From IMG/VR virus record IMGVR_UViG_3300009702_000017, positions 57,051-121,050 of that record: 64,000 nt of DNA; one strand, given 5' to 3'. The notes below the pieces were generated by a model. It was not told where the DNA came from. It ran no database searches and saw only the letters and a list, made by a program, of their open reading frames with translations. A program made the translations under genes and the position numbers. Shown here in pieces: positions 1-64,000 of the stretch (positions within the stretch are counted from its first letter, which is position 1; the number at the start of each line of letters is the position of its first letter). This DNA comes from a virus.

Positions 1-961
1 ATGGGTCAGCTCCATTAGTGCTAAACTCACTGAAGTTCACAGGCGAGTTCGTACCATGGTACACTACCTTGGGTCTATTGTTCTCTGTGATCTGAGAACC
101 ATTGAACCAGTGCTTGAACGCTGGGCTGTTTTCCATCGAAGGATCTCGTCCAGACTTCGGTTCATCGAACATAGCCAGCTGTTCCGCCTTTTCAAGAGGG
201 CGCTGCTTCTCCCACTCGTCCCACTTCGGTCCCTTGTAGGTCACATGGCCGTTGTGGTCAAAGCCATATCCAGGCATGAGGGTAGCTATCGTACATCTAC
301 AATGCGGGTGCTCCCCAGCAATGCTCGGTTCATTGTCTCCACGCTTATGGTAGCCGGCCTTGCATTCTGACAAGCGCCATAGTCTCGGCGTTACATCGTC
401 TTCGTTCAAGTGAAGACGCTTACACTCATCACACAGATGCTCGTCATGTACGACCACGAAATAGACAACTGGATCGTTTTCTCCAACGTCCTCATTGATC
501 TTGACGATTCCCTCTAGAGCACCAAAGGCACGTCCGTTCTGCGCCTCGCTATCGATGATTGTCTTGACATTCTTGCCGACCTCACCCCATACATCCGTGA
601 GCTTTCCGTTCAACACCGTCTCTACGTCAGTGTCGATGCCCTGAGCCTTCGCATCCGCGAGGAACGAAGATACTTCGTTGACGACCTTGGCCTTTGCATT
701 AGCGCGAGAGGCATCGAGATAGTTTTCTGCAACGGATAACAACGACTTCAATACCCGAGGATTTCCATTGACCCCTTCCGCCTCTGCGGCAGTAAGGTAC
801 AAGCCCGGAAGAGACATCCGCGACTTACGACCAAACAAGATACGCTTGTCGATGCTACCTTTTCCGAGGAAGCGAGACTTGGCGCGGTCAAACATTTGAT
901 CGATGAGACTATCGATCAACTTGAGAGCGGCGCCAGAGAGAACGTAGTGCGGCGCTGGCAT
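1..961 (-). CDS. MuF-type minor head protein with C-terminal ADP-ribosyltransferase-like domain (partial)
   Basis: The start ATG shares its A with the portal stop (TAATG), so it is translationally coupled; the 3' end is beyond the window. About 320 residues are readable. The middle has the cysteine/histidine pattern of MuF/SPP1 gp7 head proteins: CDECKRLH, then HPHCRC about 45 residues later. After a linker, the end of the readable part has a WFNGSQITENN...VVYHGT segment resembling the start of ART-PolyVal ADP-ribosyltransferase domains often fused to phage head proteins. By family knowledge the MuF part sits at the portal and may be ejected with DNA. The toxin/effector role is inferred; the catalytic region is not in the window. 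Confidence 0.75.
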   Translation of the reverse strand, partial: MPAPHYVLSGAALKLIDSLIDQMFDRAKSRFLGKGSIDKRILFGRKSRMSLPGLYLTAAEAEGVNGNPRVLKSLLSVAENYLDASRANAKAKVVNEVSSFLADAKAQGIDTDVETVLNGKLTDVWGEVGKNVKTIIDSEAQNGRAFGALEGIVKINEDVGENDPVVYFVVVHDEHLCDECKRLHLNEDDVTPRLWRLSECKAGYHKRGDNEPSIAGEHPHCRCTIATLMPGYGFDHNGHVTYKGPKWDEWEKQRPLEKAEQLAMFDEPKSGRDPSMENSPAFKHWFNGSQITENNRPKVVYHGTNSPVNFSEFSTNGADP

Positions 962-3069
962 TAGTTCTCCTTTGGTAGATAGTTCCTACGAATTACCTTG
1001 CAAGCCTCTTTGAGCATCCGCTTGGAGTCATTTTCCCACCACTGCATGAAATCGTTCACGGTGACCTTGTGGTGAGCCAAGACCCTACGCTTCGACGTAG
1101 GTAACTGACGCTCGGACTTGGTAAGGGAGTCCAAGGCAAGATCGGCGCTTCTGGATAGATCCTGTTCTCCAGACATGTCCTGTTCGGGCGATGGCTGACC
1201 CGCTTCGCTTGCCTGTGTGCCTTCCTGGCCCTGGGCCTCGGCTGGGGCGTCACCACTGCCCGCTGCAGCTCCTGGGGCTCCCTGGGCGCCCTGCTGTTGC
1301 TGCATTTGAGCCTGCTGCTGCATTTGAGCCTGTTGCTGCATCTGCTGCCATTCGAACCAGAACGGGTCTCTAATGTAGGCAAGGGACTGATCTTGGGATG
1401 CCCCCTGGACCCCCAACAGCTTCTCCACGATGACACCTACCGGAACGTACTTGTCAATGACAGCTTGCCACTGTGGATTGAGAAGGAAATCGCCCCCAAG
1501 TTGCTGGTCAATCGGATCCTTCTCTACCGCCTCCAGCACCTTGTTCATCGTCATATGCAGCGGCATGTCTTGCTGCAACCGGATGGACTCCTTCTCTGCC
1601 GTCTCGGACTCTAGACCAAGAAGCTTCAAGGTGCAAATCTTCGACAAGTTCTTGTCGATGACAGGCATGATGTAGGTGTTGAGAAAGTCCTGCCACTGTG
1701 CAATTAGCGGCCTAATACCTACGTCTCTGGCTGCCTCCAACTTGTACTCGGCGTTAGATTCGGATAGAGCCTGATTGTTTGTACCGCGAGACAAGTGGGC
1801 GTAGCCAGGAAGCTCCTCTGGAGACATTTGGAACGCTGCCATGATAGTCCGCGCGTTTGTGTCCGACAAGAACTGGAACTCCATATCACGCTGACCTTGA
1901 TCAATCGGGGTCCAATTGATCCTGTCTTCTGGCCCGATACCAAATACGGGCATACGCCAGGAGTTGTCTACGCCATTGATGTTCGCATTGAACTCTTGCT
2001 GCACCTGAGATACAACCTGCTCATCTACCTCTTCCGACTGAATGATGAGCATTCCCCGGGTAGCGCGGCCAGACTGGAAGTACAGCTTGTTGTGGGTCGT
2101 AATGTTGATGTGGGTTGTAACGGCTGCTAGAATAGTATCAAGCGGAGTTACTGGATACCCATCTAACTCAATGTCGTTCACAGGATAGAAATTATGTACC
2201 ACACACTCTTCGTCTGTGAATGCCTGCTTCGGAGTTCCATCGATAACCTGAATCCAGGTGTACTCGTCATTCTCAAACCGCTCTGGCTCCAGCCTTTCGT
2301 TCTTGAAGCGCTCAAGTAGCTTCCGGGCTTGATCACGAATAGCTTGCTCAGCCTCCTGCTGCGGAGTGGCACGGTAGATGGTACCAGCGTCGATTGGACG
2401 GAAGCTGTGGAACTCACGCTCCCCATTACCATTCATCACGTAGATGAGTTCTGTCGCAATACGCCCAACTGTGATTGCGTTTTTGGTACTACGCAATAGG
2501 TACTGCGAAAACGTCATGCGATCTTCTGCATGATCATAGCCTTCTACTCGACCACAGCTATATAGGAGCTTCTCAGCCTTCTCAATACGATCCCGAAGAG
2601 CCTCTTTTTGCTCTTCATCCATCTTGTCCGTCGTACCTGGATTTGGTTCAATAACGTAACCAGTCGAGAAGCGATCGGGACGAGGACGACCAAAGGTTCC
2701 AACGTGATTGCCTCGTGCGTTTATAATGGCAGCGACAAGATCGTCCTGAATGGCAATGCGCTTCAGAACCCTATCTGGAATCATCCGCAGCTTGGCGCGG
2801 TAGACTGACTGGTACTCACCCGGATGGTTTGGATCCTTTTCAAAGGCCAAGCGCGTGATACTACGCTTACCACCTGGACCATTGAGGATATTCAATACAC
2901 TCTTGGCTAGAGAAGGATAGCCATCAGACGTTGCATCCTCCTCCGATTTCTCTAGAGACGCTTCCACGAACGGATCGATGAACGCGACCGAAACCCCCTT
3001 GGGGCGCTTAGATCCGATGGGATACATCTTGAGCGACAAGGGCTCTTCGTGGTGAATTGAGGAAGACAT
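961..3069 (-). CDS. Portal protein
   Basis: A 702-residue protein that should form the dodecameric DNA-entry ring at the capsid vertex. I chose the ATG that overlaps the upstream stop (TAATG) rather than a start 22 codons earlier inside the neighbouring gene. It lies between large terminase and the MuF head protein, the classic portal position, and its length is in the range of large myovirus portals. The body is alpha/beta with a NITTHNKLYFQSGR segment near residue 340. Residues about 575-600 are a Gln/Met/Ala-rich low-complexity stretch encoded by a short tandem repeat, followed by a Gly/Ala/Glu-rich linker and a basic C-terminus. The call rests on position and architecture. Confidence 0.8.
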   Translation of the reverse strand: MSSSIHHEEPLSLKMYPIGSKRPKGVSVAFIDPFVEASLEKSEEDATSDGYPSLAKSVLNILNGPGGKRSITRLAFEKDPNHPGEYQSVYRAKLRMIPDRVLKRIAIQDDLVAAIINARGNHVGTFGRPRPDRFSTGYVIEPNPGTTDKMDEEQKEALRDRIEKAEKLLYSCGRVEGYDHAEDRMTFSQYLLRSTKNAITVGRIATELIYVMNGNGEREFHSFRPIDAGTIYRATPQQEAEQAIRDQARKLLERFKNERLEPERFENDEYTWIQVIDGTPKQAFTDEECVVHNFYPVNDIELDGYPVTPLDTILAAVTTHINITTHNKLYFQSGRATRGMLIIQSEEVDEQVVSQVQQEFNANINGVDNSWRMPVFGIGPEDRINWTPIDQGQRDMEFQFLSDTNARTIMAAFQMSPEELPGYAHLSRGTNNQALSESNAEYKLEAARDVGIRPLIAQWQDFLNTYIMPVIDKNLSKICTLKLLGLESETAEKESIRLQQDMPLHMTMNKVLEAVEKDPIDQQLGGDFLLNPQWQAVIDKYVPVGVIVEKLLGVQGASQDQSLAYIRDPFWFEWQQMQQQAQMQQQAQMQQQQGAQGAPGAAAGSGDAPAEAQGQEGTQASEAGQPSPEQDMSGEQDLSRSADLALDSLTKSERQLPTSKRRVLAHHKVTVNDFMQWWENDSKRMLKEACKVIRRNYLPKEN
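1294..1344. repeat. 18-bp tandem repeat inside the portal gene
   Basis: Two full copies and one partial copy of an 18-bp unit (CTGYTGCTGCATTTGAGC on the plus strand) encode repeated Gln-Ala-Gln-Met-Gln-Gln units of the portal tail. The repeat keeps the reading frame, so copy number can change without frameshift. It probably arose by slippage in a flexible linker. Confidence 0.8.
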
Positions 3070-4052
3070 TACTCGGTAGAAATGACAGTGAGGTTTAGGG
3101 TCTGCGTACTCTTGTTCACCACTTCCATCGACCACGTTGGACCAATCTTGGTGAGATAGGCTACGCTAGCTGGGTCAGCTGCGGTACTAGGTGACAAACG
3201 CTGGTAATCTCCGGTGTCCCCATTCATACGTACAACGCACTCTTGGTCTGCCTCGATGTGAACGAATCGTTTGGAAGACGTATAGAACTGAAGCCCAGTC
3301 GCATCCGGCAAAATACCGGTCTCGGTCGCAAGCGGTGAGGTGCTTGCAAACTCGATCCACGTAGAAGTCACTCGCTGCAACTCGTAGGTCTTTTGGGTGC
3401 CAATGGCGAATCCAGCACTAATAGCAAGTTTGTCTCCTGGCTGTACACCATCGGCCGAAAAAGCGATCAGTTGTGCATCAGAGGTGAGCGTGACGCTTTC
3501 GGAAACACCAGTAAAGACTTCTCCTGCGAGGCGAGTTAGCTGAATTTGGGTAGTGGACTGAACCGCCATCACCTGCCAGAATCCCACATTGAGGAAGTTG
3601 AACGGCGAAGCCGAGTCTCCAGTTAGCTGACCCGGAATGAACAGCGTATCACCGGGCGCGACACCAGCAAACGACCCAACATCGATCTGCATAGTAACAC
3701 TACCATTGCTATTGACCGTAGTAGTAACGGTAGAGCCAGAAAGCGCCAGATTCCGATCTGTCCTAAATACCGGGTTCGTACCACTAGTCCAGGTAAGCCT
3801 ATAGATACCCCTGTTCGCCACATTCTCTTCAAGCGAGAACTGCGATGTAGCGTCTGTCAGAGTAGTACGCACACCATTGAAGATCGATAGCGTAGCAGAT
3901 GGATCAACCGCATATCCCCTAGACGTTGGGTTTTCAACAATCAATCCACTCTGCTCATGAGTCCAGTCTACAAACCTGCGCTGTGGATTGTCGTTAGCGG
4001 CAGAGTCACCGTAAGCGATGATTTTGATTAAGTGTCTGAAAACCGCATTCAT
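3069..4052 (-). CDS. Putative virion structural protein between terminase and portal
   Basis: A 327-residue protein. I start it at the ATG preceded by GGAGTAGGAG, seven codons inside the longest frame. It is rich in Thr, Ser, Gly and Val and is predicted mostly beta, with no membrane segment and no recognised catalytic motif. Its stop overlaps the portal start (TAATG). The sequence just upstream, after the large terminase stop, holds one of the AATCTAT motifs seen before virion genes. A decoration or head-fibre role is possible from composition and position, but the family is not recognised. Confidence 0.6.
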   Translation of the reverse strand: MNAVFRHLIKIIAYGDSAANDNPQRRFVDWTHEQSGLIVENPTSRGYAVDPSATLSIFNGVRTTLTDATSQFSLEENVANRGIYRLTWTSGTNPVFRTDRNLALSGSTVTTTVNSNGSVTMQIDVGSFAGVAPGDTLFIPGQLTGDSASPFNFLNVGFWQVMAVQSTTQIQLTRLAGEVFTGVSESVTLTSDAQLIAFSADGVQPGDKLAISAGFAIGTQKTYELQRVTSTWIEFASTSPLATETGILPDATGLQFYTSSKRFVHIEADQECVVRMNGDTGDYQRLSPSTAADPASVAYLTKIGPTWSMEVVNKSTQTLNLTVISTE

Positions 4053-4071
4053 TGGCGTACTCCTACTCCCC

Positions 4072-4078
4072 ATAGATT
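4072..4078 (-). promoter_or_regulatory. AATCTAT motif upstream of a virion gene
   Basis: The minus strand reads GTAATCTATGG about 20 bases upstream of the start at 4052. It is one of five such sites before virion genes, the others near 46018, 47088, 51289 and 63600. A candidate late promoter core; inference only. Confidence 0.35.
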
Positions 4079-4082
4079 ACGG

Positions 4083-6017
4083 CTAGATACCAAAGTGGAA
4101 GCCGCCCTTCTTTTTCACACCGCCGGTGATGACTCGACCCGGCCTAACGCCGGTAAGCTGTTCGATCTGCTTCTGCATCCAGTCATCTTGGGTATACCGC
4201 GCATCAATCGTAACTGGCCTTCGCCCCTCTTCTAATATGGGGGGGCCACTAATCCCCTTCCCCTTCTTGAACGTATTCATCAATCCATAACGCAATGCAT
4301 CACAACTGTCGTCATCCTCCTCGTCGGGCTTGTTAGTCAAATTTCCCTCCGAGTCGGTAGCAAAGTGGTACTTGGATATACGCTCGAAAGCAGTGTCGAT
4401 AGCCTTATCTCCCTTCAGGAAATACAACCTGGACGGCATTCCTACGGGGTGAATCATGGCACGAGTCAACTCAATACCAGCCTTCACACTTCCCGCATTC
4501 TTCTTCCACGTTACACAACGAAACCCCTTACGCTTAAACGTCTTTGTCGAAGCCGGATCCTCCGGGTCTGCGTAAATCTTCGGATCGTAATCTCGGATTT
4601 GCTGGTTGCACACGTCAATCTTCTGCTCTAACTCCAACCCTTCCTTTGAGATAGACTCCAACACAAAAGCCCTATCACCATCTACCGCAAAAAGAATGAC
4701 AGCAAACGGGTGAGTGAATCCGTAGTCCATACCCGCCACGAACTTCGTACCCCTAGACTTGAATAGCGCAACAAGTTCCTGCTTTGAGAAATCCTCCGAA
4801 TACTCCTCGCCGGTCACCATTGACGCAATTTCAGCGGCAGTCTTCTTCTGCCTTTCCGCATCAAGGTACGGATAAATCAAGCCATATGCCCCTGGCTTGC
4901 GACACATCAGCTGTGCATTCGCTTCTTCAAGGTCAACGCTCTTGAACTGATTGACAACGTGCGTAATAGGCTTCAGCAAGGGTGGGTACAGATCATCTGG
5001 CAACGAGCCCCGCTGCTTTGTCGCAAGGCGCCCCTTACACATCGCAAATAAGTTACAGTTACGCAGACAACCAACAAAGCCTTCGTCTCGCTCGTACTTC
5101 TTCTGCTTCTCTGGAGGCAGGCCGTTGTATTGCTTTTCCGAAATCGATTCCAGGTACTCGTCACTGTAGTAGATAGGGATACGAGGGAAGTCTGGAAGGT
5201 GTCGATCTGGAGTGCACTTCTCTGTCACATCGATGATGTTCCAGTGCCGAATCTGTAAGTCACTCCTCTCTGGGTCCTTCTCATGCTTGTCAATCTCCTG
5301 CTGTACTAGACCATATGAAGTCTTTCGCGTACTGGTGAGAAAGACCACGGGGTTGTGGCGCTCCTCATCAGGCGATGGAATCATCTTCGACTCCTTGTAC
5401 GCCCTGGGATTCGCCAAGTCCATCTCGTCTAGACAGAAGAACGGAACGTGCTCTGAGTTTGCACCGGCCACAGTACCTACAATCACCTGAAGATACTTGG
5501 TGTACTTCTTGTAGCGAAACTGCTCCTCATCAGAAAGCTCAAGGTACTTAGCGCGATTTAGGAATTCCCCAGTTTCGCGACGTTCATACCACTCAACCTC
5601 AAGACGTCTCTGGCTCGAGCTTACCTTGTAATCACGCAAATATGGCCTATCGAAAAACCCCTGAATGTAGCTAACTGCCTTTGCGGACTGCGATGTAATG
5701 GCCGCCATATGAGCAACATTCCTACGACCATGCAACATGGTTGCAACGTGAAGTGCCGCTGAACCAAGAGTCTTAAAGCCTTCTCGATAAGCATATGCAA
5801 GCAAACGGCTAATGCTAGCGTCGTTCCGAAGCATAGCAGAGTAAAGCTCCCAAATCATGTCCATGGGAGACGAATTCGACTGTTCATCAATGATCGAATC
5901 AGTAAAATTCAGATGCAGGTATATCTGCATCCACCGATGCAAGTCCTGTTTAGTCTCACACGGGAGAAAAAGTGCTTGCCTGTAAAGGCGATCTTTATCA
6001 CTAACTATCATTGCCAT
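4083..6017 (-). CDS. terL: Terminase large subunit (packaging ATPase/nuclease)
   Basis: A 644-residue packaging motor. The N-terminal ATPase has a deviant Walker A, AYREGFKTLGS (about residues 75-86), and a Walker B, VPFFCLDEMD, with D197/E198. The C-terminal RNase H-fold nuclease shows three spaced acidic motifs: GMDYGFTHPF (D431), YADPED (about D484) and SCDALRY (D573). A cysteine cluster, GCLRNCNLFAMC (about 317-327), between the domains suggests a bound metal. The start overlaps the small terminase stop by 17 bases. The stop is followed one codon later by a second in-frame stop. Confidence 0.93.
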   Translation of the reverse strand: MAMIVSDKDRLYRQALFLPCETKQDLHRWMQIYLHLNFTDSIIDEQSNSSPMDMIWELYSAMLRNDASISRLLAYAYREGFKTLGSAALHVATMLHGRRNVAHMAAITSQSAKAVSYIQGFFDRPYLRDYKVSSSQRRLEVEWYERRETGEFLNRAKYLELSDEEQFRYKKYTKYLQVIVGTVAGANSEHVPFFCLDEMDLANPRAYKESKMIPSPDEERHNPVVFLTSTRKTSYGLVQQEIDKHEKDPERSDLQIRHWNIIDVTEKCTPDRHLPDFPRIPIYYSDEYLESISEKQYNGLPPEKQKKYERDEGFVGCLRNCNLFAMCKGRLATKQRGSLPDDLYPPLLKPITHVVNQFKSVDLEEANAQLMCRKPGAYGLIYPYLDAERQKKTAAEIASMVTGEEYSEDFSKQELVALFKSRGTKFVAGMDYGFTHPFAVILFAVDGDRAFVLESISKEGLELEQKIDVCNQQIRDYDPKIYADPEDPASTKTFKRKGFRCVTWKKNAGSVKAGIELTRAMIHPVGMPSRLYFLKGDKAIDTAFERISKYHFATDSEGNLTNKPDEEDDDSCDALRYGLMNTFKKGKGISGPPILEEGRRPVTIDARYTQDDWMQKQIEQLTGVRPGRVITGGVKKKGGFHFGI

Positions 6018-6621
6018 TTTTCTGCGACTTCAAGAGCAGTTCTCGAAGCGCCTCCGCATGTTCTGGACCTACGATTGACTCCACTGACACCGTGTTCTCT
6101 ACCTTCCCGGTATGCTCAATCTGGCCAACGAGCTTCGTCGTATTGTTTTGACCCGTCATTTCAAGAAGGAGCTTACTCAAGTCCTTGTAGTTGCGTACAT
6201 TGTCAGGTACCATAGTGTTCTTGAGATGAGTAGCGTCTCCCGTTTGAATAAACCTCTGAATCGCCTCACGTTGCTTCTTGTGGGTAGCCGAAAGTACCGT
6301 GGCGATGAAGTCTACAGCCTCTACCTGCACCTGTCTCACTCGACCAGCTACAGTATCAAACAGACGAGCCATATGCTCGTCACGAAGACGATCCCAGTCC
6401 CCCTCAAGGCGTGCTTGTATGACAGCGCCATGAGGCAGCTTGTTCAGCTTCGCAATTTCGAGACAGCTACTACCGTTGAGGAACAGTGAAAAAAGTTGAG
6501 CCTGCAACGAGGTTGCTAGGCGGTACCCTTCCTTCTCTTCGTAAGCCTTGAGGGCTGTTCTCTCCCTCTCCGTCAACCGATCCATCGGAACTAGCTGGTT
6601 CTCTTCTTGGTTCAGGTCCAT
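6001..6621 (-). CDS. terS: Terminase small subunit (putative)
   Basis: A 206-residue helical protein immediately upstream of, and overlapping, the large terminase. Residues about 38-75 look like a helix-turn-helix, with LFLNGSSCLEIAKLNKLPHG and a following basic helix, as in DNA-binding small terminases that select packaging sites. The middle is a long helical oligomerisation region and the C-terminus is acidic. A purine-rich GGAAGTAGAGAG precedes the ATG. The call relies on size, HTH and position. Confidence 0.7.
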   Translation of the reverse strand: MDLNQEENQLVPMDRLTERERTALKAYEEKEGYRLATSLQAQLFSLFLNGSSCLEIAKLNKLPHGAVIQARLEGDWDRLRDEHMARLFDTVAGRVRQVQVEAVDFIATVLSATHKKQREAIQRFIQTGDATHLKNTMVPDNVRNYKDLSKLLLEMTGQNNTTKLVGQIEHTGKVENTVSVESIVGPEHAEALRELLLKSQKNGNDS

Positions 6622-6940
6622 ATCTCTCTACTTCCACTTCGTTCCCATCTACGAAAATCTCCACCATCCACTCATCTCCAAGCATCGAAACTACCGAATA
6701 CTGAAGCATCTTGAATCTCTGTGGTATGTCGTCTGGATACACTTTTTCTGGATCTGTCTCAAAACGAAACCGAATCGTGTATGCGGGACGGTCAATCTCA
6801 ACCGTGTACTTTGCGCCAGGGTAAGCAACAAGAGGCCAATGCTTCAACTGGACAATTTGCGCCTCATGGAGCATCCCCGTCTTTTCGGTCACCATGCTCC
6901 GAAGGCGTTTTAGCTTTAGCCAACCTTCGGAACTATTCAC
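6470..6940 (-). CDS. Hypothetical protein; 3' part overlaps terS
   Basis: Starts with GTG inside the stop of the upstream nuclease gene (GTGA). The first roughly 100 residues read as a compact alpha/beta protein of unknown family; the last 50 or so are low-complexity and overlap the terS HTH region in another frame by about 150 bases. Removing one base from the CCC run at 6644-6646 (GGG on the coding strand) would end the protein at 6628, just upstream of the terS start, with ...FVDGTKWK. So the true gene may be 6628-6940 and the overlap a one-base artefact or mutation. Confidence 0.55.
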   Translation of the reverse strand: MNSSEGWLKLKRLRSMVTEKTGMLHEAQIVQLKHWPLVAYPGAKYTVEIDRPAYTIRFRFETDPEKVYPDDIPQRFKMLQYSVVSMLGDEWMVEIFVDGNEVEVERYGPEPRREPASSDGSVDGEGENSPQGLRREGRVPPSNLVAGSTFFTVPQR

Positions 6941-7944
6941 ATCCCAATCCTCTCTGCCGCCATCTGCCTCAGTTCGTCAGTAGGCGTCCCATGCGGCGGG
7001 ACGAACGCCTGTACATAAGATTGGAACGCCTTATCAATCCCTTCCGATTCTCTGACCTTGATATCCTTCTTGTCCGTCTTGAAGGTACGCAGCTTAACAC
7101 CAGGGCGGCGATACTTTTTCGCAACCCCTTCAAGCCACGCCTCTGGACCCCTCAGGTCAACCCTCCACGTAGTCCGGTCATCGAGGGTGGGCAAGTCGTC
7201 GTCTGGGGTAAGTGTGACGCTCCTGATGGCCCTACAAACCGTATCCGTTGGGATGCCCTTGGGATTGAGGATAGCGGGAGCAGGAGCGTCTACTTCAACG
7301 AGCCATAGATGACGGTCTACGTCCGCGTCCATAGCAGACCTCCAACGGGGAGCACCAATGTACCAGACATTCCCAAACCGCTGTGGGGTATGGATATGGC
7401 CAGAAATGAACGTGGCATTCGGGAATAGCCTCGGATCCACACCATCCTTGGCATAGAACCCGTTCTCATACTTCGATCCGTCGAACGTCTGATGGCAGAA
7501 GTAGATGTTCCCAGGGCACGGATTCTCATGTTTCCTGACGGTATCTACGAACCCCTTCCTAGAGGCCATGTATGGCATGAAGACAGCACCGGGAATATCA
7601 TCAAATGCAGTGACCTTGTTCACCACATACACATTCCCTTCATTGAACATATCCATCGAAGTCTCTTGGATAGCGTTCGTGCCAGCTTGATCGTGATTCC
7701 CGACTAGTACGATCACTCGACCAAATTCACCTACTGTAGTCGAAAGATCACTAAACGCTTCACGCCAAAATTCCTGCACCCCTAGATGCAAGATGGAATG
7801 ATCGTTAGTCTGGTCCCCCATGAAGACTGGGGTAGCGTTATGCTCCTCCACGAGCTTCCTGATGTACTCGATAAGCGAACGACAGTCGTCCAGTTCGGAG
7901 TAGACTGCGTGTACATCTCCAATGAGCAGGAGCTTACTCGACAT
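6937..7944 (-). CDS. Metallophosphoesterase, Mre11/SbcD/gp47-like nuclease subunit
   Basis: A 335-residue calcineurin-fold protein with the full metal-ligand series: GDVHA (residues 9-13), MGDQTNDH, VGNHDQ, CHQTF and SGHIHTP. The start at 7944 overlaps the preceding small gene (ATGTCGAGTAA). The spacing and C-terminal cap match the nuclease subunit of Mre11-Rad50/SbcCD/T4 gp47-46 complexes, and the likely partner ATPase with a zinc hook is at 15370-17508. It should process DNA ends for recombination-dependent replication. It lies close to the sigma-like gene, as gp47 lies near gene 55 in T4-type phages. Confidence 0.85.
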   Translation of the reverse strand: MSSKLLLIGDVHAVYSELDDCRSLIEYIRKLVEEHNATPVFMGDQTNDHSILHLGVQEFWREAFSDLSTTVGEFGRVIVLVGNHDQAGTNAIQETSMDMFNEGNVYVVNKVTAFDDIPGAVFMPYMASRKGFVDTVRKHENPCPGNIYFCHQTFDGSKYENGFYAKDGVDPRLFPNATFISGHIHTPQRFGNVWYIGAPRWRSAMDADVDRHLWLVEVDAPAPAILNPKGIPTDTVCRAIRSVTLTPDDDLPTLDDRTTWRVDLRGPEAWLEGVAKKYRRPGVKLRTFKTDKKDIKVRESEGIDKAFQSYVQAFVPPHGTPTDELRQMAAERIGM

Positions 7945-8122
7945 CGTGCTGACCCCTAACAAAGAGCACGAAAGACTCTGGAATGATCAATACTTCACTT
8001 TTCTCGTCTCCGATGTCAATACTATAAACCTGTTGTCCATGGGGCTGATTCTTGATCACACCATCAACCCAAACAACATCCCCTTCAAAAATCGTCTTTC
8101 CGTTACCAAAGACCACACGCAA
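7934..8122 (-). CDS. Small hypothetical protein (possibly the 3' part of a stop-interrupted ORF)
   Basis: A 62-residue beta-rich protein if started at TTG 8122; no strong ribosome site is seen there. The frame is open upstream to an in-frame TAG at 8159-8161 and, beyond that, to the well-initiated 25-codon ORF 8159-8236. The sequence between TAG and TTG also reads like protein (GGWTPSYTAVPLR). Either the TTG is used, or the two parts form one protein of about 100 residues by readthrough or before a nonsense mutation. Function unknown. Confidence 0.5.
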   Translation of the reverse strand: MRVVFGNGKTIFEGDVVWVDGVIKNQPHGQQVYSIDIGDEKSEVLIIPESFVLFVRGQHDVE

Positions 8123-8135
8123 CGGGACTGCCGTG

Positions 8136-8171
8136 TACGAGGGTGTCCAACCACCCTTCTACACCCTCGTA
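8136..8171 (-). other. 10-bp perfect hairpin around an in-frame TAG codon
   Basis: TACGAGGGTG at 8136-8145 is exactly complementary to CACCCTCGTA at 8162-8171, with a 16-base loop. On the transcript the TAG stop is the first codon of the loop. There is no U-run after it, so it does not look like an intrinsic terminator. Confidence 0.6.
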
Positions 8172-8236
8172 TTAGCCCGCTTCTCTTGACTGAAAGGTTC
8201 TACCCCAAGCTTGTTGTTCCATGCGATTATACTCAT
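8159..8236 (-). CDS. 25-residue ORF ending at TAG, in frame with the downstream gene
   Basis: Starts with ATG after a strong TAGGAGACAGT ribosome site that overlaps the stop of the sigma-like gene. It encodes MSIIAWNNKLGVEP... for 25 codons to TAG at 8159. The downstream 62-residue ORF is in the same frame with no other stop between. A true short peptide, a readthrough leader, or the 5' part of a gene with a nonsense mutation are all possible. Confidence 0.5.
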   Translation of the reverse strand: MSIIAWNNKLGVEPFSQEKRANTRV

Positions 8237-8244
8237 ACTGTCTC

Positions 8245-9300
8245 CTATAACGCGATACCTCTCATTATCAGTACCTTCTGATGAATGATAGGTAGTTTTC
8301 TAACGGACTGCGCCAGCACATGCAGTACCTCTGCATTCTCTACAGCGCAGTCTGGTTGCCAATGATCGTCTGCTGCAATTACGTCAAAGAGAGTCGTAGC
8401 AGTACGCTCCTCATCTCCAGACTGGTTAGTCACCAATGTCTCACCACTAATGTAGCTCGCGGCACTAAGTAGATGTTGAATCTCACTTGCGTTCGTTTCC
8501 CCACCGTTCTTTGCACCTTCATTCACTCTAGCGGCCAAGTCCTCGAAATCTACCTCGTTCTTGTCATATCGTGATATGGCCTTGTGAGCACGATAGAGCT
8601 TGCGCTGGTCTGACGAAGAAAAGTGAACGAACGTCTTTGAGTAAGCGTTGATGAAGTTCCCTACCATGCGCCCAATAGCCACACCACGAAAAGCGGTTGT
8701 GTATGGCATCTCGTACTTATCGATGGCCGACAATAGCCCATCAATGGCGATCTGAACGAAATCCATGAAGGTAAGATGACTCTTGGATGTGCGGGACCAA
8801 AAGATACGTGCACGAGAAATGGCGAGTGGAGTGTTCATCTCTACGAGCGCATGACGAATAGCCTCAATCCTTCTTGCAAGCACTGTGATAGGAGACTTGG
8901 GAGCCCATTTCCTTGACTTCAACACCCATCCAATGAACATGTAGTTGACATGGAACTGGTAGAGCGCTTCAGCATCACGCTTCTTGAGCGCTTTGGAAAT
9001 CTCGGCAAAGAAGACGTTGTGACGCTCTCTGAAATATGGCCTAGCTGAAAGAACATTCCTGTTTTCTTCGGTGATGTATGTGACGAATTTACGGTACACG
9101 TTAGGGCCGTATCGATGTCGGATTAGTATGTCGCGCCATTTGTCCTCAAGCCACGTAAGCTCCTCTAGCTGGCTACGCTGGATAGATTCAGCGGACATGT
9201 CGTCTGCATAGTCTTCCTCGCAAGCCTCGATAGCAATCGCTAGAGAACCAGTGAACTTGCGGAAGTGTTCTTGGGAGTCAAATTGCTTATTTGGCGCCAT
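8245..9300 (-). CDS. Sigma-70-like transcription factor lacking region 4.2
   Basis: A 351-residue protein. I use the ATG at 9300, overlapping the helicase stop by 14 bases. Residues about 155-225 match sigma region 2: NTPLAISRARIFWSR, then LTFMDFVQIAIDGLLSAIDKYE, and IGRMVGNFINAYSKT, parallel to the region 2.1-2.4 pattern. Residues 280-310 resemble the acidic linker of region 3.2. The end, SVRKLPIIHQKVLIMRG, matches region 4.1, but the protein stops there, so the -35-binding helix-turn-helix is absent. It should direct host RNA polymerase to phage promoters recognised mainly by a -10-like element, as T4 gp55 does. Functional equivalence is inferred. Confidence 0.75.
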   Translation of the reverse strand: MAPNKQFDSQEHFRKFTGSLAIAIEACEEDYADDMSAESIQRSQLEELTWLEDKWRDILIRHRYGPNVYRKFVTYITEENRNVLSARPYFRERHNVFFAEISKALKKRDAEALYQFHVNYMFIGWVLKSRKWAPKSPITVLARRIEAIRHALVEMNTPLAISRARIFWSRTSKSHLTFMDFVQIAIDGLLSAIDKYEMPYTTAFRGVAIGRMVGNFINAYSKTFVHFSSSDQRKLYRAHKAISRYDKNEVDFEDLAARVNEGAKNGGETNASEIQHLLSAASYISGETLVTNQSGDEERTATTLFDVIAADDHWQPDCAVENAEVLHVLAQSVRKLPIIHQKVLIMRGIAL

Positions 9301-10768
9301 CTCGAATCTCAATGATAGGTGGACAAATACTATTGTAGTACGCTCGGCGCCTATTAGCGTGATCGTGCAATAGCTCAACGTTGGTAATATCAAAGTCAGT
9401 GAAGATGCAATTCTTCTTCCCCGGTACCCTTCTAGTACCTCTACCAATCACCTGTCGAATCTTCACCTCAGACGACTTCCCTTGGAGGTAGATAATGTGA
9501 TCTGCGTTCTTCACATCGGTACCAATACCAATGGCTTTGGTTCCGACTAGGATTGGAAAGCGCCCTTCATTAAAATCCGCTACAAGCTGGTGGTTGTTCG
9601 ACTTCTGGTACTTCTCTGGGAGACTAGAGTATCTATCCTTTTGGACTGCGCCATGAGCAAACCACGCCTCACGCTTTAAATACGGAAGCAGCACCATGAA
9701 CTGAAAAACTTCCTCGACCATAATCAAGACATGACGACCTCGGTCAACCGATTCGTTTGCAATCTGAGCGGCTATCTGGGAAATATCTGTGTTGTTGTAC
9801 AGGTGTACGCGGTTCAATCTGTTTACGTCTTCAGTCTTGTACTTGGAAGGAGAACGTACATTGACCATGCAAAAGCGAATGGGAGACAAATATCCGTCAC
9901 GAATCCCTTGGGCAACGTCCATCTCGTACACAATATCTCCAATAATGGCTTGGAGAAGCTTTTCCTTGCCATCATTGCGAATCTGTGTGCCAGATACAAA
10001 GAACCGATAAGGAGCATCCTTCATGAGGTTGAAGCACACATCTGTAAGTGTCTTTGCCGGTGTCATGTGAGACTCATCAGCACAAAACACCTGAGCACTG
10101 GACAGCCGCTTCCAGTGCTCACTGTTTGGGTCGGTTCTTGATAAGGACTTGTCGATAGCAATCACGAACTGCTTGTCTGATTGCTTCTTTCCATTGCCAT
10201 AGAGCCCAACCCTCTTCTTTCCAAGATGCTTGCTGAATTGTTCGTGTAACTGCAAGGCAATACTCTTGGAAGGAGCCATGATAACTGTCTTCAGACCCAG
10301 ACGCTTCACTAGCAACATCAGAATGAACGACTTTCCCCCTCCAGTCATCAACTCGATAGCGCCATGCTTCGCCTTTAGAAGTGCTTCTACGGCTTCGCTC
10401 TGATATGAACGGGGCTCAAAAGGAGGAGGTGTATCCCAAGGGACTGGGCTTGGCTCTGGATAGTCTACTTCATTCTTGATTTCAGTGAGAAGGATTTGCT
10501 GAATCTGTCTCGCCAGCCCGCTGTATGTCCAATATCCATCGTCATCATGAAAGAGCAAGTCGTTTTTCACCTTCTCCTTAAGCTCTCTAGCTTGCCTAAG
10601 GTACTCGTCTTTACCGTACTTGCGTGTAAACCAACCGCTTCCCTTGAGGAATTTTTGGTACTGATACGAAGCAGACTTGTCAGTGTAGCTGAGGTACCTC
10701 TTCAACAACGTAACTGTCTCTTTGCCACCATCAATCCTAGCGATTGTTGGTTCTGTGATCCTTATCAT
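9287..10768 (-). CDS. Superfamily 2 DNA helicase (UvsW-like)
   Basis: A 493-residue helicase. Motif I is MTGGGKS (141-147), motif II is ADESH (about 230), motif III is SGT, and motif VI is QVIGRGTRR (about 440). FEPRSYQSEAVEALL just upstream of motif I matches the Q-motif/lead-in of UvsW and RecG-like DEAD/H enzymes. The N-terminal 110 residues are a separate domain. In T4, UvsW unwinds R-loops and branched DNA to switch from origin- to recombination-driven replication. It overlaps the upstream kinase gene by 32 bases. Confidence 0.88.
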   Translation of the reverse strand: MIRITEPTIARIDGGKETVTLLKRYLSYTDKSASYQYQKFLKGSGWFTRKYGKDEYLRQARELKEKVKNDLLFHDDDGYWTYSGLARQIQQILLTEIKNEVDYPEPSPVPWDTPPPFEPRSYQSEAVEALLKAKHGAIELMTGGGKSFILMLLVKRLGLKTVIMAPSKSIALQLHEQFSKHLGKKRVGLYGNGKKQSDKQFVIAIDKSLSRTDPNSEHWKRLSSAQVFCADESHMTPAKTLTDVCFNLMKDAPYRFFVSGTQIRNDGKEKLLQAIIGDIVYEMDVAQGIRDGYLSPIRFCMVNVRSPSKYKTEDVNRLNRVHLYNNTDISQIAAQIANESVDRGRHVLIMVEEVFQFMVLLPYLKREAWFAHGAVQKDRYSSLPEKYQKSNNHQLVADFNEGRFPILVGTKAIGIGTDVKNADHIIYLQGKSSEVKIRQVIGRGTRRVPGKKNCIFTDFDITNVELLHDHANRRRAYYNSICPPIIEIRDGAK

Positions 10769-11363
10769 CTAGAATCCTATCTAGCACTTGCTGTGCTCTT
10801 TCATCACTTGTTCCCTCCAGCGCCACAAGCGGGACATCAGGAAGGTACCCCCAAACTAGGTCAGGAAGAAGACCGTCTACTTCAAGTGCTTGTTTGTAAT
10901 CGTGAACTCGATTTGGATCGTATACCTTTTCTTTTGGAAAGAGCGGACAGTAGAAGATTATGTCTGGCTTCCATGTTGGTGTAACTTTCAGAATGAAGTC
11001 GTATACATCCTTCCGTTCATCGGGATTCACATAGAGCATTGCATTGAGTGGACTGCTGTCTGAAATGACGAATGTCTTGTTGATGATCTTAAGGGCATCG
11101 TAAGCGAAGACGTCTTCTCTAGCAGATTGGTTGACGGCAATTTCCTGTTGATCTGTTAGCAATAGGTCTCCATTGAATGGAATAAATTTGGGATGATTTT
11201 CATTCCAAGTCAATCTTCCAATCTTACGTAGTCTTGCAATATGATACCTAGCTTCTTCTGGTACGAACTCAGCAACATGACCATTGTCCTTGAGGTTGGC
11301 AAAGACCTTAGCGGCTACTGTCGTCTTTCCAGATCCAGGCGCTCCTACGAAGTTGATTAGCAT
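10737..11363 (-). CDS. P-loop NTPase/kinase-like protein (NadR/Ttd14-type AAA)
   Basis: A 208-residue protein starting MLINFVGAPGSGKTT, with Walker A at residues 7-14, a YDALKIINKTFVISDSSPLN segment resembling a Walker B/lid region, and IIFYCPLFP further on. The layout resembles small AAA_28 (NadR/Ttd14) kinases often found in phages. The substrate is unknown. It is the first gene of the minus-strand operon, about 20 bases downstream of a CTCGCTGTA motif. Confidence 0.7.
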   Translation of the reverse strand: MLINFVGAPGSGKTTVAAKVFANLKDNGHVAEFVPEEARYHIARLRKIGRLTWNENHPKFIPFNGDLLLTDQQEIAVNQSAREDVFAYDALKIINKTFVISDSSPLNAMLYVNPDERKDVYDFILKVTPTWKPDIIFYCPLFPKEKVYDPNRVHDYKQALEVDGLLPDLVWGYLPDVPLVALEGTSDERAQQVLDRILDDKDHRTNNR

Positions 11364-11380
11364 GTTGACCTTTCTCTCTA

Positions 11381-11391
11381 GTTACAGCGAG
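11381..11391 (-). promoter_or_regulatory. CTCGCTGTA phage promoter-like motif (minus)
   Basis: CTCGCTGTAAC followed by TAGAGAG and the ATG at 11363. Shares CTCGCTGTA and a following TAGAG with sites at 11612 and 35523. Confidence 0.45.
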
Positions 11392-11611
11392 TTTAGCGTT
11401 ATGTTTAGCTTACTGTCACCGAATTTTTCTGGACATGATCTTATTGGTATACAACTTAGTATATTTATTAATATATAGTATTCTAATGATATAGAAATAC
11501 CTGAGGCTCTTCGCAGGGTCCCTAGACCTCCAGAAAACATCAAAACACGAAAACACCACAGGTGACTTCACTGGTCTTACGCAAAACTTCGCTAATGTTC
11601 GCCCCTCTATT

Positions 11612-11620
11612 CTCGCTGTA
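11612..11620 (+). promoter_or_regulatory. CTCGCTGTA phage promoter-like motif (plus)
   Basis: TCTCGCTGTAGTTAGAGTAG lies just upstream of the ATG at 11633. No clear Shine-Dalgarno separates them beyond the weak AGAG, suggesting a very short leader if transcription begins just after the motif. Confidence 0.45.
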
Positions 11621-11632
11621 GTTAGAGTAGAT

Positions 11633-12256
11633 ATGGGAAACCCGAGATCGAAAGGCGGCAGACCGCCAGGAGCAGCCAGGGAAGGGGCTTACGAGCTACT
11701 AGAACTGCTGCTGCACAACAGCGACGACCAAGGCGCTTGCACCCTTACCTTGGAGCAGCTTTCGCACAAGCTCAATAGGTGTAAGCGCACACTCATCCGC
11801 TACATGCACATCCTCAAGGACGAGGGGCATGTTACCGTAAAGCGCTGGAATTACATGGTAGATGGCAAGTTCATAGGCAGATGGAAGGTGTTTCCAAGAG
11901 GTGCCAAGGCGATGTACGACTGGGCTCACTGGGCCGAGGTCCATAAGCAACCCATTGTGCCAAAGAAGACGTTCTCGGCACCCAAGGACAAGCTTCCTCC
12001 CGGCAGACCAAAGGGAGGGTTCAAGCAGAAGAAACTGGAACTCATGCTAATTCTGAAGATGGAATGCGGCCGAAAGGGATACACGAAAATCAGTTCGAAT
12101 GAGTTGACGCAACGAATGAAGCGATCGAAGTCAAGTGTGAGCAAGTATCTTCAGTGCCTACGCAATGAGGGGGTTGTCTCAGCAGTGTACAACCGATACA
12201 ACAATCGAGACTGGAGCGGTGTGTACACGGAACGAATCATCTATTGGCATAGGTAA
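11633..12256 (+). CDS. DNA-binding regulator with two AT-hook/winged-helix repeats
   Basis: A 207-residue protein built of two similar halves. Each begins with an AT-hook-like basic motif (GGRPPG near residue 9; PPGRPKGG near 121) followed by a winged-helix HTH: TLTLEQLSHKLNRCKRTL with an LKDEGHVTV wing in the first, and KISSNELTQRMKRSKSSV with LRNEGVVSAV in the second. The double layout suggests binding to two half-sites or bridging. It is the first gene of the plus operon, opposite the sigma-operon, and is a good candidate for controlling the early/middle switch. Role inferred. Confidence 0.75.
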   Translation: MGNPRSKGGRPPGAAREGAYELLELLLHNSDDQGACTLTLEQLSHKLNRCKRTLIRYMHILKDEGHVTVKRWNYMVDGKFIGRWKVFPRGAKAMYDWAHWAEVHKQPIVPKKTFSAPKDKLPPGRPKGGFKQKKLELMLILKMECGRKGYTKISSNELTQRMKRSKSSVSKYLQCLRNEGVVSAVYNRYNNRDWSGVYTERIIYWHR

Positions 12257-12259
12257 GAT

Positions 12260-14104
12260 ATGGCAGAATCATACGGCAAGGTGAAGTCAGTAGCTAAGAA
12301 CGTAACCGTCAAGGGACCCGACCTTGACTCGAAGGTACTTTCGACGATGAAGCGAACCGCTGACATCGTGGGTGCTACCTTGGGACCGGGTGGTAATCCT
12401 GTGCTCGTTGAGCGTCAGGAATACGGCCTTCCGTCCTACGTGACGAAGGACGGGGTGACTGTATTCCAGTCGCTTGGTTTCCTGGACCCTACGGAACACG
12501 CCATCATGGAGACGGCAAGGGACGCTAGCGTGCGTACCAACTCGGAGGCAGGTGACGGGACTACAACCGCTACTGTGTTGTCTGAGGCGATTGTTCGTCT
12601 CATGAACGAGTATACCAAGAAGCACCCTCGCGTCAGTCCACAGTTTGTCGTGCGGGAGCTAGAGCGGTGTTTTCGTGAGGACATTGATCCGACCATCAAG
12701 AGCCTGAGCTGTACTGCTTCTCGCGATAACGAAGAAGGTATCGGTTTCTTGCGTTCCGTTGCTCGAATCAGCACAAACGGAGACTCCCCTCTAGCGGATG
12801 CGGTGATCGATTGCTTCGAGATTTCTGGCGATCAAGGGAATGTGACCATTACCGAGACAAGCGGTCCATCGAGCTACGAAGTAGAGCATGTTGACGGCTA
12901 TAGTATCGGAACAGGATACGAGGAATCTTGCGGAAAGTGGTATGGAAAGTTCATTAACGATCCTGCAACACAGAGGTGCGTACTGGAGAAGCCGGTTGTG
13001 GTGCTCTATCACGGGCAGATCAACGATATTGGTACTGTCAGGCTGCTCATGGAAGCAGTTGGTGATGCGTGGCAGACTAGTCGTGGAGGCGAGGAAGGCG
13101 AGTTCAATGGTAACGTAATCCTGATGGCTACCGGATTTTCTGATGTGGTCTTGGGTATTTTTGCTACAAATTTCAACATCCCAAGCATGTTGAGTGTCTT
13201 TCCGTTGGTTGTTCCAAAGAGCCCAATGCTAGGCGGTCAATATGAGCTTCTTGCTGACATTTCCGCGCTTACTGGCGCGAGGATCTTCGATCCCATCAAT
13301 GACCACCCCGATAGCTTGCCTTACTTAGAGGCACAACGTCAAGGGCAACTGAAGGATCTGTTGCATGAATACCTTGGGCCTGGAATCGATAGGTTTGAGG
13401 CAGGTAGGTATCGTTCCAACGTACTTGGGATGGCTAATGAGGATGACGTTCTTGTCCGCATTGACGAGCTACAGGCTCAGATCGAGAACGCTGCGTCACG
13501 CCTTGACAAGATGCTGCTAGAAGAGCGTATGGCAAAGCTGTCGGGTGGAATCGCAAAGCTAGTAGTACGTGGTCCTAGCAACGGCGAACTCAAGGAAAAG
13601 CGCGATCGTGCAGAGGATGCTGTGTGCGCTGTTCGTGGAGCCATCTCTGATGGATTCCTACCGGGTGGTGGATGGACTCTTCTCTATCTGGCAGAGATGT
13701 TGGACAAGCGCGGTAGCGACATCCTCTCGGAAGTGCTCGTTCCGGCTCTCCGTTCCCCTGTAGAGCGATTGTACTCCAACGCCGGTCTCATTACCGAGGA
13801 AGATCGCGAAGAGGTGCTGAAGCCCATCCTGACGGCCATCAGGAACAACGCCAAGAAGCACAAGTATCTTGTGTACGACGTACTTGAGGGAAAGCACGTA
13901 GACGCTTACGAAAGTGGTCTGCTGGATAGTACCCCCGCTGTACTGGAGGCAATCCGTAACAGTCTATCGATTGCCTCTCTTCTCGGATGTCTGGGTGGTA
14001 CGATTGTGTACGCTCGCGATCTTGAGCTTGAAAGGCAAGAAGCCCTGGATAACAGCGAATGGCTTCGCAATGCTGGCGTAAATCCCGCAAACGAAAGACC
14101 CTAA
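12260..14104 (+). CDS. GroEL-like (group I) chaperonin
   Basis: A 614-residue phage chaperonin, longer than the usual 545 or so. Nucleotide-site motifs are present: TLGPGG, TKDGVTV, GDGTTTATVL, and the hydrolytic aspartate in the EDAVCAVRGAI segment, followed by FLPGGGWTLLY (cf. VVAGGG in GroEL). The Gly-Gly-Met C-terminal tail is absent; the end is a charged ...NAGVNPANERP. It starts three bases after the upstream stop. By analogy with Pseudomonas phage EL and related phage chaperonins it should fold virion or replication proteins; no co-chaperonin gene is visible here. Confidence 0.93.
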   Translation: MAESYGKVKSVAKNVTVKGPDLDSKVLSTMKRTADIVGATLGPGGNPVLVERQEYGLPSYVTKDGVTVFQSLGFLDPTEHAIMETARDASVRTNSEAGDGTTTATVLSEAIVRLMNEYTKKHPRVSPQFVVRELERCFREDIDPTIKSLSCTASRDNEEGIGFLRSVARISTNGDSPLADAVIDCFEISGDQGNVTITETSGPSSYEVEHVDGYSIGTGYEESCGKWYGKFINDPATQRCVLEKPVVVLYHGQINDIGTVRLLMEAVGDAWQTSRGGEEGEFNGNVILMATGFSDVVLGIFATNFNIPSMLSVFPLVVPKSPMLGGQYELLADISALTGARIFDPINDHPDSLPYLEAQRQGQLKDLLHEYLGPGIDRFEAGRYRSNVLGMANEDDVLVRIDELQAQIENAASRLDKMLLEERMAKLSGGIAKLVVRGPSNGELKEKRDRAEDAVCAVRGAISDGFLPGGGWTLLYLAEMLDKRGSDILSEVLVPALRSPVERLYSNAGLITEEDREEVLKPILTAIRNNAKKHKYLVYDVLEGKHVDAYESGLLDSTPAVLEAIRNSLSIASLLGCLGGTIVYARDLELERQEALDNSEWLRNAGVNPANERP

Positions 14105-14355
14105 TGCCTCTATACAAGTACAAGTGCCCAACGTGTGGCCTTCAGGCTCGCAGAATCCTGCTTGCTAGGCAGAAGGACGAACCGCAGACTTGCGTGTGTG
14201 GAGAACGACTTGAACGTGATCCTTCTCCACCGTCTAGTCATGTAAGAGAAGTAGTCGATAACGGCATGATGCCAAGGGCAGTTGATCGGTTCTCAAAGGC
14301 AGAGGAACTATACAAGAACCGAGCAAAGGAACTCGAGCAGAAGATGAAGGAGTAG
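14104..14355 (+). CDS. Small zinc-ribbon protein (FmdB-like)
   Basis: An 83-residue protein starting at the ATG that overlaps the chaperonin stop (TAATG). MPLYKYKCPTCG with CVCGE about 20 residues later gives a CxxC...CxC zinc ribbon as in the FmdB regulator family. The rest is charged and helical, ending AKELEQKMKE. A possible protein or nucleic-acid adaptor; function unknown. Confidence 0.65.
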   Translation: MPLYKYKCPTCGLQARRILLARQKDEPQTCVCGERLERDPSPPSSHVREVVDNGMMPRAVDRFSKAEELYKNRAKELEQKMKE

Positions 14356-14357
14356 AC

Positions 14358-14994
14358 ATGAAAGAAGCAAAGAGTATTGTATACGATTTAGCCAAGGAGC
14401 TTAATAGGCTAATGGGGATCAGGCTCCGTATTCAAATCTGCTAAAACTACTCGAAGAGCTAGAGGGGCCCAGCAAGACATTTGAATATGATCCGTCAAAG
14501 GATCCATTTCGTGGTGGATTGTTCTTGGTTGACAATGACTTCTCAACTGCGACCAAGAGCATTAATCACCTCATTGATAGAGCGAGACTGCTCGAACTAT
14601 CTGTGCCCTACGATACAAACACTTACCGCAGTCCCTTGTTTCGTGTAGGCGATGTCTTGAAGCCGATGGGTTATTGTATGCCGGGCTTCTTGATGTTGAC
14701 TTCACAATTCTTAGCTCTCCGTATAGCGGCATCCTGAAGGACAAGATGGTTTGGGTCTACGAAGTTGTGCTTCGGGTATGCAAATGTGGTGTCAGGGGAG
14801 AAGAAAAAGAGGGTATGGCAAAGGAAGAGTACGCGAGGCTATACCTTCCTAACCTTCATGAGTATTGTGAACTGAAGTGCAGGCCAAGGCCGATCCGTTT
14901 TGTACGGAAGGGAAAGACGATGAGTGACGTAGAGGATAGAATCAAAGATCCGTTTGAGGGCGCAACCTTGCAGGTGAGAAAGATCGAACGGTAA
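14358..14994 (+). pseudogene. Hypothetical gene split by two frame changes
   Basis: The ATG at 14358 opens a 28-codon frame, but coherent protein continues in other frames. At GGGG 14414-14417 a missing G would join LNRLMG to DQAPYSNLLKLLEELEG. At GGG 14668-14670 another missing G would join FRVGDVLKPMG to LLYAGLLDVDFTILS and then run to the stop at 14994. The restored protein is about 212 residues, mixed alpha/beta, with a CKCG motif near two thirds. Both breaks are at homopolymers, so sequencing error or real decay are both possible. Family not recognised. Confidence 0.5.
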
Positions 14995-14997
14995 GCG

Positions 14998-15346
14998 ATG
15001 GGGCGTACTTCCGTTAGTAAATCCAGAAGCGATCCGTGGACTTAAGGATGCCCACTGGGATTATACCAAGGATCCATATGGTCCAGGCACGGTGGCTTAT
15101 GCTAATGGGTGGAACGCTGATGAGATCCGAGAGCACAAGCACCCCTTCGTGATGTACGATGAAGACCAGATGAATGCGAATGCATTGAGCGGCAATTGGG
15201 GTGAAGGGGTAGATAGTATCTACGTACTTCGCAACAGTGCATATCGCAACAGGCATTGTCCAGAGGGGATTGTTCCCAATGAGGAAGACATTCCTCATAG
15301 TGATCGTAACCTTTGGGCTACTCTCATGGTGTCGTTCAATTTCTAA
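14998..15346 (+). pseudogene. Hypothetical gene, probably frameshifted near its start
   Basis: ATG at 14998 runs only 15 codons, but deleting one G from GGGG 15000-15003 gives MGVLPLVNPEAIRGLKDAHWDY... open to the stop at 15346, about 115 residues. The protein is hydrophilic with YTKDPYGPG and HKHPFVMYDED segments; no known domain. Without the correction the frame could start only at internal codons such as 15092. Confidence 0.45.
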
Positions 15347-15352
15347 CCTTTT

Positions 15353-15363
15353 CTCGCTGTATA
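15353..15363 (+). promoter_or_regulatory. CTCGCTGTATA phage promoter-like motif
   Basis: TTCTCGCTGTATACTTGG ends only a few bases before the ATG of the SbcC-like gene (15370), with no Shine-Dalgarno between, so the message may be nearly leaderless. Confidence 0.5.
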
Positions 15364-15369
15364 CTTGGT

Positions 15370-17508
15370 ATGGAGCCAATCAGACTACGATACGTTCGAA
15401 TGAAGGGCTTCCGCTCGTTTGTGGATGAGCAGGTTACGGAGCTTCCTCAGACCGGGAACATCCTACTTCTAGGAGATTCTGGTGCAGGCAAGTCAACTCT
15501 CTTGCTTGCTATATCGTATGCCTTTGATTACTGTCCATTCCCCGCTTCTGCTCAGCAATCGTGGGGAAACTCCGATAAGATGGAGGTAGAGGTAGGGTTC
15601 ACTTGTGACGAGGGCGACGGTGTAGTTACGAGAGGAGCCAAGCACGTACTGAAGATTGGGGGGGTCGTCCATACAGGTGCAGAGGACGTTAAGAATCAGC
15701 TGCAACGTATCCTAGGGCTTGACAAAGACCTTCGAGCGGCCCTCACCTACCGACCCCAGGATACACAGGGCATCTTGCTACCAAAGTCGAACTCACAGGT
15801 ACAAGACTTCTTCACACACGTACTTGACCTTGAGAATGTCGTAGAAGGTATCTATGAGGCAACTAAGCGTGCTAATGACTTTGGGGAAGTAGAAAGGCTT
15901 GCGACAGAAAGCCTACTTTTGTCGGAGAATTACCTAAAGGTTGTCGAAAGCACCAAGGTAGTTCCCCTTGAGACGTTCAATCCAGAGCATATCGATGAGC
16001 AGATCAACGATAAGGTCAAGGAGATTGGGTTTACCAGAAATCGTATTGACGAGCTTTCTTCGCTCAAGGATCAACTGAACAGTGAAAAAGCGGAGATCGT
16101 CGCGCGTGTGACTGAACAATATGCATCAAAGATCGATGCTGTGAATTCGGGCCTTCCTTCTGACGACGAAGACTATGTACGTGACGAGGGGGGACTTGAC
16201 AAGCTATCTGTGTACCACATCACCATTGGCAACAAAATCCGTGAACTAGAAGAAGAAGATCGCCAAAGGCGAGAAGAGCATGATGCTGGTTTACAGAAGC
16301 TTGTGGATAAAAAGAGCGATTGCCTTAGGAGTGCCGACAAAGAGTCGCACCTCTTGGAGGAAGAAAACAGAGTCAGGTCTGAGATTGAAAATCTGCGTAA
16401 TCAAAAGTGCCCGACTTGCCATAGGGTATGGGAGATCGCAGAAGAACACCTAATGGCCCATGAAAACAGATTACAGGAAATCGGAAGGGATCTAGCTCAG
16501 GTTCTTTCAGATAAGGCTCACGCCAACGACCTTGAAAAGGAGATTAGCGAGTACCCAGACTTCATCCCTAATGAGAATATTCAGCGCTTTTCTGAAACTC
16601 GGAAGAAGGTCGAGGCTAAGATCATTGAAGAGAAGAGTCGATTGGATAACGAGGAACGGAATTTCAAAGCACAGAAGGAAGCCAGGAAGAATACCATTCT
16701 ACTCGCAGTCAAGGAGCTTGAAGAACAAAGGGACAGGCAACTCAAACACGAAATCGAGGAGCAAGGGATTGACCACCAACTAGAGACCGTAGAAGCTATG
16801 GCCGAGAAACAAAACAGTCTCGTCCATGAGTTGGAGAAGCAGGTAGCAGAGCTAAAGGGCGAAAAGAATGTGGTAGTAGCGAAGATGGAGGCAAACAAGC
16901 GTGAACACGAGGCTTCAACGAAGCTGCTCATGGAAGCGCAGAGCGCTATATCTGACTACCGCAATCGGTATTCGACAGCCCTAGCAAAAAAGAACAAGGA
17001 GCTTGACTTCATTGCCTTGTCCAAGGGGTTCATGACCAATATCCTCAACGAGGTCCTGTCGTCCATCAGCGACGAAACGAATCGTATCCTTGCGGCTGTC
17101 CCCAATACGGCACACGTCACCTTCCACTACGAAACGGAACGGGAGACAAAGAAAGGAAGTACGAAACTTGGCATTGTTCCAATGGTCGAGGTATCTGGAC
17201 ACGACGCCTCTAACATTCGTTCTGGGCTCTCTGGAGGGATGATGTCTGTAGTCAGTCTAGCAGTAGACCTAGCGATGCGAAAGGTTGTCGGAGAGCGTAC
17301 TGGAAGAAACCTTGGATGGTTGATGCTTGACGAATGTTTCAACGGCCTTGGTCCCAACGAGATGCAATCAGCACTAGAGATTATCTCCGAGTACGCATCC
17401 GATTGCCTTGTGTTGGTCGTACAACACGCTTCCGAATTCCAGGAAGCGTTTACCGACCGATTCTATGTAGTGAACGAAAACGGAAAGAGTAGGATTACGC
17501 ATGATTGA
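15370..17508 (+). CDS. SbcC/Rad50/gp46-like recombination ATPase
   Basis: A 712-residue SMC-type ATPase. The N-terminus has FRSF and Walker A GDSGAGKST. Two long coiled-coil arms flank a zinc hook CPTC near residue 348. The C-terminal half-domain has signature SGLSGGMMS and Walker B LGWLMLDECFNGLG. It should pair with the nuclease at 6937-7944 to resect DNA ends, as T4 gp46/gp47 do, although the two genes lie in divergent operons here. The start is set by the motif just upstream. Confidence 0.9.
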   Translation: MEPIRLRYVRMKGFRSFVDEQVTELPQTGNILLLGDSGAGKSTLLLAISYAFDYCPFPASAQQSWGNSDKMEVEVGFTCDEGDGVVTRGAKHVLKIGGVVHTGAEDVKNQLQRILGLDKDLRAALTYRPQDTQGILLPKSNSQVQDFFTHVLDLENVVEGIYEATKRANDFGEVERLATESLLLSENYLKVVESTKVVPLETFNPEHIDEQINDKVKEIGFTRNRIDELSSLKDQLNSEKAEIVARVTEQYASKIDAVNSGLPSDDEDYVRDEGGLDKLSVYHITIGNKIRELEEEDRQRREEHDAGLQKLVDKKSDCLRSADKESHLLEEENRVRSEIENLRNQKCPTCHRVWEIAEEHLMAHENRLQEIGRDLAQVLSDKAHANDLEKEISEYPDFIPNENIQRFSETRKKVEAKIIEEKSRLDNEERNFKAQKEARKNTILLAVKELEEQRDRQLKHEIEEQGIDHQLETVEAMAEKQNSLVHELEKQVAELKGEKNVVVAKMEANKREHEASTKLLMEAQSAISDYRNRYSTALAKKNKELDFIALSKGFMTNILNEVLSSISDETNRILAAVPNTAHVTFHYETERETKKGSTKLGIVPMVEVSGHDASNIRSGLSGGMMSVVSLAVDLAMRKVVGERTGRNLGWLMLDECFNGLGPNEMQSALEIISEYASDCLVLVVQHASEFQEAFTDRFYVVNENGKSRITHD

Positions 17509-17758
17509 GCTTACCATTCAGGAAGTGAATGAGATTAAGGGAATGGCAAGGACCAACCTCATTGACTGGAACTATCTGGACCACCGTCTTCCAGATATGA
17601 AGCGCGAGCTACAGTACGAGGAGGCGTTCACGCTTGCTTACGTCGAGGCTGTATTGAATATCCTCAACAAGAAGGGGGCTATCAAGGACGGCTGGCTTGA
17701 TGCTCATAAGATGGTCATGCGACCACCGCATGACTACGAAAGTATGTACAGTGAGTAA
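17501..17758 (+). CDS. Hypothetical protein
   Basis: An 85-residue, mostly helical protein whose ATG overlaps the SbcC-like stop by 8 bases, so it is coupled to it. Contains an EEAFTLAYVEAVLNILNKKG helix. No domain recognised. A small partner of the nuclease complex is conceivable from position only. Confidence 0.6.
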   Translation: MIELTIQEVNEIKGMARTNLIDWNYLDHRLPDMKRELQYEEAFTLAYVEAVLNILNKKGAIKDGWLDAHKMVMRPPHDYESMYSE

Positions 17759-17759
17759 T

Positions 17760-17770
17760 CTCGCTGTATA
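17760..17770 (+). promoter_or_regulatory. CTCGCTGTATA phage promoter-like motif
   Basis: CTCGCTGTATACCTAG begins just after the stop of the preceding gene, 28 bases before the ATG at 17798, which has its own CTGGAGATAA ribosome site. Shares the extended CTCGCTGTATACCTAG with the site at 35523. Confidence 0.5.
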
Positions 17771-17797
17771 CCTAGTGAACCCAAACTGGAGATAAAC

Positions 17798-18076
17798 ATG
17801 GCAGGAAGACCCAAGAAGGACCCATTCGCGGATTTGGATGATGCTTTCAAGGCAGCTGTACAAGAGAGCGATGACGCCACCATTCGGACGAAGATTACTG
17901 ACGCCGCACTCTTTCGAGTGCAGGTCGAAGAGGCTCGAAAGGCAGACGTAGACCTTCAGATGAAGAAGGATGTCTTCCATGAAGCGGATGCCCCGTACAA
18001 GGATGATGTCAAGGCCGCTAACATGAAGATTCAGTATTGCCGAGAGGTGCTGAAGAGTCGCGGCAAGAATGTCTAG
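17798..18076 (+). CDS. Hypothetical basic/helical protein
   Basis: A 92-residue charged helical protein beginning MAGRPKKDPF, an AT-hook-like sequence. The rest is likely a coiled coil (RVQVEEARKADVDLQMKK). It sits alone between a promoter-like motif and a strong terminator, so it may be an independently expressed, abundant small protein. Function unknown. Confidence 0.65.
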   Translation: MAGRPKKDPFADLDDAFKAAVQESDDATIRTKITDAALFRVQVEEARKADVDLQMKKDVFHEADAPYKDDVKAANMKIQYCREVLKSRGKNV

Positions 18077-18089
18077 TCGTAGCAGCAAC

Positions 18090-18140
18090 ACCACCACAAG
18101 ACTGCGTAGGATCTACCGGTCTTGTGGTGGTATCTTTTTT
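18090..18140 (+). terminator. Intrinsic terminator
   Basis: ACCACCACAAGAC pairs perfectly with GTCTTGTGGTGGT (13 bp), the loop holds a small GTAG/CTAC hairpin, and the downstream arm runs into ATCTTTTTT. It lies just after the 17798-18076 gene. Confidence 0.9.
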
Positions 18141-18149
18141 GGAGACATC

Positions 18150-18764
18150 ATGAATGTGCTTGCACTAGACCTTTCAAGTAGCACCGGTTGGGCCGTTGTC
18201 CAAAGGGACAACGGAAAGTTTCGTCTTGTAGGGAAAGGGCTGATTGCTACAGGTCGGCCAGTGCTTGATTACGGAGATTACCCCTGGGCATACCTACATG
18301 TAGCAGGGCTGATTGCAAGTTCGGTGCTCTGCATTGCCAAGACATATCCTGTTGATCGCATTATCATAGAGGAGACCAACAAGGGGCAGAATCGCTACCA
18401 TCAAAAGCTACTGGAATTCATTCATTGTAGAGTGCTCGATGTACTTGGAGCCCACGGCCTGACCCATGTGTCATACGTCAATACAAAGGATTGGCGTAAG
18501 CAACTGGGAATCTCACTTTCGAAAGCTGACAAACGAGCGAACGCCAAGCTTTCCAAGGCTAAGCGGGTCGCCAATTCGATCGGCAGTAAACTAGACAAGA
18601 AGGCCCTTGGGATTAGTGGGCGCATCACCTGGAAGCATCTTTCGGTACGGTACGCCAACGAGCGATACGGGCTCAATCTCAAGATTAAAGACAACGACAT
18701 CGCAGACGCTATCTGTATTGGTACAGCATACCTAGATGGCGCTCCAATTTGCACAGGAAAGTAG
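18150..18764 (+). CDS. RuvC-like Holliday junction resolvase
   Basis: A 204-residue RNase H-fold protein. I start it at ATG 18150, after GGAGACATC and downstream of the terminator. ALDLSSSTGW gives the first catalytic Asp (D7), RIIIEETNKG the Glu near residue 74, and KDNDIADAIC the C-terminal Asp pair near 188, the RuvC pattern. A basic insert (SKADKRANAKLSKAKR) precedes the last motif. It should resolve branched replication intermediates before packaging. The stop is 3 bases from the ribonucleotide reductase start. Confidence 0.82.
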   Translation: MNVLALDLSSSTGWAVVQRDNGKFRLVGKGLIATGRPVLDYGDYPWAYLHVAGLIASSVLCIAKTYPVDRIIIEETNKGQNRYHQKLLEFIHCRVLDVLGAHGLTHVSYVNTKDWRKQLGISLSKADKRANAKLSKAKRVANSIGSKLDKKALGISGRITWKHLSVRYANERYGLNLKIKDNDIADAICIGTAYLDGAPICTGK

Positions 18765-18767
18765 CGT

Positions 18768-20738
18768 ATGGCAATTATAGATCTACCCGCACATCAACGA
18801 TTCTCTCTTTCGGAACAATTCCTAGGTGAGTACAAGCAACGTAAGGTAGAGTGGGGTCCGTTGGGGGAGATCACGTTTCGGCGCACCTACTCGAGAGAGA
18901 AGGAGGACGGAACCCAAGAAGAGTGGTGGGAGACTGTACGGCGTGTTGTCGAAGGTACCTATACCGTGCAGAAGTGGCATTGTCGCCGGTTTAATCTTCC
19001 CTGGGACAACCGGAAGGCTCAGAACTCTGCCCAGAACATGTTTGACCTCATCTTCACCTTCAGGTTCACTCCTTCTGGACGTGGACTTTGGATGATGGGT
19101 ACGGACTATGTGTACGATCGCGGGAGCGCAGCCTTGAACAACTGTGGCTTCGTTTCCACAGAGCACATCAAAAATGACTTTGCAGATCCTTTCTGTTGGC
19201 TCATGGACATGAGCATGCTTGGAGTTGGTGTCGGAGGGAACACTGACGGTGCTGAGTCTATGAAGATTGTAGAGCCTCGGCTCGGTGATGACGTGCATGT
19301 CGTAGAAGACACCAGAGAAGCCTGGGTAGAACTTGTTCGCCGTGCGCTCAACTCCTATGTCGGCAAGGGATCTTGGCCTGCCTCTATCGATTATAGCAAC
19401 GTACGACCAGAGGGTACTTTAATTCGAGGCTTTGGAGGAACGGCAAGCGGACCAGAACCACTCAAGAAGCTTGTCGAAGTGGACATCCCAGCAATCCTGG
19501 ATTCACTCATCGGTTCCCACATCGATAGCACAGCTATTGTGGACCTTTTCAACGTGATTGGTGTTTGCGTTGTGAGCGGTAATGTGCGTCGTAGCGCAGA
19601 GATCATGATCGGAGATCCACACGATGCAGACTTCATCAACATGAAGGATCCTGTTCTCTGCGGTGAAGAACTGGCGTCTCACCGATGGGCTTCCAATAAT
19701 AGTGTATACGCTGAAGTTGGGATGGACTACAGACCGCATGCTCGTGCTACCGCACAAAACGGGGAGCCCGGCTACGTTTGGATGGAGAATGCACGCAAGT
19801 ATGGTCGTATGGCAGACCCGCCTGATTACGCTGACACTAGAGCCGTAGGAGTTAATCCCTGTGGTGAGCAGACCCTTGAAGACAGGGAGCTATGCTGTCT
19901 TGTAGAGACTTACCCAAGTAGGCATGATAAGTTCTCTGACTACAAGCGCACGCTCAAGTACGCATATCTGTATGCCAAGACTGTCACGCTTATCCCAACA
20001 CACTCACCGACTACCAACGCCGTCCAGATGCGCAATCGAAGGATTGGTACAAGTCAGTCTGGTATTATTGAGAACATCCAAAAGATTGGTCGTCAAGGTC
20101 ATATTGAGTGGTGTGACAATGGGTACAAGTACCTTCGAGAGCTTGACGTAGTTTACTCTGACTGGCTCTGCGTGCCTAGGAGTCGCAAGATCACATCCGT
20201 CAAGCCCAGTGGGACCGTCAGCTTGCTTCCTGGCGTGACTCCGGGCATCCACTATCCTCACAGCTTGCACTACTACCGAACAATCCGTGTGAGCAATACC
20301 AGCCCCCTTGTTAAGGCCCATAAGGACGCTGGTTATCGAGTGGAGGAGGACAAGTACAGTCCCAATACCTCTGTCATCTACTTCCCTGTGAAGGAGCGCT
20401 CTTTTGATCGGAGCAAGGATCAAGTGACCATGTGGGAACAGCTTGAGAATGCTTCTATGATGCAAGAGTGGTGGGCCGACAATCAGGTGTCCATTACGGT
20501 CACATTCAACCAGAACGAAGCCAAGGACATTGCACGGGCACTAGATGTATTCCAGTCCAAGTTGAAGGCTGTCTCATTCTTACCTATTCGCGATCACCAG
20601 TATGAGCAGGCGCCGTATATTGAGATCAATGAGGAGGAATACGATAGGGCAGTCGCAGCAATTCGGACAGTCAACTACGAGAACTCGGATCATGAGGTGA
20701 CAGAGCGATTCTGTGACGGAGACATCTGTATCATCTAA
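18768..20738 (+). CDS. Adenosylcobalamin-dependent ribonucleotide reductase (class II, monomeric RTPR type)
   Basis: A 656-residue enzyme converting ribonucleotides to deoxyribonucleotides. The catalytic barrel has NNCGF, SGNVRRSAE, NPCGEQ and SVKPSGTVSLL motifs. The C-terminus ends FCDGDICII, giving the CxxxxC redox pair (about C649/C654) of Lactobacillus-type RTPR. No small subunit gene is nearby, as expected for class II. It needs coenzyme B12, so the host must make or import it. It follows the RuvC gene by three bases. Confidence 0.92.
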   Translation: MAIIDLPAHQRFSLSEQFLGEYKQRKVEWGPLGEITFRRTYSREKEDGTQEEWWETVRRVVEGTYTVQKWHCRRFNLPWDNRKAQNSAQNMFDLIFTFRFTPSGRGLWMMGTDYVYDRGSAALNNCGFVSTEHIKNDFADPFCWLMDMSMLGVGVGGNTDGAESMKIVEPRLGDDVHVVEDTREAWVELVRRALNSYVGKGSWPASIDYSNVRPEGTLIRGFGGTASGPEPLKKLVEVDIPAILDSLIGSHIDSTAIVDLFNVIGVCVVSGNVRRSAEIMIGDPHDADFINMKDPVLCGEELASHRWASNNSVYAEVGMDYRPHARATAQNGEPGYVWMENARKYGRMADPPDYADTRAVGVNPCGEQTLEDRELCCLVETYPSRHDKFSDYKRTLKYAYLYAKTVTLIPTHSPTTNAVQMRNRRIGTSQSGIIENIQKIGRQGHIEWCDNGYKYLRELDVVYSDWLCVPRSRKITSVKPSGTVSLLPGVTPGIHYPHSLHYYRTIRVSNTSPLVKAHKDAGYRVEEDKYSPNTSVIYFPVKERSFDRSKDQVTMWEQLENASMMQEWWADNQVSITVTFNQNEAKDIARALDVFQSKLKAVSFLPIRDHQYEQAPYIEINEEEYDRAVAAIRTVNYENSDHEVTERFCDGDICII

Positions 20739-20754
20739 TGTTTGGTCATTGTTT

Positions 20755-20765
20755 CTCGCTGTATC
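20755..20765 (+). promoter_or_regulatory. CTCGCTGTATC phage promoter-like motif
   Basis: TTTCTCGCTGTATCAAGAGTAGGAG precedes the TTG start at 20783; ten of eleven bases match the consensus. Confidence 0.45.
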
Positions 20766-20782
20766 AAGAGTAGGAGAACATT

Positions 20783-21670
20783 TTGACATTCAGTTTTGAC
20801 CCAGACGAATTCGCTCCTCTAGAAGATGATTCGAGCTACGAGAAAATCTACGATGAGCCGGACACTCAACCAATGGGTGTAGCAGATGTAGCGCAGTCAG
20901 TGTTGGAGGAACTTGACAACGTTCCAGACGAGGATGACTTTGGGATCGAAGACCTGACTGAAGTTACCAAACGGTTGGATGTGGCGTCGTACTACCGAAC
21001 CCTTTTGGATAGTCGCATCTTCAACGACCCATCCCAAGCCGCACTCATTGTAGAGAGTCGTATTCGGAAGTTTGTTCGTTCTGAACTAGATATCCTACTT
21101 GGGATCAAGCCTCAGCAAGTCGCGGCCCCGCCTCAGAGTACATTTTCCTCAGAAGAGGTAGAGGCATTGAAGGCCATCGCAAGCAGGTTGCTGGGTGGAG
21201 GTAGAGGCAATCTTGGGCCTCCACAACAGCCTCGCGGCCCTGTAGTGAACCGTGTTGATCCCCCAAAATCTCGGAGAACACCTACCCTTGCTGGACCTTC
21301 AAGTCAGCCTAAGGCCAATCTCCCAAGGCGTAAGGAGAAGGCGACTCCGAAGAAGAAGCCGCAACCAAAGAAGCCACAACAGCCCAACCCCGCTCGGGAT
21401 CCCAACAAGGCATACAGAACCAACGAAACGAATAATAAGGGGGAGCAGATCATTCGCAAGGGACACAAGAAGTATGTGGAGCGAGTCGCTGATAATGGGA
21501 AGAAGTATCTAGCTGATATTACTCCGCAGCTAACAAGCCCCGCTCGAATTCCAATGCCCTCTAAGGCAGCTTTCGAATCGGCCATGCAGGCAGAGGCACA
21601 AAACCAGATTGCCTTCCTATCAAAGCAACCAATTCAAACACAGCTAGCGGTACAGCTAGTACAACAATAA
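20783..21670 (+). CDS. Hypothetical Pro/Lys-rich protein
   Basis: A 295-residue protein starting with TTG after TAGGAGAACAT. The N-terminal 120 residues are acidic and helical, ending IRKFVRSELDILLGIK. The middle is Gly/Pro-rich, then strongly basic and disordered (RRKEKATPKKKPQPKK), followed by a small basic domain (KGHKKYVERVADNGKKYLAD). This resembles a DNA- or virion-associated scaffold with a flexible tail, but no family is recognised. Confidence 0.65.
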   Translation: MTFSFDPDEFAPLEDDSSYEKIYDEPDTQPMGVADVAQSVLEELDNVPDEDDFGIEDLTEVTKRLDVASYYRTLLDSRIFNDPSQAALIVESRIRKFVRSELDILLGIKPQQVAAPPQSTFSSEEVEALKAIASRLLGGGRGNLGPPQQPRGPVVNRVDPPKSRRTPTLAGPSSQPKANLPRRKEKATPKKKPQPKKPQQPNPARDPNKAYRTNETNNKGEQIIRKGHKKYVERVADNGKKYLADITPQLTSPARIPMPSKAAFESAMQAEAQNQIAFLSKQPIQTQLAVQLVQQ

Positions 21671-21690
21671 CCATAACCAGGAGAACGCAA

Positions 21691-22302
21691 ATGCCAGCAC
21701 CTAGCAATCCACTGAAGAAGATTTCGCAGAAGAACAAGACCGCCAACATCAGCAAGCGTCTAAAAGACCTTGAAGACAACTTCGACCAGCTTGTGAATAA
21801 CATCAACAACTCACTTCGAATTGCGGACAATCGTCTGCGTGAGCACCGTGAGGTTCTTGACGCAGTTGTATCACAGTATGGCGAAGAGGAAATCGCCCAG
21901 CTGATTATCCAGCGTCGTCAGGACAAGGCAATGCAGGAAGCTCAGGCGGCCAAGGAGAGTCTTGAGGAAGCTCTCAAGGAAGGCAGGATTGTCGAGGTCG
22001 AAGAGATTGGCGATGACACCATCATTGCAGGTCACCAAGAGGATGAGAATGGAGAGGTAGTTCCTCCTGGGTATGCCCAGTTCACGATGGCTCAGGTAAA
22101 CCCAGACTTTCAGGATACCATCCGATCGAAGACTGTTGGGGAAGTGGTAGACGCAGACGGTGGCCAGAAGTTCGTTATCACTGGTCTATATGAGGCTGCT
22201 CCAGAGCCTCCTCCGGCTGAAGAAACAAGTGTATCCGCGTCTGATGAAGAGGAGATCGCAGAGGAAGCGCAAGGTACGGAAGACGTTGTAGACGCGGAGT
22301 AG
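21691..22302 (+). CDS. Hypothetical coiled-coil protein with acidic tail
   Basis: A 203-residue protein. Residues about 15-110 are coiled coil (ISKRLKDLEDNFDQLVNN onward), residues 115-165 a small beta region, and the last 40 residues are Glu/Asp/Ala-rich. It follows the basic protein above with a good GGAGAACGC ribosome site; the acidic tail could pair with its basic partner. Ends TAG TAA and is followed by a strong hairpin. Function unknown. Confidence 0.65.
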   Translation: MPAPSNPLKKISQKNKTANISKRLKDLEDNFDQLVNNINNSLRIADNRLREHREVLDAVVSQYGEEEIAQLIIQRRQDKAMQEAQAAKESLEEALKEGRIVEVEEIGDDTIIAGHQEDENGEVVPPGYAQFTMAQVNPDFQDTIRSKTVGEVVDADGGQKFVITGLYEAAPEPPPAEETSVSASDEEEIAEEAQGTEDVVDAE

Positions 22303-22307
22303 TAACA

Positions 22308-22361
22308 AGATACCCCTGGGATCGTACTCCATTCGGTGAGATCCCAGGGGTATCTATTATT
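22308..22361 (+). terminator. Hairpin terminator
   Basis: AGATACCCCTGGGATC pairs perfectly with GATCCCAGGGGTATCT (16 bp, 16-base loop), followed by ATTATTT. The weak T-run leaves open a processing or attenuating role. Confidence 0.75.
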
Positions 22362-22371
22362 TAGGAGCAAC

Positions 22372-23811
22372 ATGTTTTCAGTACAAGAGACGCAAAGGGT
22401 CATTGTAGAGCTTGCCGGCAAAATGGGTAAGCATCCGTCAGAGGTTCTTCAGCGAGAGTACAGGGAGTATTCTGGCGAGAGTAAGCGCTCTTGTGCACGC
22501 TTCGTTCCGTGGAAGGAGACGCTTCTCGAATGGTTCCCGGAAGACGAATCGTTTGAGCCAGAAGAAAGCCCTCTAGACCTTCTTTCGGTTGCCGCACGAA
22601 ACAAGTATAACCTTCCGGGTGTAAACTGGAAGGGACAGACAGACAAGCAAAAGAAGCAAGAATTCAATGAGTCAATGGGGCACGTAGCGCAGATGCTACG
22701 GGACATCGCAGCGGATCCAGACAAGGAAATGAGAGATAAGCGGGCCGCTAGATACATTAAGTTCCTTACTCAGGATGAATCGACCTACCTGGGGAAGAGA
22801 CTGGCTCGCTCGGTCTCGATTGGTCACGCTCGCGAAATGCTCTTCTTCAAGCGTTTTGAATCTTTTGCTCGTGAAGCCTTTGCTGACAAGATCGTAATCA
22901 AGGGTGGCTATGCGAAGAAGAAGAGTAGGGCTCCTGTAAAGCGTATCGTTACGCTTGGATTGTCCGATCTACATATAGGAGCCACTCTTGAGCCCGATGA
23001 GCATCCATCCCCCTACGACTTCTTACGTGCATCTCGTCGCATGGCTGCGTTGACTCTTCAGGCAGCAGACTACAAGAGCCAATACAGAGACAACACTGTC
23101 CTAAATCTCCTCTTCAATGGGGATGTGATTGAGGGTCTCTTGCAGCATGACCAGAACGACGGTGCCCCTCTAGAAGAGCAGTGCACAGCCTTTACTCGCT
23201 TTAGCGCAGATATGATTGCGTACCTAGCGGGGGCGTTCCCAGAAGTGTACATCTGGTTCCAGCCCGGCAACCACGGACGCAATAAGCTACGCCATCCCGG
23301 GAGAGCTACGAATCAGAAGTGGGATAGCACAGAGACCATTTTGTACAAGTTCTTGGAGCAACTATTCGAGAAGACGCCGAATGTCCATATTGACATTCGT
23401 AAGCCAGCTGTTTCGGTCATCCCCCTCTTCAACAAGCATATGCTGATGACTCATGGCGACACAGAACTAAAGCTTGGATCTCCAAGCACTCAAGCATTCT
23501 TGTATGAACAAGAACTAGATCGCATCAACGCCAAGCAGACCTATGGTCCGCATCATATCGACCTTTTGTTTACGGGGCATTACCACGATCCCAAGCACAT
23601 GCCCTTCAAGAACTCGGAGGTCATTACCAACGGTGCTCTGGTTCCATCAAATGGCTTTGCCAGGAGCAGTGGCCACGATGGACCTACCGGTCAATGGATC
23701 TGGGAGTCAGTCGAAGGACATGTTGTTGGTGACGAGCGCTTTGTTCGAGTTGGAGAACGGGACGACGAAGACTCAACCCTCGATCAAATCGTGAAGCCTT
23801 ACGCATGGTAG
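22372..23811 (+). CDS. Second metallophosphoesterase (calcineurin-like)
   Basis: A 479-residue protein starting after TTAGGAGCAAC. The N-terminal 170 residues are a separate basic/helical region. The catalytic domain has LSDLHIG, NGDVIEG, PGNHGR, MTHGD and TGHYHDP in order, a complete dinuclear metal site. It differs from the Mre11-like protein at 6937-7944 and is closer to the large phage phosphoesterases found in replication modules. The substrate could be DNA or a nucleotide. It opens a tight operon with the polymerase. Confidence 0.85.
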   Translation: MFSVQETQRVIVELAGKMGKHPSEVLQREYREYSGESKRSCARFVPWKETLLEWFPEDESFEPEESPLDLLSVAARNKYNLPGVNWKGQTDKQKKQEFNESMGHVAQMLRDIAADPDKEMRDKRAARYIKFLTQDESTYLGKRLARSVSIGHAREMLFFKRFESFAREAFADKIVIKGGYAKKKSRAPVKRIVTLGLSDLHIGATLEPDEHPSPYDFLRASRRMAALTLQAADYKSQYRDNTVLNLLFNGDVIEGLLQHDQNDGAPLEEQCTAFTRFSADMIAYLAGAFPEVYIWFQPGNHGRNKLRHPGRATNQKWDSTETILYKFLEQLFEKTPNVHIDIRKPAVSVIPLFNKHMLMTHGDTELKLGSPSTQAFLYEQELDRINAKQTYGPHHIDLLFTGHYHDPKHMPFKNSEVITNGALVPSNGFARSSGHDGPTGQWIWESVEGHVVGDERFVRVGERDDEDSTLDQIVKPYAW

Positions 23812-23815
23812 CGGT

Positions 23816-24196
23816 ATGTCCATCGAACACGAACAGGCCAAGTTGATTAGAGTTCAAGGAGCGCTGAAGGTACTTGGGGCACGCGAGACCGAAACGTACT
23901 TTGAGATAAAGGAACGGAAAGAACTCATCGAAGACGTCGATCGTGGACTAAGTAGACTGCGTACCAACAGAAGGGCAATGAAGAGGAGCAAAGTTGTATC
24001 TCTTGAGACCTACTCGTATACGCTTTCGCTTATGACCGCCAAGATCAAGTCAAGGCGTGAAGCGAACGAACAGTTGAACAATGCTATTGCAAAGCTCCAA
24101 CGGGTTAAGAAGGAAATCGAGGAAAAGTCCAAGGAGCTAGAAAAAGTGAATGAAACGATCCGTGGATATGGAAACGTATTGGAGTTCAAAAAATGA
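23816..24196 (+). CDS. Hypothetical coiled-coil protein
   Basis: A 126-residue, almost entirely helical protein with long heptad-like stretches (LQRVKKEIEEKSKELEKVNE). It starts four bases after the phosphoesterase stop and overlaps the next start (ATGA). Unknown role in the replication operon. Confidence 0.65.
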   Translation: MSIEHEQAKLIRVQGALKVLGARETETYFEIKERKELIEDVDRGLSRLRTNRRAMKRSKVVSLETYSYTLSLMTAKIKSRREANEQLNNAIAKLQRVKKEIEEKSKELEKVNETIRGYGNVLEFKK

Positions 24197-24414
24197 CAGA
24201 CGACGAAGCAAAGCAGCAGATACTCACTGACCCCGATTTCGTTTATTCAAAGAGGTTCAACTTCTCTCTTGAGAAGCTGATGGATCGGTACGTTGATGGG
24301 CCACCTAAGCGCATTCAGGCACAAGTTCTAATGATCACGGAAAATGAACTAGAGGAAATCTACGAGCAAGCCATTCAGAAGCTCCGAAAGTTCATGAATG
24401 TAAACGCGCTGTAA
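24193..24414 (+). CDS. Hypothetical protein
   Basis: A 73-residue helical protein, ATG overlapping the previous stop (ATGA), ending eight bases before the polymerase start. Contains TENELEEIYEQAIQKLRKFM. No known domain; a small polymerase accessory is possible by position only. Confidence 0.6.
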   Translation: MTDDEAKQQILTDPDFVYSKRFNFSLEKLMDRYVDGPPKRIQAQVLMITENELEEIYEQAIQKLRKFMNVNAL

Positions 24415-24415
24415 C
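24405..24415 (+). promoter_or_regulatory. Weak variant of the CTCGCTGTA motif
   Basis: CGCGCTGTAAC differs at one base from the minus-strand motif at 11391 and lies just upstream of the polymerase ATG (24422). It overlaps the end of a coding sequence, so chance is possible. Confidence 0.25.
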
Positions 24416-24421
24416 TAAGTT

Positions 24422-27400
24422 ATGCAAGCTTTCTCTACACCCCATTGCCACATCCAGTCGCTTGACTCCGCTTCTACACCTAAGGCGTTTGTGAAGCGAG
24501 AGAAGGAACTAGGGACTGGTAGCATTACTTGCACAGACCACGGTACATTGCAGGCATGCTGGTCTGTGTACGACTTGGCCAAGAAGAATGACCTTACCCC
24601 CATCCTTGGGCTTGAGGGATACTTCCGTGACGACAACTGCCCCATCCTTCTGGGGGCCGGCTACCAACGGGACGCAAAGGGGACATTCCAGTCGTACTGG
24701 AAGTACGGTCACATTACCATTCACACCAAGGATTACGCATCGTACAAGGCACTAGGAATGATCTTGTCCGATGCTCCCATGGAACGACATGGCAGTGAAT
24801 TGAAGCCCATCTTTGGTTGGAAGGAACTGGAAGAGATTGGTAGCTACAACGTTACCTTTGGAAGCGGATGCCTCATTGGCATGGTACAGCGGCATCTTCT
24901 TGACCACGGTGACATCAAGGTAGCACAGGCATACTACGAGCGTCTTAGAAGCATCGTCGGCCCCGACAATTTCTATGTCGAGGTCTTCCCACATGTATGT
25001 GACAAGAAATGGGACAACGGCGTCTACGTCACGTTGGAGAATGGAGAGAAGCTTCGGTACTACGATGGAAAGAGGTTCAACGTCAGCGAGGTAGGTGAAA
25101 TTTCTGCGATCGATCTAGCACGGCTATTTGACACCAAGAAATGGAACGAGCAAAGTGCGCTATTGTCCATCAACAACAATCGCAAGTGGACTCCACTGGA
25201 GAATCCAAGTCGCATCCTGCAAGTAGAGAAGGTGGAGGGGTTCATTCGCAATGAGTGTCGTCCTTGGGCGCCTGACGGGGATGTGCAGCGTGGCACCAAC
25301 ATAGCGATGATATCGTTGGCCAAGCGATTTGGAGATAGGATTCTCATTTCCGACGACAGTCATTATGCTCATCCAGAAGACTACATCGTCCAGAACATCA
25401 AGCTCTTAGCTGGCCACGGCTCGTGGAGATTCACTCCTGGGTACCATCGGCAGAGTAGTGAGGAAGCGTATGAATACTTCAAGTCACGATTCAACCTTCC
25501 CGTTTCTCGTCTGGAGGAATGGGTGGAGAACTCCAAGCAATGGGTAGAGCAGTTCAAGGACTTCTCTTTCGATGCAAAGCCCAGTCTTCCAACGAAGTTC
25601 TACCCTGACAACACGCTTCGTCACACTATGGAGCTAATCAAAAAGCACGGCCGTATGCAGTGGAACAACACCGTTTACATGGACCGTCTACGCACGGAGA
25701 TAGACATTCTTCACAAGAATGGCGAGATCGATCTACTTCCATATTTTTTCCTCGGTGAAGAGGTGTGCGACACCTACGCCAAGAACGGACTGCTCACTGG
25801 TCCTGGGCGTGGCTCTGCGGCTGGCTTGTTGCTTTCGTACCTTTTTGGAATCACCCATATCGATCCGATTGAGCATGGACTGTCCCTTGAGCGCTTCATC
25901 ACCCTGGACCGTATCAAGTCGGGCAAGCTTCCCGACATCGATCAGGACTTGCCGGATCGGGACCTCTTAGTCAATGAAGAGAACGGTTGGCTCAAGAAGC
26001 GGTTCGGTGAGTGCTTCGCTCAAATCAGTGTAGATAGTAAGATGCGCCTACGTTCGTCTGTACGCGACGTTTGTCGAGTAATGCACGGCCATGTAAGCGA
26101 AGCGATCGAAAACCTCACCAAGCAGTTCGAGAATGCTCCACAGGGAGTGTCTGACGCCGAGTTCGTCTTCGGTTACGAGGGACCTGAAGGATGGGTGGAC
26201 GGATCGATTGAGACAGATGAGGCATTAAAAACTTTCGTCAACCTCTACCCTAAGGAATGGGATGCCGTTAAGAAGTGCCTTGGGGTGCCACGACACAAGG
26301 GGCGGCACGCTTGCGGTTACATCATCGCTAATGAACCCGTCAAAACATTCATTCCATTGACGAAGATTTCCGGTGTCACGGTAACGCAGTATACGACAGA
26401 ATCGGTAGAGGCTGTTGGTGGCGTGAAGATGGACTTCTTGTCAGTCAATTCACTGAAGGACATCTCCGACTGCATCAAGCTGGCACAGGAAGGGGTTGGG
26501 GTGCCTTCTAATTTGATTATCAAAGGGAAGAAAGTTCCAAGCATCCGACTTGTACCTCTCAAGGACAACATGCGTTTCCCCGAATCCAAGGACAGGTTTG
26601 CCGATATCTGGGATCTACCCGAGGATCAAGATGTTTTCAATGACATCTGTGAGGGACGTACCGAGACGGTATTCCAATTCAATACACCTTCTGCCATCCA
26701 GTGGCTAGAGCACTTCAATCGCGTCAAGGGTTACGACGAGTACGACGAGATACATAAGACAATCGACAGCGTAGACGCAATGGCCGACTTCACCGCCCTA
26801 GATCGCCCAGGACCACTTGACGCCTACATAGAAACAGAGAGAGGTAAACACAACATGCTGGTTGAGTATGCCAAGCGAGCAGCGGGTGAGAAGCATCATG
26901 GAACACTTCCCTTGTTCGATGAACTGCTCCCAGAGACCTATGGCATCCTGACCTATCAAGAACAGCTACAAAACCTCTACCAGCACCTCACAGGTTGTAC
27001 CGGGGCTGAAGCAGAGGAATTTCGTCGTAACGTAGCGAAGAAGAAGAAGAGCAAGATCGAGGCTGCTTATCCGTTCTTCATGGAGCATGCTACGGAAAAG
27101 ATTGGGGATGAAGCGCAAGGTGTATGGGACTTCCTTCAGACATGGGCCTCCTACGGGTTCAATCGATCTCACGCTGTATGTTATGCCTCAATTGGATATG
27201 CCTGTGCATACCTGAAGCATTACTACCCACTTGAATGGTGGACGGCAGTTCTACGTAACGCAGACAAGAACGAGATCAACGAGAAATTCTGGGCATATTG
27301 TGGAGACAAGATCAACATGCCAGATGTCCAGAAGTCCGAAGCGAACTTCGTTATCAAGGATGGCAGGATCCAGGCCCCACTGAGTCTCTTGCATGGAATC

Positions 27401-28204
27401 GGAGAAGCAGCACACAAGGAGATCGTTGAGGGCTCGCCTTATACTTCGATTCTAGATTTCTGTCAGCGTATCCAGGAGACCGAGGACAAGACTTCTACCT
27501 ACGTGATCAAGGACGGTAAGCGAAAGAAGAAGGCCGGAAGGAGCGCTCTAAACAGGCGCGTGGTTTCAAGTCTTATCGCCTCTGGTGCGATGGACTCATT
27601 ATTCCCAAGCGAAATAGATGGCCGAGAAATACACCTGATCGATAAGCTAGAGATGTACGAGAGAGCGCTCTCCGAGGTAACGGGGAAGAAGCCACAGGCA
27701 ATTGACCAGAAGTATGTTGGTCTAAATCCTGTTGTGCTATATCAAATTAGAAAGTCCATCGTACCTGCCTACTCTGAGCCGCTAGTAGAAAAGCTTCACG
27801 AAATGGAGTGGCCAGGAGTCACAACAATTTCTGGGGCACTGGAGTATATGGATGCGAATAACGGTCGCTGGTTGTTCGTAGATGGAAGGCTCATCGAGAA
27901 GACACAGCGGTTAGATCCATGGCCCCCTGACTTTGAAGCGCAGCTTGCCGTGGCAGCATACGTGATTGATGAGAGACGGTTTTTCTATGGAGATCGCAGA
28001 CAGAAAGCCGCGTGTGAGCTTACCCTAGACGTAAATGGGGATCGGTATTCTTGGGTGCTCTGGCCCGATAAGCACGGTAAGCTGCCAAAACAGATTCAGG
28101 AAACAAAGCTAAAAGGCGCTGTAATCATAGCGATGGTATCCAAGTATCGTCAAGACAAGCCCTTTGTAATCAGAAGCGTTGACCTAGTTCAAACACCTCT
28201 TTAG
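24422..28204 (+). CDS. dnaE: DNA polymerase III alpha subunit (family C replicative polymerase)
   Basis: A 1260-residue polymerase. The N-terminal PHP domain has HCHIQSLDSAS, CTDHGT and DDSHY, so metal ligands look retained. The palm has GPGRGSAAG (about residue 461) and the catalytic PDIDQDLPDRD near 504; later motifs include FTALDRPGPLDA, LTYQEQLQNL, RRNVAKKK and SYGFNRSHAVCYA. There is no separate exonuclease insertion of PolC type. A family C replicase is less common in phages than families A or B and implies dependence on a clamp (host or phage). Confidence 0.95.
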   Translation: MQAFSTPHCHIQSLDSASTPKAFVKREKELGTGSITCTDHGTLQACWSVYDLAKKNDLTPILGLEGYFRDDNCPILLGAGYQRDAKGTFQSYWKYGHITIHTKDYASYKALGMILSDAPMERHGSELKPIFGWKELEEIGSYNVTFGSGCLIGMVQRHLLDHGDIKVAQAYYERLRSIVGPDNFYVEVFPHVCDKKWDNGVYVTLENGEKLRYYDGKRFNVSEVGEISAIDLARLFDTKKWNEQSALLSINNNRKWTPLENPSRILQVEKVEGFIRNECRPWAPDGDVQRGTNIAMISLAKRFGDRILISDDSHYAHPEDYIVQNIKLLAGHGSWRFTPGYHRQSSEEAYEYFKSRFNLPVSRLEEWVENSKQWVEQFKDFSFDAKPSLPTKFYPDNTLRHTMELIKKHGRMQWNNTVYMDRLRTEIDILHKNGEIDLLPYFFLGEEVCDTYAKNGLLTGPGRGSAAGLLLSYLFGITHIDPIEHGLSLERFITLDRIKSGKLPDIDQDLPDRDLLVNEENGWLKKRFGECFAQISVDSKMRLRSSVRDVCRVMHGHVSEAIENLTKQFENAPQGVSDAEFVFGYEGPEGWVDGSIETDEALKTFVNLYPKEWDAVKKCLGVPRHKGRHACGYIIANEPVKTFIPLTKISGVTVTQYTTESVEAVGGVKMDFLSVNSLKDISDCIKLAQEGVGVPSNLIIKGKKVPSIRLVPLKDNMRFPESKDRFADIWDLPEDQDVFNDICEGRTETVFQFNTPSAIQWLEHFNRVKGYDEYDEIHKTIDSVDAMADFTALDRPGPLDAYIETERGKHNMLVEYAKRAAGEKHHGTLPLFDELLPETYGILTYQEQLQNLYQHLTGCTGAEAEEFRRNVAKKKKSKIEAAYPFFMEHATEKIGDEAQGVWDFLQTWASYGFNRSHAVCYASIGYACAYLKHYYPLEWWTAVLRNADKNEINEKFWAYCGDKINMPDVQKSEANFVIKDGRIQAPLSLLHGIGEAAHKEIVEGSPYTSILDFCQRIQETEDKTSTYVIKDGKRKKKAGRSALNRRVVSSLIASGAMDSLFPSEIDGREIHLIDKLEMYERALSEVTGKKPQAIDQKYVGLNPVVLYQIRKSIVPAYSEPLVEKLHEMEWPGVTTISGALEYMDANNGRWLFVDGRLIEKTQRLDPWPPDFEAQLAVAAYVIDERRFFYGDRRQKAACELTLDVNGDRYSWVLWPDKHGKLPKQIQETKLKGAVIIAMVSKYRQDKPFVIRSVDLVQTPL

Positions 28205-28213
28205 GAGACAAAT

Positions 28214-28954
28214 ATGGCAAAGAAACCATTGGAAGCAATCATGAAGCGCATCAAGGATGCGAACGCAAACGCTAACATTGTACTGGAAGACATCCCGATC
28301 AAGGCACGTCCAGCATTCGAGATGCGCAAGCGCCAAGGAGAGGTTAAGGAGAAGGAAGCCACGAAGGAGTATGACGAGTACGCTAAGGGACACATAGGCG
28401 CTATCTTCTTGGATGGACGGCCAGAGAGTGTCGAAGATTTCTTGAGGCTAGCAAAGCAAGAAGGCAATACAGCAAATATTGATGTTCGTTCCTTTTATGA
28501 GACCATTTCGAATGGCATTTGGGAGTCTATTGACCGCAAGGATCACCTCTTCACACCAAATCAGCAGAGCATGCTCTTGAGCAATCTGCGGTCCATCATG
28601 TTCGAGTTACAGATTGATGCAATGCCCGGCGTACCTTTCGAGGGAAACATTGTTGTGCAGTCGCCAGAACACGCTGTATCTCATGTAAGAGAGATGGTAC
28701 GGAAGGCTATGGGAGATGACTTTGCACGAATCGCCATCCAAAAGGATGTCACGAAGCAATGTGTCGCTTCCGCTTATACTGGCGCAGTAGTACCGGTGGT
28801 CTTCTACAACTTTCTAGAAGATGAAGTCCCTGCTCTTTCAGAAGGGCTTCTGGGCGCGGTTACCTATCACGCGGAAGGTACCGTTGATGAGAACGAAGTC
28901 ATTCGAGTTTTCCGCGCACTCAATAACTCAATCCGCGATAACCTAAGCAAGTAG
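28214..28954 (+). CDS. Hypothetical protein of the replication operon
   Basis: A 246-residue protein nine bases after the polymerase stop with TTAGGAGACAAAT upstream. Residues 1-65 are basic and helical; the rest is alpha/beta with VPFEGNIVVQSPEHAV and a helix-rich C-terminus. Its place between polymerase and SSB suggests a replication role. I cannot assign it to a clamp, loader or other family. Confidence 0.65.
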   Translation: MAKKPLEAIMKRIKDANANANIVLEDIPIKARPAFEMRKRQGEVKEKEATKEYDEYAKGHIGAIFLDGRPESVEDFLRLAKQEGNTANIDVRSFYETISNGIWESIDRKDHLFTPNQQSMLLSNLRSIMFELQIDAMPGVPFEGNIVVQSPEHAVSHVREMVRKAMGDDFARIAIQKDVTKQCVASAYTGAVVPVVFYNFLEDEVPALSEGLLGAVTYHAEGTVDENEVIRVFRALNNSIRDNLSK

Positions 28955-28964
28955 AAAGGACGAT

Positions 28965-30134
28965 ATGTCAGGATTTGGAACACCAAACTATAACGACTCG
29001 GAGTATGAGAAGAACTTCAAGCCGCAGAGCGACAAGAATGGCGGTATCACTCATTCCGTCTTTCGCATTCTACCTCCAATGAAGAAGCAGGCCGCCAAGG
29101 GAATCTGGCACCTCTACATTCCACAGCACTTCGGGTACAGTGGAGTGAATTCATTTGATCCCAGCAAGACGATCGCTCGACCATTCCGGTGCCTTCGTGA
29201 GAAGAACTTCAAGACCGGTATGATTATTCGAGATTGCCCGGAGTGTATCGAGATTGATCGTCACAAGGAAGAACTAGAGGTCAAGTCCGAAGAGTATGAT
29301 GCCAAGATCGAGACTGGAGAGATGACTGAGGCAGACAAGGAGCTTCTGCTATCGCCTCTTCGCGAGTGGCTGAAGTCTCACAACTGGGACGGGAAGCACC
29401 GTCTTCAGGCCATGAACCGCGAGGGCGAGCTTGGCAAGCTATCGATTAGCAACCGTACCTTCAAAACCCTCAGACAGTCAATGGACGAGGTACGAAAAGA
29501 AGGCATCGATCCGTTGGCTCTAGACCAGGGTGTCTGGTTCGACATCGTTCGTACCGGACTTGGTTGGAGCGATGCCGATGTGGTGAAGGTCGAAACCGAA
29601 CAGCGGCGTTTCTCTGATGGAACCGTTGGGAAGGTCACCAAGCTGGCGCCCATCCCACAGGAAACCGCAGAGAAGGCACTGGCAATCCTTCGCGATTTGT
29701 CTGATTTTGTCATCGAGCTTGACGAAGACCATGTTCGTCAGTTGGTGGAGTCGGGTGGAGAGCCTTCTGTGGTAGATGCCATCTTCGATGACTTTATCAA
29801 GAAGGCGAATAAGGAGAAGTCACACGAAGCCTCTTCTGCACCCGCCCCGGCGGCCATTCCTCCACCACCTCCAGCCCCTGCTACTGTGAGCACTGCAGAG
29901 ACGGTGGCGGCCCCTACTTCAACAGGCCCGACGAGGGAAGAGATGCTGGCTAGGATCGAAGCTCTTCAGACACAGCTTGCGGGTACGGCTCCAAATCCGA
30001 CGCCTACGCCAGAGGTCCCGGCTGCACCCCCAGCGCCTCCAGCGCAGACGACCCCTCCTGCGGAGACCGCTTCGCAGCCCGATTTTACTGCGATGCTACC
30101 CGAGGAGTTGGAGAAGTTCTTCGAGGACAACTAG
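28965..30134 (+). CDS. Single-stranded DNA-binding protein (T4 gp32-like)
   Basis: A 389-residue protein with a gp32-like plan. Near the N-terminus FRILPP begins the OB-fold, a zinc-type CPEC motif (about 93-96) follows, then IDRHKEE and an alpha/beta region. A Pro/Ala/Thr-rich flexible linker leads to an acidic C-terminal tip, LPEELEKFFEDN, typical of SSBs that recruit partners. It sits before a possible UvsY-like gene and RecA/UvsX. N-terminal MSGFGTPNY recurs at the C-terminus of the next gene product. Homology to gp32 is inferred from architecture. Confidence 0.7.
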   Translation: MSGFGTPNYNDSEYEKNFKPQSDKNGGITHSVFRILPPMKKQAAKGIWHLYIPQHFGYSGVNSFDPSKTIARPFRCLREKNFKTGMIIRDCPECIEIDRHKEELEVKSEEYDAKIETGEMTEADKELLLSPLREWLKSHNWDGKHRLQAMNREGELGKLSISNRTFKTLRQSMDEVRKEGIDPLALDQGVWFDIVRTGLGWSDADVVKVETEQRRFSDGTVGKVTKLAPIPQETAEKALAILRDLSDFVIELDEDHVRQLVESGGEPSVVDAIFDDFIKKANKEKSHEASSAPAPAAIPPPPPAPATVSTAETVAAPTSTGPTREEMLARIEALQTQLAGTAPNPTPTPEVPAAPPAPPAQTTPPAETASQPDFTAMLPEELEKFFEDN

Positions 30135-30135
30135 G

Positions 30136-30696
30136 ATGGAAGGCGAGACCCTAATCGTTGTTGGAAGGGGCGACCCCTCAATGAAGGAGGCGCCCCTTCG
30201 CCTAGAAATGGGGTACGTGTACCTTGTTGAATCTAGGATTCGTGACATTGCTCACACAAACGAATCGACTGCACCAGAACTCTTAGCTGCCTTCAATGAA
30301 GCGTGGAGGGTGCTAGATAACTACGTGACACGTCTAAAGGCAGAAGCGGTACTAGGAAAGAGAACGCTTGATAGAGAGCGAGCAAAGCTAGTAGTCGATG
30401 AGATCCCGGCGATCATTGAAGCAAAAGATCTTCCTAACACTAGAGATATTCGGGACTCATTGGTGCTCATGGATCCAACGTACCAAGAATACGAAGAACG
30501 GGTAGCCTACATTGATGCGACGCTTATGCTCATGGAAGGTAAGAAGAAGGCGATGGAAATGGCTTATACCGCCGTGAAAAAGATTATCGGAGGAAACGCG
30601 CTGTCTACTAGACGGGTACTCAACGTAGATCCAAACGAACAACAGGAACCTGGAGTCACATCGCCAACCTCAGGATTTGGTACACCGAGATACTAG
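30136..30696 (+). CDS. Helical protein between SSB and RecA; possible UvsY-like recombination mediator
   Basis: A 186-residue, mostly helical protein, starting one base after the SSB stop. Mixed-charge helices run through residues 30-155. The last residues, SGFGTPRY, repeat the SSB's N-terminal SGFGTPNY. Size, helicity and position between SSB and UvsX-like genes match UvsY, which loads UvsX onto gp32-coated DNA, but no family motif proves it. Confidence 0.5.
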   Translation: MEGETLIVVGRGDPSMKEAPLRLEMGYVYLVESRIRDIAHTNESTAPELLAAFNEAWRVLDNYVTRLKAEAVLGKRTLDRERAKLVVDEIPAIIEAKDLPNTRDIRDSLVLMDPTYQEYEERVAYIDATLMLMEGKKKAMEMAYTAVKKIIGGNALSTRRVLNVDPNEQQEPGVTSPTSGFGTPRY

Positions 30697-30704
30697 GAGA
30701 ACAT

Positions 30705-31853
30705 ATGGCAAAATCAGATGCACAGAAGATGATGGCAAAGCTCATGAAGTTGGATGGTGCGGTACAGCGAGACTACGACCCGTACATGAATGTACTACGT
30801 TGCCCAAGTCCGAGCTTCAACTTCACCTTTGGGAACTCATGGGGGCTTCCCCTTGGCTATACATTGGCTATCTGGGGACCACCCAAGGGTGGCAAGAGCG
30901 TCGTCATCAACTCCATGATTGGGCAGATGCATCGTGACTATCCAGATGCTTATGCCATCAAATTCAACACCGAGATGCGCGAACTCGTACAGCTTACTGA
31001 CCGGCAAATGGATGTTTGGGGGATCGATAGAGATCGGTACATTGCCTATGAGACCAACAGGGCCTCTGGCGTATTCGATGTCATTGAAAAGAACATCGCT
31101 GAGGCCGTAGAAGGCGGAATGAACGTCAAAATGGTTGCCATCGACTCCTTGAATAGTATCATGGGTCGCCGGACCGAGAACGCCAACACGGTTGACCAGC
31201 AACAGATTGGCGACAAGGCCCAGACCTACGGGGACGGCCTTGCTCGCATCCTCCCTACGCTACGCAAGTATCGTATTGGTCTGGTACTATCTCTACAGCA
31301 ACGACAGGAGATGGACCAGCACGAGATCAAGCGTGGACATATCCACAAGATGGCTGGTGCGAATGCAGTCCAGCATTTTGCTGAGTATTTCATGTATATC
31401 GCACCGGACAAGACTAAGAAGGGCCGCCAAGATCTCCTAGAGAATGATCTTGTCAACAAGCAGGTGAGTGACCTAAAGGATAAGGCGGAACAGACTGCCC
31501 ACCGCATCTATGTCAACATGCGCGACTCCTCTGTTGGGCCCAAGGGCCGTTGGGGTGGGTTCATTTTCAGTGACAAGGAAGGCATCGTCAACACCCACGA
31601 AGAAGTATTTCTTCTTGGTACAAATCGGGGTGTGATCGAGAGACCAAATCAGCTGACGTATTCCTTCAACGGAAACAACTGGGCTGGTAAGAAGAACATG
31701 ATCGAAGAACTTAGAAAGAACCCGGACCTTTGCAGTGCAATTCTGACCAAACTGCGTGAGATGGATATTGGAGGCGGTGCAGACGACATCGGAGGCGAAG
31801 ACGTTCCACAGGGAATCGTGAATCCTGGAGCGGAAGGCGAAGGGGAAGTGTAA
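30705..31853 (+). CDS. RecA/UvsX-like recombinase
   Basis: A 382-residue strand-exchange ATPase. Walker A is GPPKGGKS (about 59-66) and Walker B is VKMVAIDSLNS. A Gln-rich SLQQRQEM segment follows near the DNA-binding loops, and the C-terminus is Gly/Glu-rich and acidic. It follows the SSB and mediator-like genes by 8 bases with AGGAGAACAT upstream. It should drive recombination-dependent replication with the gp46/47-like nuclease and UvsW-like helicase. Confidence 0.88.
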   Translation: MAKSDAQKMMAKLMKLDGAVQRDYDPYMNVLRCPSPSFNFTFGNSWGLPLGYTLAIWGPPKGGKSVVINSMIGQMHRDYPDAYAIKFNTEMRELVQLTDRQMDVWGIDRDRYIAYETNRASGVFDVIEKNIAEAVEGGMNVKMVAIDSLNSIMGRRTENANTVDQQQIGDKAQTYGDGLARILPTLRKYRIGLVLSLQQRQEMDQHEIKRGHIHKMAGANAVQHFAEYFMYIAPDKTKKGRQDLLENDLVNKQVSDLKDKAEQTAHRIYVNMRDSSVGPKGRWGGFIFSDKEGIVNTHEEVFLLGTNRGVIERPNQLTYSFNGNNWAGKKNMIEELRKNPDLCSAILTKLREMDIGGGADDIGGEDVPQGIVNPGAEGEGEV

Positions 31854-31854
31854 T

Positions 31855-32835
31855 ATGGAACACCTAGATTTAGGTGCATTGAAGGACATCGTTGAGAATA
31901 GCGGTGTCCTTCATCGCAAGAATAGTGTATCGTGGATCTTTGGTTGCCCACATTGCGGCAAGGACAAGCTATACATCAGAAAGAGGGATGGCCGCTGGGT
32001 ATGTTGGAAGTGCAAGACGACCCACAATTACCAAGGGGCACGTCCAGAGTTTCCGCTCCGAGATCTCTTAGGTGTTTCGATTTTAGACATACAGGAGCGA
32101 CTGTACGGAGCCCATGAGTTTGCGGGCACCTATCTCCACACAACCCTGGAAAATGAAGATGAAGAGGAAGAGGTGTATTATCCAGAAATCGCATGGCCTT
32201 TGGACTTCTATCCTCTAGACGACCATCGTTCCAAGGCGGGTCGAGTCTACCTTGAGGGGCGCGGTGTATCACTCGATGTTGCGATTGTAGCGGGATTGCG
32301 TTACTGCCCTCCAAAGCGAGTCGTAGCTTTCCCGATCCAGCAATGGGGTCGGTTGGTGGGGTGGCAGCAACGTCCCATTTACCCGACTGAGTGGGTAGAC
32401 CCGGAGACGGCAGAGAATCGATCTGTGCCCAAGTACCTGACGTACCCAAGAGGTCTGGATCATCTTTTCATGTTCGGGGATCGTCTAGCTGGCGCAGAGG
32501 AATGTACGATTACCGAGGGCCCTATTGACGCCCTGAAGGCCCATCTTCTGCCAAACGTAGTGTGTAGCATGGGAAAGGGTGTCGGCATCGAGCAGATTGA
32601 CCTCATCAAGCGCAGTGACGTCAAGAAGGTATATCTTGCCTTGGATCCAGATGCCAGCGCAGACACTCGCGCGAACATCGAGCGCCTTGCCCACCTAGAG
32701 CTACACCTGATTCGTCCAGAGGGTAAGAAAGACCTCGGAGACATGACCCCCGAGGCCGTGAAGGAACTCTACCTGGAGGCACCTAGAGTGTCGCCTGCGT
32801 CGATGATCGTCCATCTCGACGTGCCTGTTCTATAG
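31855..32835 (+). CDS. DNA primase (DnaG-type zinc finger plus TOPRIM)
   Basis: A 326-residue short primase. An N-terminal zinc ribbon has GCPHCGKDK (about 30-38) and VCWKCK (about 52). The catalytic core has TEGPIDALKA (about 220) and LALDPDAS (about 262), the TOPRIM Glu and Asp motifs. The C-terminal helicase-binding domain of DnaG is missing, as in several phage primases. It starts just after the RecA stop; its 3' end overlaps the convergent gene by 53 bases. Confidence 0.85.
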   Translation: MEHLDLGALKDIVENSGVLHRKNSVSWIFGCPHCGKDKLYIRKRDGRWVCWKCKTTHNYQGARPEFPLRDLLGVSILDIQERLYGAHEFAGTYLHTTLENEDEEEEVYYPEIAWPLDFYPLDDHRSKAGRVYLEGRGVSLDVAIVAGLRYCPPKRVVAFPIQQWGRLVGWQQRPIYPTEWVDPETAENRSVPKYLTYPRGLDHLFMFGDRLAGAEECTITEGPIDALKAHLLPNVVCSMGKGVGIEQIDLIKRSDVKKVYLALDPDASADTRANIERLAHLELHLIRPEGKKDLGDMTPEAVKELYLEAPRVSPASMIVHLDVPVL

Positions 32836-33841
32836 CCTCCTCAAGACCATTGTCGAGTGTAAGGACCCTTAGTTGATTGAAGACTCCCAGGAAGGAACAG
32901 TTGTCGCACTCCTCGAAGTGGGCCCGGATCCGCTTCCTGGCGTGCATCTTGGCCGCAGGAGACGCCAAAGCCGATCCAGCCACCCGGCAGAGCTTCGACA
33001 TGTAGTCGTCGTGAGGAAGGCCCTCCAGGCGCTCCACAAGCACCTTGGCGATCCTCTTCCTCTCTTTCTTGCTTCCACGCTTCCGCTTCTCCCTATCATG
33101 CGTGTCGTACATCGTAAGCAGCGAGACAGGATCCCCGTCCTTGATCGCTCCGATGTACCGGTCATTGGTCTCCTGGGCAACATTCAGAACGGCAGCTTCA
33201 GGGGTGCACGACCAGTCCTTTTTGCGCAGCAAATCGTAGAAGTTGGTGAACCGCTGACGAAGCTCATAGGAAAGCAGGCTCCGATTCTCCTTCTCCGACA
33301 AATCCACGCGATAGAGGCGATGGAGCCAAGAAAGCGTCCAAATCATAGCGTAGGAAAGCAGGTCTTCGTGCTCGTATCCATTGCGAAGACAGAGATCGTG
33401 GTTGTGGCGAAAGAACCGCTTCACCTGAGCACCCATCACGCTGTCGTATTCATGCAACTTGGCATCCGCTACATTGGGCGAACGACGAAAATCCGAGTGG
33501 CGCATGGCAACCAACTCGTAGTCGTTCCGGTAGTTAACCGGGTGATCGGGCCCGTCACCCCGATAGACGGGCATCAGGGCACCGTACCCAAGCGCTTCGG
33601 TGAGCGCCATAAAGGCCCGAGTAGAGGTGCGTTCGTCGGGCGAAAGAATAGCGTTTTGGTCAATCGTCGCGAAGGGTGGGTCACCTGCGACTTCTGGGTT
33701 GGTATCGGGAAGGATGTGGACCATCGTGCCGTTGGAGTGCTCGGCCACAATGTTCTCTCCGCTAACCTTGCTGTAGATCCCTACGGCGGCGAACCACGAA
33801 GACAGCACACTAATAGCCCGAAGGCGTGGGGGAATACTCAT
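32783..33841 (-). CDS. Hypothetical minus-strand protein with a sigma-like segment and HxxxCxxC motif
   Basis: About 352 residues. I prefer ATG 33841 (GGAG six bases upstream) over 33844. Residues about 135-185 (FFRHNHDLCLRN, YEHEDLLSYAMIWTLSW) weakly resemble sigma region 2. Near the C-terminus HFEECDNCSFL has the HxxxCxxC spacing of zinc anti-sigma proteins. The opposite strand carries a long ORF, but it looks like an antisense shadow (V/H/R-rich). The only minus gene inside the replication operon, convergent with primase and divergent from the helicase. Possible transcription regulator; low certainty. Confidence 0.6.
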   Translation of the reverse strand: MSIPPRLRAISVLSSWFAAVGIYSKVSGENIVAEHSNGTMVHILPDTNPEVAGDPPFATIDQNAILSPDERTSTRAFMALTEALGYGALMPVYRGDGPDHPVNYRNDYELVAMRHSDFRRSPNVADAKLHEYDSVMGAQVKRFFRHNHDLCLRNGYEHEDLLSYAMIWTLSWLHRLYRVDLSEKENRSLLSYELRQRFTNFYDLLRKKDWSCTPEAAVLNVAQETNDRYIGAIKDGDPVSLLTMYDTHDREKRKRGSKKERKRIAKVLVERLEGLPHDDYMSKLCRVAGSALASPAAKMHARKRIRAHFEECDNCSFLGVFNQLRVLTLDNGLEEAIEQARRDGRSSTQATL

Positions 33842-33844
33842 CAT

Positions 33845-33994
33845 TTCTCCAGTTGTGACCCTAAGGTCGTTATTCCTTACCTCCGGCGATGTAACTCCCT
33901 GAAGCGGGTGAACCCGCAAGGCGGTCATCGCCATGATTCGACAAAACCACCATATCCCTCCATGGGATGCAACCCTATTTTCAACAGGATTTAA
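33845..33994. promoter_or_regulatory. Divergent spacer between minus-strand gene and helicase
   Basis: About 150 bases with no gene. It must carry a promoter for the minus gene and perhaps one for the helicase, but neither the CTCGCTGTA nor the AATCTAT motif is present. AGGATTTAA before 33995 is the helicase ribosome site. Confidence 0.4.
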
Positions 33995-35521
33995 ATGGAC
34001 GAAAACACTACACTTCCTCCGAATCTCGCTACCCTGGCGCTCTCTGAAGCGAAGCAAGAAGCTTTGATTGGGCACATGCTTGTAGATGAACGCCTCTTCC
34101 GTGAATGCAAACCCCAGATCAAGCCTGAGTGGTTCGTGGGTGGATGGTCTGGTACGCTTTGGAAGGCGATGGTAGAATTCTGGGATCATCACGAAAAGTT
34201 CTGGACATTGCCTGAGCTAAAGGACAGTAAGTCCTTTCGAGTAGCTGATCAAGCTACTCGCAATGGGTGTTATGCACACATTATCAGATGTCAAGGCAGA
34301 GTGGAAGAATTTTCTGCTAACATCTTGCTTGAAGAGTTAACGAACTGGCTTCAGGCCCGCATGCTGTACAACTCTGTGAAAGAGATTGAGGTACACTACC
34401 AAAAGGGACAATTCGATCAAGCTATTGGTGTGACAAGGCGGTTTGTGCGAGAAGTAGATCGAGCGAACTTCGGTGCGCAAGACAGACCTATCGACTTCAC
34501 GGACTTCGGTTTCTTTGACGAAGAGGAAATTGAAGCACAGAATGCTCTCACGTTCGGAAACGACGTGATGGACCAATTGCTTCTGAAAAAGAGGGTAGAG
34601 GGTGGTGGTGGTTTGGTCCGGGGTGACCTAACGGTAATCATCGCACCGACCAATGTAGGTAAGACGACGTTCTGTACTACCATAGCACGCCACAATGTCA
34701 TGCGCAAGAGAAACGTCTTGATGATCACCCATGAAGGTCGCAAGGGTGAGATCGTGGAGAAGTTCTGGTGTGGCTTTCTTGGCGTGAACGCAGCACAGCT
34801 TACCAAGATGCGTAGAACGCCAGAAGGTCACCGGAAGCTATTGGTAGCGGCCAAGATCATCAATCGGTACTTCAAGTTTGTACCCATGGTTCATACTGGG
34901 CAGACAGTAGAAGAGGTAGTAGCCAAGATTCAGCGCTTGCAAGACCAACAGGTTGCGGAGTATGGTGAAGGCTTTGATTTGGTAGTAGACGACTACCCGG
35001 CGAAGCTGAATACGAATGCGTTCAAGAAGGGGTCTGAGCAATGGCGGCATAAGATTGAGGAAGCCTACCAATACTTTGCGGATCTTGGGCTGGAATACAA
35101 TTGGCATACCGTAGCGCCTATCCAGACGAACCGTATTGGTAGTAAGGTGAATAAGCGCCAGAAGGGCGAAGAGAAGCGGCTTGTGACACTCGAAGATGTT
35201 GCGGAGTCCTATGGGTCTATGACGGTGGCGGCCAATATTGTCAGTTTGAATAGGAGTCCAGAGGATGAGCGCAACAACATCGTCACCTTCTTGATTGATA
35301 AGAGCCGTGGCAACGCCAAGGGAGTCGCTGTCGTAACAAAATCAGCGTACGATAACGCTATTACACATGACAACAAACACGGGGCGGTCTGGTACTACGG
35401 ACATTCCCACATGATGGACAATATTCGCACGGTACTGCTGTCCGACTACCGTGGTGATGTACACGAATTCATTAGGGCTCATGCAAATCAGGAGCTACCG
35501 CTTGAGCTACAGGGCTTGTAA
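33995..35521 (+). CDS. Replicative DNA helicase (DnaB family)
   Basis: A 508-residue hexameric helicase. The N-terminal helical domain includes EAKQEALIGHML, typical of DnaB. The RecA-like motor has Walker A APTNVGKTT (about 217-225), Walker B LVVDDYPA, sensor-like APIQTNR, and DVAESYGSMTVAANIVSLNR. It should unwind the fork ahead of the DnaE-type polymerase and recruit the primase at 31855-32835, from which it is separated only by the minus-strand gene. Confidence 0.9.
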   Translation: MDENTTLPPNLATLALSEAKQEALIGHMLVDERLFRECKPQIKPEWFVGGWSGTLWKAMVEFWDHHEKFWTLPELKDSKSFRVADQATRNGCYAHIIRCQGRVEEFSANILLEELTNWLQARMLYNSVKEIEVHYQKGQFDQAIGVTRRFVREVDRANFGAQDRPIDFTDFGFFDEEEIEAQNALTFGNDVMDQLLLKKRVEGGGGLVRGDLTVIIAPTNVGKTTFCTTIARHNVMRKRNVLMITHEGRKGEIVEKFWCGFLGVNAAQLTKMRRTPEGHRKLLVAAKIINRYFKFVPMVHTGQTVEEVVAKIQRLQDQQVAEYGEGFDLVVDDYPAKLNTNAFKKGSEQWRHKIEEAYQYFADLGLEYNWHTVAPIQTNRIGSKVNKRQKGEEKRLVTLEDVAESYGSMTVAANIVSLNRSPEDERNNIVTFLIDKSRGNAKGVAVVTKSAYDNAITHDNKHGAVWYYGHSHMMDNIRTVLLSDYRGDVHEFIRAHANQELPLELQGL

Positions 35522-35522
35522 A

Positions 35523-35533
35523 CTCGCTGTATA
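35523..35533 (+). promoter_or_regulatory. CTCGCTGTATA phage promoter-like motif
   Basis: CTCGCTGTATACCTAGAGAG starts directly after the helicase stop and ends at the GGAG ribosome site of the protease gene (ATG 35551). It shares CTCGCTGTATACCTAG with the 17760 site. Confidence 0.5.
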
Positions 35534-35550
35534 CCTAGAGAGGAGAAAGA

Positions 35551-36219
35551 ATGGACACACAAGAAGAAGTCGAGGAGCTAACCCTTATGGAGCAAATGGC
35601 ACCATTGGCCCAGCGAGCAGCAGGCACACTTGGCACTGGTTACGATTTCGACAACCGGATCTTATACGTTGTAGGAGACGTTGACGAAGCCATGTTCATG
35701 CGTGTGCTGGTTGGTCTGAATGCCCTTGAGGAAGAGGAGGGGCCAATTACGGTGATGCTTCATAGTGGAGGGGGAGAAGAACTTCCAGGGTATGGTATCT
35801 ACGATGCGTTTCGGATGTTTCCATACCCTGTCGTCATTCAAGGTTTTGGCATTGTTGGATCGATGGCATCCATTATCTTGCAGGCTGCTGACTATCGTGT
35901 GCTGACCAAGGAGTGTCAATTCCTGGTCCACAATGGAAGCATGACCTTTGGGGGGGTCACTGATGGGATGTTTGTGTTGCCTTCCGAAAAGGCCATTTCA
36001 GTGGGTGCGGATGTAAAGAGGTCGGTAAATCGATACACCACAATCCTAGCTCGTCATACTCACCTTACTTTGAGTGAGGTACAAGAGATTTGTGGAAAGG
36101 ACGAGTTCTTGTCTGCCCGCCAAGCCCTTAAGCTAGGGTTCATTGACAAGATCGCACCGACACGCAAGAAGTTCGAGATCGCTAAGAAGCGCAAGAAGAC
36201 CAAGAAGAAGGAGAAGTAA
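35551..36219 (+). CDS. ClpP-like serine protease (peptidase S14)
   Basis: A 222-residue protease. MLHSGGGEELPGY matches the ClpP substrate-loop start, GIVGSMASII carries the nucleophilic Ser, FLVHNGS the His, and GKDEFLSARQALKLGFID the Asp-containing segment (cf. RDRFLSAPEAVEYGLVD in ClpP). The C-terminus is a lysine-rich tail (KKRKKTKKKEK) absent from normal ClpP, suggesting nucleic-acid or partner binding. No ClpX-like ATPase is in the window. It may process virion proteins or hijack host proteolysis; which is unknown. Confidence 0.85.
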   Translation: MDTQEEVEELTLMEQMAPLAQRAAGTLGTGYDFDNRILYVVGDVDEAMFMRVLVGLNALEEEEGPITVMLHSGGGEELPGYGIYDAFRMFPYPVVIQGFGIVGSMASIILQAADYRVLTKECQFLVHNGSMTFGGVTDGMFVLPSEKAISVGADVKRSVNRYTTILARHTHLTLSEVQEICGKDEFLSARQALKLGFIDKIAPTRKKFEIAKKRKKTKKKEK

Positions 36220-36857
36220 TGCTAGTGGTCGCTACTGCAAAGAAGACGTTCGCTTGGCTCAAGAGCCCAAAGGGGAGGGGAGTAGCTATCGTACTTGGCA
36301 TCCTATTGCTCTTCGGAGTCGGATACGCTGTTGGTCGCTATGCTGCTCCTACGAAGACTGTCGTGACAACTCAAACAAAGGTTGTAACGCAAGTAAAGGA
36401 GCACGTCATTGTGAAGCATGACGTTCAAGTCAAGATGGTAGCACATAAGGTGTATATTCGTGCAAAAGCCCAGAACACGCACACCGTAACAGAGACTACG
36501 AAGAAGCCAGACGGAACCGTCGTGACCAAGACGACGACTGATACTAGCTCTAGCGACGTTACCGCCAACACCGAAGGAAAGAAGACGGAGGCAGCTTCGC
36601 ATACAGTCGCAGACAAGACAGAAGAGAAGAAGCAGGTAGCCACCAAGAAGACTAAGAAAGTGGTTGAGAACAATAGACCAAACTGGGCTATATCTCCTAT
36701 GGTAGGAGTCAATCTGAGTGGTCTTAAGCTGACCAATCCTGTTTTCAAGCCAGTGTTCGGGTTGCAGGTTGAGCGACGGATCGTCGGGCCCTTTAGTGTG
36801 GGTGCATGGGGATTGTCCTCTGGTCAGGTAGGCGTAGAGCTTACGGTCCGTTTCTAG
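36219..36857 (+). CDS. Single-pass membrane protein with periplasmic coiled region
   Basis: A 212-residue protein coupled to the protease (TAATG). Residues about 20-42 are one hydrophobic segment (GVAIVLGILLLFGVGYAVG). A Thr/Lys/Val-rich extended region follows, then a C-terminal beta-rich domain (NWAISPMVGVNL... to GVELTVRF) with repeated Gly and aromatic residues. The plan suggests an envelope protein anchored in the inner membrane. A spanin or exclusion role is conceivable; family not assigned. Confidence 0.65.
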   Translation: MLVVATAKKTFAWLKSPKGRGVAIVLGILLLFGVGYAVGRYAAPTKTVVTTQTKVVTQVKEHVIVKHDVQVKMVAHKVYIRAKAQNTHTVTETTKKPDGTVVTKTTTDTSSSDVTANTEGKKTEAASHTVADKTEEKKQVATKKTKKVVENNRPNWAISPMVGVNLSGLKLTNPVFKPVFGLQVERRIVGPFSVGAWGLSSGQVGVELTVRF

Positions 36858-36865
36858 GAGACACA

Positions 36866-37579
36866 ATGACTGAAAATCCGACTTTTACAGAGCTTGAACT
36901 GAAGTACCTCGTGAAGGCTACCCCTAATCTATTGGAGGAAGACATGGGAAAGCCGACTCCACAGATTTCGGCCTACAGCTTTGTTCGTTACGTTTTGGCT
37001 CATACCGAGGAAATCTTTAAAAAGTTGATCGTTGTAGATGGGCCAGATACCTACTATAGCCATCCCGATGGGCGTGTGGTACGTCATCGGCATGATGCTG
37101 GGGGAACTCATATTGACGAACTCACGGTCAAGATGCGTAACTCCGAGACTTCAGTGGTAGACCGGGTAGAGGTGGATCTGAAGCTTGGAGAAAAGATCAA
37201 GCCAGATGACGTAAGGGCATTCCTAGCTACCCTTGGGTTTGAAGAAGAAATGATCCTGATGAAGCATGCCCATATTATTTGGATAGAGGGGAACGGTATT
37301 CGCGGTACTAGTGGTAGAGTTCCAGGTGTTACGCTATGCATCTACAACGTCACACCAATTGTGAGAAACTACATCGACTACGGAAAGACCAAGTATTTTA
37401 TCGAAGTTGAAATCGACAAGGAAGAGAACAACCTACCCGCAGCGATGGAGACGCTGAGTAAGTGGAAGGAGCGTTTGGAAAAGTGGTATGCTGGGAAAAT
37501 TGAACAGAGTGATTTGTCACTCTACGAAATCTATTCGGGCAAGAAGTACCGAATCGTATCAAAGGACATCAAGCTGTAA
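36866..37579 (+). CDS. CYTH-domain (triphosphate tunnel) protein
   Basis: A 237-residue protein. It opens TFTELELKYLVK, the ExExK signature of CYTH enzymes (class IV adenylate cyclase, thiamine triphosphatase, RNA triphosphatase). Further strand motifs fit the tunnel fold: HIDELTVKMR, RVEVDLKLGE, and FIEVEID near the end of the barrel. The ATG follows TAGGAGACACA. It probably binds a triphosphate with metal; the substrate cannot be read from sequence. Its closeness to an RNA ligase gene (38332) makes RNA 5'-end or nucleotide handling plausible. Confidence 0.7.
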   Translation: MTENPTFTELELKYLVKATPNLLEEDMGKPTPQISAYSFVRYVLAHTEEIFKKLIVVDGPDTYYSHPDGRVVRHRHDAGGTHIDELTVKMRNSETSVVDRVEVDLKLGEKIKPDDVRAFLATLGFEEEMILMKHAHIIWIEGNGIRGTSGRVPGVTLCIYNVTPIVRNYIDYGKTKYFIEVEIDKEENNLPAAMETLSKWKERLEKWYAGKIEQSDLSLYEIYSGKKYRIVSKDIKL

Positions 37580-37596
37580 CCAACCTTGGAGATACA

Positions 37597-37773
37597 GTGA
37601 TCAAGAGTGAACTACGAGAAACCATCGAGAGTGTACTGACCGAGGAGACCAACTTTGAGGATGACACAATTGCATACATCACCGACATCCTAGTGAATCG
37701 AATTGAGAGTGATTGTGAAGTAGAGGTGTATGATGACGAAGAGGCATTGCCAAGCGAAGCAGAGGAGTGGTAG
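37597..37773 (+). CDS. Small acidic hypothetical protein
   Basis: A 58-residue ORF starting with GTG after TTGGAGATACA, ending one base before the next ATG. It is helical and strongly acidic (VYDDEEALPSEAEEW). Spacing and ribosome site support a real gene; function unknown. Strong acidity is typical of DNA-mimic or host-takeover proteins, but nothing proves that here. Confidence 0.55.
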   Translation: MIKSELRETIESVLTEETNFEDDTIAYITDILVNRIESDCEVEVYDDEEALPSEAEEW

Positions 37774-37774
37774 A

Positions 37775-38062
37775 ATGGACTCGCAACGCACAAGAGTAAA
37801 GCTACAAAACGGATCTACGCGCTATCGACACGTACTTGCTAGTGAGGAGTGTGCACCAGACGGAATGAGGTCGGATTTTCTACGCTTCGAACTCATCCGT
37901 TTACTCGTTGACACACCAGACCTAGCCGCTTGTGGTCCAGTATTTTTCAATAGACTCCTCATTAGGCATGATGGATCGAAGTGGGTAGCCGAAATGGAAG
38001 CAACGGTCAAGGAAGAATCCAATGCCCAACAACAACACCAGTCACAGGAACACACGGGATGA
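37775..38062 (+). CDS. Small hypothetical protein
   Basis: A 95-residue alpha/beta protein. I start it at ATG 37775, one base after the previous stop, not at an upstream codon inside the neighbour. Ends in a Gln/Glu-rich tail (NAQQQHQSQEHTG) and overlaps the next gene by 41 bases. No known domain. Confidence 0.55.
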   Translation: MDSQRTRVKLQNGSTRYRHVLASEECAPDGMRSDFLRFELIRLLVDTPDLAACGPVFFNRLLIRHDGSKWVAEMEATVKEESNAQQQHQSQEHTG

Positions 38063-38339
38063 ACGTAAGGCGAAAGAACTCGCAGACCTACGCAGGGAAA
38101 ATCAACAACTGCACCGTCAAGTAGCTAGACTACGAAAGGAACGAGACAGACTCCAGGAGCTAGTCGGAAAGCATGCAGATGAGCAGTTCTACTCACCTTT
38201 AACAAAAGAACCTAAGGCAAAGGTATTCGAGTGTGAGTGCGGTGGCAAAGGCTTCTTGACAATGACGTTGCCAAGTGGTAAGGATGTAAGCTACTGTAGG
38301 GAATGCAAAACTAGAATCGAAAGGAAGGACAATGAGTGA
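38022..38339 (+). CDS. Coiled-coil plus zinc-ribbon protein
   Basis: A 105-residue protein: residues 12-50 are a leucine-zipper-like coiled coil (LRRENQQLHRQVARLRKERD), then a zinc ribbon with CECGG and YCRECK (CxC...CxxC). It overlaps the ligase start by 8 bases. Likely a dimeric nucleic-acid or adaptor protein; role unknown. Confidence 0.6.
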   Translation: MPNNNTSHRNTRDERKAKELADLRRENQQLHRQVARLRKERDRLQELVGKHADEQFYSPLTKEPKAKVFECECGGKGFLTMTLPSGKDVSYCRECKTRIERKDNE

Positions 38340-39333
38340 GTTTGGTGTACCAGTAGTCAAGATCGGGAAAATCGGTAAGCACCCCAACGCCGATCGGTTG
38401 GAGCTTACCCAGGTCGAGGGCGTTACCTGTGTTGTACAAGCTGGCCAGTGGAAGACTGGAGACAAGGCTGTCTACGTACCCGTGGACGCCATGGTGCCTC
38501 GGACAGACCAGTTCAGCTGGCTCTTTACCGAGGGCGACGACAAGGAACGCAAGCGAGTGTGTGCTGCACGTATTCGCGGCATTTTCTCTATGGGCCTTCT
38601 TGTCCCTGCGCCTGATGGTTTCGATGTTGGCCAGGACGCTGCTGCTGCACTAGACATTCTGAAGTACGAGGCTCCGACTCCAGCGTTCATGGGCGGTAAG
38701 GTGGATACCTTCCGCAACGGCAACTTCATTCCTGTCTACGGTGTGGAGAACTACTTCAAGTATCGGGATGTGATTCAGGCTGGTGAGATGGTTATCGTTA
38801 CGGAGAAGATCCACGGCACAAACTCTCGGTTCATCTTTGACAACGACGGGCTTCATTGTGGAAGTCATCTGGTATGGTGGGCCAAGGATGCCGACACCAA
38901 GAATGTTTGGTGGCAGGTGGCTGAGCAGTACGATCTGGAGTCGAAGTTGATGCAGATCCCAAATATCGTGATTTACGGTGAGACCTACGGGGATGGCATC
39001 CAGGATCTCAAGTATGACCTGAAGGGAAAGTACGAGTTCGCCGTCTTCGATGCTTTCGATACCATGGGGGGTCGATTCCTCACCTTTGATGAGCTTCGCA
39101 GCGTCTGCGAGGGCATCGGTCTTCCCATGATACCGAGTCTTTACTACGGTCCCTTTGACCCAGCCAAGATCGAGCCAATGAAGGATGGGGCGAGTACTCT
39201 AGCGAAGCACATTCGAGAGGGTATCGTCATCAAGTCCCTTGAGAACCGATTTGACGAGCGTCTTGGTCGAGTGATTCTCAAGGCCAAGTCTGAGGCATAC
39301 CTCCTTCGGAAGAATGGGACGGAGTTCCACTAG
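38332..39333 (+). CDS. RNA ligase (Rnl5/DraRnl-like)
   Basis: A 333-residue nucleotidyltransferase. An N-terminal OB-fold-like domain (about 1-110) precedes the catalytic domain, the arrangement of Deinococcus DraRnl. Motif I is TEKIHGTNSRF with the adenylated Lys near residue 159; motif III-like IYGETYG and FAVFDAF, motif IV REGIVIK and motif V KAKSEAYL follow. These enzymes seal RNA nicks, often RNA 3'-OH ends in duplexes. In phages they can repair tRNAs cut by host defence. Confidence 0.85.
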   Translation: MSEFGVPVVKIGKIGKHPNADRLELTQVEGVTCVVQAGQWKTGDKAVYVPVDAMVPRTDQFSWLFTEGDDKERKRVCAARIRGIFSMGLLVPAPDGFDVGQDAAAALDILKYEAPTPAFMGGKVDTFRNGNFIPVYGVENYFKYRDVIQAGEMVIVTEKIHGTNSRFIFDNDGLHCGSHLVWWAKDADTKNVWWQVAEQYDLESKLMQIPNIVIYGETYGDGIQDLKYDLKGKYEFAVFDAFDTMGGRFLTFDELRSVCEGIGLPMIPSLYYGPFDPAKIEPMKDGASTLAKHIREGIVIKSLENRFDERLGRVILKAKSEAYLLRKNGTEFH

Positions 39334-39510
39334 ATGAGCTGGAAGTCCTTACTGTATGTTGCAATCTGGATCCTTTGTGCTATAGTGATAAAGTACGAAG
39401 GATACCAGAGCATCCAGGGCGGTCTAGTGACTATTCTGGCATTCACGCTGTTCGCATTCTTCTACGATGACGTGTTCAGGACTAGGAGCCAGCATGAGCA
39501 AGACGATTGA
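39334..39510 (+). CDS. Small membrane protein, two hydrophobic segments
   Basis: A 58-residue ORF whose ATG immediately follows the ligase stop. Two hydrophobic stretches (LLYVAIWILCAIVI and GGLVTILAFTLFAFFY) are separated by a short polar loop, followed by a charged tail. A holin-like or membrane-defence role is possible; no lysis genes are adjacent. Confidence 0.55.
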   Translation: MSWKSLLYVAIWILCAIVIKYEGYQSIQGGLVTILAFTLFAFFYDDVFRTRSQHEQDD

Positions 39511-39513
39511 AAG

Positions 39514-39771
39514 ATGACTGGCTTTAGGACGAGTTTGGCCAACTATCATACGGACCCAACAATCCTGTGGAAGGATAGAATGAAGGTTAGAACGCAAACA
39601 GAACATGACGAGATCAATGCTCGTGAGTATCCTGGCACACGACAGATGTGCGTATTTTGCGATGAGTCAACTGGTAGGTGTGAAGACGATGATCTCTATC
39701 TGTCCGATGGGCGTGGTCCACTCTGCGACGAATGCTACGATGGTCCTCTTGACAATGAGTCGAAGGACTGA
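39514..39771 (+). CDS. Small zinc-binding hypothetical protein
   Basis: An 85-residue protein with CVFCDESTGRC and LCDECYDG, a CxxC...CxxC zinc pair in the C-terminal half. Starts three bases after the previous stop; an internal ATG at 39580 is an alternative start. Function unknown. Confidence 0.5.
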   Translation: MTGFRTSLANYHTDPTILWKDRMKVRTQTEHDEINAREYPGTRQMCVFCDESTGRCEDDDLYLSDGRGPLCDECYDGPLDNESKD

Positions 39772-39779
39772 TATAACGA

Positions 39780-39845
39780 CAATAGACCCGTCCAGAAGCG
39801 TGTAGACACGCGCTACGGCAGTGGCAACCCCACTTTCAATCACGG
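39780..39845 (+). other. Structured leader before the basic protein gene
   Basis: Between genes lie nested short stems: CCCGT...ACGGG enclosing GCGTG-TAGA-CACGC and GTGG...CCAC, with TTTCAATC and TTCTTTT after. It resembles a branched RNA but fails tRNA rules (no matching T-stem or acceptor). It may be a leader or an RNA element. Confidence 0.35.
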
Positions 39846-39875
39846 GCTTCTTTTAACCCCTAGCGGAGAAGAACA

Positions 39876-40286
39876 ATGAACAAGTTCGGAGCTAATGCAG
39901 GAAGGCAGGGTCACAAGCGCGGTGAGAAGTCGCAGCGAAGTGGTGCCCCCAACAAGGGGGTTGCTGCGGCGAAGCGGGCACAGAAGCGCAAGGAGGCGCG
40001 TGAGCGCCAGAAGGCGTCTGATAAGCTGTCTCCCAAGGAGCGGCTGGCTCTCCTGGATTCTCGACTGGGTGAGGGTCAGGGGGCTACCAAGGAGCGCAAG
40101 AAGCTTCAGGAGCGCATCGACAATCCGAACGCCTTTGCTGGCAAGGTCAAGAACAAGAAGAACAAAAAGAACTACCAGGACAAGCGTGGCAAGGGTCACC
40201 GTGCTCGTCAAAAGAAGCGTAAGAAGGTTCTAGACGAGATGGCCCGGGTCTCGCAGGAGATCGGTGGGTACAAGGAGATCGCCTAG
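39876..40286 (+). CDS. Highly basic hypothetical protein
   Basis: A 136-residue protein with about one third Lys/Arg and few hydrophobics, starting after AGCGGAGAAGAAC. Segments such as RAQKRKEARERQKASDK and KVKNKKNKKNYQDKRGKG look like an RNA- or DNA-binding, partly disordered protein. It could compact DNA or bind ribosomal RNA. No family recognised. Confidence 0.65.
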   Translation: MNKFGANAGRQGHKRGEKSQRSGAPNKGVAAAKRAQKRKEARERQKASDKLSPKERLALLDSRLGEGQGATKERKKLQERIDNPNAFAGKVKNKKNKKNYQDKRGKGHRARQKKRKKVLDEMARVSQEIGGYKEIA

Positions 40287-40321
40287 TTCTCCACCTTCCT
40301 ATTAGAAGCGGAGAAACGTTC

Positions 40322-40438
40322 ATGGCTATCGTAGGTAAGAGAAAACAGGGACCACCGGAAGAAAGGCCGGTGGTCCCCGTGGTCGCGATATGTCCGCACA
40401 GACATGGAGTCGTCTCGATAGGGCCTGTGAGAAGGTAG
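40322..40438 (+). CDS. Tiny ORF containing a long hairpin
   Basis: A 38-residue ORF with a good AGCGGAGAAACGTTC upstream, like the previous gene's. The coding region contains an 11-bp hairpin at 40348-40377. It overlaps the next small ORF by 49 bases. Either a small basic protein or a leader/regulatory RNA. Confidence 0.4.
   Translation: MAIVGKRKQGPPEERPVVPVVAICPHRHGVVSIGPVRR
40348..40377 (+). other. 11-bp perfect hairpin inside a tiny ORF
   Basis: GGGACCACCGG pairs with CCGGTGGTCCC around an 8-base AAGAAAGG loop. There is no T-run, so it is not a standard terminator; the purine-rich, ribosome-site-like loop suggests possible translational control. Confidence 0.5.
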
Positions 40439-40524
40439 AACGTCAAGAAGCAAAGAGAGAAATCGAGGATCAAACGTTAGACCTTAGTGATAGTAGCGAC
40501 AAGTACGAACCGAAGGAAATTTGA
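40390..40524 (+). CDS. Tiny charged ORF
   Basis: A 44-residue ORF, MSAQTWSRLDRAC..., helical and charged. Its TGA overlaps the next ATG (TGATG), which supports its being translated. Function unknown. Confidence 0.45.
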   Translation: MSAQTWSRLDRACEKVERQEAKREIEDQTLDLSDSSDKYEPKEI

Positions 40525-40796
40525 TGTCTAACTACCTGCTAAACTCAACGCCGTCTTATTCAGTTGGAAACATCTGGGGTAGATGTGATTCCTGTGGCGA
40601 AGGACTTAATGCTTTGTCGGAACCTGCTATATGCGAGGAGTGTCAGGGCCTTTTCCATCAAGATTGCTTAAAGGAACACACTCACAAAAAGACAAGCGGT
40701 AGTGGATGCGAATGTGGTGTATTGAAGGTGTATGGATCATCAGCGACATCTGGTATGCACTCAACGTGGTGTCGCATGTACTCAAAGGACGAGTAA
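40524..40796 (+). CDS. RING/treble-clef-like zinc protein
   Basis: A 90-residue Cys-rich protein. CDSCGEG, ICEECQGLFHQDCLKEH and GCECG give a CxxC...CxxC...HxxC...H/C series like RING or B-box cross-brace fingers. Its start is coupled to the previous ORF (TGATG). Function unknown; zinc binding is inferred. Confidence 0.55.
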   Translation: MSNYLLNSTPSYSVGNIWGRCDSCGEGLNALSEPAICEECQGLFHQDCLKEHTHKKTSGSGCECGVLKVYGSSATSGMHSTWCRMYSKDE

Positions 40797-40806
40797 AGGA
40801 GATACG

Positions 40807-41073
40807 ATGAACGAAGAATGTTTGCACGCAGGGTTGAGGTTTAGTGAGAACGCTATGTCCATTCGGTGCCTGGATTGCCCTGCCGTGTGGTGGCCCATGG
40901 GGGATCTATATTCCGCACAGGCCGTGTCTTCTCTGGCAAACTACGGGCTTCGTAGTGCGGTCCTTGAACCCTCTCTGATTGACGGTGTTCTCACACAGGC
41001 CATCAAGGGGCGTTTCTACAAGAACGACGACAACGATCCGGTTCCAGCCGTTTTTGAGGAGGCTGCTGATTGA
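40807..41073 (+). CDS. Small zinc-binding hypothetical protein
   Basis: An 88-residue protein. I use ATG 40807 after AAAGGAGATACG. The N-terminus has CLHAGLRF and IRCLDCPAVWW, a C-H-C-C pattern like the treble-clef finger of phage hypothetical proteins. The stop overlaps the RNase H start (TTGA). Confidence 0.55.
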   Translation: MNEECLHAGLRFSENAMSIRCLDCPAVWWPMGDLYSAQAVSSLANYGLRSAVLEPSLIDGVLTQAIKGRFYKNDDNDPVPAVFEEAAD

Positions 41074-41483
41074 TTAGCCTTTACACAGACGGTTCTAGCA
41101 CCGGCAGAAGCAATCGCGAAGGTGGTTGGGGTGTCTGTGTAGCAAAGGACGATCAACTTTGGTTTGGAAGCTATGGAGGGCATACCAAAACCACTAGCAA
41201 CGTAATGGAGTTGACGGCCGCGCTTCAAGCCCTTAAAATGATAGAGATGTACCGCCTGGATCTCATAGATGCCATCGAGATCGTCTCCGATAGCCAGTAC
41301 GTGATTGGTCTTGCCACTGGCCTCTTTACACCTAAGTCCAACAAGGATCTAGCGGTTCGAGTCAGGCACCTGACGGAAAAGTACAAGTGTCCTTTTCGCT
41401 GGACAAAGGGCCATGATGGTGATAAGTTCAATGAGTTAGCAGACAAGCTAGCGAAGAGAGGGAAGGAAGAACACCGTGAGTGA
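41070..41483 (+). CDS. rnhA: Ribonuclease HI
   Basis: A 137-residue enzyme degrading RNA in RNA-DNA hybrids, useful for primer removal. Starts with TTG inside the preceding stop. Catalytic residues are visible: YTDGSS (D7), NVMELTA (E47), SDSQYV (D74) and NELADKLA (D125), with the active-site-side WTKGHDGD loop. Full-length compared with the family. Confidence 0.9.
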   Translation: MISLYTDGSSTGRSNREGGWGVCVAKDDQLWFGSYGGHTKTTSNVMELTAALQALKMIEMYRLDLIDAIEIVSDSQYVIGLATGLFTPKSNKDLAVRVRHLTEKYKCPFRWTKGHDGDKFNELADKLAKRGKEEHRE

Positions 41484-41619
41484 CAGAGACGACGAACTAC
41501 TAGCAGCAATTGCCGCGCCTTGCGTATTCTGCTGCCACAGCGCCGTGTGCATCACCGGCTACAAAGTCTTTGAAGTCAATGTAGAGGCTGGTACTTTAGA
41601 CCATGGAGGTGTGAAATGA
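41476..41619 (+). CDS. Small Cys-rich hypothetical protein
   Basis: A 47-residue ORF starting with GTG inside the RNase H end and ending at the next ATG (ATGA). Contains PCVFCCHSAVC, a likely metal-binding cluster. Coupling at both ends supports it. Function unknown. Confidence 0.5.
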   Translation: MSDRDDELLAAIAAPCVFCCHSAVCITGYKVFEVNVEAGTLDHGGVK

Positions 41620-42029
41620 AGAAGCTACTACTCGTTTTTGTTCTGGTGGCTGGGTGTGGTGGATTTCCCGCCGTACAGCCAAAGACCCAAACCCCAATTG
41701 CTGACCAGTGCAACGAAATGGAGATGTTGATTCACAAGTGCACTGGATTTTCTATCGGTTTCATTCAGGGGCTTGTGGATTGTAAGACGTTGGATCCTAC
41801 TACCGTATGCACCGATGCGTCTAGTAGTATGTTCGTATCACTGATGGCAGCATGGGGGGTGACTCCACGTGGTCCCGTCTTCAACTCCGCTGTCATGGAT
41901 GAGTGCATTGCCGAATCCGAAGCGTGGCAGTGTTCTGACTTTCGGGGCCGCAATCATCCGTCCGTATGCGAGTATGTGTGTACGAAGAAGCCAATTGACA
42001 TGGCTAGCTGGGGTGGACCCGGAACCTGA
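41616..42029 (+). CDS. Cys-rich lipoprotein
   Basis: A 137-residue protein with a lipoprotein signal: KK, then LLLVFVLVAGC, lipobox Cys near residue 14. The mature part has about nine cysteines (KC, DC, TVCTD, DEC, QC, SVCEYVC) suggesting disulfides in the periplasm. Phage lipoproteins of this kind can block superinfection; role inferred only. Confidence 0.65.
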   Translation: MKKLLLVFVLVAGCGGFPAVQPKTQTPIADQCNEMEMLIHKCTGFSIGFIQGLVDCKTLDPTTVCTDASSSMFVSLMAAWGVTPRGPVFNSAVMDECIAESEAWQCSDFRGRNHPSVCEYVCTKKPIDMASWGGPGT

Positions 42030-42040
42030 AAGGAAGCGAG

Positions 42041-42340
42041 ATGACTGAAGCAATTTTGGATGACTTGTCGGCTGCCAACAAGAGAATCGAGGAACTGGAG
42101 GCTGAAGTGAAGTGGGTCCGGGAGCGGGGGTTGCGAGCGATGGAGACCGCCATGCACCATATCGAGCAGGGCGGTTGCAACATGGACCTGACGATCGCGA
42201 CTGGGGCGTGCGGTGACCTCGCACAGGAAATGCGCGGCAAGATCACCGGCTTCCCGGTGCCCAGCTACATCTTCGCCAAGCCGTGCGCCTGTTCGCTCTG
42301 CCGCTGGCGCGCCGAGGGCGTGGAGAGCGGCGCGCCGTGA
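42041..42340 (+). CDS. Hypothetical protein, GC-rich
   Basis: A 99-residue protein: an N-terminal coiled coil (LSAANKRIEELEAEVKWV) and a C-terminal CACSLCRW metal-type motif. The second half is much GC-richer than flanking genes, suggesting recent acquisition. The TGA overlaps the deformylase GTG. Function unknown. Confidence 0.5.
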   Translation: MTEAILDDLSAANKRIEELEAEVKWVRERGLRAMETAMHHIEQGGCNMDLTIATGACGDLAQEMRGKITGFPVPSYIFAKPCACSLCRWRAEGVESGAP

Positions 42341-42840
42341 CCAAGATCGTCACCTATCCAGACGAACGCCTCCTTGAGCCTTGCGCGTGGGTGCCTTATG
42401 ATGATGAAGGGGCAGTGATCGTAAAAGGGTTCCTAGCTCTTGCGCAGCCTGTGCTTGAGAGGACACAGGGACTAGCCGTAGCGGCCAACCAGATTGGCCT
42501 TTTGTACCGTATCGTCGCCCTCCCACACAGGCATTTTGTCAATCCGGTGGTCTATAGCCTGTTCGGAGAAAAGATACCTGTGAACGAGGGATGTCTATCT
42601 CTTCCAGGCGTATTCGAGTATGTTGAGAGATACCAGGGGATAGAGATTGAATGGACAGAGTTAGTTGATGGTGAGTGGAAGGAGCATCGCAAGTCCTACT
42701 TCTATGTCAATCCTAACCAGACGCTTTCACATATCCTTCAACACGAGATGGAGCACCTAGACGGCAAGCTGTTCCTGGACAATCTACCCAAGAATGCACG
42801 CAAGCGGGCCTATCGCAAGTACACGGAGAAGCACGGATGA
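42337..42840 (+). CDS. def: Peptide deformylase
   Basis: A 167-residue enzyme removing the formyl group from new proteins. All three motifs are present: GLAVAANQIG (45-54), EGCLS (84-88, metal Cys) and QHEMEH (135-140, His ligands and catalytic Glu). Starts with GTG overlapping the previous stop. Phage deformylases are known in marine phages and may speed maturation of phage or photosystem proteins; here the target is unknown. Next gene starts at its stop (ATGA). Confidence 0.9.
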   Translation: MTKIVTYPDERLLEPCAWVPYDDEGAVIVKGFLALAQPVLERTQGLAVAANQIGLLYRIVALPHRHFVNPVVYSLFGEKIPVNEGCLSLPGVFEYVERYQGIEIEWTELVDGEWKEHRKSYFYVNPNQTLSHILQHEMEHLDGKLFLDNLPKNARKRAYRKYTEKHG

Positions 42841-42983
42841 ACCACAACAATAGATGGGACATTCTTTGCCGCATTGCGATCGATGATAGAACGATCGCAT
42901 CGATCACCAATGGCTTGTATAGGGAATTCTATCCGCCTAAGAGGCAACGCTTATACGATGCTCAAAGGAGAGCTATGAAGCGT

Positions 42984-42991
42984 CTAATAAA
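42984..42991 (+). repeat. Target-site duplication, left copy
   Basis: CTAATAAA, identical to 43228-43235; together they flank the 236-bp element, which starts GGCTCT and ends AGAGCC. Confidence 0.8.
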
Positions 42992-43227
42992 GGCTCTCCT
43001 AACCAAGACGTGGGTCATGGCCGGGCCGGCAGCGGGGGACAGAGCCCTCCGACCAGCTCACGTCCTTCACCACCGCGTGCTCGACGCCGAGCGCGCGGAC
43101 GAGCATCCTCGCGTTGCGCATCCCCTGCCTCCTCTTGGCTGAGTTGGAACAACCCAACCTTGAGGCTTGCAGGGGTGCGCGCTGCCGCTCTGGGCCCTGG
43201 GTGACCCACGTCTTGGTCACAAGAGCC
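42992..43227. mobile_element. 236-bp non-autonomous ISL3-like element
   Basis: Ends are imperfect inverted repeats: GGCTCT, four unmatched bases, then ACCAAGACGTGGGTCA on the left, with the exact complement on the right. An AT-rich 8-bp CTAATAAA duplication flanks it. GGCTCT termini and 8-bp AT-rich duplications are ISL3-family traits. The interior is far GC-richer than the phage. A minus-strand remnant ORF (42999-43121) resembles the start of an ISL3 transposase. It is an internally deleted copy needing a transposase in trans. Confidence 0.75.
42999..43121 (-). pseudogene. Remnant of an ISL3-family transposase N-terminus
   Basis: A 40-codon minus-strand ORF inside the element: MRNARMLVRALGVEHAVVKD, then DVSWSEG and a truncated basic part ending in the inverted repeat. 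The LLGVExxVVxDVxFxEG-like pattern matches the start of ISL3 transposases from memory; not searched. Confidence 0.45.
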
Positions 43228-43235
43228 CTAATAAA
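43228..43235 (+). repeat. Target-site duplication, right copy
   Basis: CTAATAAA immediately after the AGAGCC end of the element. Confidence 0.8.
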
Positions 43236-43273
43236 GACGCAGGAAGAACTACGGGAGTACGACAAGGAAAACC

Positions 43274-43468
43274 ATGGATAACGAGAAACTGAAGAGGTTG
43301 GAGTGGCAGATCGACATGGATCGCATGCTGATCCGTTAGGCTTCTGGACACAAGGCACGATCAAGCAGCCGGAAGACCCGGGAACGACTCCAGGGCATTC
43401 GGCAGCGGGCCGCCAAGCGCATCAGCGAGAAGTTGCGGGAGATTATCCGTGGCAGACGGGAGACGTGA
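43274..43468 (+). pseudogene. Small basic gene with an in-frame TAG
   Basis: ATG 43274 gives MDNEKLKRLEWQIDMDRM..., then TAG at 43337-43339; the same frame continues through an Arg/Lys-rich helix (TRERLQGIRQRAAKRISEKL) to TGA overlapping the next ATG at 43468. Coupling at the far end suggests the whole 64-codon frame was once one gene. Other genes here clearly use TAG as a stop, so a nonsense mutation is likelier than recoding. The second half is GC-rich. Confidence 0.5.
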
Positions 43469-43913
43469 TGACCAAAACCTTCTACCATACAGCAGCGCTT
43501 TTCTCATACCTTACGCTGGCCCATTTTGTAGCTGACTGGACCTACCAGTCGCACGTTACCACAATGGCCAAGTTGCATGCGCTTTCGTGCTCTTCAAGCA
43601 TTGTGTGATCTACGCAACCGTGATGACTGTCTCATGGCTTTTTGTAGCTGGAGATACGGCGATGCCAATTCAGACGTATGTGTTCTTCTTGATCCTACTT
43701 GGAAGCTACATGATCGAAGACATGTACCTACCAGTCTACTGGTGGATGAGGTACGTAAGGAAGGTCTCGGTGGTACGAGAGCGGGGCATCGAAGACTTTA
43801 AGGAGTACGTCAAGACGCCTCTCGGTGCTATTCTGATGATTACCGTAGACCAGATTGTCCACCTTCAGTTTGTTTGGTTGGTGGCTTGGTACGCTATATA
43901 CACTAGTAGATAG
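43468..43913 (+). pseudogene. Membrane protein (DUF3307-like), one-base frame change
   Basis: ATG 43468 encodes ALFSYLTLAHFVADWTYQS..., then shifts. Adding one T to the TTT near 43586 joins it to FVLFKHCVIYATVMTVSWLF... and runs to 43913. The joined protein has three or four membrane segments, an HFVADW motif at its start and a QIVH motif near its end, a pattern of DUF3307 membrane proteins. Either a sequencing error or recent mutation. Confidence 0.5.
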
Positions 43914-43921
43914 GAGAAAAC

Positions 43922-44184
43922 ATGAGAATGAGGTTTGATGAAGACAAGAAGGGGTACGCTCCCAATTTCGGATTTCGAACCGGGTGACGTCTTGGAATGG
44001 AAGGGTCATATTGTCCTAGTGCTAGAGCAAAAAGCGCAAGCTAAGCCCTTATATTGATCATATTGAAGTTGCAGAACTAGCTACCGGAAAGATATTCACT
44101 CTACTGCACTTTGCTCAGGTAAAGCGATGCATCGGGCTTGACGGAGAAGATGCACCAGTCCTGTCCTTTCAAGTGGAGAAGTGA
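43922..44184 (+). pseudogene. Small hypothetical gene with two frame changes
   Basis: Removing one G at GGGG 43951-43954 and one A at AAAAA 44029-44033 gives a continuous protein of about 86 residues: MRMRFDEDKKG, then TLPISDFEPGDVLEWKGH, then KRKLSPYIDHIEVAELATGK, ending FQVEK. The TGA overlaps the next ATG. Reads as a small SH3-like beta protein; no name. Confidence 0.45.
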
Positions 44185-44454
44185 TGAACATCGTAGAACA
44201 AGAGAGTACTTACAAGGGGGTTTGTGCGTCTTAAGGATGTGGAACCAGGAAGAGTGGTGTATGAGATGCACTATGGGAAATACCTGTATATTGCGCGTGA
44301 CTGCATTACAGGGAAACTTCACCCATCATCAGTTCTCGTAGTGGATTTGAAGGAGAAGACAGCTATCTGGGCATCTGGTGAAAACAAGGTGCGCATCTGC
44401 ACTGCACCAGATGGGACAGAGCCAGTCCTCGTTGTTGGAAAGGAGAAGGGATGA
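44184..44454 (+). pseudogene. Small hypothetical gene with one frame change
   Basis: Removing one G at GGGGG 44216-44220 joins MNIVEQESTYKG to FVRLKDVEPGRVVYEMHYGK and onward to the stop at 44454, about 89 residues and beta-rich. VEPGRVVYEM recalls FEPGDVLEWK of the previous gene product, so the two may be distant paralogues. Confidence 0.45.
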
Positions 44455-44925
44455 ATCTGGTTTCAGTTATTGTGGAGATCCTTGGATACTCGATTGCTCT
44501 GACGCTCTTGCTACTTGTGACGGTCGTACTCATGGCGAAGGCGCTGGATACGATTGCCCGTAAGGTCAGTGGCATGAAGTATACTGTAGACATTGTGCAT
44601 TTCTTCAAACATGGCCGCTGCTACAACTGCGATGTTCGCATCGGAGCGGAGTGCAAGAAGCGTGAGAAGGTAGAGTATAGTTACTACGCTTACGATGGCG
44701 TAGAGGATATTTTTCACAGAGCATGACACTCCTTTCAAGGCCCGCGCGGAAGCGTACGCCGCACTAGACGCTCGACTAGAATCAGACTCCATGCAGGAAG
44801 AAGTTGCGGGCGACATTCACTGGGGGAGGCTCGTTCCCTTTCAAAAGAGCGTTATCGTCGATACATATCCTGCACCAGAAGGCCATGAAGCTGACACACG
44901 AAGTCAAGCAAGAACGCATCCGTGA
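44451..44925 (+). pseudogene. Membrane-anchored hypothetical protein with one frame change
   Basis: ATG 44451 overlaps the prior stop. Residues about 12-30 are one membrane helix (SIALTLLLLVTVVLMA). A CYNCD...C cluster follows. The uncorrected frame stops at 44726. Removing one T from TTTTT 44710-44714 joins VEDIF to TEHDTPFKARAEAYAALDAR and runs to 44925, about 158 residues. Function unknown. Confidence 0.5.
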
Positions 44926-45249
44926 GCTTGAGAGTAAGTGTGAGGGACTGGAACAAAGACTCAAGGTTGAACAGGAGGTCTCAAAGGAGCTTGCCGATGC
45001 CTTGGCAGGAATGTGTGATGTTGTGAATGAGTTCTGTTCGGACTCCCATACCATCATTCTAGATGAGACAGAAAAAGCTCTAGATGCTTACGACAACATC
45101 CAAGAGAAGCAAGGTGCAAAGCCGTAGACAAATACACGGGGCATCAATGCCAGAGGGATCCAAAGCATTCCGATCTAAATGGCCAGAAATCGAATTGGCA
45201 CATGTACACCGATCCCGTGACTGCCATTACCAATGCTTGGAAGAGCTAA
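44885..45249 (+). CDS. Coiled-coil protein, possibly extended by a frame change
   Basis: ATG 44885 gives 80 residues of coiled coil (ERIRELESKCEGLEQRLKVE) to TAG at 45127. Adding one A to AAA at 45119-45121 would continue to KAVDKYTGHQCQRDPKHSDL... and end at TAA 45249, which interlocks with the stop of the convergent minus gene (45246). The extension reads like real protein. So the true gene is either 44885-45127 or 44885-45249. Confidence 0.5.
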
Positions 45250-46001
45250 TTGTTGGCGATGATATACCACTGCGTTCCATCAGACTGCACAGTCACGTAC
45301 TTGTACTGAGTGGATAGTACAAATGTATTGGCACCATCGATGAGTTCACCAGCTTGTGCAGTCACAGTCACGGCATTGGCACTTGCGTCGGTCTTTTTGA
45401 TGCGATATTCGCGTCCAGTGACTCCAGCAGCTGCTGGAAGCGTTGTAGCGAATGTGCCGGCGGTAGCATCTGCAAGTACGGTGTGATGGGCGTCCCCAAG
45501 AGTAGTTGCTGCGGTAATCTTCGCAACTGCACCCTCGATACCAGCTGCGGTCTTCACAACACCGGTGATGCTAGCTTCAAGAGCGACAATATTCCAGTTG
45601 ACCATGATACCACAAGTACCGGCACCAGTTTGAGTGATACCAGCACCATCCCATGCATCAACAGCAATGTAACTGTCATGTGCGGTGTGATCATCTAGAT
45701 AAATGAACGTTTCCCAGTCGGAGTTGGTGAGGTAAAAATTCTTGCCAGCATTATTGTGATAGTCATTCCCCAAAAACCATTTTGGGCTACCGGCACGGAT
45801 ACTCTCAAAAGTGATCCAGTTAGCGTCTTTTGTTCCACTAGTGTTCTGTAGTGTGATGTTGGCTTTCTTCCCGTTGGTGATGTAACTCCCACCTAAAATA
45901 TCACCTAGCCCAAAGCTGAGGGGCTTATATCCTAGTTGGTATGTAACCTTGGCTAGAATTTCGTTTAAAGTCTGTTGGTCTCTTTCGTTTTCGATTGCCA
46001 T
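45246..46001 (-). CDS. Putative tail fibre/receptor-binding protein
   Basis: A 251-residue beta-rich protein and the last gene of the minus operon. The C-terminus (TTLPAAAGVTGREYRIKK, later VQSDGTQWYIIANN) matches the common C-terminal fold of phage tail fibres, a repeat of Thr/Ala/Gly strands ending in a WYI-type motif. It could contact the host surface. The AATCTA motif and AGGAGCAC lie upstream. Specific receptor unknown. Confidence 0.65.
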   Translation of the reverse strand: MAIENERDQQTLNEILAKVTYQLGYKPLSFGLGDILGGSYITNGKKANITLQNTSGTKDANWITFESIRAGSPKWFLGNDYHNNAGKNFYLTNSDWETFIYLDDHTAHDSYIAVDAWDGAGITQTGAGTCGIMVNWNIVALEASITGVVKTAAGIEGAVAKITAATTLGDAHHTVLADATAGTFATTLPAAAGVTGREYRIKKTDASANAVTVTAQAGELIDGANTFVLSTQYKYVTVQSDGTQWYIIANN

Positions 46002-46017
46002 AGCGTGCTCCTGTAGA

Positions 46018-46024
46018 TTAGATT
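46018..46024 (-). promoter_or_regulatory. AATCTAA motif upstream of a virion gene
   Basis: Minus strand reads AACAATCTAATCTACAGGAGCAC just upstream of the start at 46001. One of five virion-gene motifs. Confidence 0.35.
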
Positions 46025-46025
46025 G

Positions 46026-46442
46026 TTAGCGCCTACTGATTTTCAGGTTCTTGACTTGGCTACCTAGAAGATAGCTATAGACAGTGTTAGCCCCAATGCT
46101 TGCGAACGTCTGATGTGCGTCTGGCATCATAGTGGTTCCAGTCGTATTTGAAGCGACCAATATACCGTCTCTATAGAGAAACATATTTCCGTTTCCCCAA
46201 GTTCCTTGAATAGCGTTCCCGTTAGCGTCAACGAAAGGCGTATTCTTTGGAGTAGCAGTCGTAGCGTTTTGAACCGGGACCTTTGTGCCATCGGCTAGAC
46301 GGCATACCCATTCATTGCCTTCCATGGCGCAACGCATGAAGCCGCCTGGAAATGCTGACAATGCAGGTAGGTTCCCAGAGGTACGCAAAGATACCGACAG
46401 GATCTTGTCAGTATCAGTATCGCCGCCAGTAAGAAAGTTCAT
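46026..46442 (-). CDS. Hypothetical virion protein
   Basis: A 138-residue protein rich in Gly, Thr, Asn and Ala and mostly beta, with GNEWVCRLADGTKVPV and MFLYRDGILVASNTTGTT segments resembling fibre or lectin-like modules. TAGGAGGTTCTAGG gives a strong ribosome site. Likely a fibre-associated component by position. Confidence 0.5.
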   Translation of the reverse strand: MNFLTGGDTDTDKILSVSLRTSGNLPALSAFPGGFMRCAMEGNEWVCRLADGTKVPVQNATTATPKNTPFVDANGNAIQGTWGNGNMFLYRDGILVASNTTGTTMMPDAHQTFASIGANTVYSYLLGSQVKNLKISRR

Positions 46443-46453
46443 CCTAGAACCTC

Positions 46454-47071
46454 CTAGGCGCTATACGGTGTGAACTGAAGGTCTCCTGTGGCGCCAGCAG
46501 AGCGGCCAGCTACAGAGGTCGAGGCAGCCACGTGAATGTACTTTGTCTGACCAAGAGCAATGCGCATCCCACCGGTAGCAACGGTGGTAGCAAAGTCAAA
46601 ATAGACATCCTCGTTGAAGCAAGCCACCTCGTAGTCACCAGCGGGAAGAGTAGTAGTCGTAGAACCATTGGCAGCGCAGCTTGAAAGCGTGACAACGCTG
46701 CCAGGAACATAGACGAGTCCAGTAGGTGAGGTAGTCGTAGACATGCTTCCTGCGCCCGTAGCAGCAGCAGCATTTGATTCGGGCTGTCGGTTGATTACCT
46801 GGGCTGGCTGAGTAATCATCGCCCCGTCTGCGACTAGGTAAGCGCTCATGTCGCTGTTGCCAGTTCCAGGACTGGAAGCTAGTCGAAGACCAAGCTTGCC
46901 ACCAGTTGTACTGGTAATGACTACAGCAGCGCTACCCGCAGCTGAACTGTAGATGTTAGCGGTAGCCCCAACAAAGAAGTCGTTGGTGTTTGCTAGTCCG
47001 ACGAGGCCGGTAGCAGTACCATCAACGGTGAGTGGGGCGGACTTCTTGGCAATCGAAAGGGATGCTGACAT
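46454..47071 (-). CDS. Hypothetical virion protein
   Basis: A 205-residue Ala/Thr/Ser/Gly-rich protein, beta-predicted, with no membrane segment. Starts after ACAGGAGTCACT, below an AATCTAT motif. Contains TTTTLPAGDYEVACFNEDVY and ends ATGDLQFTPYSA. Probably a fibre or decoration component. Confidence 0.5.
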   Translation of the reverse strand: MSASLSIAKKSAPLTVDGTATGLVGLANTNDFFVGATANIYSSAAGSAAVVITSTTGGKLGLRLASSPGTGNSDMSAYLVADGAMITQPAQVINRQPESNAAAATGAGSMSTTTSPTGLVYVPGSVVTLSSCAANGSTTTTLPAGDYEVACFNEDVYFDFATTVATGGMRIALGQTKYIHVAASTSVAGRSAGATGDLQFTPYSA

Positions 47072-47087
47072 AGTGACTCCTGTCTCT

Positions 47088-47094
47088 ATAGATT
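47088..47094 (-). promoter_or_regulatory. AATCTAT motif upstream of a virion gene
   Basis: Minus strand reads TAATAATCTATAGAGACAGGAG directly after the lipoprotein gene stop and before the start at 47071. Confidence 0.35.
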
Positions 47095-47095
47095 A

Positions 47096-47569
47096 TTACT
47101 TGGGTTCACTACACCTTTCAGGGAAGCCATCTCCCACATTCCAATACTTCAACTCCGAGTGGGTTGGGTCTGAGTCCCCCTTATACAAAGCCAACATGTA
47201 ATGGGTAAGCTCGTGCAAGTACGCTGTCGCATACGTGCAACCACCGAAATCATAGAGCTTCAGAACCGACCATTCTTCGAGGCCAGCACAGCCGTTCTTG
47301 CTAGCCCATGGACAAGCAAGCAAATGGTCGTAGATAACCAAATGGCTTGAGCGCATGGCCTTGAGCACCTGCGCCCGAGTGAAGTAGCCGCGCTCAGTCA
47401 TCTGGAGGATGTACCAGCTTTCCATGGTGTCGGCTTGAGCACCATCAAAGCTGGCGTTACCATTGAGCTCAACAGACGCACCGTGGTCAGTTATGAGACT
47501 TGCGGTTGGCCAAATACCACCGCAAGCAGTGAGCCCAAGGAGGCATACTAAAGCCAGCCACTTCACCAC
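47096..47569 (-). CDS. Lipoprotein with a zinc-metalloprotease HExxH motif
   Basis: A 157-residue protein starting with GTG. The N-terminus is a lipoprotein signal, WLALVCLLGLTAC, with lipobox Cys at residue 16. YLHELTHYML gives HExxH at residues 119-123, and THSE (H137) 14 residues on could supply a third ligand. Four other cysteines (about 86, 94, 111, 153) may form disulfides. It sits in the lysis group directly after a tiny membrane protein, so it may act on the envelope like an outer spanin or protease. Catalysis unproven. Confidence 0.6.
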   Translation of the reverse strand: MVKWLALVCLLGLTACGGIWPTASLITDHGASVELNGNASFDGAQADTMESWYILQMTERGYFTRAQVLKAMRSSHLVIYDHLLACPWASKNGCAGLEEWSVLKLYDFGGCTYATAYLHELTHYMLALYKGDSDPTHSELKYWNVGDGFPERCSEPK

Positions 47570-47572
47570 CCA

Positions 47573-47650
47573 CTACCTCTTTGACACGAGAGCAAGGACC
47601 CCAATAGCAAGCAGGCACACCAGTAGAATGGTCATGCTATTCCAATCCAT
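47573..47650 (-). CDS. Tiny membrane protein
   Basis: A 25-residue ORF, MDWNSM then a hydrophobic TILLVCLLAIGVLALV and a short basic tail, immediately upstream of the lipoprotein gene (three bases between TAG and GTG). A single membrane helix with this context suggests a lysis accessory, pinholin-like or inner-spanin-like, but it is too short to classify. Confidence 0.5.
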   Translation of the reverse strand: MDWNSMTILLVCLLAIGVLALVSKR

Positions 47651-47657
47651 TGGTTTT

Positions 47658-47750
47658 TTACGGCTTCGATTGTTTCAACTTGAAATTGTCATAGAGGATG
47701 ACAAAATCAAATCCGTATCTATCGAGAACGAAGTAGGCGTCATGGATCAT
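47658..47750 (-). CDS. Tiny hypothetical protein
   Basis: A 30-residue ORF, MIHDAYFVLDRYGFDFVILY..., whose ATG overlaps the upstream stop (ATGA). Coupling and good amino-acid composition support it. Function unknown. Confidence 0.45.
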   Translation of the reverse strand: MIHDAYFVLDRYGFDFVILYDNFKLKQSKP

Positions 47751-47931
47751 TCGTCAACCCTTTCCCTTTCCTGTACATGCTTGATCTTTTTCCTGAAGAA
47801 CTCTCCCCTAGGAGCGTATGCCGTAAGTTCTCCAGCAGGAAGGTTTACCCATTGGACTACCACCCTCTCTGAATGGCTATGGATGCAAATCCCGTACTGA
47901 TGTAAGTCATGTCATTTGTTTTAGTTCCCAT
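47747..47931 (-). pseudogene. Small hypothetical gene with one frame change
   Basis: ATG 47931 begins a 24-codon frame. Adding one G to the GGG run at 47863-47865 joins ASIAIQRG to VVVQWVNLPAGELTAYAPRG and runs to TGA 47747, about 61 residues, which couples to the next start. It lies six bases after a CTCGCTGTATA motif. Function unknown. Confidence 0.45.
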
Positions 47932-47937
47932 GGCCTA

Positions 47938-47948
47938 TATACAGCGAG
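47938..47948 (-). promoter_or_regulatory. CTCGCTGTATA phage promoter-like motif (minus)
   Basis: CTCGCTGTATATAGGCC then ATG 47931. A site inside the lysis/virion operon, giving the small lysis-group genes a possible separate promoter. Confidence 0.45.
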
Positions 47949-47956
47949 GAATCTAA

Positions 47957-48295
47957 CTAGATGGTCGGAATCTTGACGAACTTATCCTGTACGAAAGCCC
48001 ACGAACCATTCTGCCACATGAACAAAAGCGCAACTGGTTTGTCATCCACATGTAGAAGGACAATGGCTACGTGCTGGGTTGGGTTCGTGTTCCCATAGAC
48101 GGCATCCAGCGAACAAGGCTTGCCCGTTTGCGCTATCACCTTGGTACACATCTTCCCAACCATGTCGAGTAGCTGCGTCAACGGCGTAGCCTCCTTGAGT
48201 ACCTGGGCGTGGCTCTGCGTAGGAGCGGACACGGAGACCGAATTGGGAATGGCAGTGAATGCCAGTGCGATTGCTACAGTGATTGCCTTCAGCAT
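47957..48295 (-). CDS. Small secreted protein
   Basis: A 112-residue protein. The start at 48295 follows AGGAGAACAAA. The N-terminus is a Sec signal: MLKAITVAIALAFTAIP...SVSA then SHAQ, with likely cleavage near residue 30. The mature part is small and alpha/beta with two cysteines (MCTK, PCSL). Next to the endolysin, it may be a lysis helper or periplasmic factor. Family unknown. Confidence 0.6.
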   Translation of the reverse strand: MLKAITVAIALAFTAIPNSVSVSAPTQSHAQVLKEATPLTQLLDMVGKMCTKVIAQTGKPCSLDAVYGNTNPTQHVAIVLLHVDDKPVALLFMWQNGSWAFVQDKFVKIPTI

Positions 48296-48312
48296 TTTGT
48301 TCTCCTCTCGTG

Positions 48313-49017
48313 TTACCAGCGATACTTGTCCAGCAAATGGTATACGGCGAGAATTCCGTTGGAAGCATAAAGCTCCCGCAGCTGATGCAGTCCGATTCCA
48401 GCCCGGGTTGTGTGCAGCTGCACGTGCGGAGGGTCCTTGAATGTATGCCAATCCAAGCCAGCTTCGAGGCCGAGCTTCTCCGCTTCCTCGGCTAGAATGC
48501 GGTAGTCTTCTGGATCCCAACTTGGCTGTACGCCCTTGGCCGCCTTCATGTCGCGAACAAAGTCACAGGCCATGCCGAAGTTGTGGTAGGATTGGCCTCC
48601 ACGAGCATTCGTCACGATCTTGCCAGGAGCACTTCTACCCTTCTCGTAGAGGGCATTCTGCTCTTCGTAGGTGCGGAGACCCTGCTGGGCTACATAATGC
48701 GCTCCACGGGCCTCACAGTTCTTCAGGAGGGTATGGAGCTTGCGAAGGAACGGTGGATAGAGGCCGTGTGGATTGATGCGGCGGAAGGGATCTTCCTTGT
48801 CGGCCCAGGTCTTCACCTTTGGTTCAGGATCTTCCTTCTTTGCCTCGGGCTTTGACTCTTCCTTCGGCGCAGCTTCGACTTCCTTGGCTACTTTCTGTGC
48901 CTTCTCTACCTCGGCTTCAGCGGCTACCTCTGGGGCAACGGCCTCTTCAACTGCCTTGGCGGCATCCTCAACGGTCTCTTCGACCTTCTTTACGACTGTC
49001 TTTGTCTTCTTTGCCAT
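48313..49017 (-). CDS. Endolysin, M15 peptidase (L-Ala-D-Glu/VanY type)
   Basis: A 234-residue enzyme. The catalytic domain (about 75-210) has QSYHNFGMACDF (H145, D152) and DPPHVQLH (H198), the zinc-site pattern of phage M15 peptidases such as T5 endolysin, which cut peptidoglycan stem peptides. The first 70 residues are an Ala/Glu/Lys-rich helix without a signal peptide, so a holin or similar is needed for export. Starts after ATAAGGAGTCAAT. Confidence 0.88.
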   Translation of the reverse strand: MAKKTKTVVKKVEETVEDAAKAVEEAVAPEVAAEAEVEKAQKVAKEVEAAPKEESKPEAKKEDPEPKVKTWADKEDPFRRINPHGLYPPFLRKLHTLLKNCEARGAHYVAQQGLRTYEEQNALYEKGRSAPGKIVTNARGGQSYHNFGMACDFVRDMKAAKGVQPSWDPEDYRILAEEAEKLGLEAGLDWHTFKDPPHVQLHTTRAGIGLHQLRELYASNGILAVYHLLDKYRW

Positions 49018-49026
49018 ATTGACTCC

Positions 49027-51273
49027 TTATGTATTAGGCCTGATTGTATCGAGCGTATATGTCACCGTCATGTAGAACAATGAAAATGTACCACTCGAAG
49101 GAATGGGTAGTGTGAATTCAAACACGATCGCGTCTGTTACTAGCCAGCTTACTCCAGTCACCAGATTTACAACTTGACGAGTAGTGGCGTTTCCTGCAAA
49201 TGTAGCAGTAGCGGACCCGCTGATGTTAAGAAGCGTTGCCGTCCACGTAGTACCAGCCAAGGTGTCCTTGTAGATTGAGATACTAGAGATACTGTGGGAT
49301 ACGGTATCCGTATTCCTGGCGGTGAAGGAAATGGACGTAATGGTCGCCCCAATCGGAATACGCACACGGCCACCGATCAGTGGTGTACCGGTTGTGCTTG
49401 GTGAAGTTGAGATAGAAGGAATAATTCCAAAAGCAGAACCTCGAAGAACTCCTGTTGTGCCTGTATCATACAAATACATCTCAGCTGCACTTACGTGTAC
49501 AGAGAAGGTCTGTGGGGTTTTGAAATTGTGAGCATCTGTAGCGACACCGGTATTAAAGGTTGCAAGACCGGTAACTGTGATAGGAGGTGTGTGGGTTGAG
49601 TTGCCAATTTCAATTGTCTTGGCAAAAGATCCAATGACCAGATCGTTTACACCCCCACCACCATCAGGCTCATAGGAAGTGGCTGAAATTACGCCAGCCG
49701 AAAGCGTGTCCACGAACCGTGCTGGACCATATACGGTCACTTGCTTTGTGCTTCTGCCAATCGCAATCCCAGTTGCAGTCGTAGTACCGATATTGATGGC
49801 GCCTATAGCGTCAATCGTCACATTGCCAGCTGTACCATTGATGAAGACAGCGGCACCGTTGAGGGTGAGGTTCGATGGGCCAGCATTGATGTCGGCTGCG
49901 GCAAGAATGCCTGCTACAACCGATGTCACACCGACTCTACCAATTGTTACACCAGTTGTATTGGTATCAGTACCAAGCTTCATCGTACCTGTGGTAGGAC
50001 GTGAAATCCCATCTGCCAACACGCTGCCACCCGCATCGATCGTAGGTACGATAGGATTGGTAGCGCTCAATGGAGTTGTGTTTAGGGTAACTGTGCCATT
50101 GAACGCGGTTGTAGCTGGATTGACGATTAGGTTGCCAACTGCAAGAGGGAAGTCACGGGTATAGACTACGCCGTTGTGCCGCCACGCAATGACAAAACGG
50201 CTGCCCGGGATAGCGCCAGTTCCGAGACTAGTTAGCTTCGTCTTCTTCGGCACCAACGCGCTAGCACCAGTGAGATTCTGAGTCCTGTCTACGTCTACGT
50301 AGATGCAGTAGTCATCGGCAAGGTCAGTCAGCCCAGGGCTGTCAGTAGTCTGGTCTGCGATGTCGTTGTAAATACCAGTCGAGTTGTCGAAGAGAAGGGT
50401 CAGGCCCTTCCAGTGCAGGTTGCTAGCAACCACTTCGAAGTAGTCCCCACTCGCAAAAGCGGCCCCACTACGAATCATGCGAACATTGCGGTCGGCTGCG
50501 GCACTGTACCAATACTCACCACCACCAAGCTCCCAGAGCCTAGTCATAATGGCGTCGCGCCAATCCTTGTCGCTCAAGATGGCCTTGTCCCCGCCGCTGA
50601 AGATGTCCCCAGATGTATTTTCATAGCGGGTTCCAGGCCAAGAATAAAATGAACCGGTGTTCGGGGTAGAGCCACCTGAACCAAGCCGGAAATAGAGCTT
50701 ACGTGCATCCTCAAGTGATGTGACATTGTTTGAGGCGTCTGTCGTTACCTTCGCGATTGGAAGCACTGTCGTAGTGCTATCAAAAGGTAGCGTGCTGATG
50801 ATGATGCGATAGTCAAGTACGCGAGCTAGAGGTACGACAGAATTGGTCTTCCCAAGTGTATTGGCGTCGAGGAAGAACACGGTATCGGCTGTCGTGGGAT
50901 CGGCTGTACGAGTGAGGTTGAGCCCTACATAGTTGACGGTGTTGGCAATGAAGCCTCCAGTCAACTTGGCGTTTGAGGTATCTAGTGTCTCTGGCGATGC
51001 ATTGTCATCTGTCTCGAATACAGAACCAGATTCACTGGCTCCATAGTGGATGATGGCGCTGTTGGCCACCGCAAGCTGAAGGGATGTAGCCGGGCTTCCA
51101 ACGGCATTTGTGGTGACCAGCTTGAACCCACGCACCACCAAGGGCTTCCTACCAGCAAAGACGCTTCCGATTACCGAATCGAAGTCTGCAGACACAGCTG
51201 ACTCAAGGCTACGGAGATGGGGGACATCGATACGTTGCTGGCCAAGCCAGTTCTGTCTACGCTTGATAGCCAT
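49027..51273 (-). CDS. Long tail-fibre/baseplate-associated protein
   Basis: A 748-residue, mainly beta protein. The N-terminus (GQQRIDVPHLRSLESAVSAD) resembles the virion-attachment part of large phage fibres. The middle has fibre-type repeats: MKLGTDTNTTGVTIGR, then INIGTTTATGIAIGR, each followed by strands, and the end is a beta domain with ISSISIYKD. It starts below an AATCTAT motif. Probably a tail fibre; no receptor-binding domain named. Confidence 0.65.
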   Translation of the reverse strand: MAIKRRQNWLGQQRIDVPHLRSLESAVSADFDSVIGSVFAGRKPLVVRGFKLVTTNAVGSPATSLQLAVANSAIIHYGASESGSVFETDDNASPETLDTSNAKLTGGFIANTVNYVGLNLTRTADPTTADTVFFLDANTLGKTNSVVPLARVLDYRIIISTLPFDSTTTVLPIAKVTTDASNNVTSLEDARKLYFRLGSGGSTPNTGSFYSWPGTRYENTSGDIFSGGDKAILSDKDWRDAIMTRLWELGGGEYWYSAAADRNVRMIRSGAAFASGDYFEVVASNLHWKGLTLLFDNSTGIYNDIADQTTDSPGLTDLADDYCIYVDVDRTQNLTGASALVPKKTKLTSLGTGAIPGSRFVIAWRHNGVVYTRDFPLAVGNLIVNPATTAFNGTVTLNTTPLSATNPIVPTIDAGGSVLADGISRPTTGTMKLGTDTNTTGVTIGRVGVTSVVAGILAAADINAGPSNLTLNGAAVFINGTAGNVTIDAIGAINIGTTTATGIAIGRSTKQVTVYGPARFVDTLSAGVISATSYEPDGGGGVNDLVIGSFAKTIEIGNSTHTPPITVTGLATFNTGVATDAHNFKTPQTFSVHVSAAEMYLYDTGTTGVLRGSAFGIIPSISTSPSTTGTPLIGGRVRIPIGATITSISFTARNTDTVSHSISSISIYKDTLAGTTWTATLLNISGSATATFAGNATTRQVVNLVTGVSWLVTDAIVFEFTLPIPSSGTFSLFYMTVTYTLDTIRPNT

Positions 51274-51288
51274 AGTGCTCCTACGATA

Positions 51289-51295
51289 ATAGATT
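51289..51295 (-). promoter_or_regulatory. AATCTAT motif upstream of a virion gene
   Basis: Minus strand reads TAGCCACAATCTATTATCG then AGGAGCACT. The 14-mer TAGCCACAATCTAT is identical to the site at 63600 before the baseplate gene. Confidence 0.4.
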
Positions 51296-51299
51296 GTGG

Positions 51300-51716
51300 C
51301 TAAAGTGGACGTACTTCATTGTTATAGTCAAATGCGACAAAGGAAGCGCTTCCAAGCATTCGAGAGCCCACGCCCACTTGCCATTGTTGTTTGTTGATCT
51401 GACATCCATAAGCCTCGAAAATCACTGTATTGGTTACGCGATCCAGAAGCGTCATAGTGAAGTAGTTGGCCTTGGGGACATTGGCATAGATGGGCTTGAT
51501 GCCGTTGCCTTCCAATCCACCGTCACGAACACGAACCATGCTAAGCTGACCTTGGATGGCCTGGATTCCTGGTGAAATCTCAAACGGAGTAGCCTTGTCA
51601 ATCCCCCTGCGCTGGATCTTCTGGTTCGTCTCATTGTAAGAGAAGCCAGTTACCTCCGCAAAGAAATTGCCGTTGATGTAGCACTTTACGTGTGCGCCTA
51701 CGACTACCTGATTCAT
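51300..51716 (-). CDS. Putative tail tube-like or baseplate protein
   Basis: A 138-residue beta protein starting after the 1170-residue gene (GTGAGC...ATG overlap). Its NGNFFAEVTGFSYNETNQKI and ISPGIQAIQGQLSMVRVR strands resemble the fold of small tail-tube or hub proteins (XkdM/gpFII-type). Function inferred from position and strand pattern only. Confidence 0.5.
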   Translation of the reverse strand: MNQVVVGAHVKCYINGNFFAEVTGFSYNETNQKIQRRGIDKATPFEISPGIQAIQGQLSMVRVRDGGLEGNGIKPIYANVPKANYFTMTLLDRVTNTVIFEAYGCQINKQQWQVGVGSRMLGSASFVAFDYNNEVRPL

Positions 51717-54700
51717 GCTCTCGCCTTCCTGTAGGCTTCGTCTACGTCTTCAGACCAGATACCTACCTTCTCGCTCACCTTGTCTCCTGTGGTTGCGTAG
51801 CCGCCGTTCCCAAGGCCAATGTCGCTCGGGTACACCAAGTCTGCCACGAGTGGAATGCCAGTGGCGGCCACACGCTTCAACGCGGTCACTGCTGCGGCTG
51901 TTGCTGCGTTTGAGTCAGTTAAGAATGAGATACCCACGGATGCGGGGTCAGCTACATCGAGACTGGTTCTGGAAGTGAGGTAGATAACGCTTGCCCCAGC
52001 TGCCACTGTGACGGGGAAGCGATAGGTGGGGTCCAATACCAGTTGGGTAGAAGAGAGCTTATCCGTGTACTTCACTGGATAGATGGCGTTGTCGTTTCCA
52101 TAGCCGATAGCAATATAGCCACTATTTGGAAAGGCTGTTGCATCTGCTACGGTGAGTACAAGGTAGCTTCTCTGCGTCACCAACTGCATTGTAGTCGTAG
52201 TGGCGTAGGCAGTGATTGATGGGCCATTGGGATCGAGTGAGAAGGGGCCCAAGAATGGAGATGTGGCAGCCGCTGTAGGCACAATGAGCGCGCTGGTCCC
52301 TTTGTAGTAAAGGGGTTCATCAGTGAAGGTGAATGTGGTGGCAGTCGGAGTGGTGAGAACAACCCCGTTGCGTGGCGGACGACCAATCTTGTCCGAACCA
52401 GGGATGAAAGCTGTCGAATAAGTAGGAGTTCCACTTGCGTTTGCACCAAGGCTCAATACAATCTCATTCGACAACTGTACCGAAGCAGAGTTGGCCTGAC
52501 TGTACGGAGAAGGCTCGGGTACGAGTTCCCATTCGCCTGTCTCGACGTTGTAGTATTCGGCTTGAGTTACTGGGTTGCCAGATGCGTCTACTCCACCCCA
52601 CACCAGTACCTTGTTGATACTGGCGATGAACTCTGCGTGACAGTAACGGCGGGCATACTTCATTGGCGGAATACTATATGAGTGAGTGTTGTTAGCTGTA
52701 CCAAGCCAGTATAGCTCGGCATCATTAAGCACGCGATTGACACTTTCAAGGCGCTTGTTGCGTCCATACCCACCGACCACTAGCAACGTTCCGTTCTGCA
52801 TGTCAGCTACGGCAAAGTTGCATCGTGCTACGTTAAGGGATGCAGTGCTCACCCAATAGCTACCGGCTATAGGAGTCATTTCATTACAGGTGTCAACAAC
52901 CTCTGTGTTGGTGTCATCGAGTAGGATTGGCCCTGCACCTGCGCCACTTCCTAGGACAACGCCAGACGCGAGTTGCCGCCCACCCATGTTTAGGATGGCT
53001 GGTGAACCCCAGGCATCTACCCTGAGGGCTACTTGATCGTAGCAAGCATCTGGGAGCGTACCCACCGCTACCACAGATCCAGTTGAGAAATCGTACTTCT
53101 CAACCGTGTTGGTTGGTGTTGCTCTATCTATGATACCACCGATCCAGTAGTTCTCGCCGTCAACGACAACACCTTGTCCAAGTGCCCTTGGATTTAATGG
53201 TCCGGCACCAGGAATAGGAGTCCAACCGCTTGCTACATCGACGTATGTGTAGGCGTCTTGGAGTACACCCGCCGCTGCGGAGTAACCTCCCCAGAAAATG
53301 GGATACTCGTCAATCACCATTCCGCCCATGGCGTAGCGGCGTGCTACGGCAATGGCTCCTGCGGAAGTAACGGTGTAGTCGTATTGAGTACGTCCGTCTG
53401 CGTCTCCACCACTCAACACAGCCGACCCGGTGAACGTGATGTAGGAAGACGTCGCGCTTTCTGTTGCACCGTCGTAGCCACCAACTAGCCATGCACCAGA
53501 CCCATCGGTCTTTTTGATGACTAGCATGTCGTACAAGGTAGACGGCTGTGCTTGTGACCAGATGCTCATTTGTGATGCATCGAGCGTGTAAGGGGAGGTT
53601 GCAACTTGACCGGCGACGTGTGCGGGGAGTGAATAGTCGTTGGCTGGATTGTCAATGACAAAGGTATCGCCTACAGAGAGACCGTGAGAAGACGAGGTAG
53701 TAATCGTCGTAACCCCAGCTGTGGTACGCACGATGGAAGAAGCGTCTACAACGCTCCCGGGCGAGAGAAAGGAGGCTTGACCATTGCTTCGTTCGGTGAT
53801 TGTAGAGGTGACAGGTAGATACGCTTCAGTCCCCTGATGTACGGAGATGAATGCTGACTTTGAGGCAGACTGAAGTGAAGCTGGCAATAAACGCCAGACA
53901 ACGACGTCAGAAAGAGTGGTTGTAGTGACGCCTTGAGCTATTGCGTTGGAGTTGCTTACCTCTACGTATTGGACTAGGGCAGAAGGTGTATCCACGAATA
54001 CATTGGTTACTGGAAACGTACCACGATTGGCGTCATCGAATACGCCCCCAGACACATTCAAAATGTCTCCGACCCTAACGCCTGCAAGAGTATTTGTACC
54101 CCCACTAGCGTCTGTGCTGATCTCGTATCTAGCCACTCCTGGTTCGGGAATTGTCACACTCCATACGTTGCCAACAGTATTGGACCATGGACTGGTACCG
54201 AACTGGAATGCATTCAAAGCGCTTCCGCCTGTCACTTGGATAAACGACCCAAGTCCCAACTCCTCGGAGAAGAGGACGAGCTTGCTGGTATTGGTAGTGG
54301 GATCGAGGTAGGCTGTAGCGTAGGCGCCCACACCCTGCCTATCCATTGCAGCTGTAATGACCGCCGCTACCTCGTTGACGGTGGCAGCTGCGATGTTAGC
54401 GAACTGGACTGCATGGAAGGTAACTCTAGCTGCGTGCTTGCGATTCACGAGGATGCTCAAGGTGTCACCGTCTACAAGAGCAAATGGTGACGAAGCATTG
54501 GTAACGACATGGGCTTGAGTGGCCATGTCTCCGTAGAATACGCCAAGTACCTGCATCAAAGCGTATGGTGTGAGCTTATGAAACGCTTCGGTGAGAGCGA
54601 GAGCACGGAAGCTTTCGTCGCTCATTCCAATTTTATGGGACTTCTGCACACGGTAGTTGTTGGCCAGACGTGTCAGAAAAGGCCCTGTAGCAGTCTTAAG

Positions 54701-55225
54701 GAACAGCTGGTTGGTTGCTAGACGTGCATTGTCACGTTTGATGGTATCTCCGGTTGCCAAGGCGGCCACAACTGCATTCCACCCCGAGCCCGCGAACATA
54801 GGGGGCAGAAGGTCCTTGATGGAGTCTTCGGTATCGGGAGTGGTGGCTACACTAGGAGCGATAACGTTAGCCCCTGCGGTCACTCCACTGTACATGAAAG
54901 AAAGGGATGTAGGAGACGTGAGAGGCGTACCAGAAAGTGTCTCGATGGCCGTTGACGCAGAGACAGTCCAGTTACCAGTAGTGAGAGCACCAGACAAAAG
55001 CAAGTCAACCTGAAGCGTGTTTCCAGGCACGACGATAGCGTTTGTAACGGTGAGTGGTACTGTACCGGTGAGAGTCCAGTTTGCTACGTTGAGCGCATCG
55101 TTCGTACCTGCGGGATCGCTTTGTTGCGGCGAATACGTGAACGTGACACGTAGGGACGCAGAGGTCAGTACAACAACCGATGACAACGCGAAGCTGCCTG
55201 AGCTAAATGTTGCTGTTGTTGTCAT
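51713..55225 (-). CDS. Kelch-propeller virion protein with Big_5-like N-terminus
   Basis: A 1170-residue structural protein. Residues about 1-120 are an Ig-like Big_5 domain similar to the neighbour at 55225-55899. Residues 120-350 include a helix-rich SIKDLLPPMFAGSGW region and a SFIQVTGGSALNAFQFG domain also seen in the baseplate protein. Residues 560-940 hold repeated kelch-like strands: WLVGGYDGATES, YAMGGMV, YWIGGIID, LNMGGRQL, LLVVGGYGRNKR, VLVWGGVDASG. The C-terminus is beta. Likely a baseplate or tail-surface component that binds glycans or partners. It ends at the next gene's start. Confidence 0.7.
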   Translation of the reverse strand: MTTTATFSSGSFALSSVVVLTSASLRVTFTYSPQQSDPAGTNDALNVANWTLTGTVPLTVTNAIVVPGNTLQVDLLLSGALTTGNWTVSASTAIETLSGTPLTSPTSLSFMYSGVTAGANVIAPSVATTPDTEDSIKDLLPPMFAGSGWNAVVAALATGDTIKRDNARLATNQLFLKTATGPFLTRLANNYRVQKSHKIGMSDESFRALALTEAFHKLTPYALMQVLGVFYGDMATQAHVVTNASSPFALVDGDTLSILVNRKHAARVTFHAVQFANIAAATVNEVAAVITAAMDRQGVGAYATAYLDPTTNTSKLVLFSEELGLGSFIQVTGGSALNAFQFGTSPWSNTVGNVWSVTIPEPGVARYEISTDASGGTNTLAGVRVGDILNVSGGVFDDANRGTFPVTNVFVDTPSALVQYVEVSNSNAIAQGVTTTTLSDVVVWRLLPASLQSASKSAFISVHQGTEAYLPVTSTITERSNGQASFLSPGSVVDASSIVRTTAGVTTITTSSSHGLSVGDTFVIDNPANDYSLPAHVAGQVATSPYTLDASQMSIWSQAQPSTLYDMLVIKKTDGSGAWLVGGYDGATESATSSYITFTGSAVLSGGDADGRTQYDYTVTSAGAIAVARRYAMGGMVIDEYPIFWGGYSAAAGVLQDAYTYVDVASGWTPIPGAGPLNPRALGQGVVVDGENYWIGGIIDRATPTNTVEKYDFSTGSVVAVGTLPDACYDQVALRVDAWGSPAILNMGGRQLASGVVLGSGAGAGPILLDDTNTEVVDTCNEMTPIAGSYWVSTASLNVARCNFAVADMQNGTLLVVGGYGRNKRLESVNRVLNDAELYWLGTANNTHSYSIPPMKYARRYCHAEFIASINKVLVWGGVDASGNPVTQAEYYNVETGEWELVPEPSPYSQANSASVQLSNEIVLSLGANASGTPTYSTAFIPGSDKIGRPPRNGVVLTTPTATTFTFTDEPLYYKGTSALIVPTAAATSPFLGPFSLDPNGPSITAYATTTTMQLVTQRSYLVLTVADATAFPNSGYIAIGYGNDNAIYPVKYTDKLSSTQLVLDPTYRFPVTVAAGASVIYLTSRTSLDVADPASVGISFLTDSNAATAAAVTALKRVAATGIPLVADLVYPSDIGLGNGGYATTGDKVSEKVGIWSEDVDEAYRKARA

Positions 55226-55899
55226 TAGGCCGCATTCCCAACCAAATCACGGACACCAGCTGCGCTTACCACATAGGTAGTAGCTGGATCCATCTCTTCT
55301 GTTACCAGTATGTATACTTGATCCGTCTCCTTAAAGATTGAGAGGATGGTAAGAGCAGGCGAGATAGAGTAGTTGGTTGGATCCGTGGCGTCTGTGGTGT
55401 TGACTGATTCAGAAAAGGCAACTCGAATGTGGGTGCTGTTTAGCCATGTTCCATTGACAAACGTAGGCGCCACACCAGAACCAATAAAGGTGAATGAGTA
55501 GCTGCCTGCGTAGGCACCGCTTCCATCCGCACTCACAATACCAGCTGGCAATGATAGTGAGTAGACACCATCTGTCTCTTGCTCTGTTGTCCCAAGTACA
55601 ATGCTACTCGAATTGACAGTAAGGGAAGCGATAGATACTGCCGCAGCACCAGTCGTACTGATGGAGTATTTTGTTTGGTCAAGTGCGTCTCCGCTCACCG
55701 TAATAGGTGCGGTGAAGTTCAACGTTAGCAATCCAGCGCTTGCGGACAATGTAGCAGTTAGAGGTGCGGGTCCAGATGTAGGAGCATCGAAGAGCGCATT
55801 GATTCCCTGCATTGGCGTACTCGCGGGACGTGCGTAGATTGGAGTACCGACAAGAAAGCTCTCGGGGAACAAAATGTGGATCCCAGTGTAAGTAGCCAT
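55225..55899 (-). CDS. Big_5/SwmB-like domain protein
   Basis: A 224-residue beta protein. It has two Ig-like repeats: ASAGLLTLNFTAPITVSGDA and WLNSTHIRVAFSESVNTTDA, each followed by YSISxxL strands, the pattern of bacterial Big_5 domains. It stops inside the Kelch protein start and is probably a paralogue of that protein's N-terminus. Virion location inferred from neighbours. Confidence 0.6.
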   Translation of the reverse strand: MATYTGIHILFPESFLVGTPIYARPASTPMQGINALFDAPTSGPAPLTATLSASAGLLTLNFTAPITVSGDALDQTKYSISTTGAAAVSIASLTVNSSSIVLGTTEQETDGVYSLSLPAGIVSADGSGAYAGSYSFTFIGSGVAPTFVNGTWLNSTHIRVAFSESVNTTDATDPTNYSISPALTILSIFKETDQVYILVTEEMDPATTYVVSAAGVRDLVGNAA

Positions 55900-55906
55900 C
55901 GTATGC

Positions 55907-56944
55907 CTATGTAGTCCTCAAGGCAATCCCACCACCAGCACTACACAGCAAGAACTTCCATGTTTGTCTAGTAAGAGGATTGGCTGGGTCTGTAGCGTTA
56001 ATGTCCGATTGATCTGCCCATGGCCTGTGGATATTTCGCAACCAGCTTGGAAGCTGGCCATAGATACCGACTTGGCCACTGCTGTATTGATTATACATGA
56101 TACTGGGAAGGAGAGATGCAACCGGCGCTGCTCCAACAAGAGAATCGTACCAGGATGATGCGTAGTAGGGATAGCAATCCACATAAACGTATGGATTGTT
56201 TGTGTTGCCGTTGATAGAGGTCGGCATATTGAATTGCGCGCCGCCCGTATCCCCCCATTTAACCCCTGGTTGCATTAAACCCATGGGTAGAGCGTTCAGT
56301 CCGACTAGGGAGCCAATAGAGAATGCAGAGCCCACCGCCGCCGATACCGTGATTGTGTTAGCTACGGTATCTACCGCAGTAACCTCGACTAGAGCAACAG
56401 GTAGATTTGCTCCAGACTTATCAGCGGCATTGATAGATGTCACGTTGACCCAATCGTTTACTGCAAAGATCGAAGCGTCTACCACAGAGAGAACCGTGTC
56501 TGTAGAGAGCGCCGCCGTCGATAGAGTAGTGAACCCATTGGCTCCCAAGTATGAGTCATAGTAGCCGCTGAAACTGGTCTTCCAATAGCCACTATCCAAG
56601 GGGCCTACTACAAAGGCGCATGGGTTTGCGTCGTCTCCGGCGAAAACTCCATTGTAGGGCGCTGCTGGAACGGGCCAGTAAGTGCTTGAAACAGCATTGA
56701 GGAGGGTTACGTTATCGGTGTCTATAGCTGGAGCAACCTGGATTCGATTTGAACCGAAATTGTATGGAAGGCACTTTACGTAGAGTGGTCGTCCATCGGC
56801 AGTCGTATTGTGAACCACCCAGTTGTCTCCATCTGTGTATGAGTCTTGGGTGTACCCGAGGGTACTAATAAGCCAGTCGTGTAGACCCTGCATGAAGTCG
56901 GTCTTGTTGGTAAAGCCCGTCTGAATGTCTACGTGGTATGCCAT
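55907..56944 (-). CDS. Hypothetical virion protein
   Basis: A 345-residue beta-rich protein starting MAYHVDIQTGFTNKTDFMQG. It has a helical N-terminus (FMQGLHDWLISTLGY), GYYDSYLGANGFTTL, then a strand module VVDASIFAVNDWV also found in other phage baseplate/fibre proteins, and ends GIALRTT. It lies between baseplate J and the Big_5 protein, so a baseplate role is plausible. Confidence 0.55.
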   Translation of the reverse strand: MAYHVDIQTGFTNKTDFMQGLHDWLISTLGYTQDSYTDGDNWVVHNTTADGRPLYVKCLPYNFGSNRIQVAPAIDTDNVTLLNAVSSTYWPVPAAPYNGVFAGDDANPCAFVVGPLDSGYWKTSFSGYYDSYLGANGFTTLSTAALSTDTVLSVVDASIFAVNDWVNVTSINAADKSGANLPVALVEVTAVDTVANTITVSAAVGSAFSIGSLVGLNALPMGLMQPGVKWGDTGGAQFNMPTSINGNTNNPYVYVDCYPYYASSWYDSLVGAAPVASLLPSIMYNQYSSGQVGIYGQLPSWLRNIHRPWADQSDINATDPANPLTRQTWKFLLCSAGGGIALRTT

Positions 56945-56946
56945 AA

Positions 56947-59900
56947 CTAGTCTCCTACGAACTTGATTGTGATGTCGGTTGTGGGGTTCAGTGTTACCGG
57001 CTTCTCGTATGCTTGTACTGAGATTAGGTCATTCCCACTGTTGTACGAAGGAGAAAGTACAACCACAGACTCCACCCCATTAACCGTGGTGGCAGCCGCA
57101 ACCAAGTCACTGATAGTGATTGACTTGCCCACACCGCTTCGGTTGATCTCAGAAGCGACTGCCCCACGAACAGAGTTTTCGATATTGGTACGGTCAACGC
57201 TAGTCCAGGTACGAACTAACAAGCTGATTTTGATATTGTGGATGAGTGGCCCGTCAATAAGCACGTCGGCACCAGAGGCAAGCAGACCGGGGTAGGCTGG
57301 ATTGTCCAGGTCGCCGTAGATTGTCTTGGTGGCCTCCTCGAGCAAGCCAGTCCCAGCCTTGTATCCATCGGTACCAAGGTGTAAGCTTGTATTAAACGAG
57401 AGCTTATCCAAAGAGGTTACGGTAGCGTCATTATTCTCACTGATGCGAGTGAGACCATTATCGGTATCGAACTTGAGGAAGGTATGTAATCCATCCGTAG
57501 AAGGGAAGATACTATGGATGTGCTTCACCAACTTGTTTGGTGTGCCTTCAGTTACATAGATGGAGTCTACATGTGTTCCCAACGCACCTGGGCTTCCACT
57601 CACAGAGGCCATTGGTCTATTGGATACGTCTACGCTAAAGTTGTAGGTGCTGTCGATAGAAAGCACGGTCCAAGTACCCTTGTTGCCGCTACCCCAGAAG
57701 TCATCTTCGATGTGGATTTGATCCCCAGGCATCAGGCTAGCCTGATTGTAGAAGGTGGCATTGACATATACCTCGTCCTCTTCCACACCATTGGGATTCT
57801 CAATCCAGAACCCATGCATACCCGGGATCTTGGATACAGAACGCACGACGGGAAATGTACCTTGGTTGCTTGACGATAGCGCAGTACCAGAGGTAGGTGT
57901 GGAGATGGTTACGTAGTCGCCTTCTGAGCCCACGGTAGTCCCAGCTGCATCATAGATAAAATAAGCCATGTACTTACCGTGCTTCTCCACTCGGATGCGA
58001 GTGCTGATCATAGAGGCGGTGGTGGTACGGAAGGCGTTGGTGAGAGTAACCTTGCCATCTGGAGTGATCCTGGAAAGAGTAGTTGCTGTTGTGAAAGTAG
58101 CCTTTTGTGCGGCAGTATTATTGGCAACCTCTACCATATCGCCGGCATGGAATGGCAAAGCCTGCTCATTGGGAATGAGGATACTCGCATACCCGAGATC
58201 CCCATTGCTATAGCCGAAGGTTGGCGTACCATACAAATTGGCTACGGCTATGTTCGCGGTTCCACCATCGGTCTGGATAGAACCCTCAGAGCCAAGGGTG
58301 AGAGATGAAAGCTGAACGCTCCCATTTGCGTAAGAGACTTCTCCAACGGAAGGCAAGCCAGAAACACTAGGAAGTCCCATGTACGCTACTATAGATGCCG
58401 GCAGAATGGGAACCAAGTAGATGTTCTCGTTAAACCAGTCCACAGAGCTACCTGCCAGTGAAGCGTCTACGCTACGCTTGAATGACAGGCTGTAGTTCGT
58501 ACCAGGGGCAGTTGTGGTCTGCACCCAGTTGATCCCATCGGCAAACGAGTAGTAGGAGCGATAGGCAGTGAAAGCGTCATTGGTAGAATGCAACACAGAG
58601 CCAGTAGGAGTGGTCCCGACGAACGTTCCGGTCATGGGGGCATACGAGATAGCGGCAACAGAACTAATGATTGTGCTGATGCCACAGCCGGCCGTATCGA
58701 GAGGGAAGAAGGTGAGTAGCGGAGAAGTGCTTCCACCACCTACGCCATCGTTACCCCAAGTCACTACGCCATTTCCAGTCACCTGCGTTCTGGTATAGCC
58801 TTGAGCATACTGGCTTCCTACGTTGACAAGCTGTACGACCGTCCCACGCACATTGACATCCACATGCGAGTTGTCATCAAAGTAGACGAGATCGTTGGCT
58901 GCCAATGTAGGCAGAAGGGTTTCACTATATCCTGGCGTGATAGTGCCAATAGCTGTACCCGTTGTAGTAGCTGTTCCACCGTCATTATATACAACTGTTG
59001 CTCCTGTGGTTCCGGCTTGGGTCGTGTAAAGACCAGAGGGGAAGTTCGCGTCAGACGAATTGAGGTAGAATGCGACTCCAGTTCCCAATCCAGCATCGGT
59101 GACTGTGGCAAACGCAGTAGACGGTAGGGTGAGTGTCAGTGTGACAGTTGAGCCCGTGCGACTTGCAGAGGCAGCAGAAAAACCAGAGACTAGCGTGAGC
59201 TTAGTGTAATCGGCCGACGTACCATGAAAGGACAGACCAAACTTTGTGGTAGCGTTGATGGTCGCCGAGGTCTTCTCTGCACCGGAGGGGAGAATGACTG
59301 CGATGTCAGTGTGCTCAGCTGCGGTAGCGCTTGTACCATCGATAGAGATAGTCAAAGCCTTGTTTGGCGCAGTAGGGTAGTCGAAGTACATCCGAGCCGT
59401 GTCGCCATCTGCACCAAGCCTACTGTAACGCCACAGGGTAGCTAATGTGGGATCGGTAGAATGGCTTACGGTACGAGAGTGCATGAAGACGGCCCAGTCA
59501 TTGAAGTCAAAGGAATCGCCGAATGTGTTGGCCAACGTGAGTCCTGTAGCTGCATCCACATACGAGTTGGTGTTACCATAGGTCGCACTGGTAGGACTCA
59601 CCTTCACACCCATTGGGACGGAGAACGAATGGCTTCCATCAACCATCAAGTTGAGTGTGTCATCAGGAGAAATGGCGTATGGATGGACTAGCTCAATGCG
59701 ATCATGCGGAAGCGTTGTACCAAAAGGGGTACGAAGCGTTAAAAACGAGCAACCGTAGTTGACGGCTTCAGGCGTGATAGATGCGATAGCGCTTTCGTAT
59801 CCCACAAGCGAGCCATAGCGCTCTATGTCTCCAGTCTGAGTAGGATAGTACGGAGTATTCTTCAGACCCTTTAGCACCATGTCTTCACGAATGGCATAGA

Positions 59901-62900
59901 GGTTCTGTACCGCTGCGTCAGAACTGAAATTGTAGACAGACACACCAGCAGAGTTCACTCCCAATACGTTATTGAAGAAAAAATGTGGGGTTCTGGTATC
60001 GTCTCCACGCACGTAAGCGTATGTACCATTGTCAGATACCTGTGCTGTAGCTGGCGAGAGTGCGATTGGTGTGGTGTCAGTGGCAGCGACCAAAGCCACG
60101 TCTCCATGGCTTCCAAATGTGTTGGTGCGAACCCTCAACGAAGCAGTGTTGTGCACATAAGCAAACGCGCCGTTTATGCTTCTGTTGATGTACTCCGCAA
60201 TGGTAGGAGCGAGGTAGCCGAGCCCTCCACCAAGTGTAGTCATTTGAAGCGCCTTGTCGGTACGTGCGAACGCAATGCCTCCATTGATAAACGCACCCAC
60301 CATTCTTCCGATGTCGTGTTGGAACTGGTTTTGGCTGGTATCCAGAATTTCTGATGTAGCTACCCCAAGAGTCTGATTGGCGAAGTCTGCGCGTCCACCT
60401 ACCATCATCAATAGCGCGGTATCAATGTAGGCAGAACGAGCACCGATAATATAGTTAGGCGTGAGGTTGTTGGCGTAGCTGCCCACTGCCCATGGGCCAG
60501 TCCCACTCCCATCTGTCTGGATCTCTACGAGAGCAGTAGACGCTCCACCGCCCATGGCGTAGAGTGAACTGGTAGTGGCATCTACAAGCAAATCGAAATC
60601 ATAGCGTGAGTGATTGAGGCTGTTCGCAGAGGTTGTCCATGTTCCTCCAGTTATACTGTATGTTTCTACGCTCGTAAGGGTTGTGATAGTACCAATCCAT
60701 CCGATTCCGCCAGCTGCTACCACATCTCCAGATGCCAGGACTGCCATACCAAACAGACTGCGAGGGGTATTGAGTGCGCCCGTGCTTGAAAAGGTACCTG
60801 CGGTGTGAGAGTAGATTTCACATGTCGAGATAGGGTCAGAAGGGCTGATCTCTCCACCTGCAATGAGTGCGTCTCCATTGGGCAAAAGCACCTGACTGTG
60901 ATTGGCTCGTGCATTTACCATTGGGATGGCTGCGCTCCATGTATTTGTAGTAGGATCGTATACGTAACCGACAGAAGAATAGTTGTTGGCAGTCGTAGCA
61001 GTATCGTTTGCCACACCACCGGTCACGAGTACGGTCCCGTCTCCCAGGAGCGTGGCCCTGTGTTGTGCCAATGCGATTGGTAAAGGGGCGGCAAGGCTCC
61101 ATGTTTTTGTAGTAGGGTCATATAGTTCACAGGTGTCTGTAGCTTGAACTGCACCTGAGTCCGCATTGGTAAAGCCACCGGTCACGAGTACCTTGCCAGT
61201 ATTTAGCAGTGTGGCTGTATGGTCGTAGCGTGCATTAGCAAGCGAACCCACCGCAGTCCAGGTGAGTGTGGTATGGTCATACTCTTCTGTGATTGTGGTA
61301 CCTGTGATGCCACCAACAGCGAGACCTTTGTCAGTTGCGATCTTGGTGAAAGTATGCCCGGCCCGTAACGCATTTAGACCACGGATTTCGATGTCAATAT
61401 AGGTTCCAAGCGCATCTACATATGCCACCCGATGGCTACCACGAAGTACGTCTGGAGCGGTGAAGTCCCATACGATCATCCAATCACCAGCTCGTACATT
61501 CAGAAATGGTGCGCCGCTGGAAGCAGTGAGACGATAACGATAACCCCATCTCTCGTAGCTATGGACACCACCCGTGAATGATGTAGACGCTGTGATGCCC
61601 GTGTTCACTACTGCGCCGCCGCCATCTACCACAAACCACATGCTCAAGTCAGATGTCAGAGGCGCACCAGTTATAGTACCGGATTCAATGAACTGTCTGA
61701 TGTTTGCTGTGCCTACAGATAGACTGTCCCCTGCATTGAGAGGTGTCTTCAGCTTGATGTCGCCACTGAAGCGATCCAACGTGTAATCTGAATTTTTGCC
61801 AATGGACACAGCCACATTGAATACGCCGTTGTTGATGAGCGTACCACCTGAAACAATTAGCTTTGACCTAAAAGAGTTAGCTAGGTTGCTTTTCATCAAT
61901 AAAGTGTTACCGTTGACAGTGACCGTCACGCCAGGAATGACATAGTTCAAAACAGATGCCCATGCATCGAGTGAGTTTGGACCAACAGACGTGAACTTGG
62001 TGCCTGCATCAACGAAGTCTTGGTCGGTAATGGTATAGGTGGTACTTGCAGTACCATCTACTGATAGCGTAAGTGTCTGGTTGCCTATAAGCGCCTTCCA
62101 CTCACTGAAGCTGTTTCCCATTAGGGTTGCGGTCTTCCCGTCCCTGGACAAAAGTACGTCATTGCGATAGAGCCACAGAGTATCTGTCAGTGTGGTGGTG
62201 AACCCAAGAGCATCGTTGGCGTCTGTATAGGCTGTCTCCGCTGTCGTCACCTTTAGATACTCATTGGTATGTGCCTTGGAAAATAAAGCTACCTGCGTGC
62301 CACTGTTGACAGTCCTGGCGCCAAAAGCGAGGGTGTTGTCGCGGTTGATTGAGGCAGCTATCTCATAGGCAGTCGCAGCGCCAATGTCTCGGAAGTCGGC
62401 TGCCTCAAAGTAATGGACCGCAATGGCGTCTCCCACTATCACACGGAGTTGTGCGCCTGCGGTCAGGGTAAATGGTGCGCTTGATATAGATTGTACAAAC
62501 GCCTTGGCTACTGGCACATTGGAGAGCTTGAAATATTGCTCACCACCTACCGCTGCCTCCACAAGAGGCTCACTGGGAATGGCATCGTAAGAGGGTTCGT
62601 ATCCATTTCCATCATCAATGTACAGAACAGTCGGCTCACCCACACGCTTCACTAACTTTGATGATGTGATGCGCTTGTTGTCTGTACTAGAGGTAAGCCC
62701 CAGTACACCATACTCAATAGCCGAGTCTACACCACCAATGACTCTGGAGGCTTCGATTGTGCGCAAACGATCGCGGTACTCTTCTATTGTCTCCGCGTCT
62801 CTACCATTGCTGAACCTCAATGGATTGGTTACGATAGCGCCTGTAAATGGATCTGCTACAAAACTGTTGATTGCACCAGGAGGAACGTTACCATTAGATC

Positions 62901-63594
62901 CCTTTGTTTTTGCTACAACCAATACATTTGATACAGTCATCTCACCATCAGGAATGATTGCATCATACTTGGTCTCGTAGATGATTGCGTTAGCTGCATT
63001 GCCATTGGCTGTTTGAGCCTGTGTACCAGCTGCTATCAATCTGTCTCCACCCTGTCCAACGACCACCGTCTCATCTGCGTTGTGAGCACGGGCAGTGGCA
63101 GTCGAAAGAGTGATAATCCAATAATCGCCAGAGTTGGTCACGGATGTATAAGCAAGCGGGCCCTCATAGTTCTCTGTACCAAAGCCAATGTATACGGTTC
63201 CAGTGGCGGGAAAGGTCGAGGCGTCCTTGACGTAGATATCCGTTGTCCCTACGACTGGAAGAGGCTGGCCCGCGTACACAGTCGAGTAGAGCTTGGTGTA
63301 GGTGCTATCGGTGATAGTGACATACCCATATGCCGCAGTCTGCTTCGTTGGAGGGTAAGCCTGAGCGATGTCCCTATTGTACAAGGCGGTGCCAGTAGCA
63401 CGGTCAAGAGACTGGGCATTGAGTAGCTGGAAGATGTCCTGGGTGTCGTGTGTGTCCGACTGCGCCGCCGCCTCGATGAGAGCCAGGATAGGGCTGCCCA
63501 CCTGGAGGCTGGGAATCCCATACCTCGACAGGAAAGAATCAATCATGTCCTGACGGATCTGTGCGTAGGAGCGTGGCGTGGGGTAGTCTGCCAT
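56947..63594 (-). CDS. Giant baseplate J-like protein with an inserted Kelch propeller
   Basis: A 2215-residue protein. The N-terminus (PTPRSYAQIRQDMIDSFLSR) and SNGRDAETIEEYRDRLR with RVIGGVDSAIEY near residues 270-300 match Baseplate_J/gp6 proteins. A domain near residues 400-470 is shared with the 1170-residue protein. Residues about 755-1030 hold kelch units, e.g. ATLLNTGKVLVTGGFTN, ATLLGDGTVLVTGGVAN and LLPNGDALIAGGE. The last 110 residues (IHNIKISLLVRTW..., ITISDLVAAATTV, GVESVVVLSP) are the usual J C-terminus. It should form the baseplate wedge, with extra surface domains for host contact. Confidence 0.85.
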   Translation of the reverse strand: MADYPTPRSYAQIRQDMIDSFLSRYGIPSLQVGSPILALIEAAAQSDTHDTQDIFQLLNAQSLDRATGTALYNRDIAQAYPPTKQTAAYGYVTITDSTYTKLYSTVYAGQPLPVVGTTDIYVKDASTFPATGTVYIGFGTENYEGPLAYTSVTNSGDYWIITLSTATARAHNADETVVVGQGGDRLIAAGTQAQTANGNAANAIIYETKYDAIIPDGEMTVSNVLVVAKTKGSNGNVPPGAINSFVADPFTGAIVTNPLRFSNGRDAETIEEYRDRLRTIEASRVIGGVDSAIEYGVLGLTSSTDNKRITSSKLVKRVGEPTVLYIDDGNGYEPSYDAIPSEPLVEAAVGGEQYFKLSNVPVAKAFVQSISSAPFTLTAGAQLRVIVGDAIAVHYFEAADFRDIGAATAYEIAASINRDNTLAFGARTVNSGTQVALFSKAHTNEYLKVTTAETAYTDANDALGFTTTLTDTLWLYRNDVLLSRDGKTATLMGNSFSEWKALIGNQTLTLSVDGTASTTYTITDQDFVDAGTKFTSVGPNSLDAWASVLNYVIPGVTVTVNGNTLLMKSNLANSFRSKLIVSGGTLINNGVFNVAVSIGKNSDYTLDRFSGDIKLKTPLNAGDSLSVGTANIRQFIESGTITGAPLTSDLSMWFVVDGGGAVVNTGITASTSFTGGVHSYERWGYRYRLTASSGAPFLNVRAGDWMIVWDFTAPDVLRGSHRVAYVDALGTYIDIEIRGLNALRAGHTFTKIATDKGLAVGGITGTTITEEYDHTTLTWTAVGSLANARYDHTATLLNTGKVLVTGGFTNADSGAVQATDTCELYDPTTKTWSLAAPLPIALAQHRATLLGDGTVLVTGGVANDTATTANNYSSVGYVYDPTTNTWSAAIPMVNARANHSQVLLPNGDALIAGGEISPSDPISTCEIYSHTAGTFSSTGALNTPRSLFGMAVLASGDVVAAGGIGWIGTITTLTSVETYSITGGTWTTSANSLNHSRYDFDLLVDATTSSLYAMGGGASTALVEIQTDGSGTGPWAVGSYANNLTPNYIIGARSAYIDTALLMMVGGRADFANQTLGVATSEILDTSQNQFQHDIGRMVGAFINGGIAFARTDKALQMTTLGGGLGYLAPTIAEYINRSINGAFAYVHNTASLRVRTNTFGSHGDVALVAATDTTPIALSPATAQVSDNGTYAYVRGDDTRTPHFFFNNVLGVNSAGVSVYNFSSDAAVQNLYAIREDMVLKGLKNTPYYPTQTGDIERYGSLVGYESAIASITPEAVNYGCSFLTLRTPFGTTLPHDRIELVHPYAISPDDTLNLMVDGSHSFSVPMGVKVSPTSATYGNTNSYVDAATGLTLANTFGDSFDFNDWAVFMHSRTVSHSTDPTLATLWRYSRLGADGDTARMYFDYPTAPNKALTISIDGTSATAAEHTDIAVILPSGAEKTSATINATTKFGLSFHGTSADYTKLTLVSGFSAASASRTGSTVTLTLTLPSTAFATVTDAGLGTGVAFYLNSSDANFPSGLYTTQAGTTGATVVYNDGGTATTTGTAIGTITPGYSETLLPTLAANDLVYFDDNSHVDVNVRGTVVQLVNVGSQYAQGYTRTQVTGNGVVTWGNDGVGGGSTSPLLTFFPLDTAGCGISTIISSVAAISYAPMTGTFVGTTPTGSVLHSTNDAFTAYRSYYSFADGINWVQTTTAPGTNYSLSFKRSVDASLAGSSVDWFNENIYLVPILPASIVAYMGLPSVSGLPSVGEVSYANGSVQLSSLTLGSEGSIQTDGGTANIAVANLYGTPTFGYSNGDLGYASILIPNEQALPFHAGDMVEVANNTAAQKATFTTATTLSRITPDGKVTLTNAFRTTTASMISTRIRVEKHGKYMAYFIYDAAGTTVGSEGDYVTISTPTSGTALSSSNQGTFPVVRSVSKIPGMHGFWIENPNGVEEDEVYVNATFYNQASLMPGDQIHIEDDFWGSGNKGTWTVLSIDSTYNFSVDVSNRPMASVSGSPGALGTHVDSIYVTEGTPNKLVKHIHSIFPSTDGLHTFLKFDTDNGLTRISENNDATVTSLDKLSFNTSLHLGTDGYKAGTGLLEEATKTIYGDLDNPAYPGLLASGADVLIDGPLIHNIKISLLVRTWTSVDRTNIENSVRGAVASEINRSGVGKSITISDLVAAATTVNGVESVVVLSPSYNSGNDLISVQAYEKPVTLNPTTDITIKFVGD

Positions 63595-63599
63595 GCCTC

Positions 63600-63606
63600 A
63601 TAGATT
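63600..63606 (-). promoter_or_regulatory. AATCTAT motif upstream of the baseplate gene
   Basis: Minus strand reads TAGCCACAATCTATGAGGC, ending just before the ATG at 63594; TAGCCACAATCTAT is identical to the 51289 site. Confidence 0.4.
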
Positions 63607-63623
63607 GTGGCTATGAAATTTTT

Positions 63624-63634
63624 CTCGCTGTATA
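63624..63634 (+). promoter_or_regulatory. CTCGCTGTATA phage promoter-like motif
   Basis: TTTCTCGCTGTATATAATG; the ATG of the 37-codon ORF (63637) is two bases after the motif. It points away from the divergent baseplate gene. Confidence 0.5.
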
Positions 63635-63636
63635 TA

Positions 63637-63750
63637 ATGTATGCGAGTGCAACCACCTCTACTAGCCAGTTGGTGGATCCCTATCCCAGCTTCGTCATCG
63701 TGGCGATTCCTTCTGTCTGGGCGTGGGCTTGTCCTGAGGAACAAAAATGA
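63637..63750 (+). CDS. Small hypothetical protein
   Basis: A 37-residue ORF, MYASATTSTSQLVD..., with a hydrophobic SFVIVAIPSVWAWAC segment. Its TGA overlaps the next ATG (ATGA) and TGAGGAAC serves that gene. A possible tiny membrane or leader peptide; a second ATG at 63641 opens another frame, so certainty is limited. Confidence 0.45.
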   Translation: MYASATTSTSQLVDPYPSFVIVAIPSVWAWACPEEQK

Positions 63751-63944
63751 TTGTCATACACCACATCAACGGAACCGAAATCTATACCAGCCAAGCAACT
63801 ACTAACGCCAAGAAGGCTCTTGAGGAGGGAGTCAAGAAGGGGTTTTCTTTCAAGAGTGCCGATCTGGTTGGTGCCTATCTGAAGTATGCCAATCTGGCTG
63901 GTGCCGATCTGGAGGGTGCCGATCTGGAAGGGCAGTGGCTGTAA
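63747..63944 (+). CDS. Pentapeptide-repeat protein
   Basis: A 65-residue protein. After an alpha/beta N-terminus (ATTNAKKALEEGVKKG) it has FKSADLVGAYLKYANLAG and ADLEGADLEG, about five A(D/N)LxG-type pentapeptide units, forming a short right-handed beta helix. Such proteins can mimic DNA, but this one is very small. The DNA encoding the repeats is itself repetitive (CTGG.GGTGCC). Confidence 0.6.
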   Translation: MIVIHHINGTEIYTSQATTNAKKALEEGVKKGFSFKSADLVGAYLKYANLAGADLEGADLEGQWL

Positions 63945-63952
63945 AAAATACC

Positions 63953-63981
63953 TTGACACCTATCTCAAAATGAAGTACATT
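63953..63981 (+). promoter_or_regulatory. Host sigma70-type promoter
   Basis: TTGACA at 63953-63958, a 17-base spacer and TACATT at 63976-63981, close to consensus. It reads rightward out of the window and probably drives early genes. Confidence 0.75.
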
Positions 63982-64000
63982 GTATCCATGATGACGAACA

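Follow-up and report, generated by a model that had tools for sequence, protein, structure and literature searches.

A sigma70-family protein that ends before region 4.2 is the probable late sigma factor of a family of almost uncultured bacterial viruses

The gene at 8245..9300 on the minus strand of the window, i.e. the whole 64,000-nucleotide stretch of the virus record IMGVR_UViG_3300009702_000017 analysed here, most probably encodes the late sigma factor of a phage family, which would read AATCT(T/A) as a -10 element together with the host core RNA polymerase and without a -35 reader (we put the probability of this reading at roughly 0.77). As the protein ends short of its -35-reading part, and as AATCT is found without a -35, late transcription in this phage family probably runs on a -10 signal alone.

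The open reading frame starts with the ATG at 9300, stops with the TAG at 8247-8245 and specifies 351 amino acids, with a C-terminus (..KLPIIHQKVLIMRGIAL) that corresponds to the end of region 4.1. Its match to the Pfam domain Sigma70_r2 (residues 152-221, E=0.0015) lies under the Pfam cut-off; PHROG_351 ‘RNA polymerase sigma factor’ (2e-5) and the NCBIfam profiles WhiG (5e-13) and SigBFG (1e-11), both over residues 146-347, also match. A profile built from 46 family members aligns with RpoD chains (3.5e-11) and remains co-linear from region 2.1 via regions 3 and 3.2 to RpoD ‘..KVLRMRFGI’, the end of 4.1. Along the minus strand, region 2, which serves core binding and -10 reading, occupies codons 152-221 (8638..8847; Pfam stretch and RpoD profile), followed by the region 3 helices with the conserved T-x-x-HFYP-x-DKRK-x-YRAN (codons 222-284, 8449..8637; RpoD profile, model and family alignment), a disordered linker matching region 3.2, the sigma finger (codons 285-310, 8371..8448; pLDDT <50 at 284-309 and RpoD alignment), and two region 4.1 helices (codons 316-351, 8248..8355; model and family alignment), with the end of the chain three residues past Gly348.

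The AlphaFold2 model of the protein (mean pLDDT 87) contains the sigma2 and sigma3 helices, a disordered linker at about 285-310 and two last helices at 316-334 and 338-346, and a Foldseek search with this model led to the sigma family again. The comparison of structures that the original prediction had called for aligns residues 11-351 of the model with residues ~95-566 of E. coli sigma70 (Z about 11, rmsd about 11 Å over about 290 residues, a high value that is expected if the domains are placed differently) and reveals no complete region 4. The prediction of a sigma-70-like protein with readable regions 2 and 4.1 that ends before region 4.2 is thus borne out by the profiles, the RpoD alignment, the model and, as detailed below, the shared end of its relatives. 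Judged by sequence and model, the anatomy is that of sigma70 minus only region 4.2 and the tail, i.e. a natural sigma70-delta4.2: region 2, a co-linear region 3 with its 3.2 linker and the 4.1 helices are present, and the helix–turn–helix of region 4.2 is absent.

Could such an end simply reflect a nonsense mutation, a frameshift, a recoded TAG or an assembly error? The gene in the window does end at a TAG, and the next ORF also has an in-frame TAG, yet the same end recurs far beyond this one record. In phage records the single cultured relative is Myxococcus phage Mx1, and two further members used as queries gave only Mx1 too; its orthologue WNM70309.1 (OR576727.2), a ‘putative RNA polymerase sigma factor’ that the announcement of the Mx1 genome does not discuss (PMC10720576), is 41.6% identical to the window protein and truncated in the same way. 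Both phages have the gene order helicase, sigma, small ORF, phosphoesterase, two small ORFs and terL in common. Scans of viral contigs gave no match with a single protein as query, three with a two-sequence alignment and 98 with a five-sequence alignment, 80 of which were kept; bacterial genome contigs gave no match to the sigma family. With members that are ~34-48% identical to the window protein, these about a hundred contigs, the largest of about 165-182 kb, outline a family of ~170-kb bacterial viruses that is almost uncultured, to which an uncultured Caudovirales phage protein, the best viral match (38% identical), presumably belongs as well.

Ends were compared in the 81 members with a 3' end inside the contig—the window, Mx1 and 79 metagenomic contigs, which reduce to 47 representatives at 75% identity. 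All 81 stop directly past the same helix, L(P)xxxxKvLrLKGxxx, and TGA, TAA and TAG are all in use at this position; in the 46-member alignment most members have three residues past the invariant Gly348, with a range of 1 to 20. At 30 loci the sigma stop codon and the start of the following gene overlap, which leaves no room for region 4.2, and no close relative with an intact region 4.2 was seen among the family members. Within the window, none of the three frames past the stop continues into region 4.2, which excludes a frameshift there. Recoding of TAG, suggested by the sigma stop together with the TAG in the next ORF, was likewise rejected: TAG is an ordinary stop and indeed the commonest one in this genome (45 of 101 ORFs), and treating it as a sense codon hardly raises the coding coverage. 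An artefact is therefore a practically negligible explanation, and the same end in all members, the three different stop codons and the ordinary use of TAG make the truncation a conserved trait of the family.

The region that should face the -10 element has its own signature. Throughout the family, region 2.3/2.4 keeps F-R-S-V-x-I-G-R-M-x-G-N-x-I-E, including I209, G210, R211 and G214, and the Trp-Trp pair of sigma70 region 2.3 is absent; our claim is restricted to the loss of this pair, as the pairing with sigma70 W433, W434, Q437 and T440 is ambiguous by about three positions. Without the Trp pair, a -10 sequence different from that of sigma70 is to be expected.

A search for motifs upstream of genes of the window phage yielded two patterns, ttttCTCGCTGTa..t..aGTagg and cAATCTAT, the latter near structural genes. 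In the window as a whole AATCTAT is not enriched (9 copies versus 6.2 expected). Candidate late -10 elements on the minus strand are AATCTAT at 63600..63606, exactly 12 nt upstream of the baseplate J-like gene 56947-63594, at 51289..51295, 22 nt upstream of gene 49027-51273, at 47088..47094, 23 nt upstream of the tailspike-like gene 46454-47071, and at 4072..4078, between terL and the structural gene 3069-4073, as well as a double AATCTAATCTAC at 46013..46024, upstream of gene 45246-46001. In Mx1, AATCT precedes the sheath, portal, baseplate, tailspike and other genes; on the same strand it occurs upstream of 22 of the 74 plus-strand (late) genes, versus 6 of 74 on the opposite strand, and upstream of 5 of the 129 minus-strand genes.

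To assess conservation, the baseplate J-like gene was compared with its counterparts in a set of 22 phage records. All 22 orthologues have AATCT on the coding strand within 75 nt upstream, and one has it on the opposite strand; given a background of 7.3% per 75-nt stretch, this corresponds to P about 1e-25, and among all 1024 5-mers AATCT ranks first. These upstream sequences have almost no other 12-mers in common, show no strongly conserved column outside AATCTT, and contain a -35-like word at the right distance from AATCT in two of the 22 cases. Sheath orthologues carry AATCT in 12 of 27 distinct upstream sequences (14 of 29 rows), with those lacking it mostly sitting close behind the preceding gene, and in the control, i.e. 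upstream of DNA polymerase III alpha genes, it appears in 2 of 26. By these sequence comparisons, AATCT(T/A) is the only family-wide late motif of the two that had been proposed.

Some repeats were also noticed. TGCC(A/G)ATCTG occurs in 40 copies within one ORF (record contig 1, ~28250-29350; window coordinates -28797 to -27697) and recurs at both ends of the record, e.g. at 63681-63959 of the window; head and tail of the record have a 66-bp inverted stretch in common (98%), which may be an assembly fold-back. Genome-wide, Mx1 (OR576727.2) contains GCGGATCT/AGATCCGC 31 times versus 3.4 expected.

The position of AATCT relative to start codons is informative as to its function. The motif might be a processing site, a terminator or a translation element of late mRNAs rather than a promoter, as it lies near start codons and the transcription start is deduced from the spacing. 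The spacing was determined for 77 sites upstream of late-strand Mx1 genes, genes of the window record (whose start codons are predictions) and the baseplate and sheath orthologues. Counted from the first A of AATCT to the start codon, it extends up to about 65 nt and has a sharp lower limit of 12 nt: a shorter distance occurs once among the 77, at an uncertain TTG start call, and exactly 12 nt is found at nine sites, eight of them independent (P about 8e-6). In one orthologous pair, a baseplate gene located at Mx1 121405 and at window coordinate -48891, the spacing is exactly 12 nt on both sides. An apparent exception outside the set of 77, gene 3069-4073, disappears once its start is set by the Mx1 orthologue, and the true start is probably near 4052. 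Such a variable spacing with a hard lower limit is more readily explained by a transcription start than by a translational signal at a fixed distance, and AATCT is strand-specific and concentrated at late genes; a non-promoter element is therefore improbable. With AATCT as a promoter signal, transcription of late genes would begin 12 nt beyond the first A of the motif. Read as the -10 hexamer, at -12 to -7, AATCTN would place +1 of the genes with a 12-nt spacing on the A of their ATG, and these genes would have leaderless mRNAs.

The second pattern appears to belong to a different promoter class. CTCGCTGTATA has five exact sites in the window, at 15353..15363, 17760..17770, 35523..35533 (28 nt upstream of gene 35551-36219) and 63624..63634 on the plus strand and at 47938..47948 on the minus strand, and allowing one mismatch gives seven sites versus 0.94 expected. 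A degenerate copy, CTCGCTGTAAC (11381..11391, minus strand), lies 28 nt upstream of the kinase gene 10737-11363, the first gene of the sigma operon, and further sites of this class are located at 11612 and 20755. At many sites an AGTA(T/G) box follows three bases downstream, which resembles the early -10 box of Mx1. CTCGCTGTATA itself is absent from Mx1 and was for this reason discarded as the family's late motif. Given this absence and the AGTA(T/G) box, it probably represents an early or middle promoter class other than the target of the phage sigma. Thus, of the suggestion that both motifs are promoters without a -35, the part concerning AATCT stands and CTCGCTGTATA, a real motif in the window, drops out as a late promoter of the family. 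In Mx1, the minus-strand genes, taken as early, carry TTGAC-N17-TAgtaT; in its general form, TTGA-N18..20-TANNNT, this promoter is present upstream of 31 of the 129 minus-strand genes, never on the opposite strand and at none of the 74 plus-strand genes. Recovery of this early -35 indicates that the same method finds a -35 where one exists.

The sigma gene is preceded by a helicase gene (9287..10768, minus strand), in the same order as in Mx1, and followed by an ORF (7934..8236, minus strand) with a Shine–Dalgarno-like AGGAGA before its ATG at 8236. A small gene is coupled to the 3' end of sigma in 77 of the 80 loci with downstream sequence, often via an ATGA-type overlap. The original prediction was right about a normal sigma stop and about the ribosome site of the next ORF, but in the window an in-frame TAG (8161-8159) breaks this ORF after 25 codons. 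The relatives have it intact, and the interrupted copy could be a pseudogene, a consensus error or a case of restart. Nearby, as also predicted, lies an Mre11/gp47-like gene (6937..7962, minus strand), an Mre11/SbcD-like phosphoesterase (PHROG_100 SbcD-like, 4e-19) whose likely start is the ATG at 7944. On the plus strand at 11633-12256, divergent beside the sigma operon and ahead of the GroEL gene, a protein with two winged-helix-like DNA-binding segments, recognized by eye, is a candidate regulator.

In Bacillus subtilis, SigO–RsoA is a two-protein sigma factor with region 4 on one partner. By analogy with this pair or with T4 gp33, a separate protein might replace region 4, so that the phage protein would be the late sigma but never act alone. 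Such an arrangement has precedent, since gp33 attaches to the beta flap in the manner of sigma4 (PMC2988020), and the 4.1 helices kept in the phage protein preserve part of the core contact. However, Sigma70_r4 is not found above cut-off in the window record, Mx1 or 37 relatives (39 records, many of them fragments; the weak matches are short stretches), nor is Sigma70_r4_2 in the first two, although a diverged region 4 could be missed by a domain search. Late promoters also have no conserved -35, and the product of the only gene that is coupled to sigma folds like Cpn10: sequence profiles by themselves gave no hint of this relation, but nearly all top rows of the structure searches are Cpn10, including T4 gp31 (VIA Z 5 to 7, Foldseek E from 0.011). 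The coupled ORF was accordingly dismissed as a sigma4 substitute. With its modelled Cpn10/GroES fold and a GroEL gene in 15 of 15 records searched (12260-14104, plus strand, in the window), it is most likely a co-chaperonin. A split sigma is thus unlikely, though it deserves to be kept in mind. The GroEL gene and the Cpn10-fold gene beside sigma amount to a full chaperonin pair carried by these phages.

For the late sigma that we favour, the following sequence of events can be envisaged. The protein would be made before the late genes, the promoter upstream of its operon being devoid of the late motif as read from the DNA, and would bind the host core RNA polymerase via regions 2, 3 and 3.2, as its anatomy suggests. 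In sequence and model the -35 reader is absent, and the 4.1 helices would be placed in the RNA exit channel. The altered region 2.3/2.4 would then recognize AATCT(T/A) at about -12 to -7 of structural genes, and transcription would sometimes begin on the A of the ATG. The core enzyme would be that of the host: multisubunit RNA polymerase was not found in 15 records, and a search for single-subunit RNA polymerase gave no match there, but none in control genomes either. The stabilization normally due to region 4.2 might not be needed, as is the case with sigma70-delta4.2 at extended -10 promoters, or be supplied by a phage or host factor, as by T4 gp33 and the clamp.

Recognition of AATCT by the phage sigma itself is an interpretation of the sequences, and the motif could instead be read by another phage regulator. 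Several phage proteins inhibit host RNA polymerase, and the protein could be a decoy of this kind, which binds the core and blocks host transcription while a different phage activator reads AATCT. The loss of the Trp pair would agree with such a role. Yet the family shows strong conservation of regions 2 and 3, the -10-facing helix among them, a conservation for which a decoy would have no use, and it is accompanied by a conserved -10-like late motif, which makes a decoy quite improbable. More specific than the late sigma reading as such, and possible but with somewhat less than even odds, is the version in which the protein, complete but for 4.2, reads AATCT(T/A) alone without a sigma4 substitute and often initiates at the A of the start codon ATG, producing leaderless late mRNAs.

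The closest counterpart is a laboratory construct. According to a passage in PMC2613000, which cites Kumar et al. 1993, E. coli sigma70 deprived of region 4.2 remains active at an extended -10 promoter. Region 4.2 counters early pausing and anchors promoters, and sigma70 lacking it (residues 1-553) shows early pausing and is inactive at a -35/-10 promoter (PMC7948647), which makes a compensating factor plausible in the phage. Laboratory sigma70-delta4.2 and the phage protein both keep regions 2, 3, 3.2 and the first 4.1 helix and have no -35 reader; in contrast to the former, the phage truncation is natural, family-wide and ends a little later (at the equivalent of 566), and its changed -10 region goes with AATCT(T/A).

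The likeness to T4 gp55 put forward in the original prediction holds for the missing -35 reader and the -10-like late box but not for the build. As in the gp55/gp33/gp45 system of T4, a sigma-family phage protein would serve late genes with a -10-like box without -35, together with the host core polymerase, and the co-chaperonin gp31 that T4 also brings along has a parallel in the Cpn10-fold gene of this phage family. gp55, however, has a sigma2-equivalent domain only (about residues 42-122), and gp33, which binds the beta flap as a sigma4 mimic, has no recognizable homology with sigma (PMC2988020). The phage protein, with its 351 amino acids, comprises regions 1.2, 2, 3, 3.2 and 4.1, its late box AATCT(T/A) is other than that of T4, a beta-type clamp (DNA_pol3_beta_3) was not found in 15 records, and no gp33 candidate emerged; a host clamp could serve late transcription. 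With SigO–RsoA the phage sigma would have in common that sigma activity does not reside in one complete chain, the difference being that no region 4 was found in trans in the 39 records.

Neither the sigma truncation nor the AATCT late promoters were found described in the open-licence papers searched. The phage sigma is a natural counterpart of the classic laboratory truncation, and a whole family without region 4.2 means either that the core polymerase can be brought to function in its absence or that another factor takes its place. A direct test is possible, as Mx1 is available in culture and grows on a laboratory model, Myxococcus xanthus, and for dozens of uncultured phages the AATCT rule indicates where late promoters should lie. 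If sigma alone indeed reads AATCT, these phages would represent a further -35-independent solution beside T4 gp55/gp33/gp45 and the extended -10 promoters.

Follow-up and report, generated by a model that had tools for sequence, protein, structure and literature searches.

Two candidate -35-less promoter classes and a truncated sigma factor in phages related to Myxococcus phage Mx1

Based on sequence comparison, we propose with a probability of roughly two in three that a phage distantly related to Myxococcus phage Mx1 (169,621 bp) carries two classes of -35-less promoter, and that a phage sigma factor without region 4.2 would read one of them within a transcription cascade. The first, class A, is an 11-mer (CTCGCTGTATA) that would span positions -17 to -7 of an extended-(-10)-like promoter and drive mostly non-structural genes, including the operon encoding the phage sigma, whereas the second, class B (CAATCTAT, -13 to -6), would be the family-wide late promoter of structural genes.

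The window analysed is a stretch of 64,000 bases (57051-121050) of a 121,050-base IMG/VR phage record. This phage, here called G, shares about 41-51% identity with Mx1 in its DNA polymerase, GroEL, sigma, portal and terminase (DnaE 49.7%, sigma 42%, GroEL 49%), and both belong to the same phage family. Scans with conserved proteins showed this family to be large, with about 100 loci recovered from phages that are mostly ~165-180 kb in size, and 13 of these phages were compared (G, Mx1, V1, V2, V3, P4, P5, P7, P12, P14, P15, P16 and P17), with G, V1, P4, P5 and P15 being fragments. Genes were called by a simple codon-usage script, and all start codons are predictions. No account of such a motif in these phages came up in a literature search, and the Mx1 genome announcement does not discuss promoters (PMC10720576). 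Genome contigs matched in a sigma search were MAGs of four unlike lineages, which offered no usable host. The two ends of the G record (bases 1-1025 and the last ~300 bases, window about 63700-64000) are inverted partial copies of each other containing ~30-base tandem repeats. They represent either a genuine inverted repeat or an assembly end that folded back.

Occurrence and geometry of the class A motif

All copies of the 11-mer listed in the earlier note are present in the window (Table 1). The weak copy at 24405 falls under our weight-matrix threshold, has the ATG of its gene at base 18 (counting the C of the motif as base 1), and is matched by GTTTCGCTACTAG at the same place in the V1 orthologue. 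Within the window, matching the 11-mer with up to two mismatches gave 25 matches against 13.6 expected; such loose matches are therefore mostly noise and were dropped, and the exact 9-mer CTCGCTGTA is the informative core. The earlier note had held that a promoter motif should not be equally common inside genes, and this is what the whole record shows: CTCGCTGTA occurs exactly 13 times against 0.84 expected (order-1 Markov model, Poisson p 8e-12), and 12 of the 13 copies are intergenic in a record with only 11.6% noncoding DNA (binomial p 7e-11), the single coding copy within the window lying at 30771 (-). A weight matrix with its threshold set at 0.5 chance hits found 17 class A sites in the record, 16 of them intergenic; its profile was refined on intergenic sites and is biased towards them, a bias from which the exact 9-mer count is free.

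The consensus in G is TTTTCTCGCTGTATAnnnnGT-R. Alignment of the 17 sites agrees with the earlier observation that no -35 is conserved, the sole upstream bias being a short T run directly before the motif, whereas GT-R at bases 16-18 describes the continuation better than the CTAGAG reported for several copies. The placement of copies before gene starts also stood for most sites, but those at 47948 (-) and 63624 (+) precede very short ORFs of 24 and 54 codons that are not obvious genes.

Table 1 Promoter sites and the sigma gene (window coordinates unless stated).
Feature	Sequence	Position	Strand	Match to the 11-mer	Remarks
Sigma70-family protein, 351 aa		8245..9300	-		ends after region 4.1, without region 4.2
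Class A promoter	CTCGCTGTAAC	11381..11391	-	two mismatches, first nine bases exact	before TMK-like/helicase/sigma operon; ATG at base 29
Class A promoter, divergent partner	CTCGCTGTAGT	11612..11622	+	two mismatches, first nine bases exact	before gene 11633-12256, GroEL; ATG at base 22
Class A promoter	CTCGCTGTATA	15353..15363	+	exact	SbcC-like gene (ATG 15370, 712 aa), predicted leaderless, base 18
Class A promoter	CTCGCTGTATA	17760..17770	+	exact	before gene 17798-18076
Class A promoter	CTCGCTGTATC	20755..20765	+	one mismatch	before gene 20783-21670
Weak class A site	CGCGCTGTAAC	24405..24415	+		DnaE-like polymerase, ATG (24422) at base 18
Class A promoter	CTCGCTGTATA	35523..35533	+	exact	before ClpP-like protease gene 35551-36219
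Class A promoter	CTCGCTGTATA	47938..47948	-	exact	24-codon ORF, ATG at base 18
Class A promoter	CTCGCTGTATA	63624..63634	+	exact	54-codon ORF, ATG at base 18
Class A sites outside the window		603, 12629, 13887, 16772, 42163, 43528 (record coordinates)	-		
Class A sites outside the window		26576, 29472 (record coordinates)	+		
Class B promoter	GTAATCTAT	4072..4080	-		before gene 3069-4052 and portal; kept in nearly all relatives
Class B promoter	ATAATCTAT	47088..47096	-		before gene 46454-47071 (tailspike-like N-terminus)
Class B promoter	ACAATCTAT	51289..51297	-		before gene 49027-51273 (structural cluster)
Class B promoter	ACAATCTAT	63600..63608	-		2215-aa baseplate gene, ATG at base 15 (predicted leaderless)

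The spacing between motif and gene is informative. An ATG or GTG starts exactly at base 18 in 6/16 G sites (background 3.2% per position, p 6e-6), and all 16 have a purine at base 18 and 13 of them a T at base 17. The simplest reading is therefore that base 18 is +1, that the motif occupies -17 to -7, and that many of the mRNAs are leaderless. The promoter would thus consist of C at -17, T, C, G, C, T at -12, G at -11, T, A, T and A at -7, six further bases and a purine at +1, with about a third of the copies giving mRNAs that begin at the start codon. The same geometry recurs in relatives: measured from the start-codon peak, G, V1, P14 and P17 all have a TCGCT block at -16 to -12, and start codons fall at the class A distance in 19/37 sites of P14 (p 2e-18), 19/46 of P17 (p 4e-16) and 4/15 of V1 (p 1.5e-3). 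In V2, it is the -35 element TTGACA that has its peak 36 bases before start codons, which is independent evidence that leaderless starts are common in these phages and that the distance argument works. Placing the -10 at TATACT in G was ruled out, since +1 would then fall within the start codon at the leaderless sites.

The earlier proposal that the motif is a promoter is upheld by its intergenic enrichment, single orientation, fixed distance to start codons, purine at the inferred +1 and identical geometry in independent relatives, as well as by ordinary -35/-10 promoters that replace it at orthologous genes. Very probably, then, the 11-mer is a promoter without a -35, with a predicted start 17 letters downstream that often coincides with the first codon. 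Its nearness to start codons, and the two winged-helix domains encoded by the first gene behind one copy, could instead suggest that it serves a phage regulator as operator or acts in mRNA leaders as an RNA-level signal, but orientation, spacing, the +1 purine and the direct replacement by -35/-10 promoters make this very unlikely, and at leaderless sites the motif would lie outside the mRNA.

The winged-helix gene (11633-12256, DnaD-like domains) stands behind the divergent class A copy, and its product is probably a replication initiator and conceivably a regulator. At record base 43528 (-), a class A promoter directly follows the T run of a terminator hairpin 3' of the major capsid gene, with a similar arrangement in V1 at 43656.

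Class A in relatives and host-type promoters

Matches to the same 11-mer in Mx1, V2 and V3 are not upstream of genes, and de novo motif searches were therefore used. Upstream of genes these recovered the class A forms TTTCGCTAC in V1, TTCGCTATAAG in P4, ATTCGCTAT in P14 (37 intergenic sites) and TTCGCTATAGG in P17 (46 sites). At the two genes behind the 17760 (+) and 20755 (+) copies, G and V1 both have class A (TTTCGCTACTAG at the first of these genes in V1), and V2 and V3 have TTGAC plus a TAGAAT-type element at the same place. The start of the sigma operon forms a series across the family, running from TGTGTTATAATG through CCGTGGTAAGATT, TTCGCTATAGG and CGTTATAC to CTCGCTGTAACTAG. Class A at this position appears to be a drifted extended -10, and ordinary host polymerase could use the forms of several relatives.

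These observations raise the possibility that class A is simply a normal host promoter type read by the unmodified host sigma, and that it has drifted between phages because their hosts differ. Relatives indeed show a gradation of the element into a textbook extended -10 (TGnTATAAT), represented for example by TGTGTTATAATG and CGTGGTATACT, with genes and distance unchanged. In P14 and P17, both near-complete, class A accounts for almost all non-structural promoters and must therefore include early ones. However, class A in G has C at -15 and G at -14 at nearly all sites rather than TG, G at -11 in 16/16, where the housekeeping sigma prefers A, and mostly A rather than T at -7; such strict conservation over 9-11 bases, with no -35, would be unusual among the diverse promoters of a host. 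G also has separate host-type promoters (TTGAC-N16-19-TAnnnT) in five upstream regions, before small ORFs, against 0.3 expected. The invariant G at -11 together with these coexisting host-type promoters suggests that some change of specificity is needed, which for this phage supports the earlier description of class A as the phage's own promoter and makes reading by an unmodified host sigma doubtful in G.

Mx1 shares class B and the truncated sigma with G but, unlike G, is without CTCGCTGTATA promoters and has many host-type promoters plus a AGATCAACgcnGTA element; its divergent GroEL/sigma region carries CTCGCTATTAG. Sites resembling class A are at 169287 (-) of Mx1 and ahead of its base 1. 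In Mx1 (L014-L017) and P16, AGATCAACgcnGTA stands at a fixed 23-24 bases before start codons and is perhaps the counterpart of class A. At about 82-121 kb of Mx1 (L015, L016), the space from -35 to -10 of host-type TTGAC..TAGTATG promoters contains GGATCTGC or AGATCCGC, apparently an operator common to them.

Class B and the truncated sigma factor

A second motif, absent from the earlier note, has the core word CAATCT and takes the form GCAATCTAT at 14 sites in G, all of them intergenic. Most relatives have [CT]AATCTT, and P17 has AATCAT. Start codons begin at base 15 in 6/14 G sites (p 3e-6), and the motif is a single element at -13 to -6 with no upstream conservation in the -35 region. It recurs at orthologous places across the family, before sheath, tail, protease, baseplate and portal-cluster genes, and among about 48 distinct phages nearly all have it upstream of the gene directly after terminase, only L107 and L108 lacking a clear copy at this gene. 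The two classes divide the genes between them: class A mostly precedes replication and takeover genes (GroEL, SbcC, RuvC/RNR, helicase-sigma, DnaB-like, ClpP-like, dUTPase and others), and class B precedes structural genes. Judged by the identity of these genes, class B appears confined to late ones. At 63600-63634 of the window, one promoter of each class is found in back-to-back arrangement at a distance of 16 bases, the class B copy lying before the 2215-aa baseplate gene.

The phage sigma has weak profile matches (phrog_351, E 2e-5; Sigma70_r2, E 0.0015, below cut-off), and its assignment to the sigma70 family is also backed by alignment. Its AlphaFold model has a pLDDT of 87.5, and RNA polymerase sigma chains make up all of the 50 best PDB matches. 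The protein and its 61 recovered homologues end within about 20 residues of region 4.1, two of them being cut by contig ends, and none of the 61 extends into region 4.2, the -35-reading helix-turn-helix. A sigma without this region suits -35-less promoters of either class. Searches with the PF04542, PF08281 and phrog_351 profiles for a second sigma-like gene found one convincing sigma per genome only.

Two relatives carry an in-frame insert in the sigma gene, about 1.2 kb near the boundary of regions 2.4 and 3 in IMGVR_UViG_3300029985_000693 (L086:3416-5677, -) and another such insert in IMGVR_UViG_3300037424_001778. The insert matches Pfam Intein_splicing at E 1e-6 (below the curated cut-off), and these phage sigma genes therefore probably contain an intein.

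Readers of the two classes and the proposed cascade

The earlier note suggested that the phage sigma-like protein reads the 11-mer, which would leave class B to another factor. A sigma without region 4.2 and a class A without a -35 form a compatible pair, and profile searches offer no other convincing sigma in these genomes. The sigma phiEco32 gp36, which also lacks region 4, reads -35-less middle/late promoters (tAATGTAtA) whose TGTATA lies 6-8 bp before +1 (PMC8948821); class A in G has TGTATA at -12 to -7, six bases from +1, and this shared register argues for the sigma reading class A. Class A differs from those promoters in having CTCGC rather than tAA upstream and in standing mostly at non-structural genes, with structural genes using class B instead. 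Several lines of evidence turn us away from the suggestion. The sigma operon itself sits behind a class A copy, which implies that class A works before or without the sigma unless the protein is packaged. The region 2.4 segment is nearly constant among phages with very different class A, V2 and V3 keep the sigma yet use host-type promoters in class A slots, and class B, whose conservation is as wide as that of the sigma, would have no reader. We therefore regard the sigma as an unlikely reader of class A with another factor for class B, and since class B and the sigma are both family-wide, it is on the same grounds probable that the sigma reads class B alone. A covariation of an SET/SKT residue in the sigma with AATCTT/AATCTA is suggestive but involves two phages with too few sites, and was set aside as evidence. 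That one sigma reads both classes, perhaps with different phage co-factors, is improbable; if true, a single truncated sigma would run the middle and late programme of a large, widely sampled family.

For class A, the most likely reader seems to be host RNA polymerase or host sigma with a specificity changed by a phage factor, followed by the phage sigma. The search for a factor reading class A found none: when phages with CGC-type class A were compared with those of the sigma70 type, the genes confined to the former were a RuvC-like gene and some small, fast-evolving ones, of which none was convincing. G, P14 and P17 have no conserved column near -30 of the kind expected for a T4 MotA/AsiA-like activator box. 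Phage-encoded beta/beta-prime RNA polymerase had no match in 10 family records, in a search that did detect its positive controls, and neither did single-subunit RNA polymerase, though with an uninformative control.

The assignment of class B to the phage sigma has a parallel in T4, whose late promoters are read by gp55 (about 185 aa) with gp33 and gp45. Both systems have a short single element without a -35 before late genes and a sigma lacking the -35-reading domain, but they differ in sequence (CAATCTAT or [CT]AATCTT versus TATAAATA) and in the size of the sigma (351 versus about 185 aa). The position of the T4 late promoter TATAAATA relative to +1 matches the -13 to -6 of class B (PMC1524935). 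Class A has no counterpart in the T4 late class. In the cascade that we propose, a few host-type TTGAC/TAnnnT promoters would act early, class A promoters would follow in the early to middle phase and supply the sigma lacking region 4.2, and the sigma, much like T4 gp55, would then direct late transcription from class B.

Together these results would provide a base-resolution promoter map, which predicts +1 positions, distinguishes two -35-less classes and pairs one of them with a truncated sigma, for an uncharacterised family of mostly ~165-180 kb phages that includes the first isolated Myxococcus phage. Orthologous genes in this family show a graded series from a textbook extended -10 to a non-sigma70 sequence, which may be useful for studying how promoter recognition changes.

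Follow-up and report, generated by a model that had tools for sequence, protein, structure and literature searches.

The window analysed here, a 64,000-nucleotide stretch of viral DNA, is the terminal part of a 121,050-base IMG/VR contig (record IMGVR_UViG_3300009702_000017, positions 57,051 to 121,050). On its minus strand, an open reading frame at 56947-63594 (P0001) encodes a 2215-residue protein with a Baseplate_J domain (PF04865) at residues 169-295 (40.3 bits, E = 2.9e-10, cut-off 21.1), the N-terminal part of which also matches the PHROG family 'baseplate wedge subunit' (3.2e-21). This J protein is interrupted by an array of kelch repeats, and a second kelch protein is encoded two genes downstream. 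Between the two lie, also on the minus strand, a 345-residue gene directly after J (55907-56944), which has no Pfam family and no relative among the related loci described below, and a gene for a 224-residue protein (55225-55899) with an Ig-like Big_5 domain (1.3e-7), relatives of which occur in 19 related loci. The second kelch gene is followed on the same strand by genes for a conserved 138-residue tail-cluster protein (51300-51716; relatives in 68 related loci) and a 748-residue tail-fibre-like candidate (49027-51273; matches in 63 related loci). Only approximately the first 430 residues of the latter are conserved, the best eight matches covering just residues 1-429 or thereabouts; judged on its sequence, it looks like the main tail fibre.

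The original prediction, made by reading the sequence of the window, described a kelch propeller set between clear J termini, and both ends of the J protein were indeed recovered. The N-terminal core comprises residues 1-370 (62485-63594, minus strand), as delimited by alignment to the J protein of Myxococcus phage Mx1 and to a compact J of only 486 residues, and the C-terminal core residues 2070-2215 (56947-57387, minus strand). The compact protein (L092:9986-11446), encoded within a tail gene cluster of a Myxococcales metagenome-assembled genome, was the sole J match in genome contigs; residues 8-74, 208-368 and 2078-2185 of the window J align with it in that order, the last of these with its C-terminal part. 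As it aligns to both ends only, around 1,700 residues of the window J can be regarded as a central expansion, within which the propeller is one insertion. By its Pfam score and these alignments the protein is a member of the Baseplate J-like family with both cores present, and it is most likely a baseplate wedge subunit of a presumed contractile tail, enlarged by about 1,700 residues of central domains.

The kelch array spans residues 744-1083 (about 60346-61365, minus strand) and comprises approximately seven units, such that the range of 755-1030 given originally was too short. Kelch_4 matches in five stretches (81.7 bits against a cut-off of 21.6, E = 3.5e-23), accompanied by Kelch_1 (69 bits against 20.1, E = 2.3e-19) and Kelch_6 (59.4 bits against 25.3), scores that for a sequence comparison are far beyond chance. 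A kelch-unit HMM placed units at residues 744-788, 789-841, 842-895, 896-944 and 945-995, and alignment with relatives keeping the late GG motifs indicates two further, weaker units extending to approximately residue 1083. An AlphaFold2 model of residues 600-1230, built from 29 sequences, had a mean pLDDT of 79.3 and a pTM of 0.69, with 10-residue blocks mostly scoring 88-97 over the first five units and 39-76 over the last two. When this model was compared with the PDB using Foldseek, it matched designed kelch proteins and human KLHL17, KLHL3 and KEAP1 with E values of about 1e-16 to 1e-18 and TM-scores mostly of 0.65-0.75 by target length. Together, the model and the structural matches leave the predicted kelch propeller fold well supported, and it may close with six or seven blades.

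Mx1 (OR576727.2) was the only relative of the window among 50,697 phage records. Its J protein (WNM70274.1, 1925 residues) shares the architecture of the window J, with 92% of the query covered at 35% identity in a tblastn comparison, and the order of the surrounding genes is similar. However, no kelch repeat was found in it by Pfam. Alignment by blastp instead produced two blocks, residues 5-746 of the window J against 6-759 of Mx1 J at 42% identity and residues 1084-2215 against 740-1925 at 31% identity, and the gap between them (~747 to ~1083) coincides with the kelch array. As judged from these alignments, the propeller is a clean insertion relative to Mx1 J, and the predicted insertion of a propeller into J thus has the concordant backing of Pfam, the AlphaFold model, Foldseek and the empty Mx1 site. 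The match that the window propeller itself made among the phage records was likewise confined to Mx1, where it fell in the gene next to J (WNM70275.1, 982 residues, annotated 'kelch repeat protein') rather than in J; in Mx1 no extra genes separate the two, whereas there are two in the window.

Although a scan of viral contigs with P0001 alone returned no match, searching them with the alignment of Mx1 and the window identified 95 relatives, of which 80 were kept. These belong to a large group of uncultured Mx1-like phages (L003-L082), many on contigs of 130-180 kb, that is almost unrepresented among sequenced isolates. Comparison of 71 full-length J proteins (the window, Mx1 and 69 uncultured relatives, with the identical L007 and L011 counted once) revealed an insert of approximately 350-400 residues at Mx1 J position 752-755, hereafter site A, in 17: those of the window, L003-L006, L008-L013, L021-L023, L030, L031 and L082. 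In an alignment of 29 J proteins, 17 with the insert and 12 without, Kelch_4, Kelch_1 and Kelch_6 were detected in exactly the 17, across which the GG pairs at residues 761-762, 806-807, 859-860 and 913-914 are invariant. The suggestion that such propellers are unusual in baseplates stands for the catalogued phages, their one relative having a J free of any propeller, and has to be modified for the uncultured ones, in a clade of which the insertion is a shared trait; to the extent of 17 in 71 it is ordinary among related phages, the circumstance that had been expected to count against it. The insertion was absent from the other J proteins, of which one, that of L065 (L065:3678-10352), instead has kelch repeats at residues 1568-1891, near Mx1 position 1604-1608 and hence at a different site. 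Many other J proteins bear different inserts, of 150-317 residues, at this second position, which argues that J tolerates swappable domains.

The site-A distribution is consistent with one old insertion retained in a clade. In a tree of the J core the 17 carriers group together, but with the insert-free L017 and L018 falling among them, a pattern that could reflect loss of the insertion in these two; a single clade of 17 was not rejected (AU p 0.25), meaning several independent insertions need not be invoked. A tree of the propellers similarly left room for a single clade of all 17 from site A (AU p 0.58). The idea that the propeller was recently captured from a host found no support in this tree, nor in the composition of the insert, which has the same G+C content as the rest of J (0.516) and is associated with no internal DNA repeats. 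A recent origin by duplication of the propeller next door was equally unsupported, as propellers from the two genes mostly sort according to gene instead of phage.

The neighbouring kelch gene (P0002; 51713-55225, minus strand), the kelch array of which the original prediction had missed, encodes 1170 residues with a Kelch_1 match (1.2e-11) and is orthologous to the kelch repeat protein of Mx1 (E = 2e-43). Its kelch units were located by the unit HMM and Pfam at residues 680-914 (52484-53188, minus strand), although the array is probably larger. It is probably a wedge protein in the position of gpI, an assignment that draws on gene order and co-conservation because the modelled N-terminal region, residues 110-480 (53786-54898, minus strand), gave only a weak Foldseek match, to the flagellar cap protein FliD (E 5e-4). 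Two of the aligned J proteins also contain Flagellin_IN motif matches. In L003, L005, L011, L026, L027 and L036, the gpI-type protein seems to be split into two genes, one encoding the N-terminal domain and the other the kelch repeats, and in some cases further genes lie between the halves. A second kelch reading frame was present downstream within the fetched flank in all 17 phages with a site-A propeller, and at least 14 related loci have one without kelch repeats in J; in L065, no other kelch reading frame was found in the fetched flank.

In most of the close pairs examined, J changes fastest in its propeller. The 17 proteins had a mean identity of 52% in the N-terminal core, 50% in the C-terminal core, 43% in the central region before the propeller, 34% in the propeller and 36% in the central region after it; among the six pairs with an N-terminal core identity of at least 80%, the propeller averaged 70%, as against 76-88% elsewhere. 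For instance, L004 and L005 share 53% identity in the propeller and 59-85% elsewhere, with a dN/dS, by a rough Nei-Gojobori estimate, of about 1.06 in the former and 0.27-0.55 in the latter. Nevertheless, the signal depends on few close pairs: over all pairs the propeller differs little from the region following it, whose dN/dS even slightly exceeds that of the propeller in L005/L011 and L009/L031. In L013/L031, the propeller is 70% identical between flanks of 85-91%, with identity falling near residue 725 and recovering near residue 1074. The raised dS of this segment (0.76, compared with 0.44 and 0.52 in the adjoining segments), alongside a raised dN, is more readily explained by a cassette exchange than by selection acting on its own, and at these two borders the site patterns among L009, L013 and L031 also change (chi-square p 5e-12). 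A cassette swap is therefore suggested for this pair, although as the comparison involves three sequences, a burst of change in L013 is an alternative.

We propose, with a probability of about one half, that the J propeller is an accessory host-surface-binding domain carried on the wedge. Set within a linker that joins two beta domains of the J expansion, it would lie on the outside of the wedge, facing the host, assuming an outward orientation, and bind a surface structure, whether glycan or protein, of what may be a myxobacterium-like host. The existence of a separate 748-residue fibre-like protein means that the propellers are probably auxiliary, perhaps adding avidity to the fibre, and the propeller of the neighbouring wedge-type protein might act likewise or pair with that of J. 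In the usual wedge, two J subunits accompany one gpI-type subunit; if this holds here, each virion would display 12 + 6 propellers. The proposal is founded on the empty site in Mx1, the same-site insertion in 17 of 71 J proteins, the second kelch reading frame in 17 of 17, the differently placed propeller of L065, rapid divergence and the precedent of 'evolved' Dit proteins, in which carbohydrate-binding modules inserted into the distal tail protein promote adsorption (PMC10688798, PMC7291167). In the lactococcal and other siphophages concerned, as here, a conserved baseplate protein is interrupted by an inserted domain and carriers coexist with non-carriers, but the window protein is not itself an evolved Dit, being a J-like wedge protein with a kelch propeller in a presumed contractile tail; furthermore, binding has been shown for the Dit modules, whereas the propeller is known from sequence and model. 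Whatever the class of ligand predicted, the faster divergence and probable cassette swap appear to favour a host-facing role. Weighing against it are the small number of close pairs from which the speed signal comes, the separate tail-fibre-like protein and the frequency with which kelch propellers bind proteins, as would suit a scaffold.

The best alternative, though an unlikely one, is structural: the J propeller might pack on the gpI-type propeller or on another J, and brace the enlarged baseplate or time its opening. The invariable presence of the second propeller alongside that of J fits such an arrangement, as do the age of both and the broadly similar branching of their trees, and kelch domains commonly mediate protein-protein contacts (PMC5259590). 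Yet the loci with a gpI-type propeller and none in J, together with L065, imply that the two are not obligate partners, and the sharp divergence at the propeller borders is less expected of an internal interface. More doubtful is that a tail fibre or another accessory protein docks on the propeller, a genuine rival inasmuch as cyanophage A-1(L) has a wedge protein, gp31, with an insertion domain of which one copy holds the long tail fibre (PMC10966104); that insertion is of about 100 residues, however, and is not named as a propeller. A fibre-like protein is indeed encoded nearby in the window, but its N-terminal part is conserved in 63 related loci both with and without a J propeller, which makes the fibre appear independent of it. 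It is very improbable that the propeller is an enzyme of the galactose-oxidase or sialate-epimerase type modifying host glycans, for while kelch families include enzymes and a weak similarity to NANM was detected, its 23.2 bits fall below the Pfam cut-off of 45, the strong sequence matches are with generic kelch repeats and the structures most similar to the model are kelch domains that are not enzymes.

Kelch repeats have precedents in giant phages, CBB, EL and PhiPA3 among them, and in the virion of one of these. CBB encodes the kelch proteins CBB_550, CBB_552 and CBB_554, of which CBB_552 is a virion protein (PMC5259590), and the model of the J propeller found Foldseek matches in phages EL, PhiPA3, Noxifer and CBB; these proteins likewise have propellers, but none of the named ones is described as a J protein. 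The modelled region also matched (E = 8.9e-11) the 'Baseplate protein J-like' A0A6J5L250 of an uncultured Caudovirales phage, which comes from a metagenomic deposit and may be a relative bearing the same insertion. No description of kelch repeats inside J was found in the open-access literature searched, in relation to which it is their placement within this protein that is new.

To our knowledge, little has been established about the receptors or the adhesion devices used by phages of myxobacteria. Mx1 is a contractile-tailed phage that adsorbs mainly at the cell poles of Myxococcus (PMC10720576, PMC6070905). In one clade of its uncultured relatives, the J protein contains an identifiable, optional and fast-changing domain, of which Mx1, cultivable on Myxococcus xanthus, is a natural 'empty' counterpart, and the combination renders a role in adsorption testable. 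More speculatively, Mx1-like phages might have their host-binding surface in the wedge, as a ring of kelch propellers formed by J and the gpI-type protein that is exchanged by cassette among related phages and helps to set host range, which would represent an undescribed type of contractile-tail adhesion. The J insertion may also widen the concept of an 'evolved' baseplate protein, framed for Dit proteins that carry carbohydrate-binding modules, to a J protein that carries a kelch propeller.
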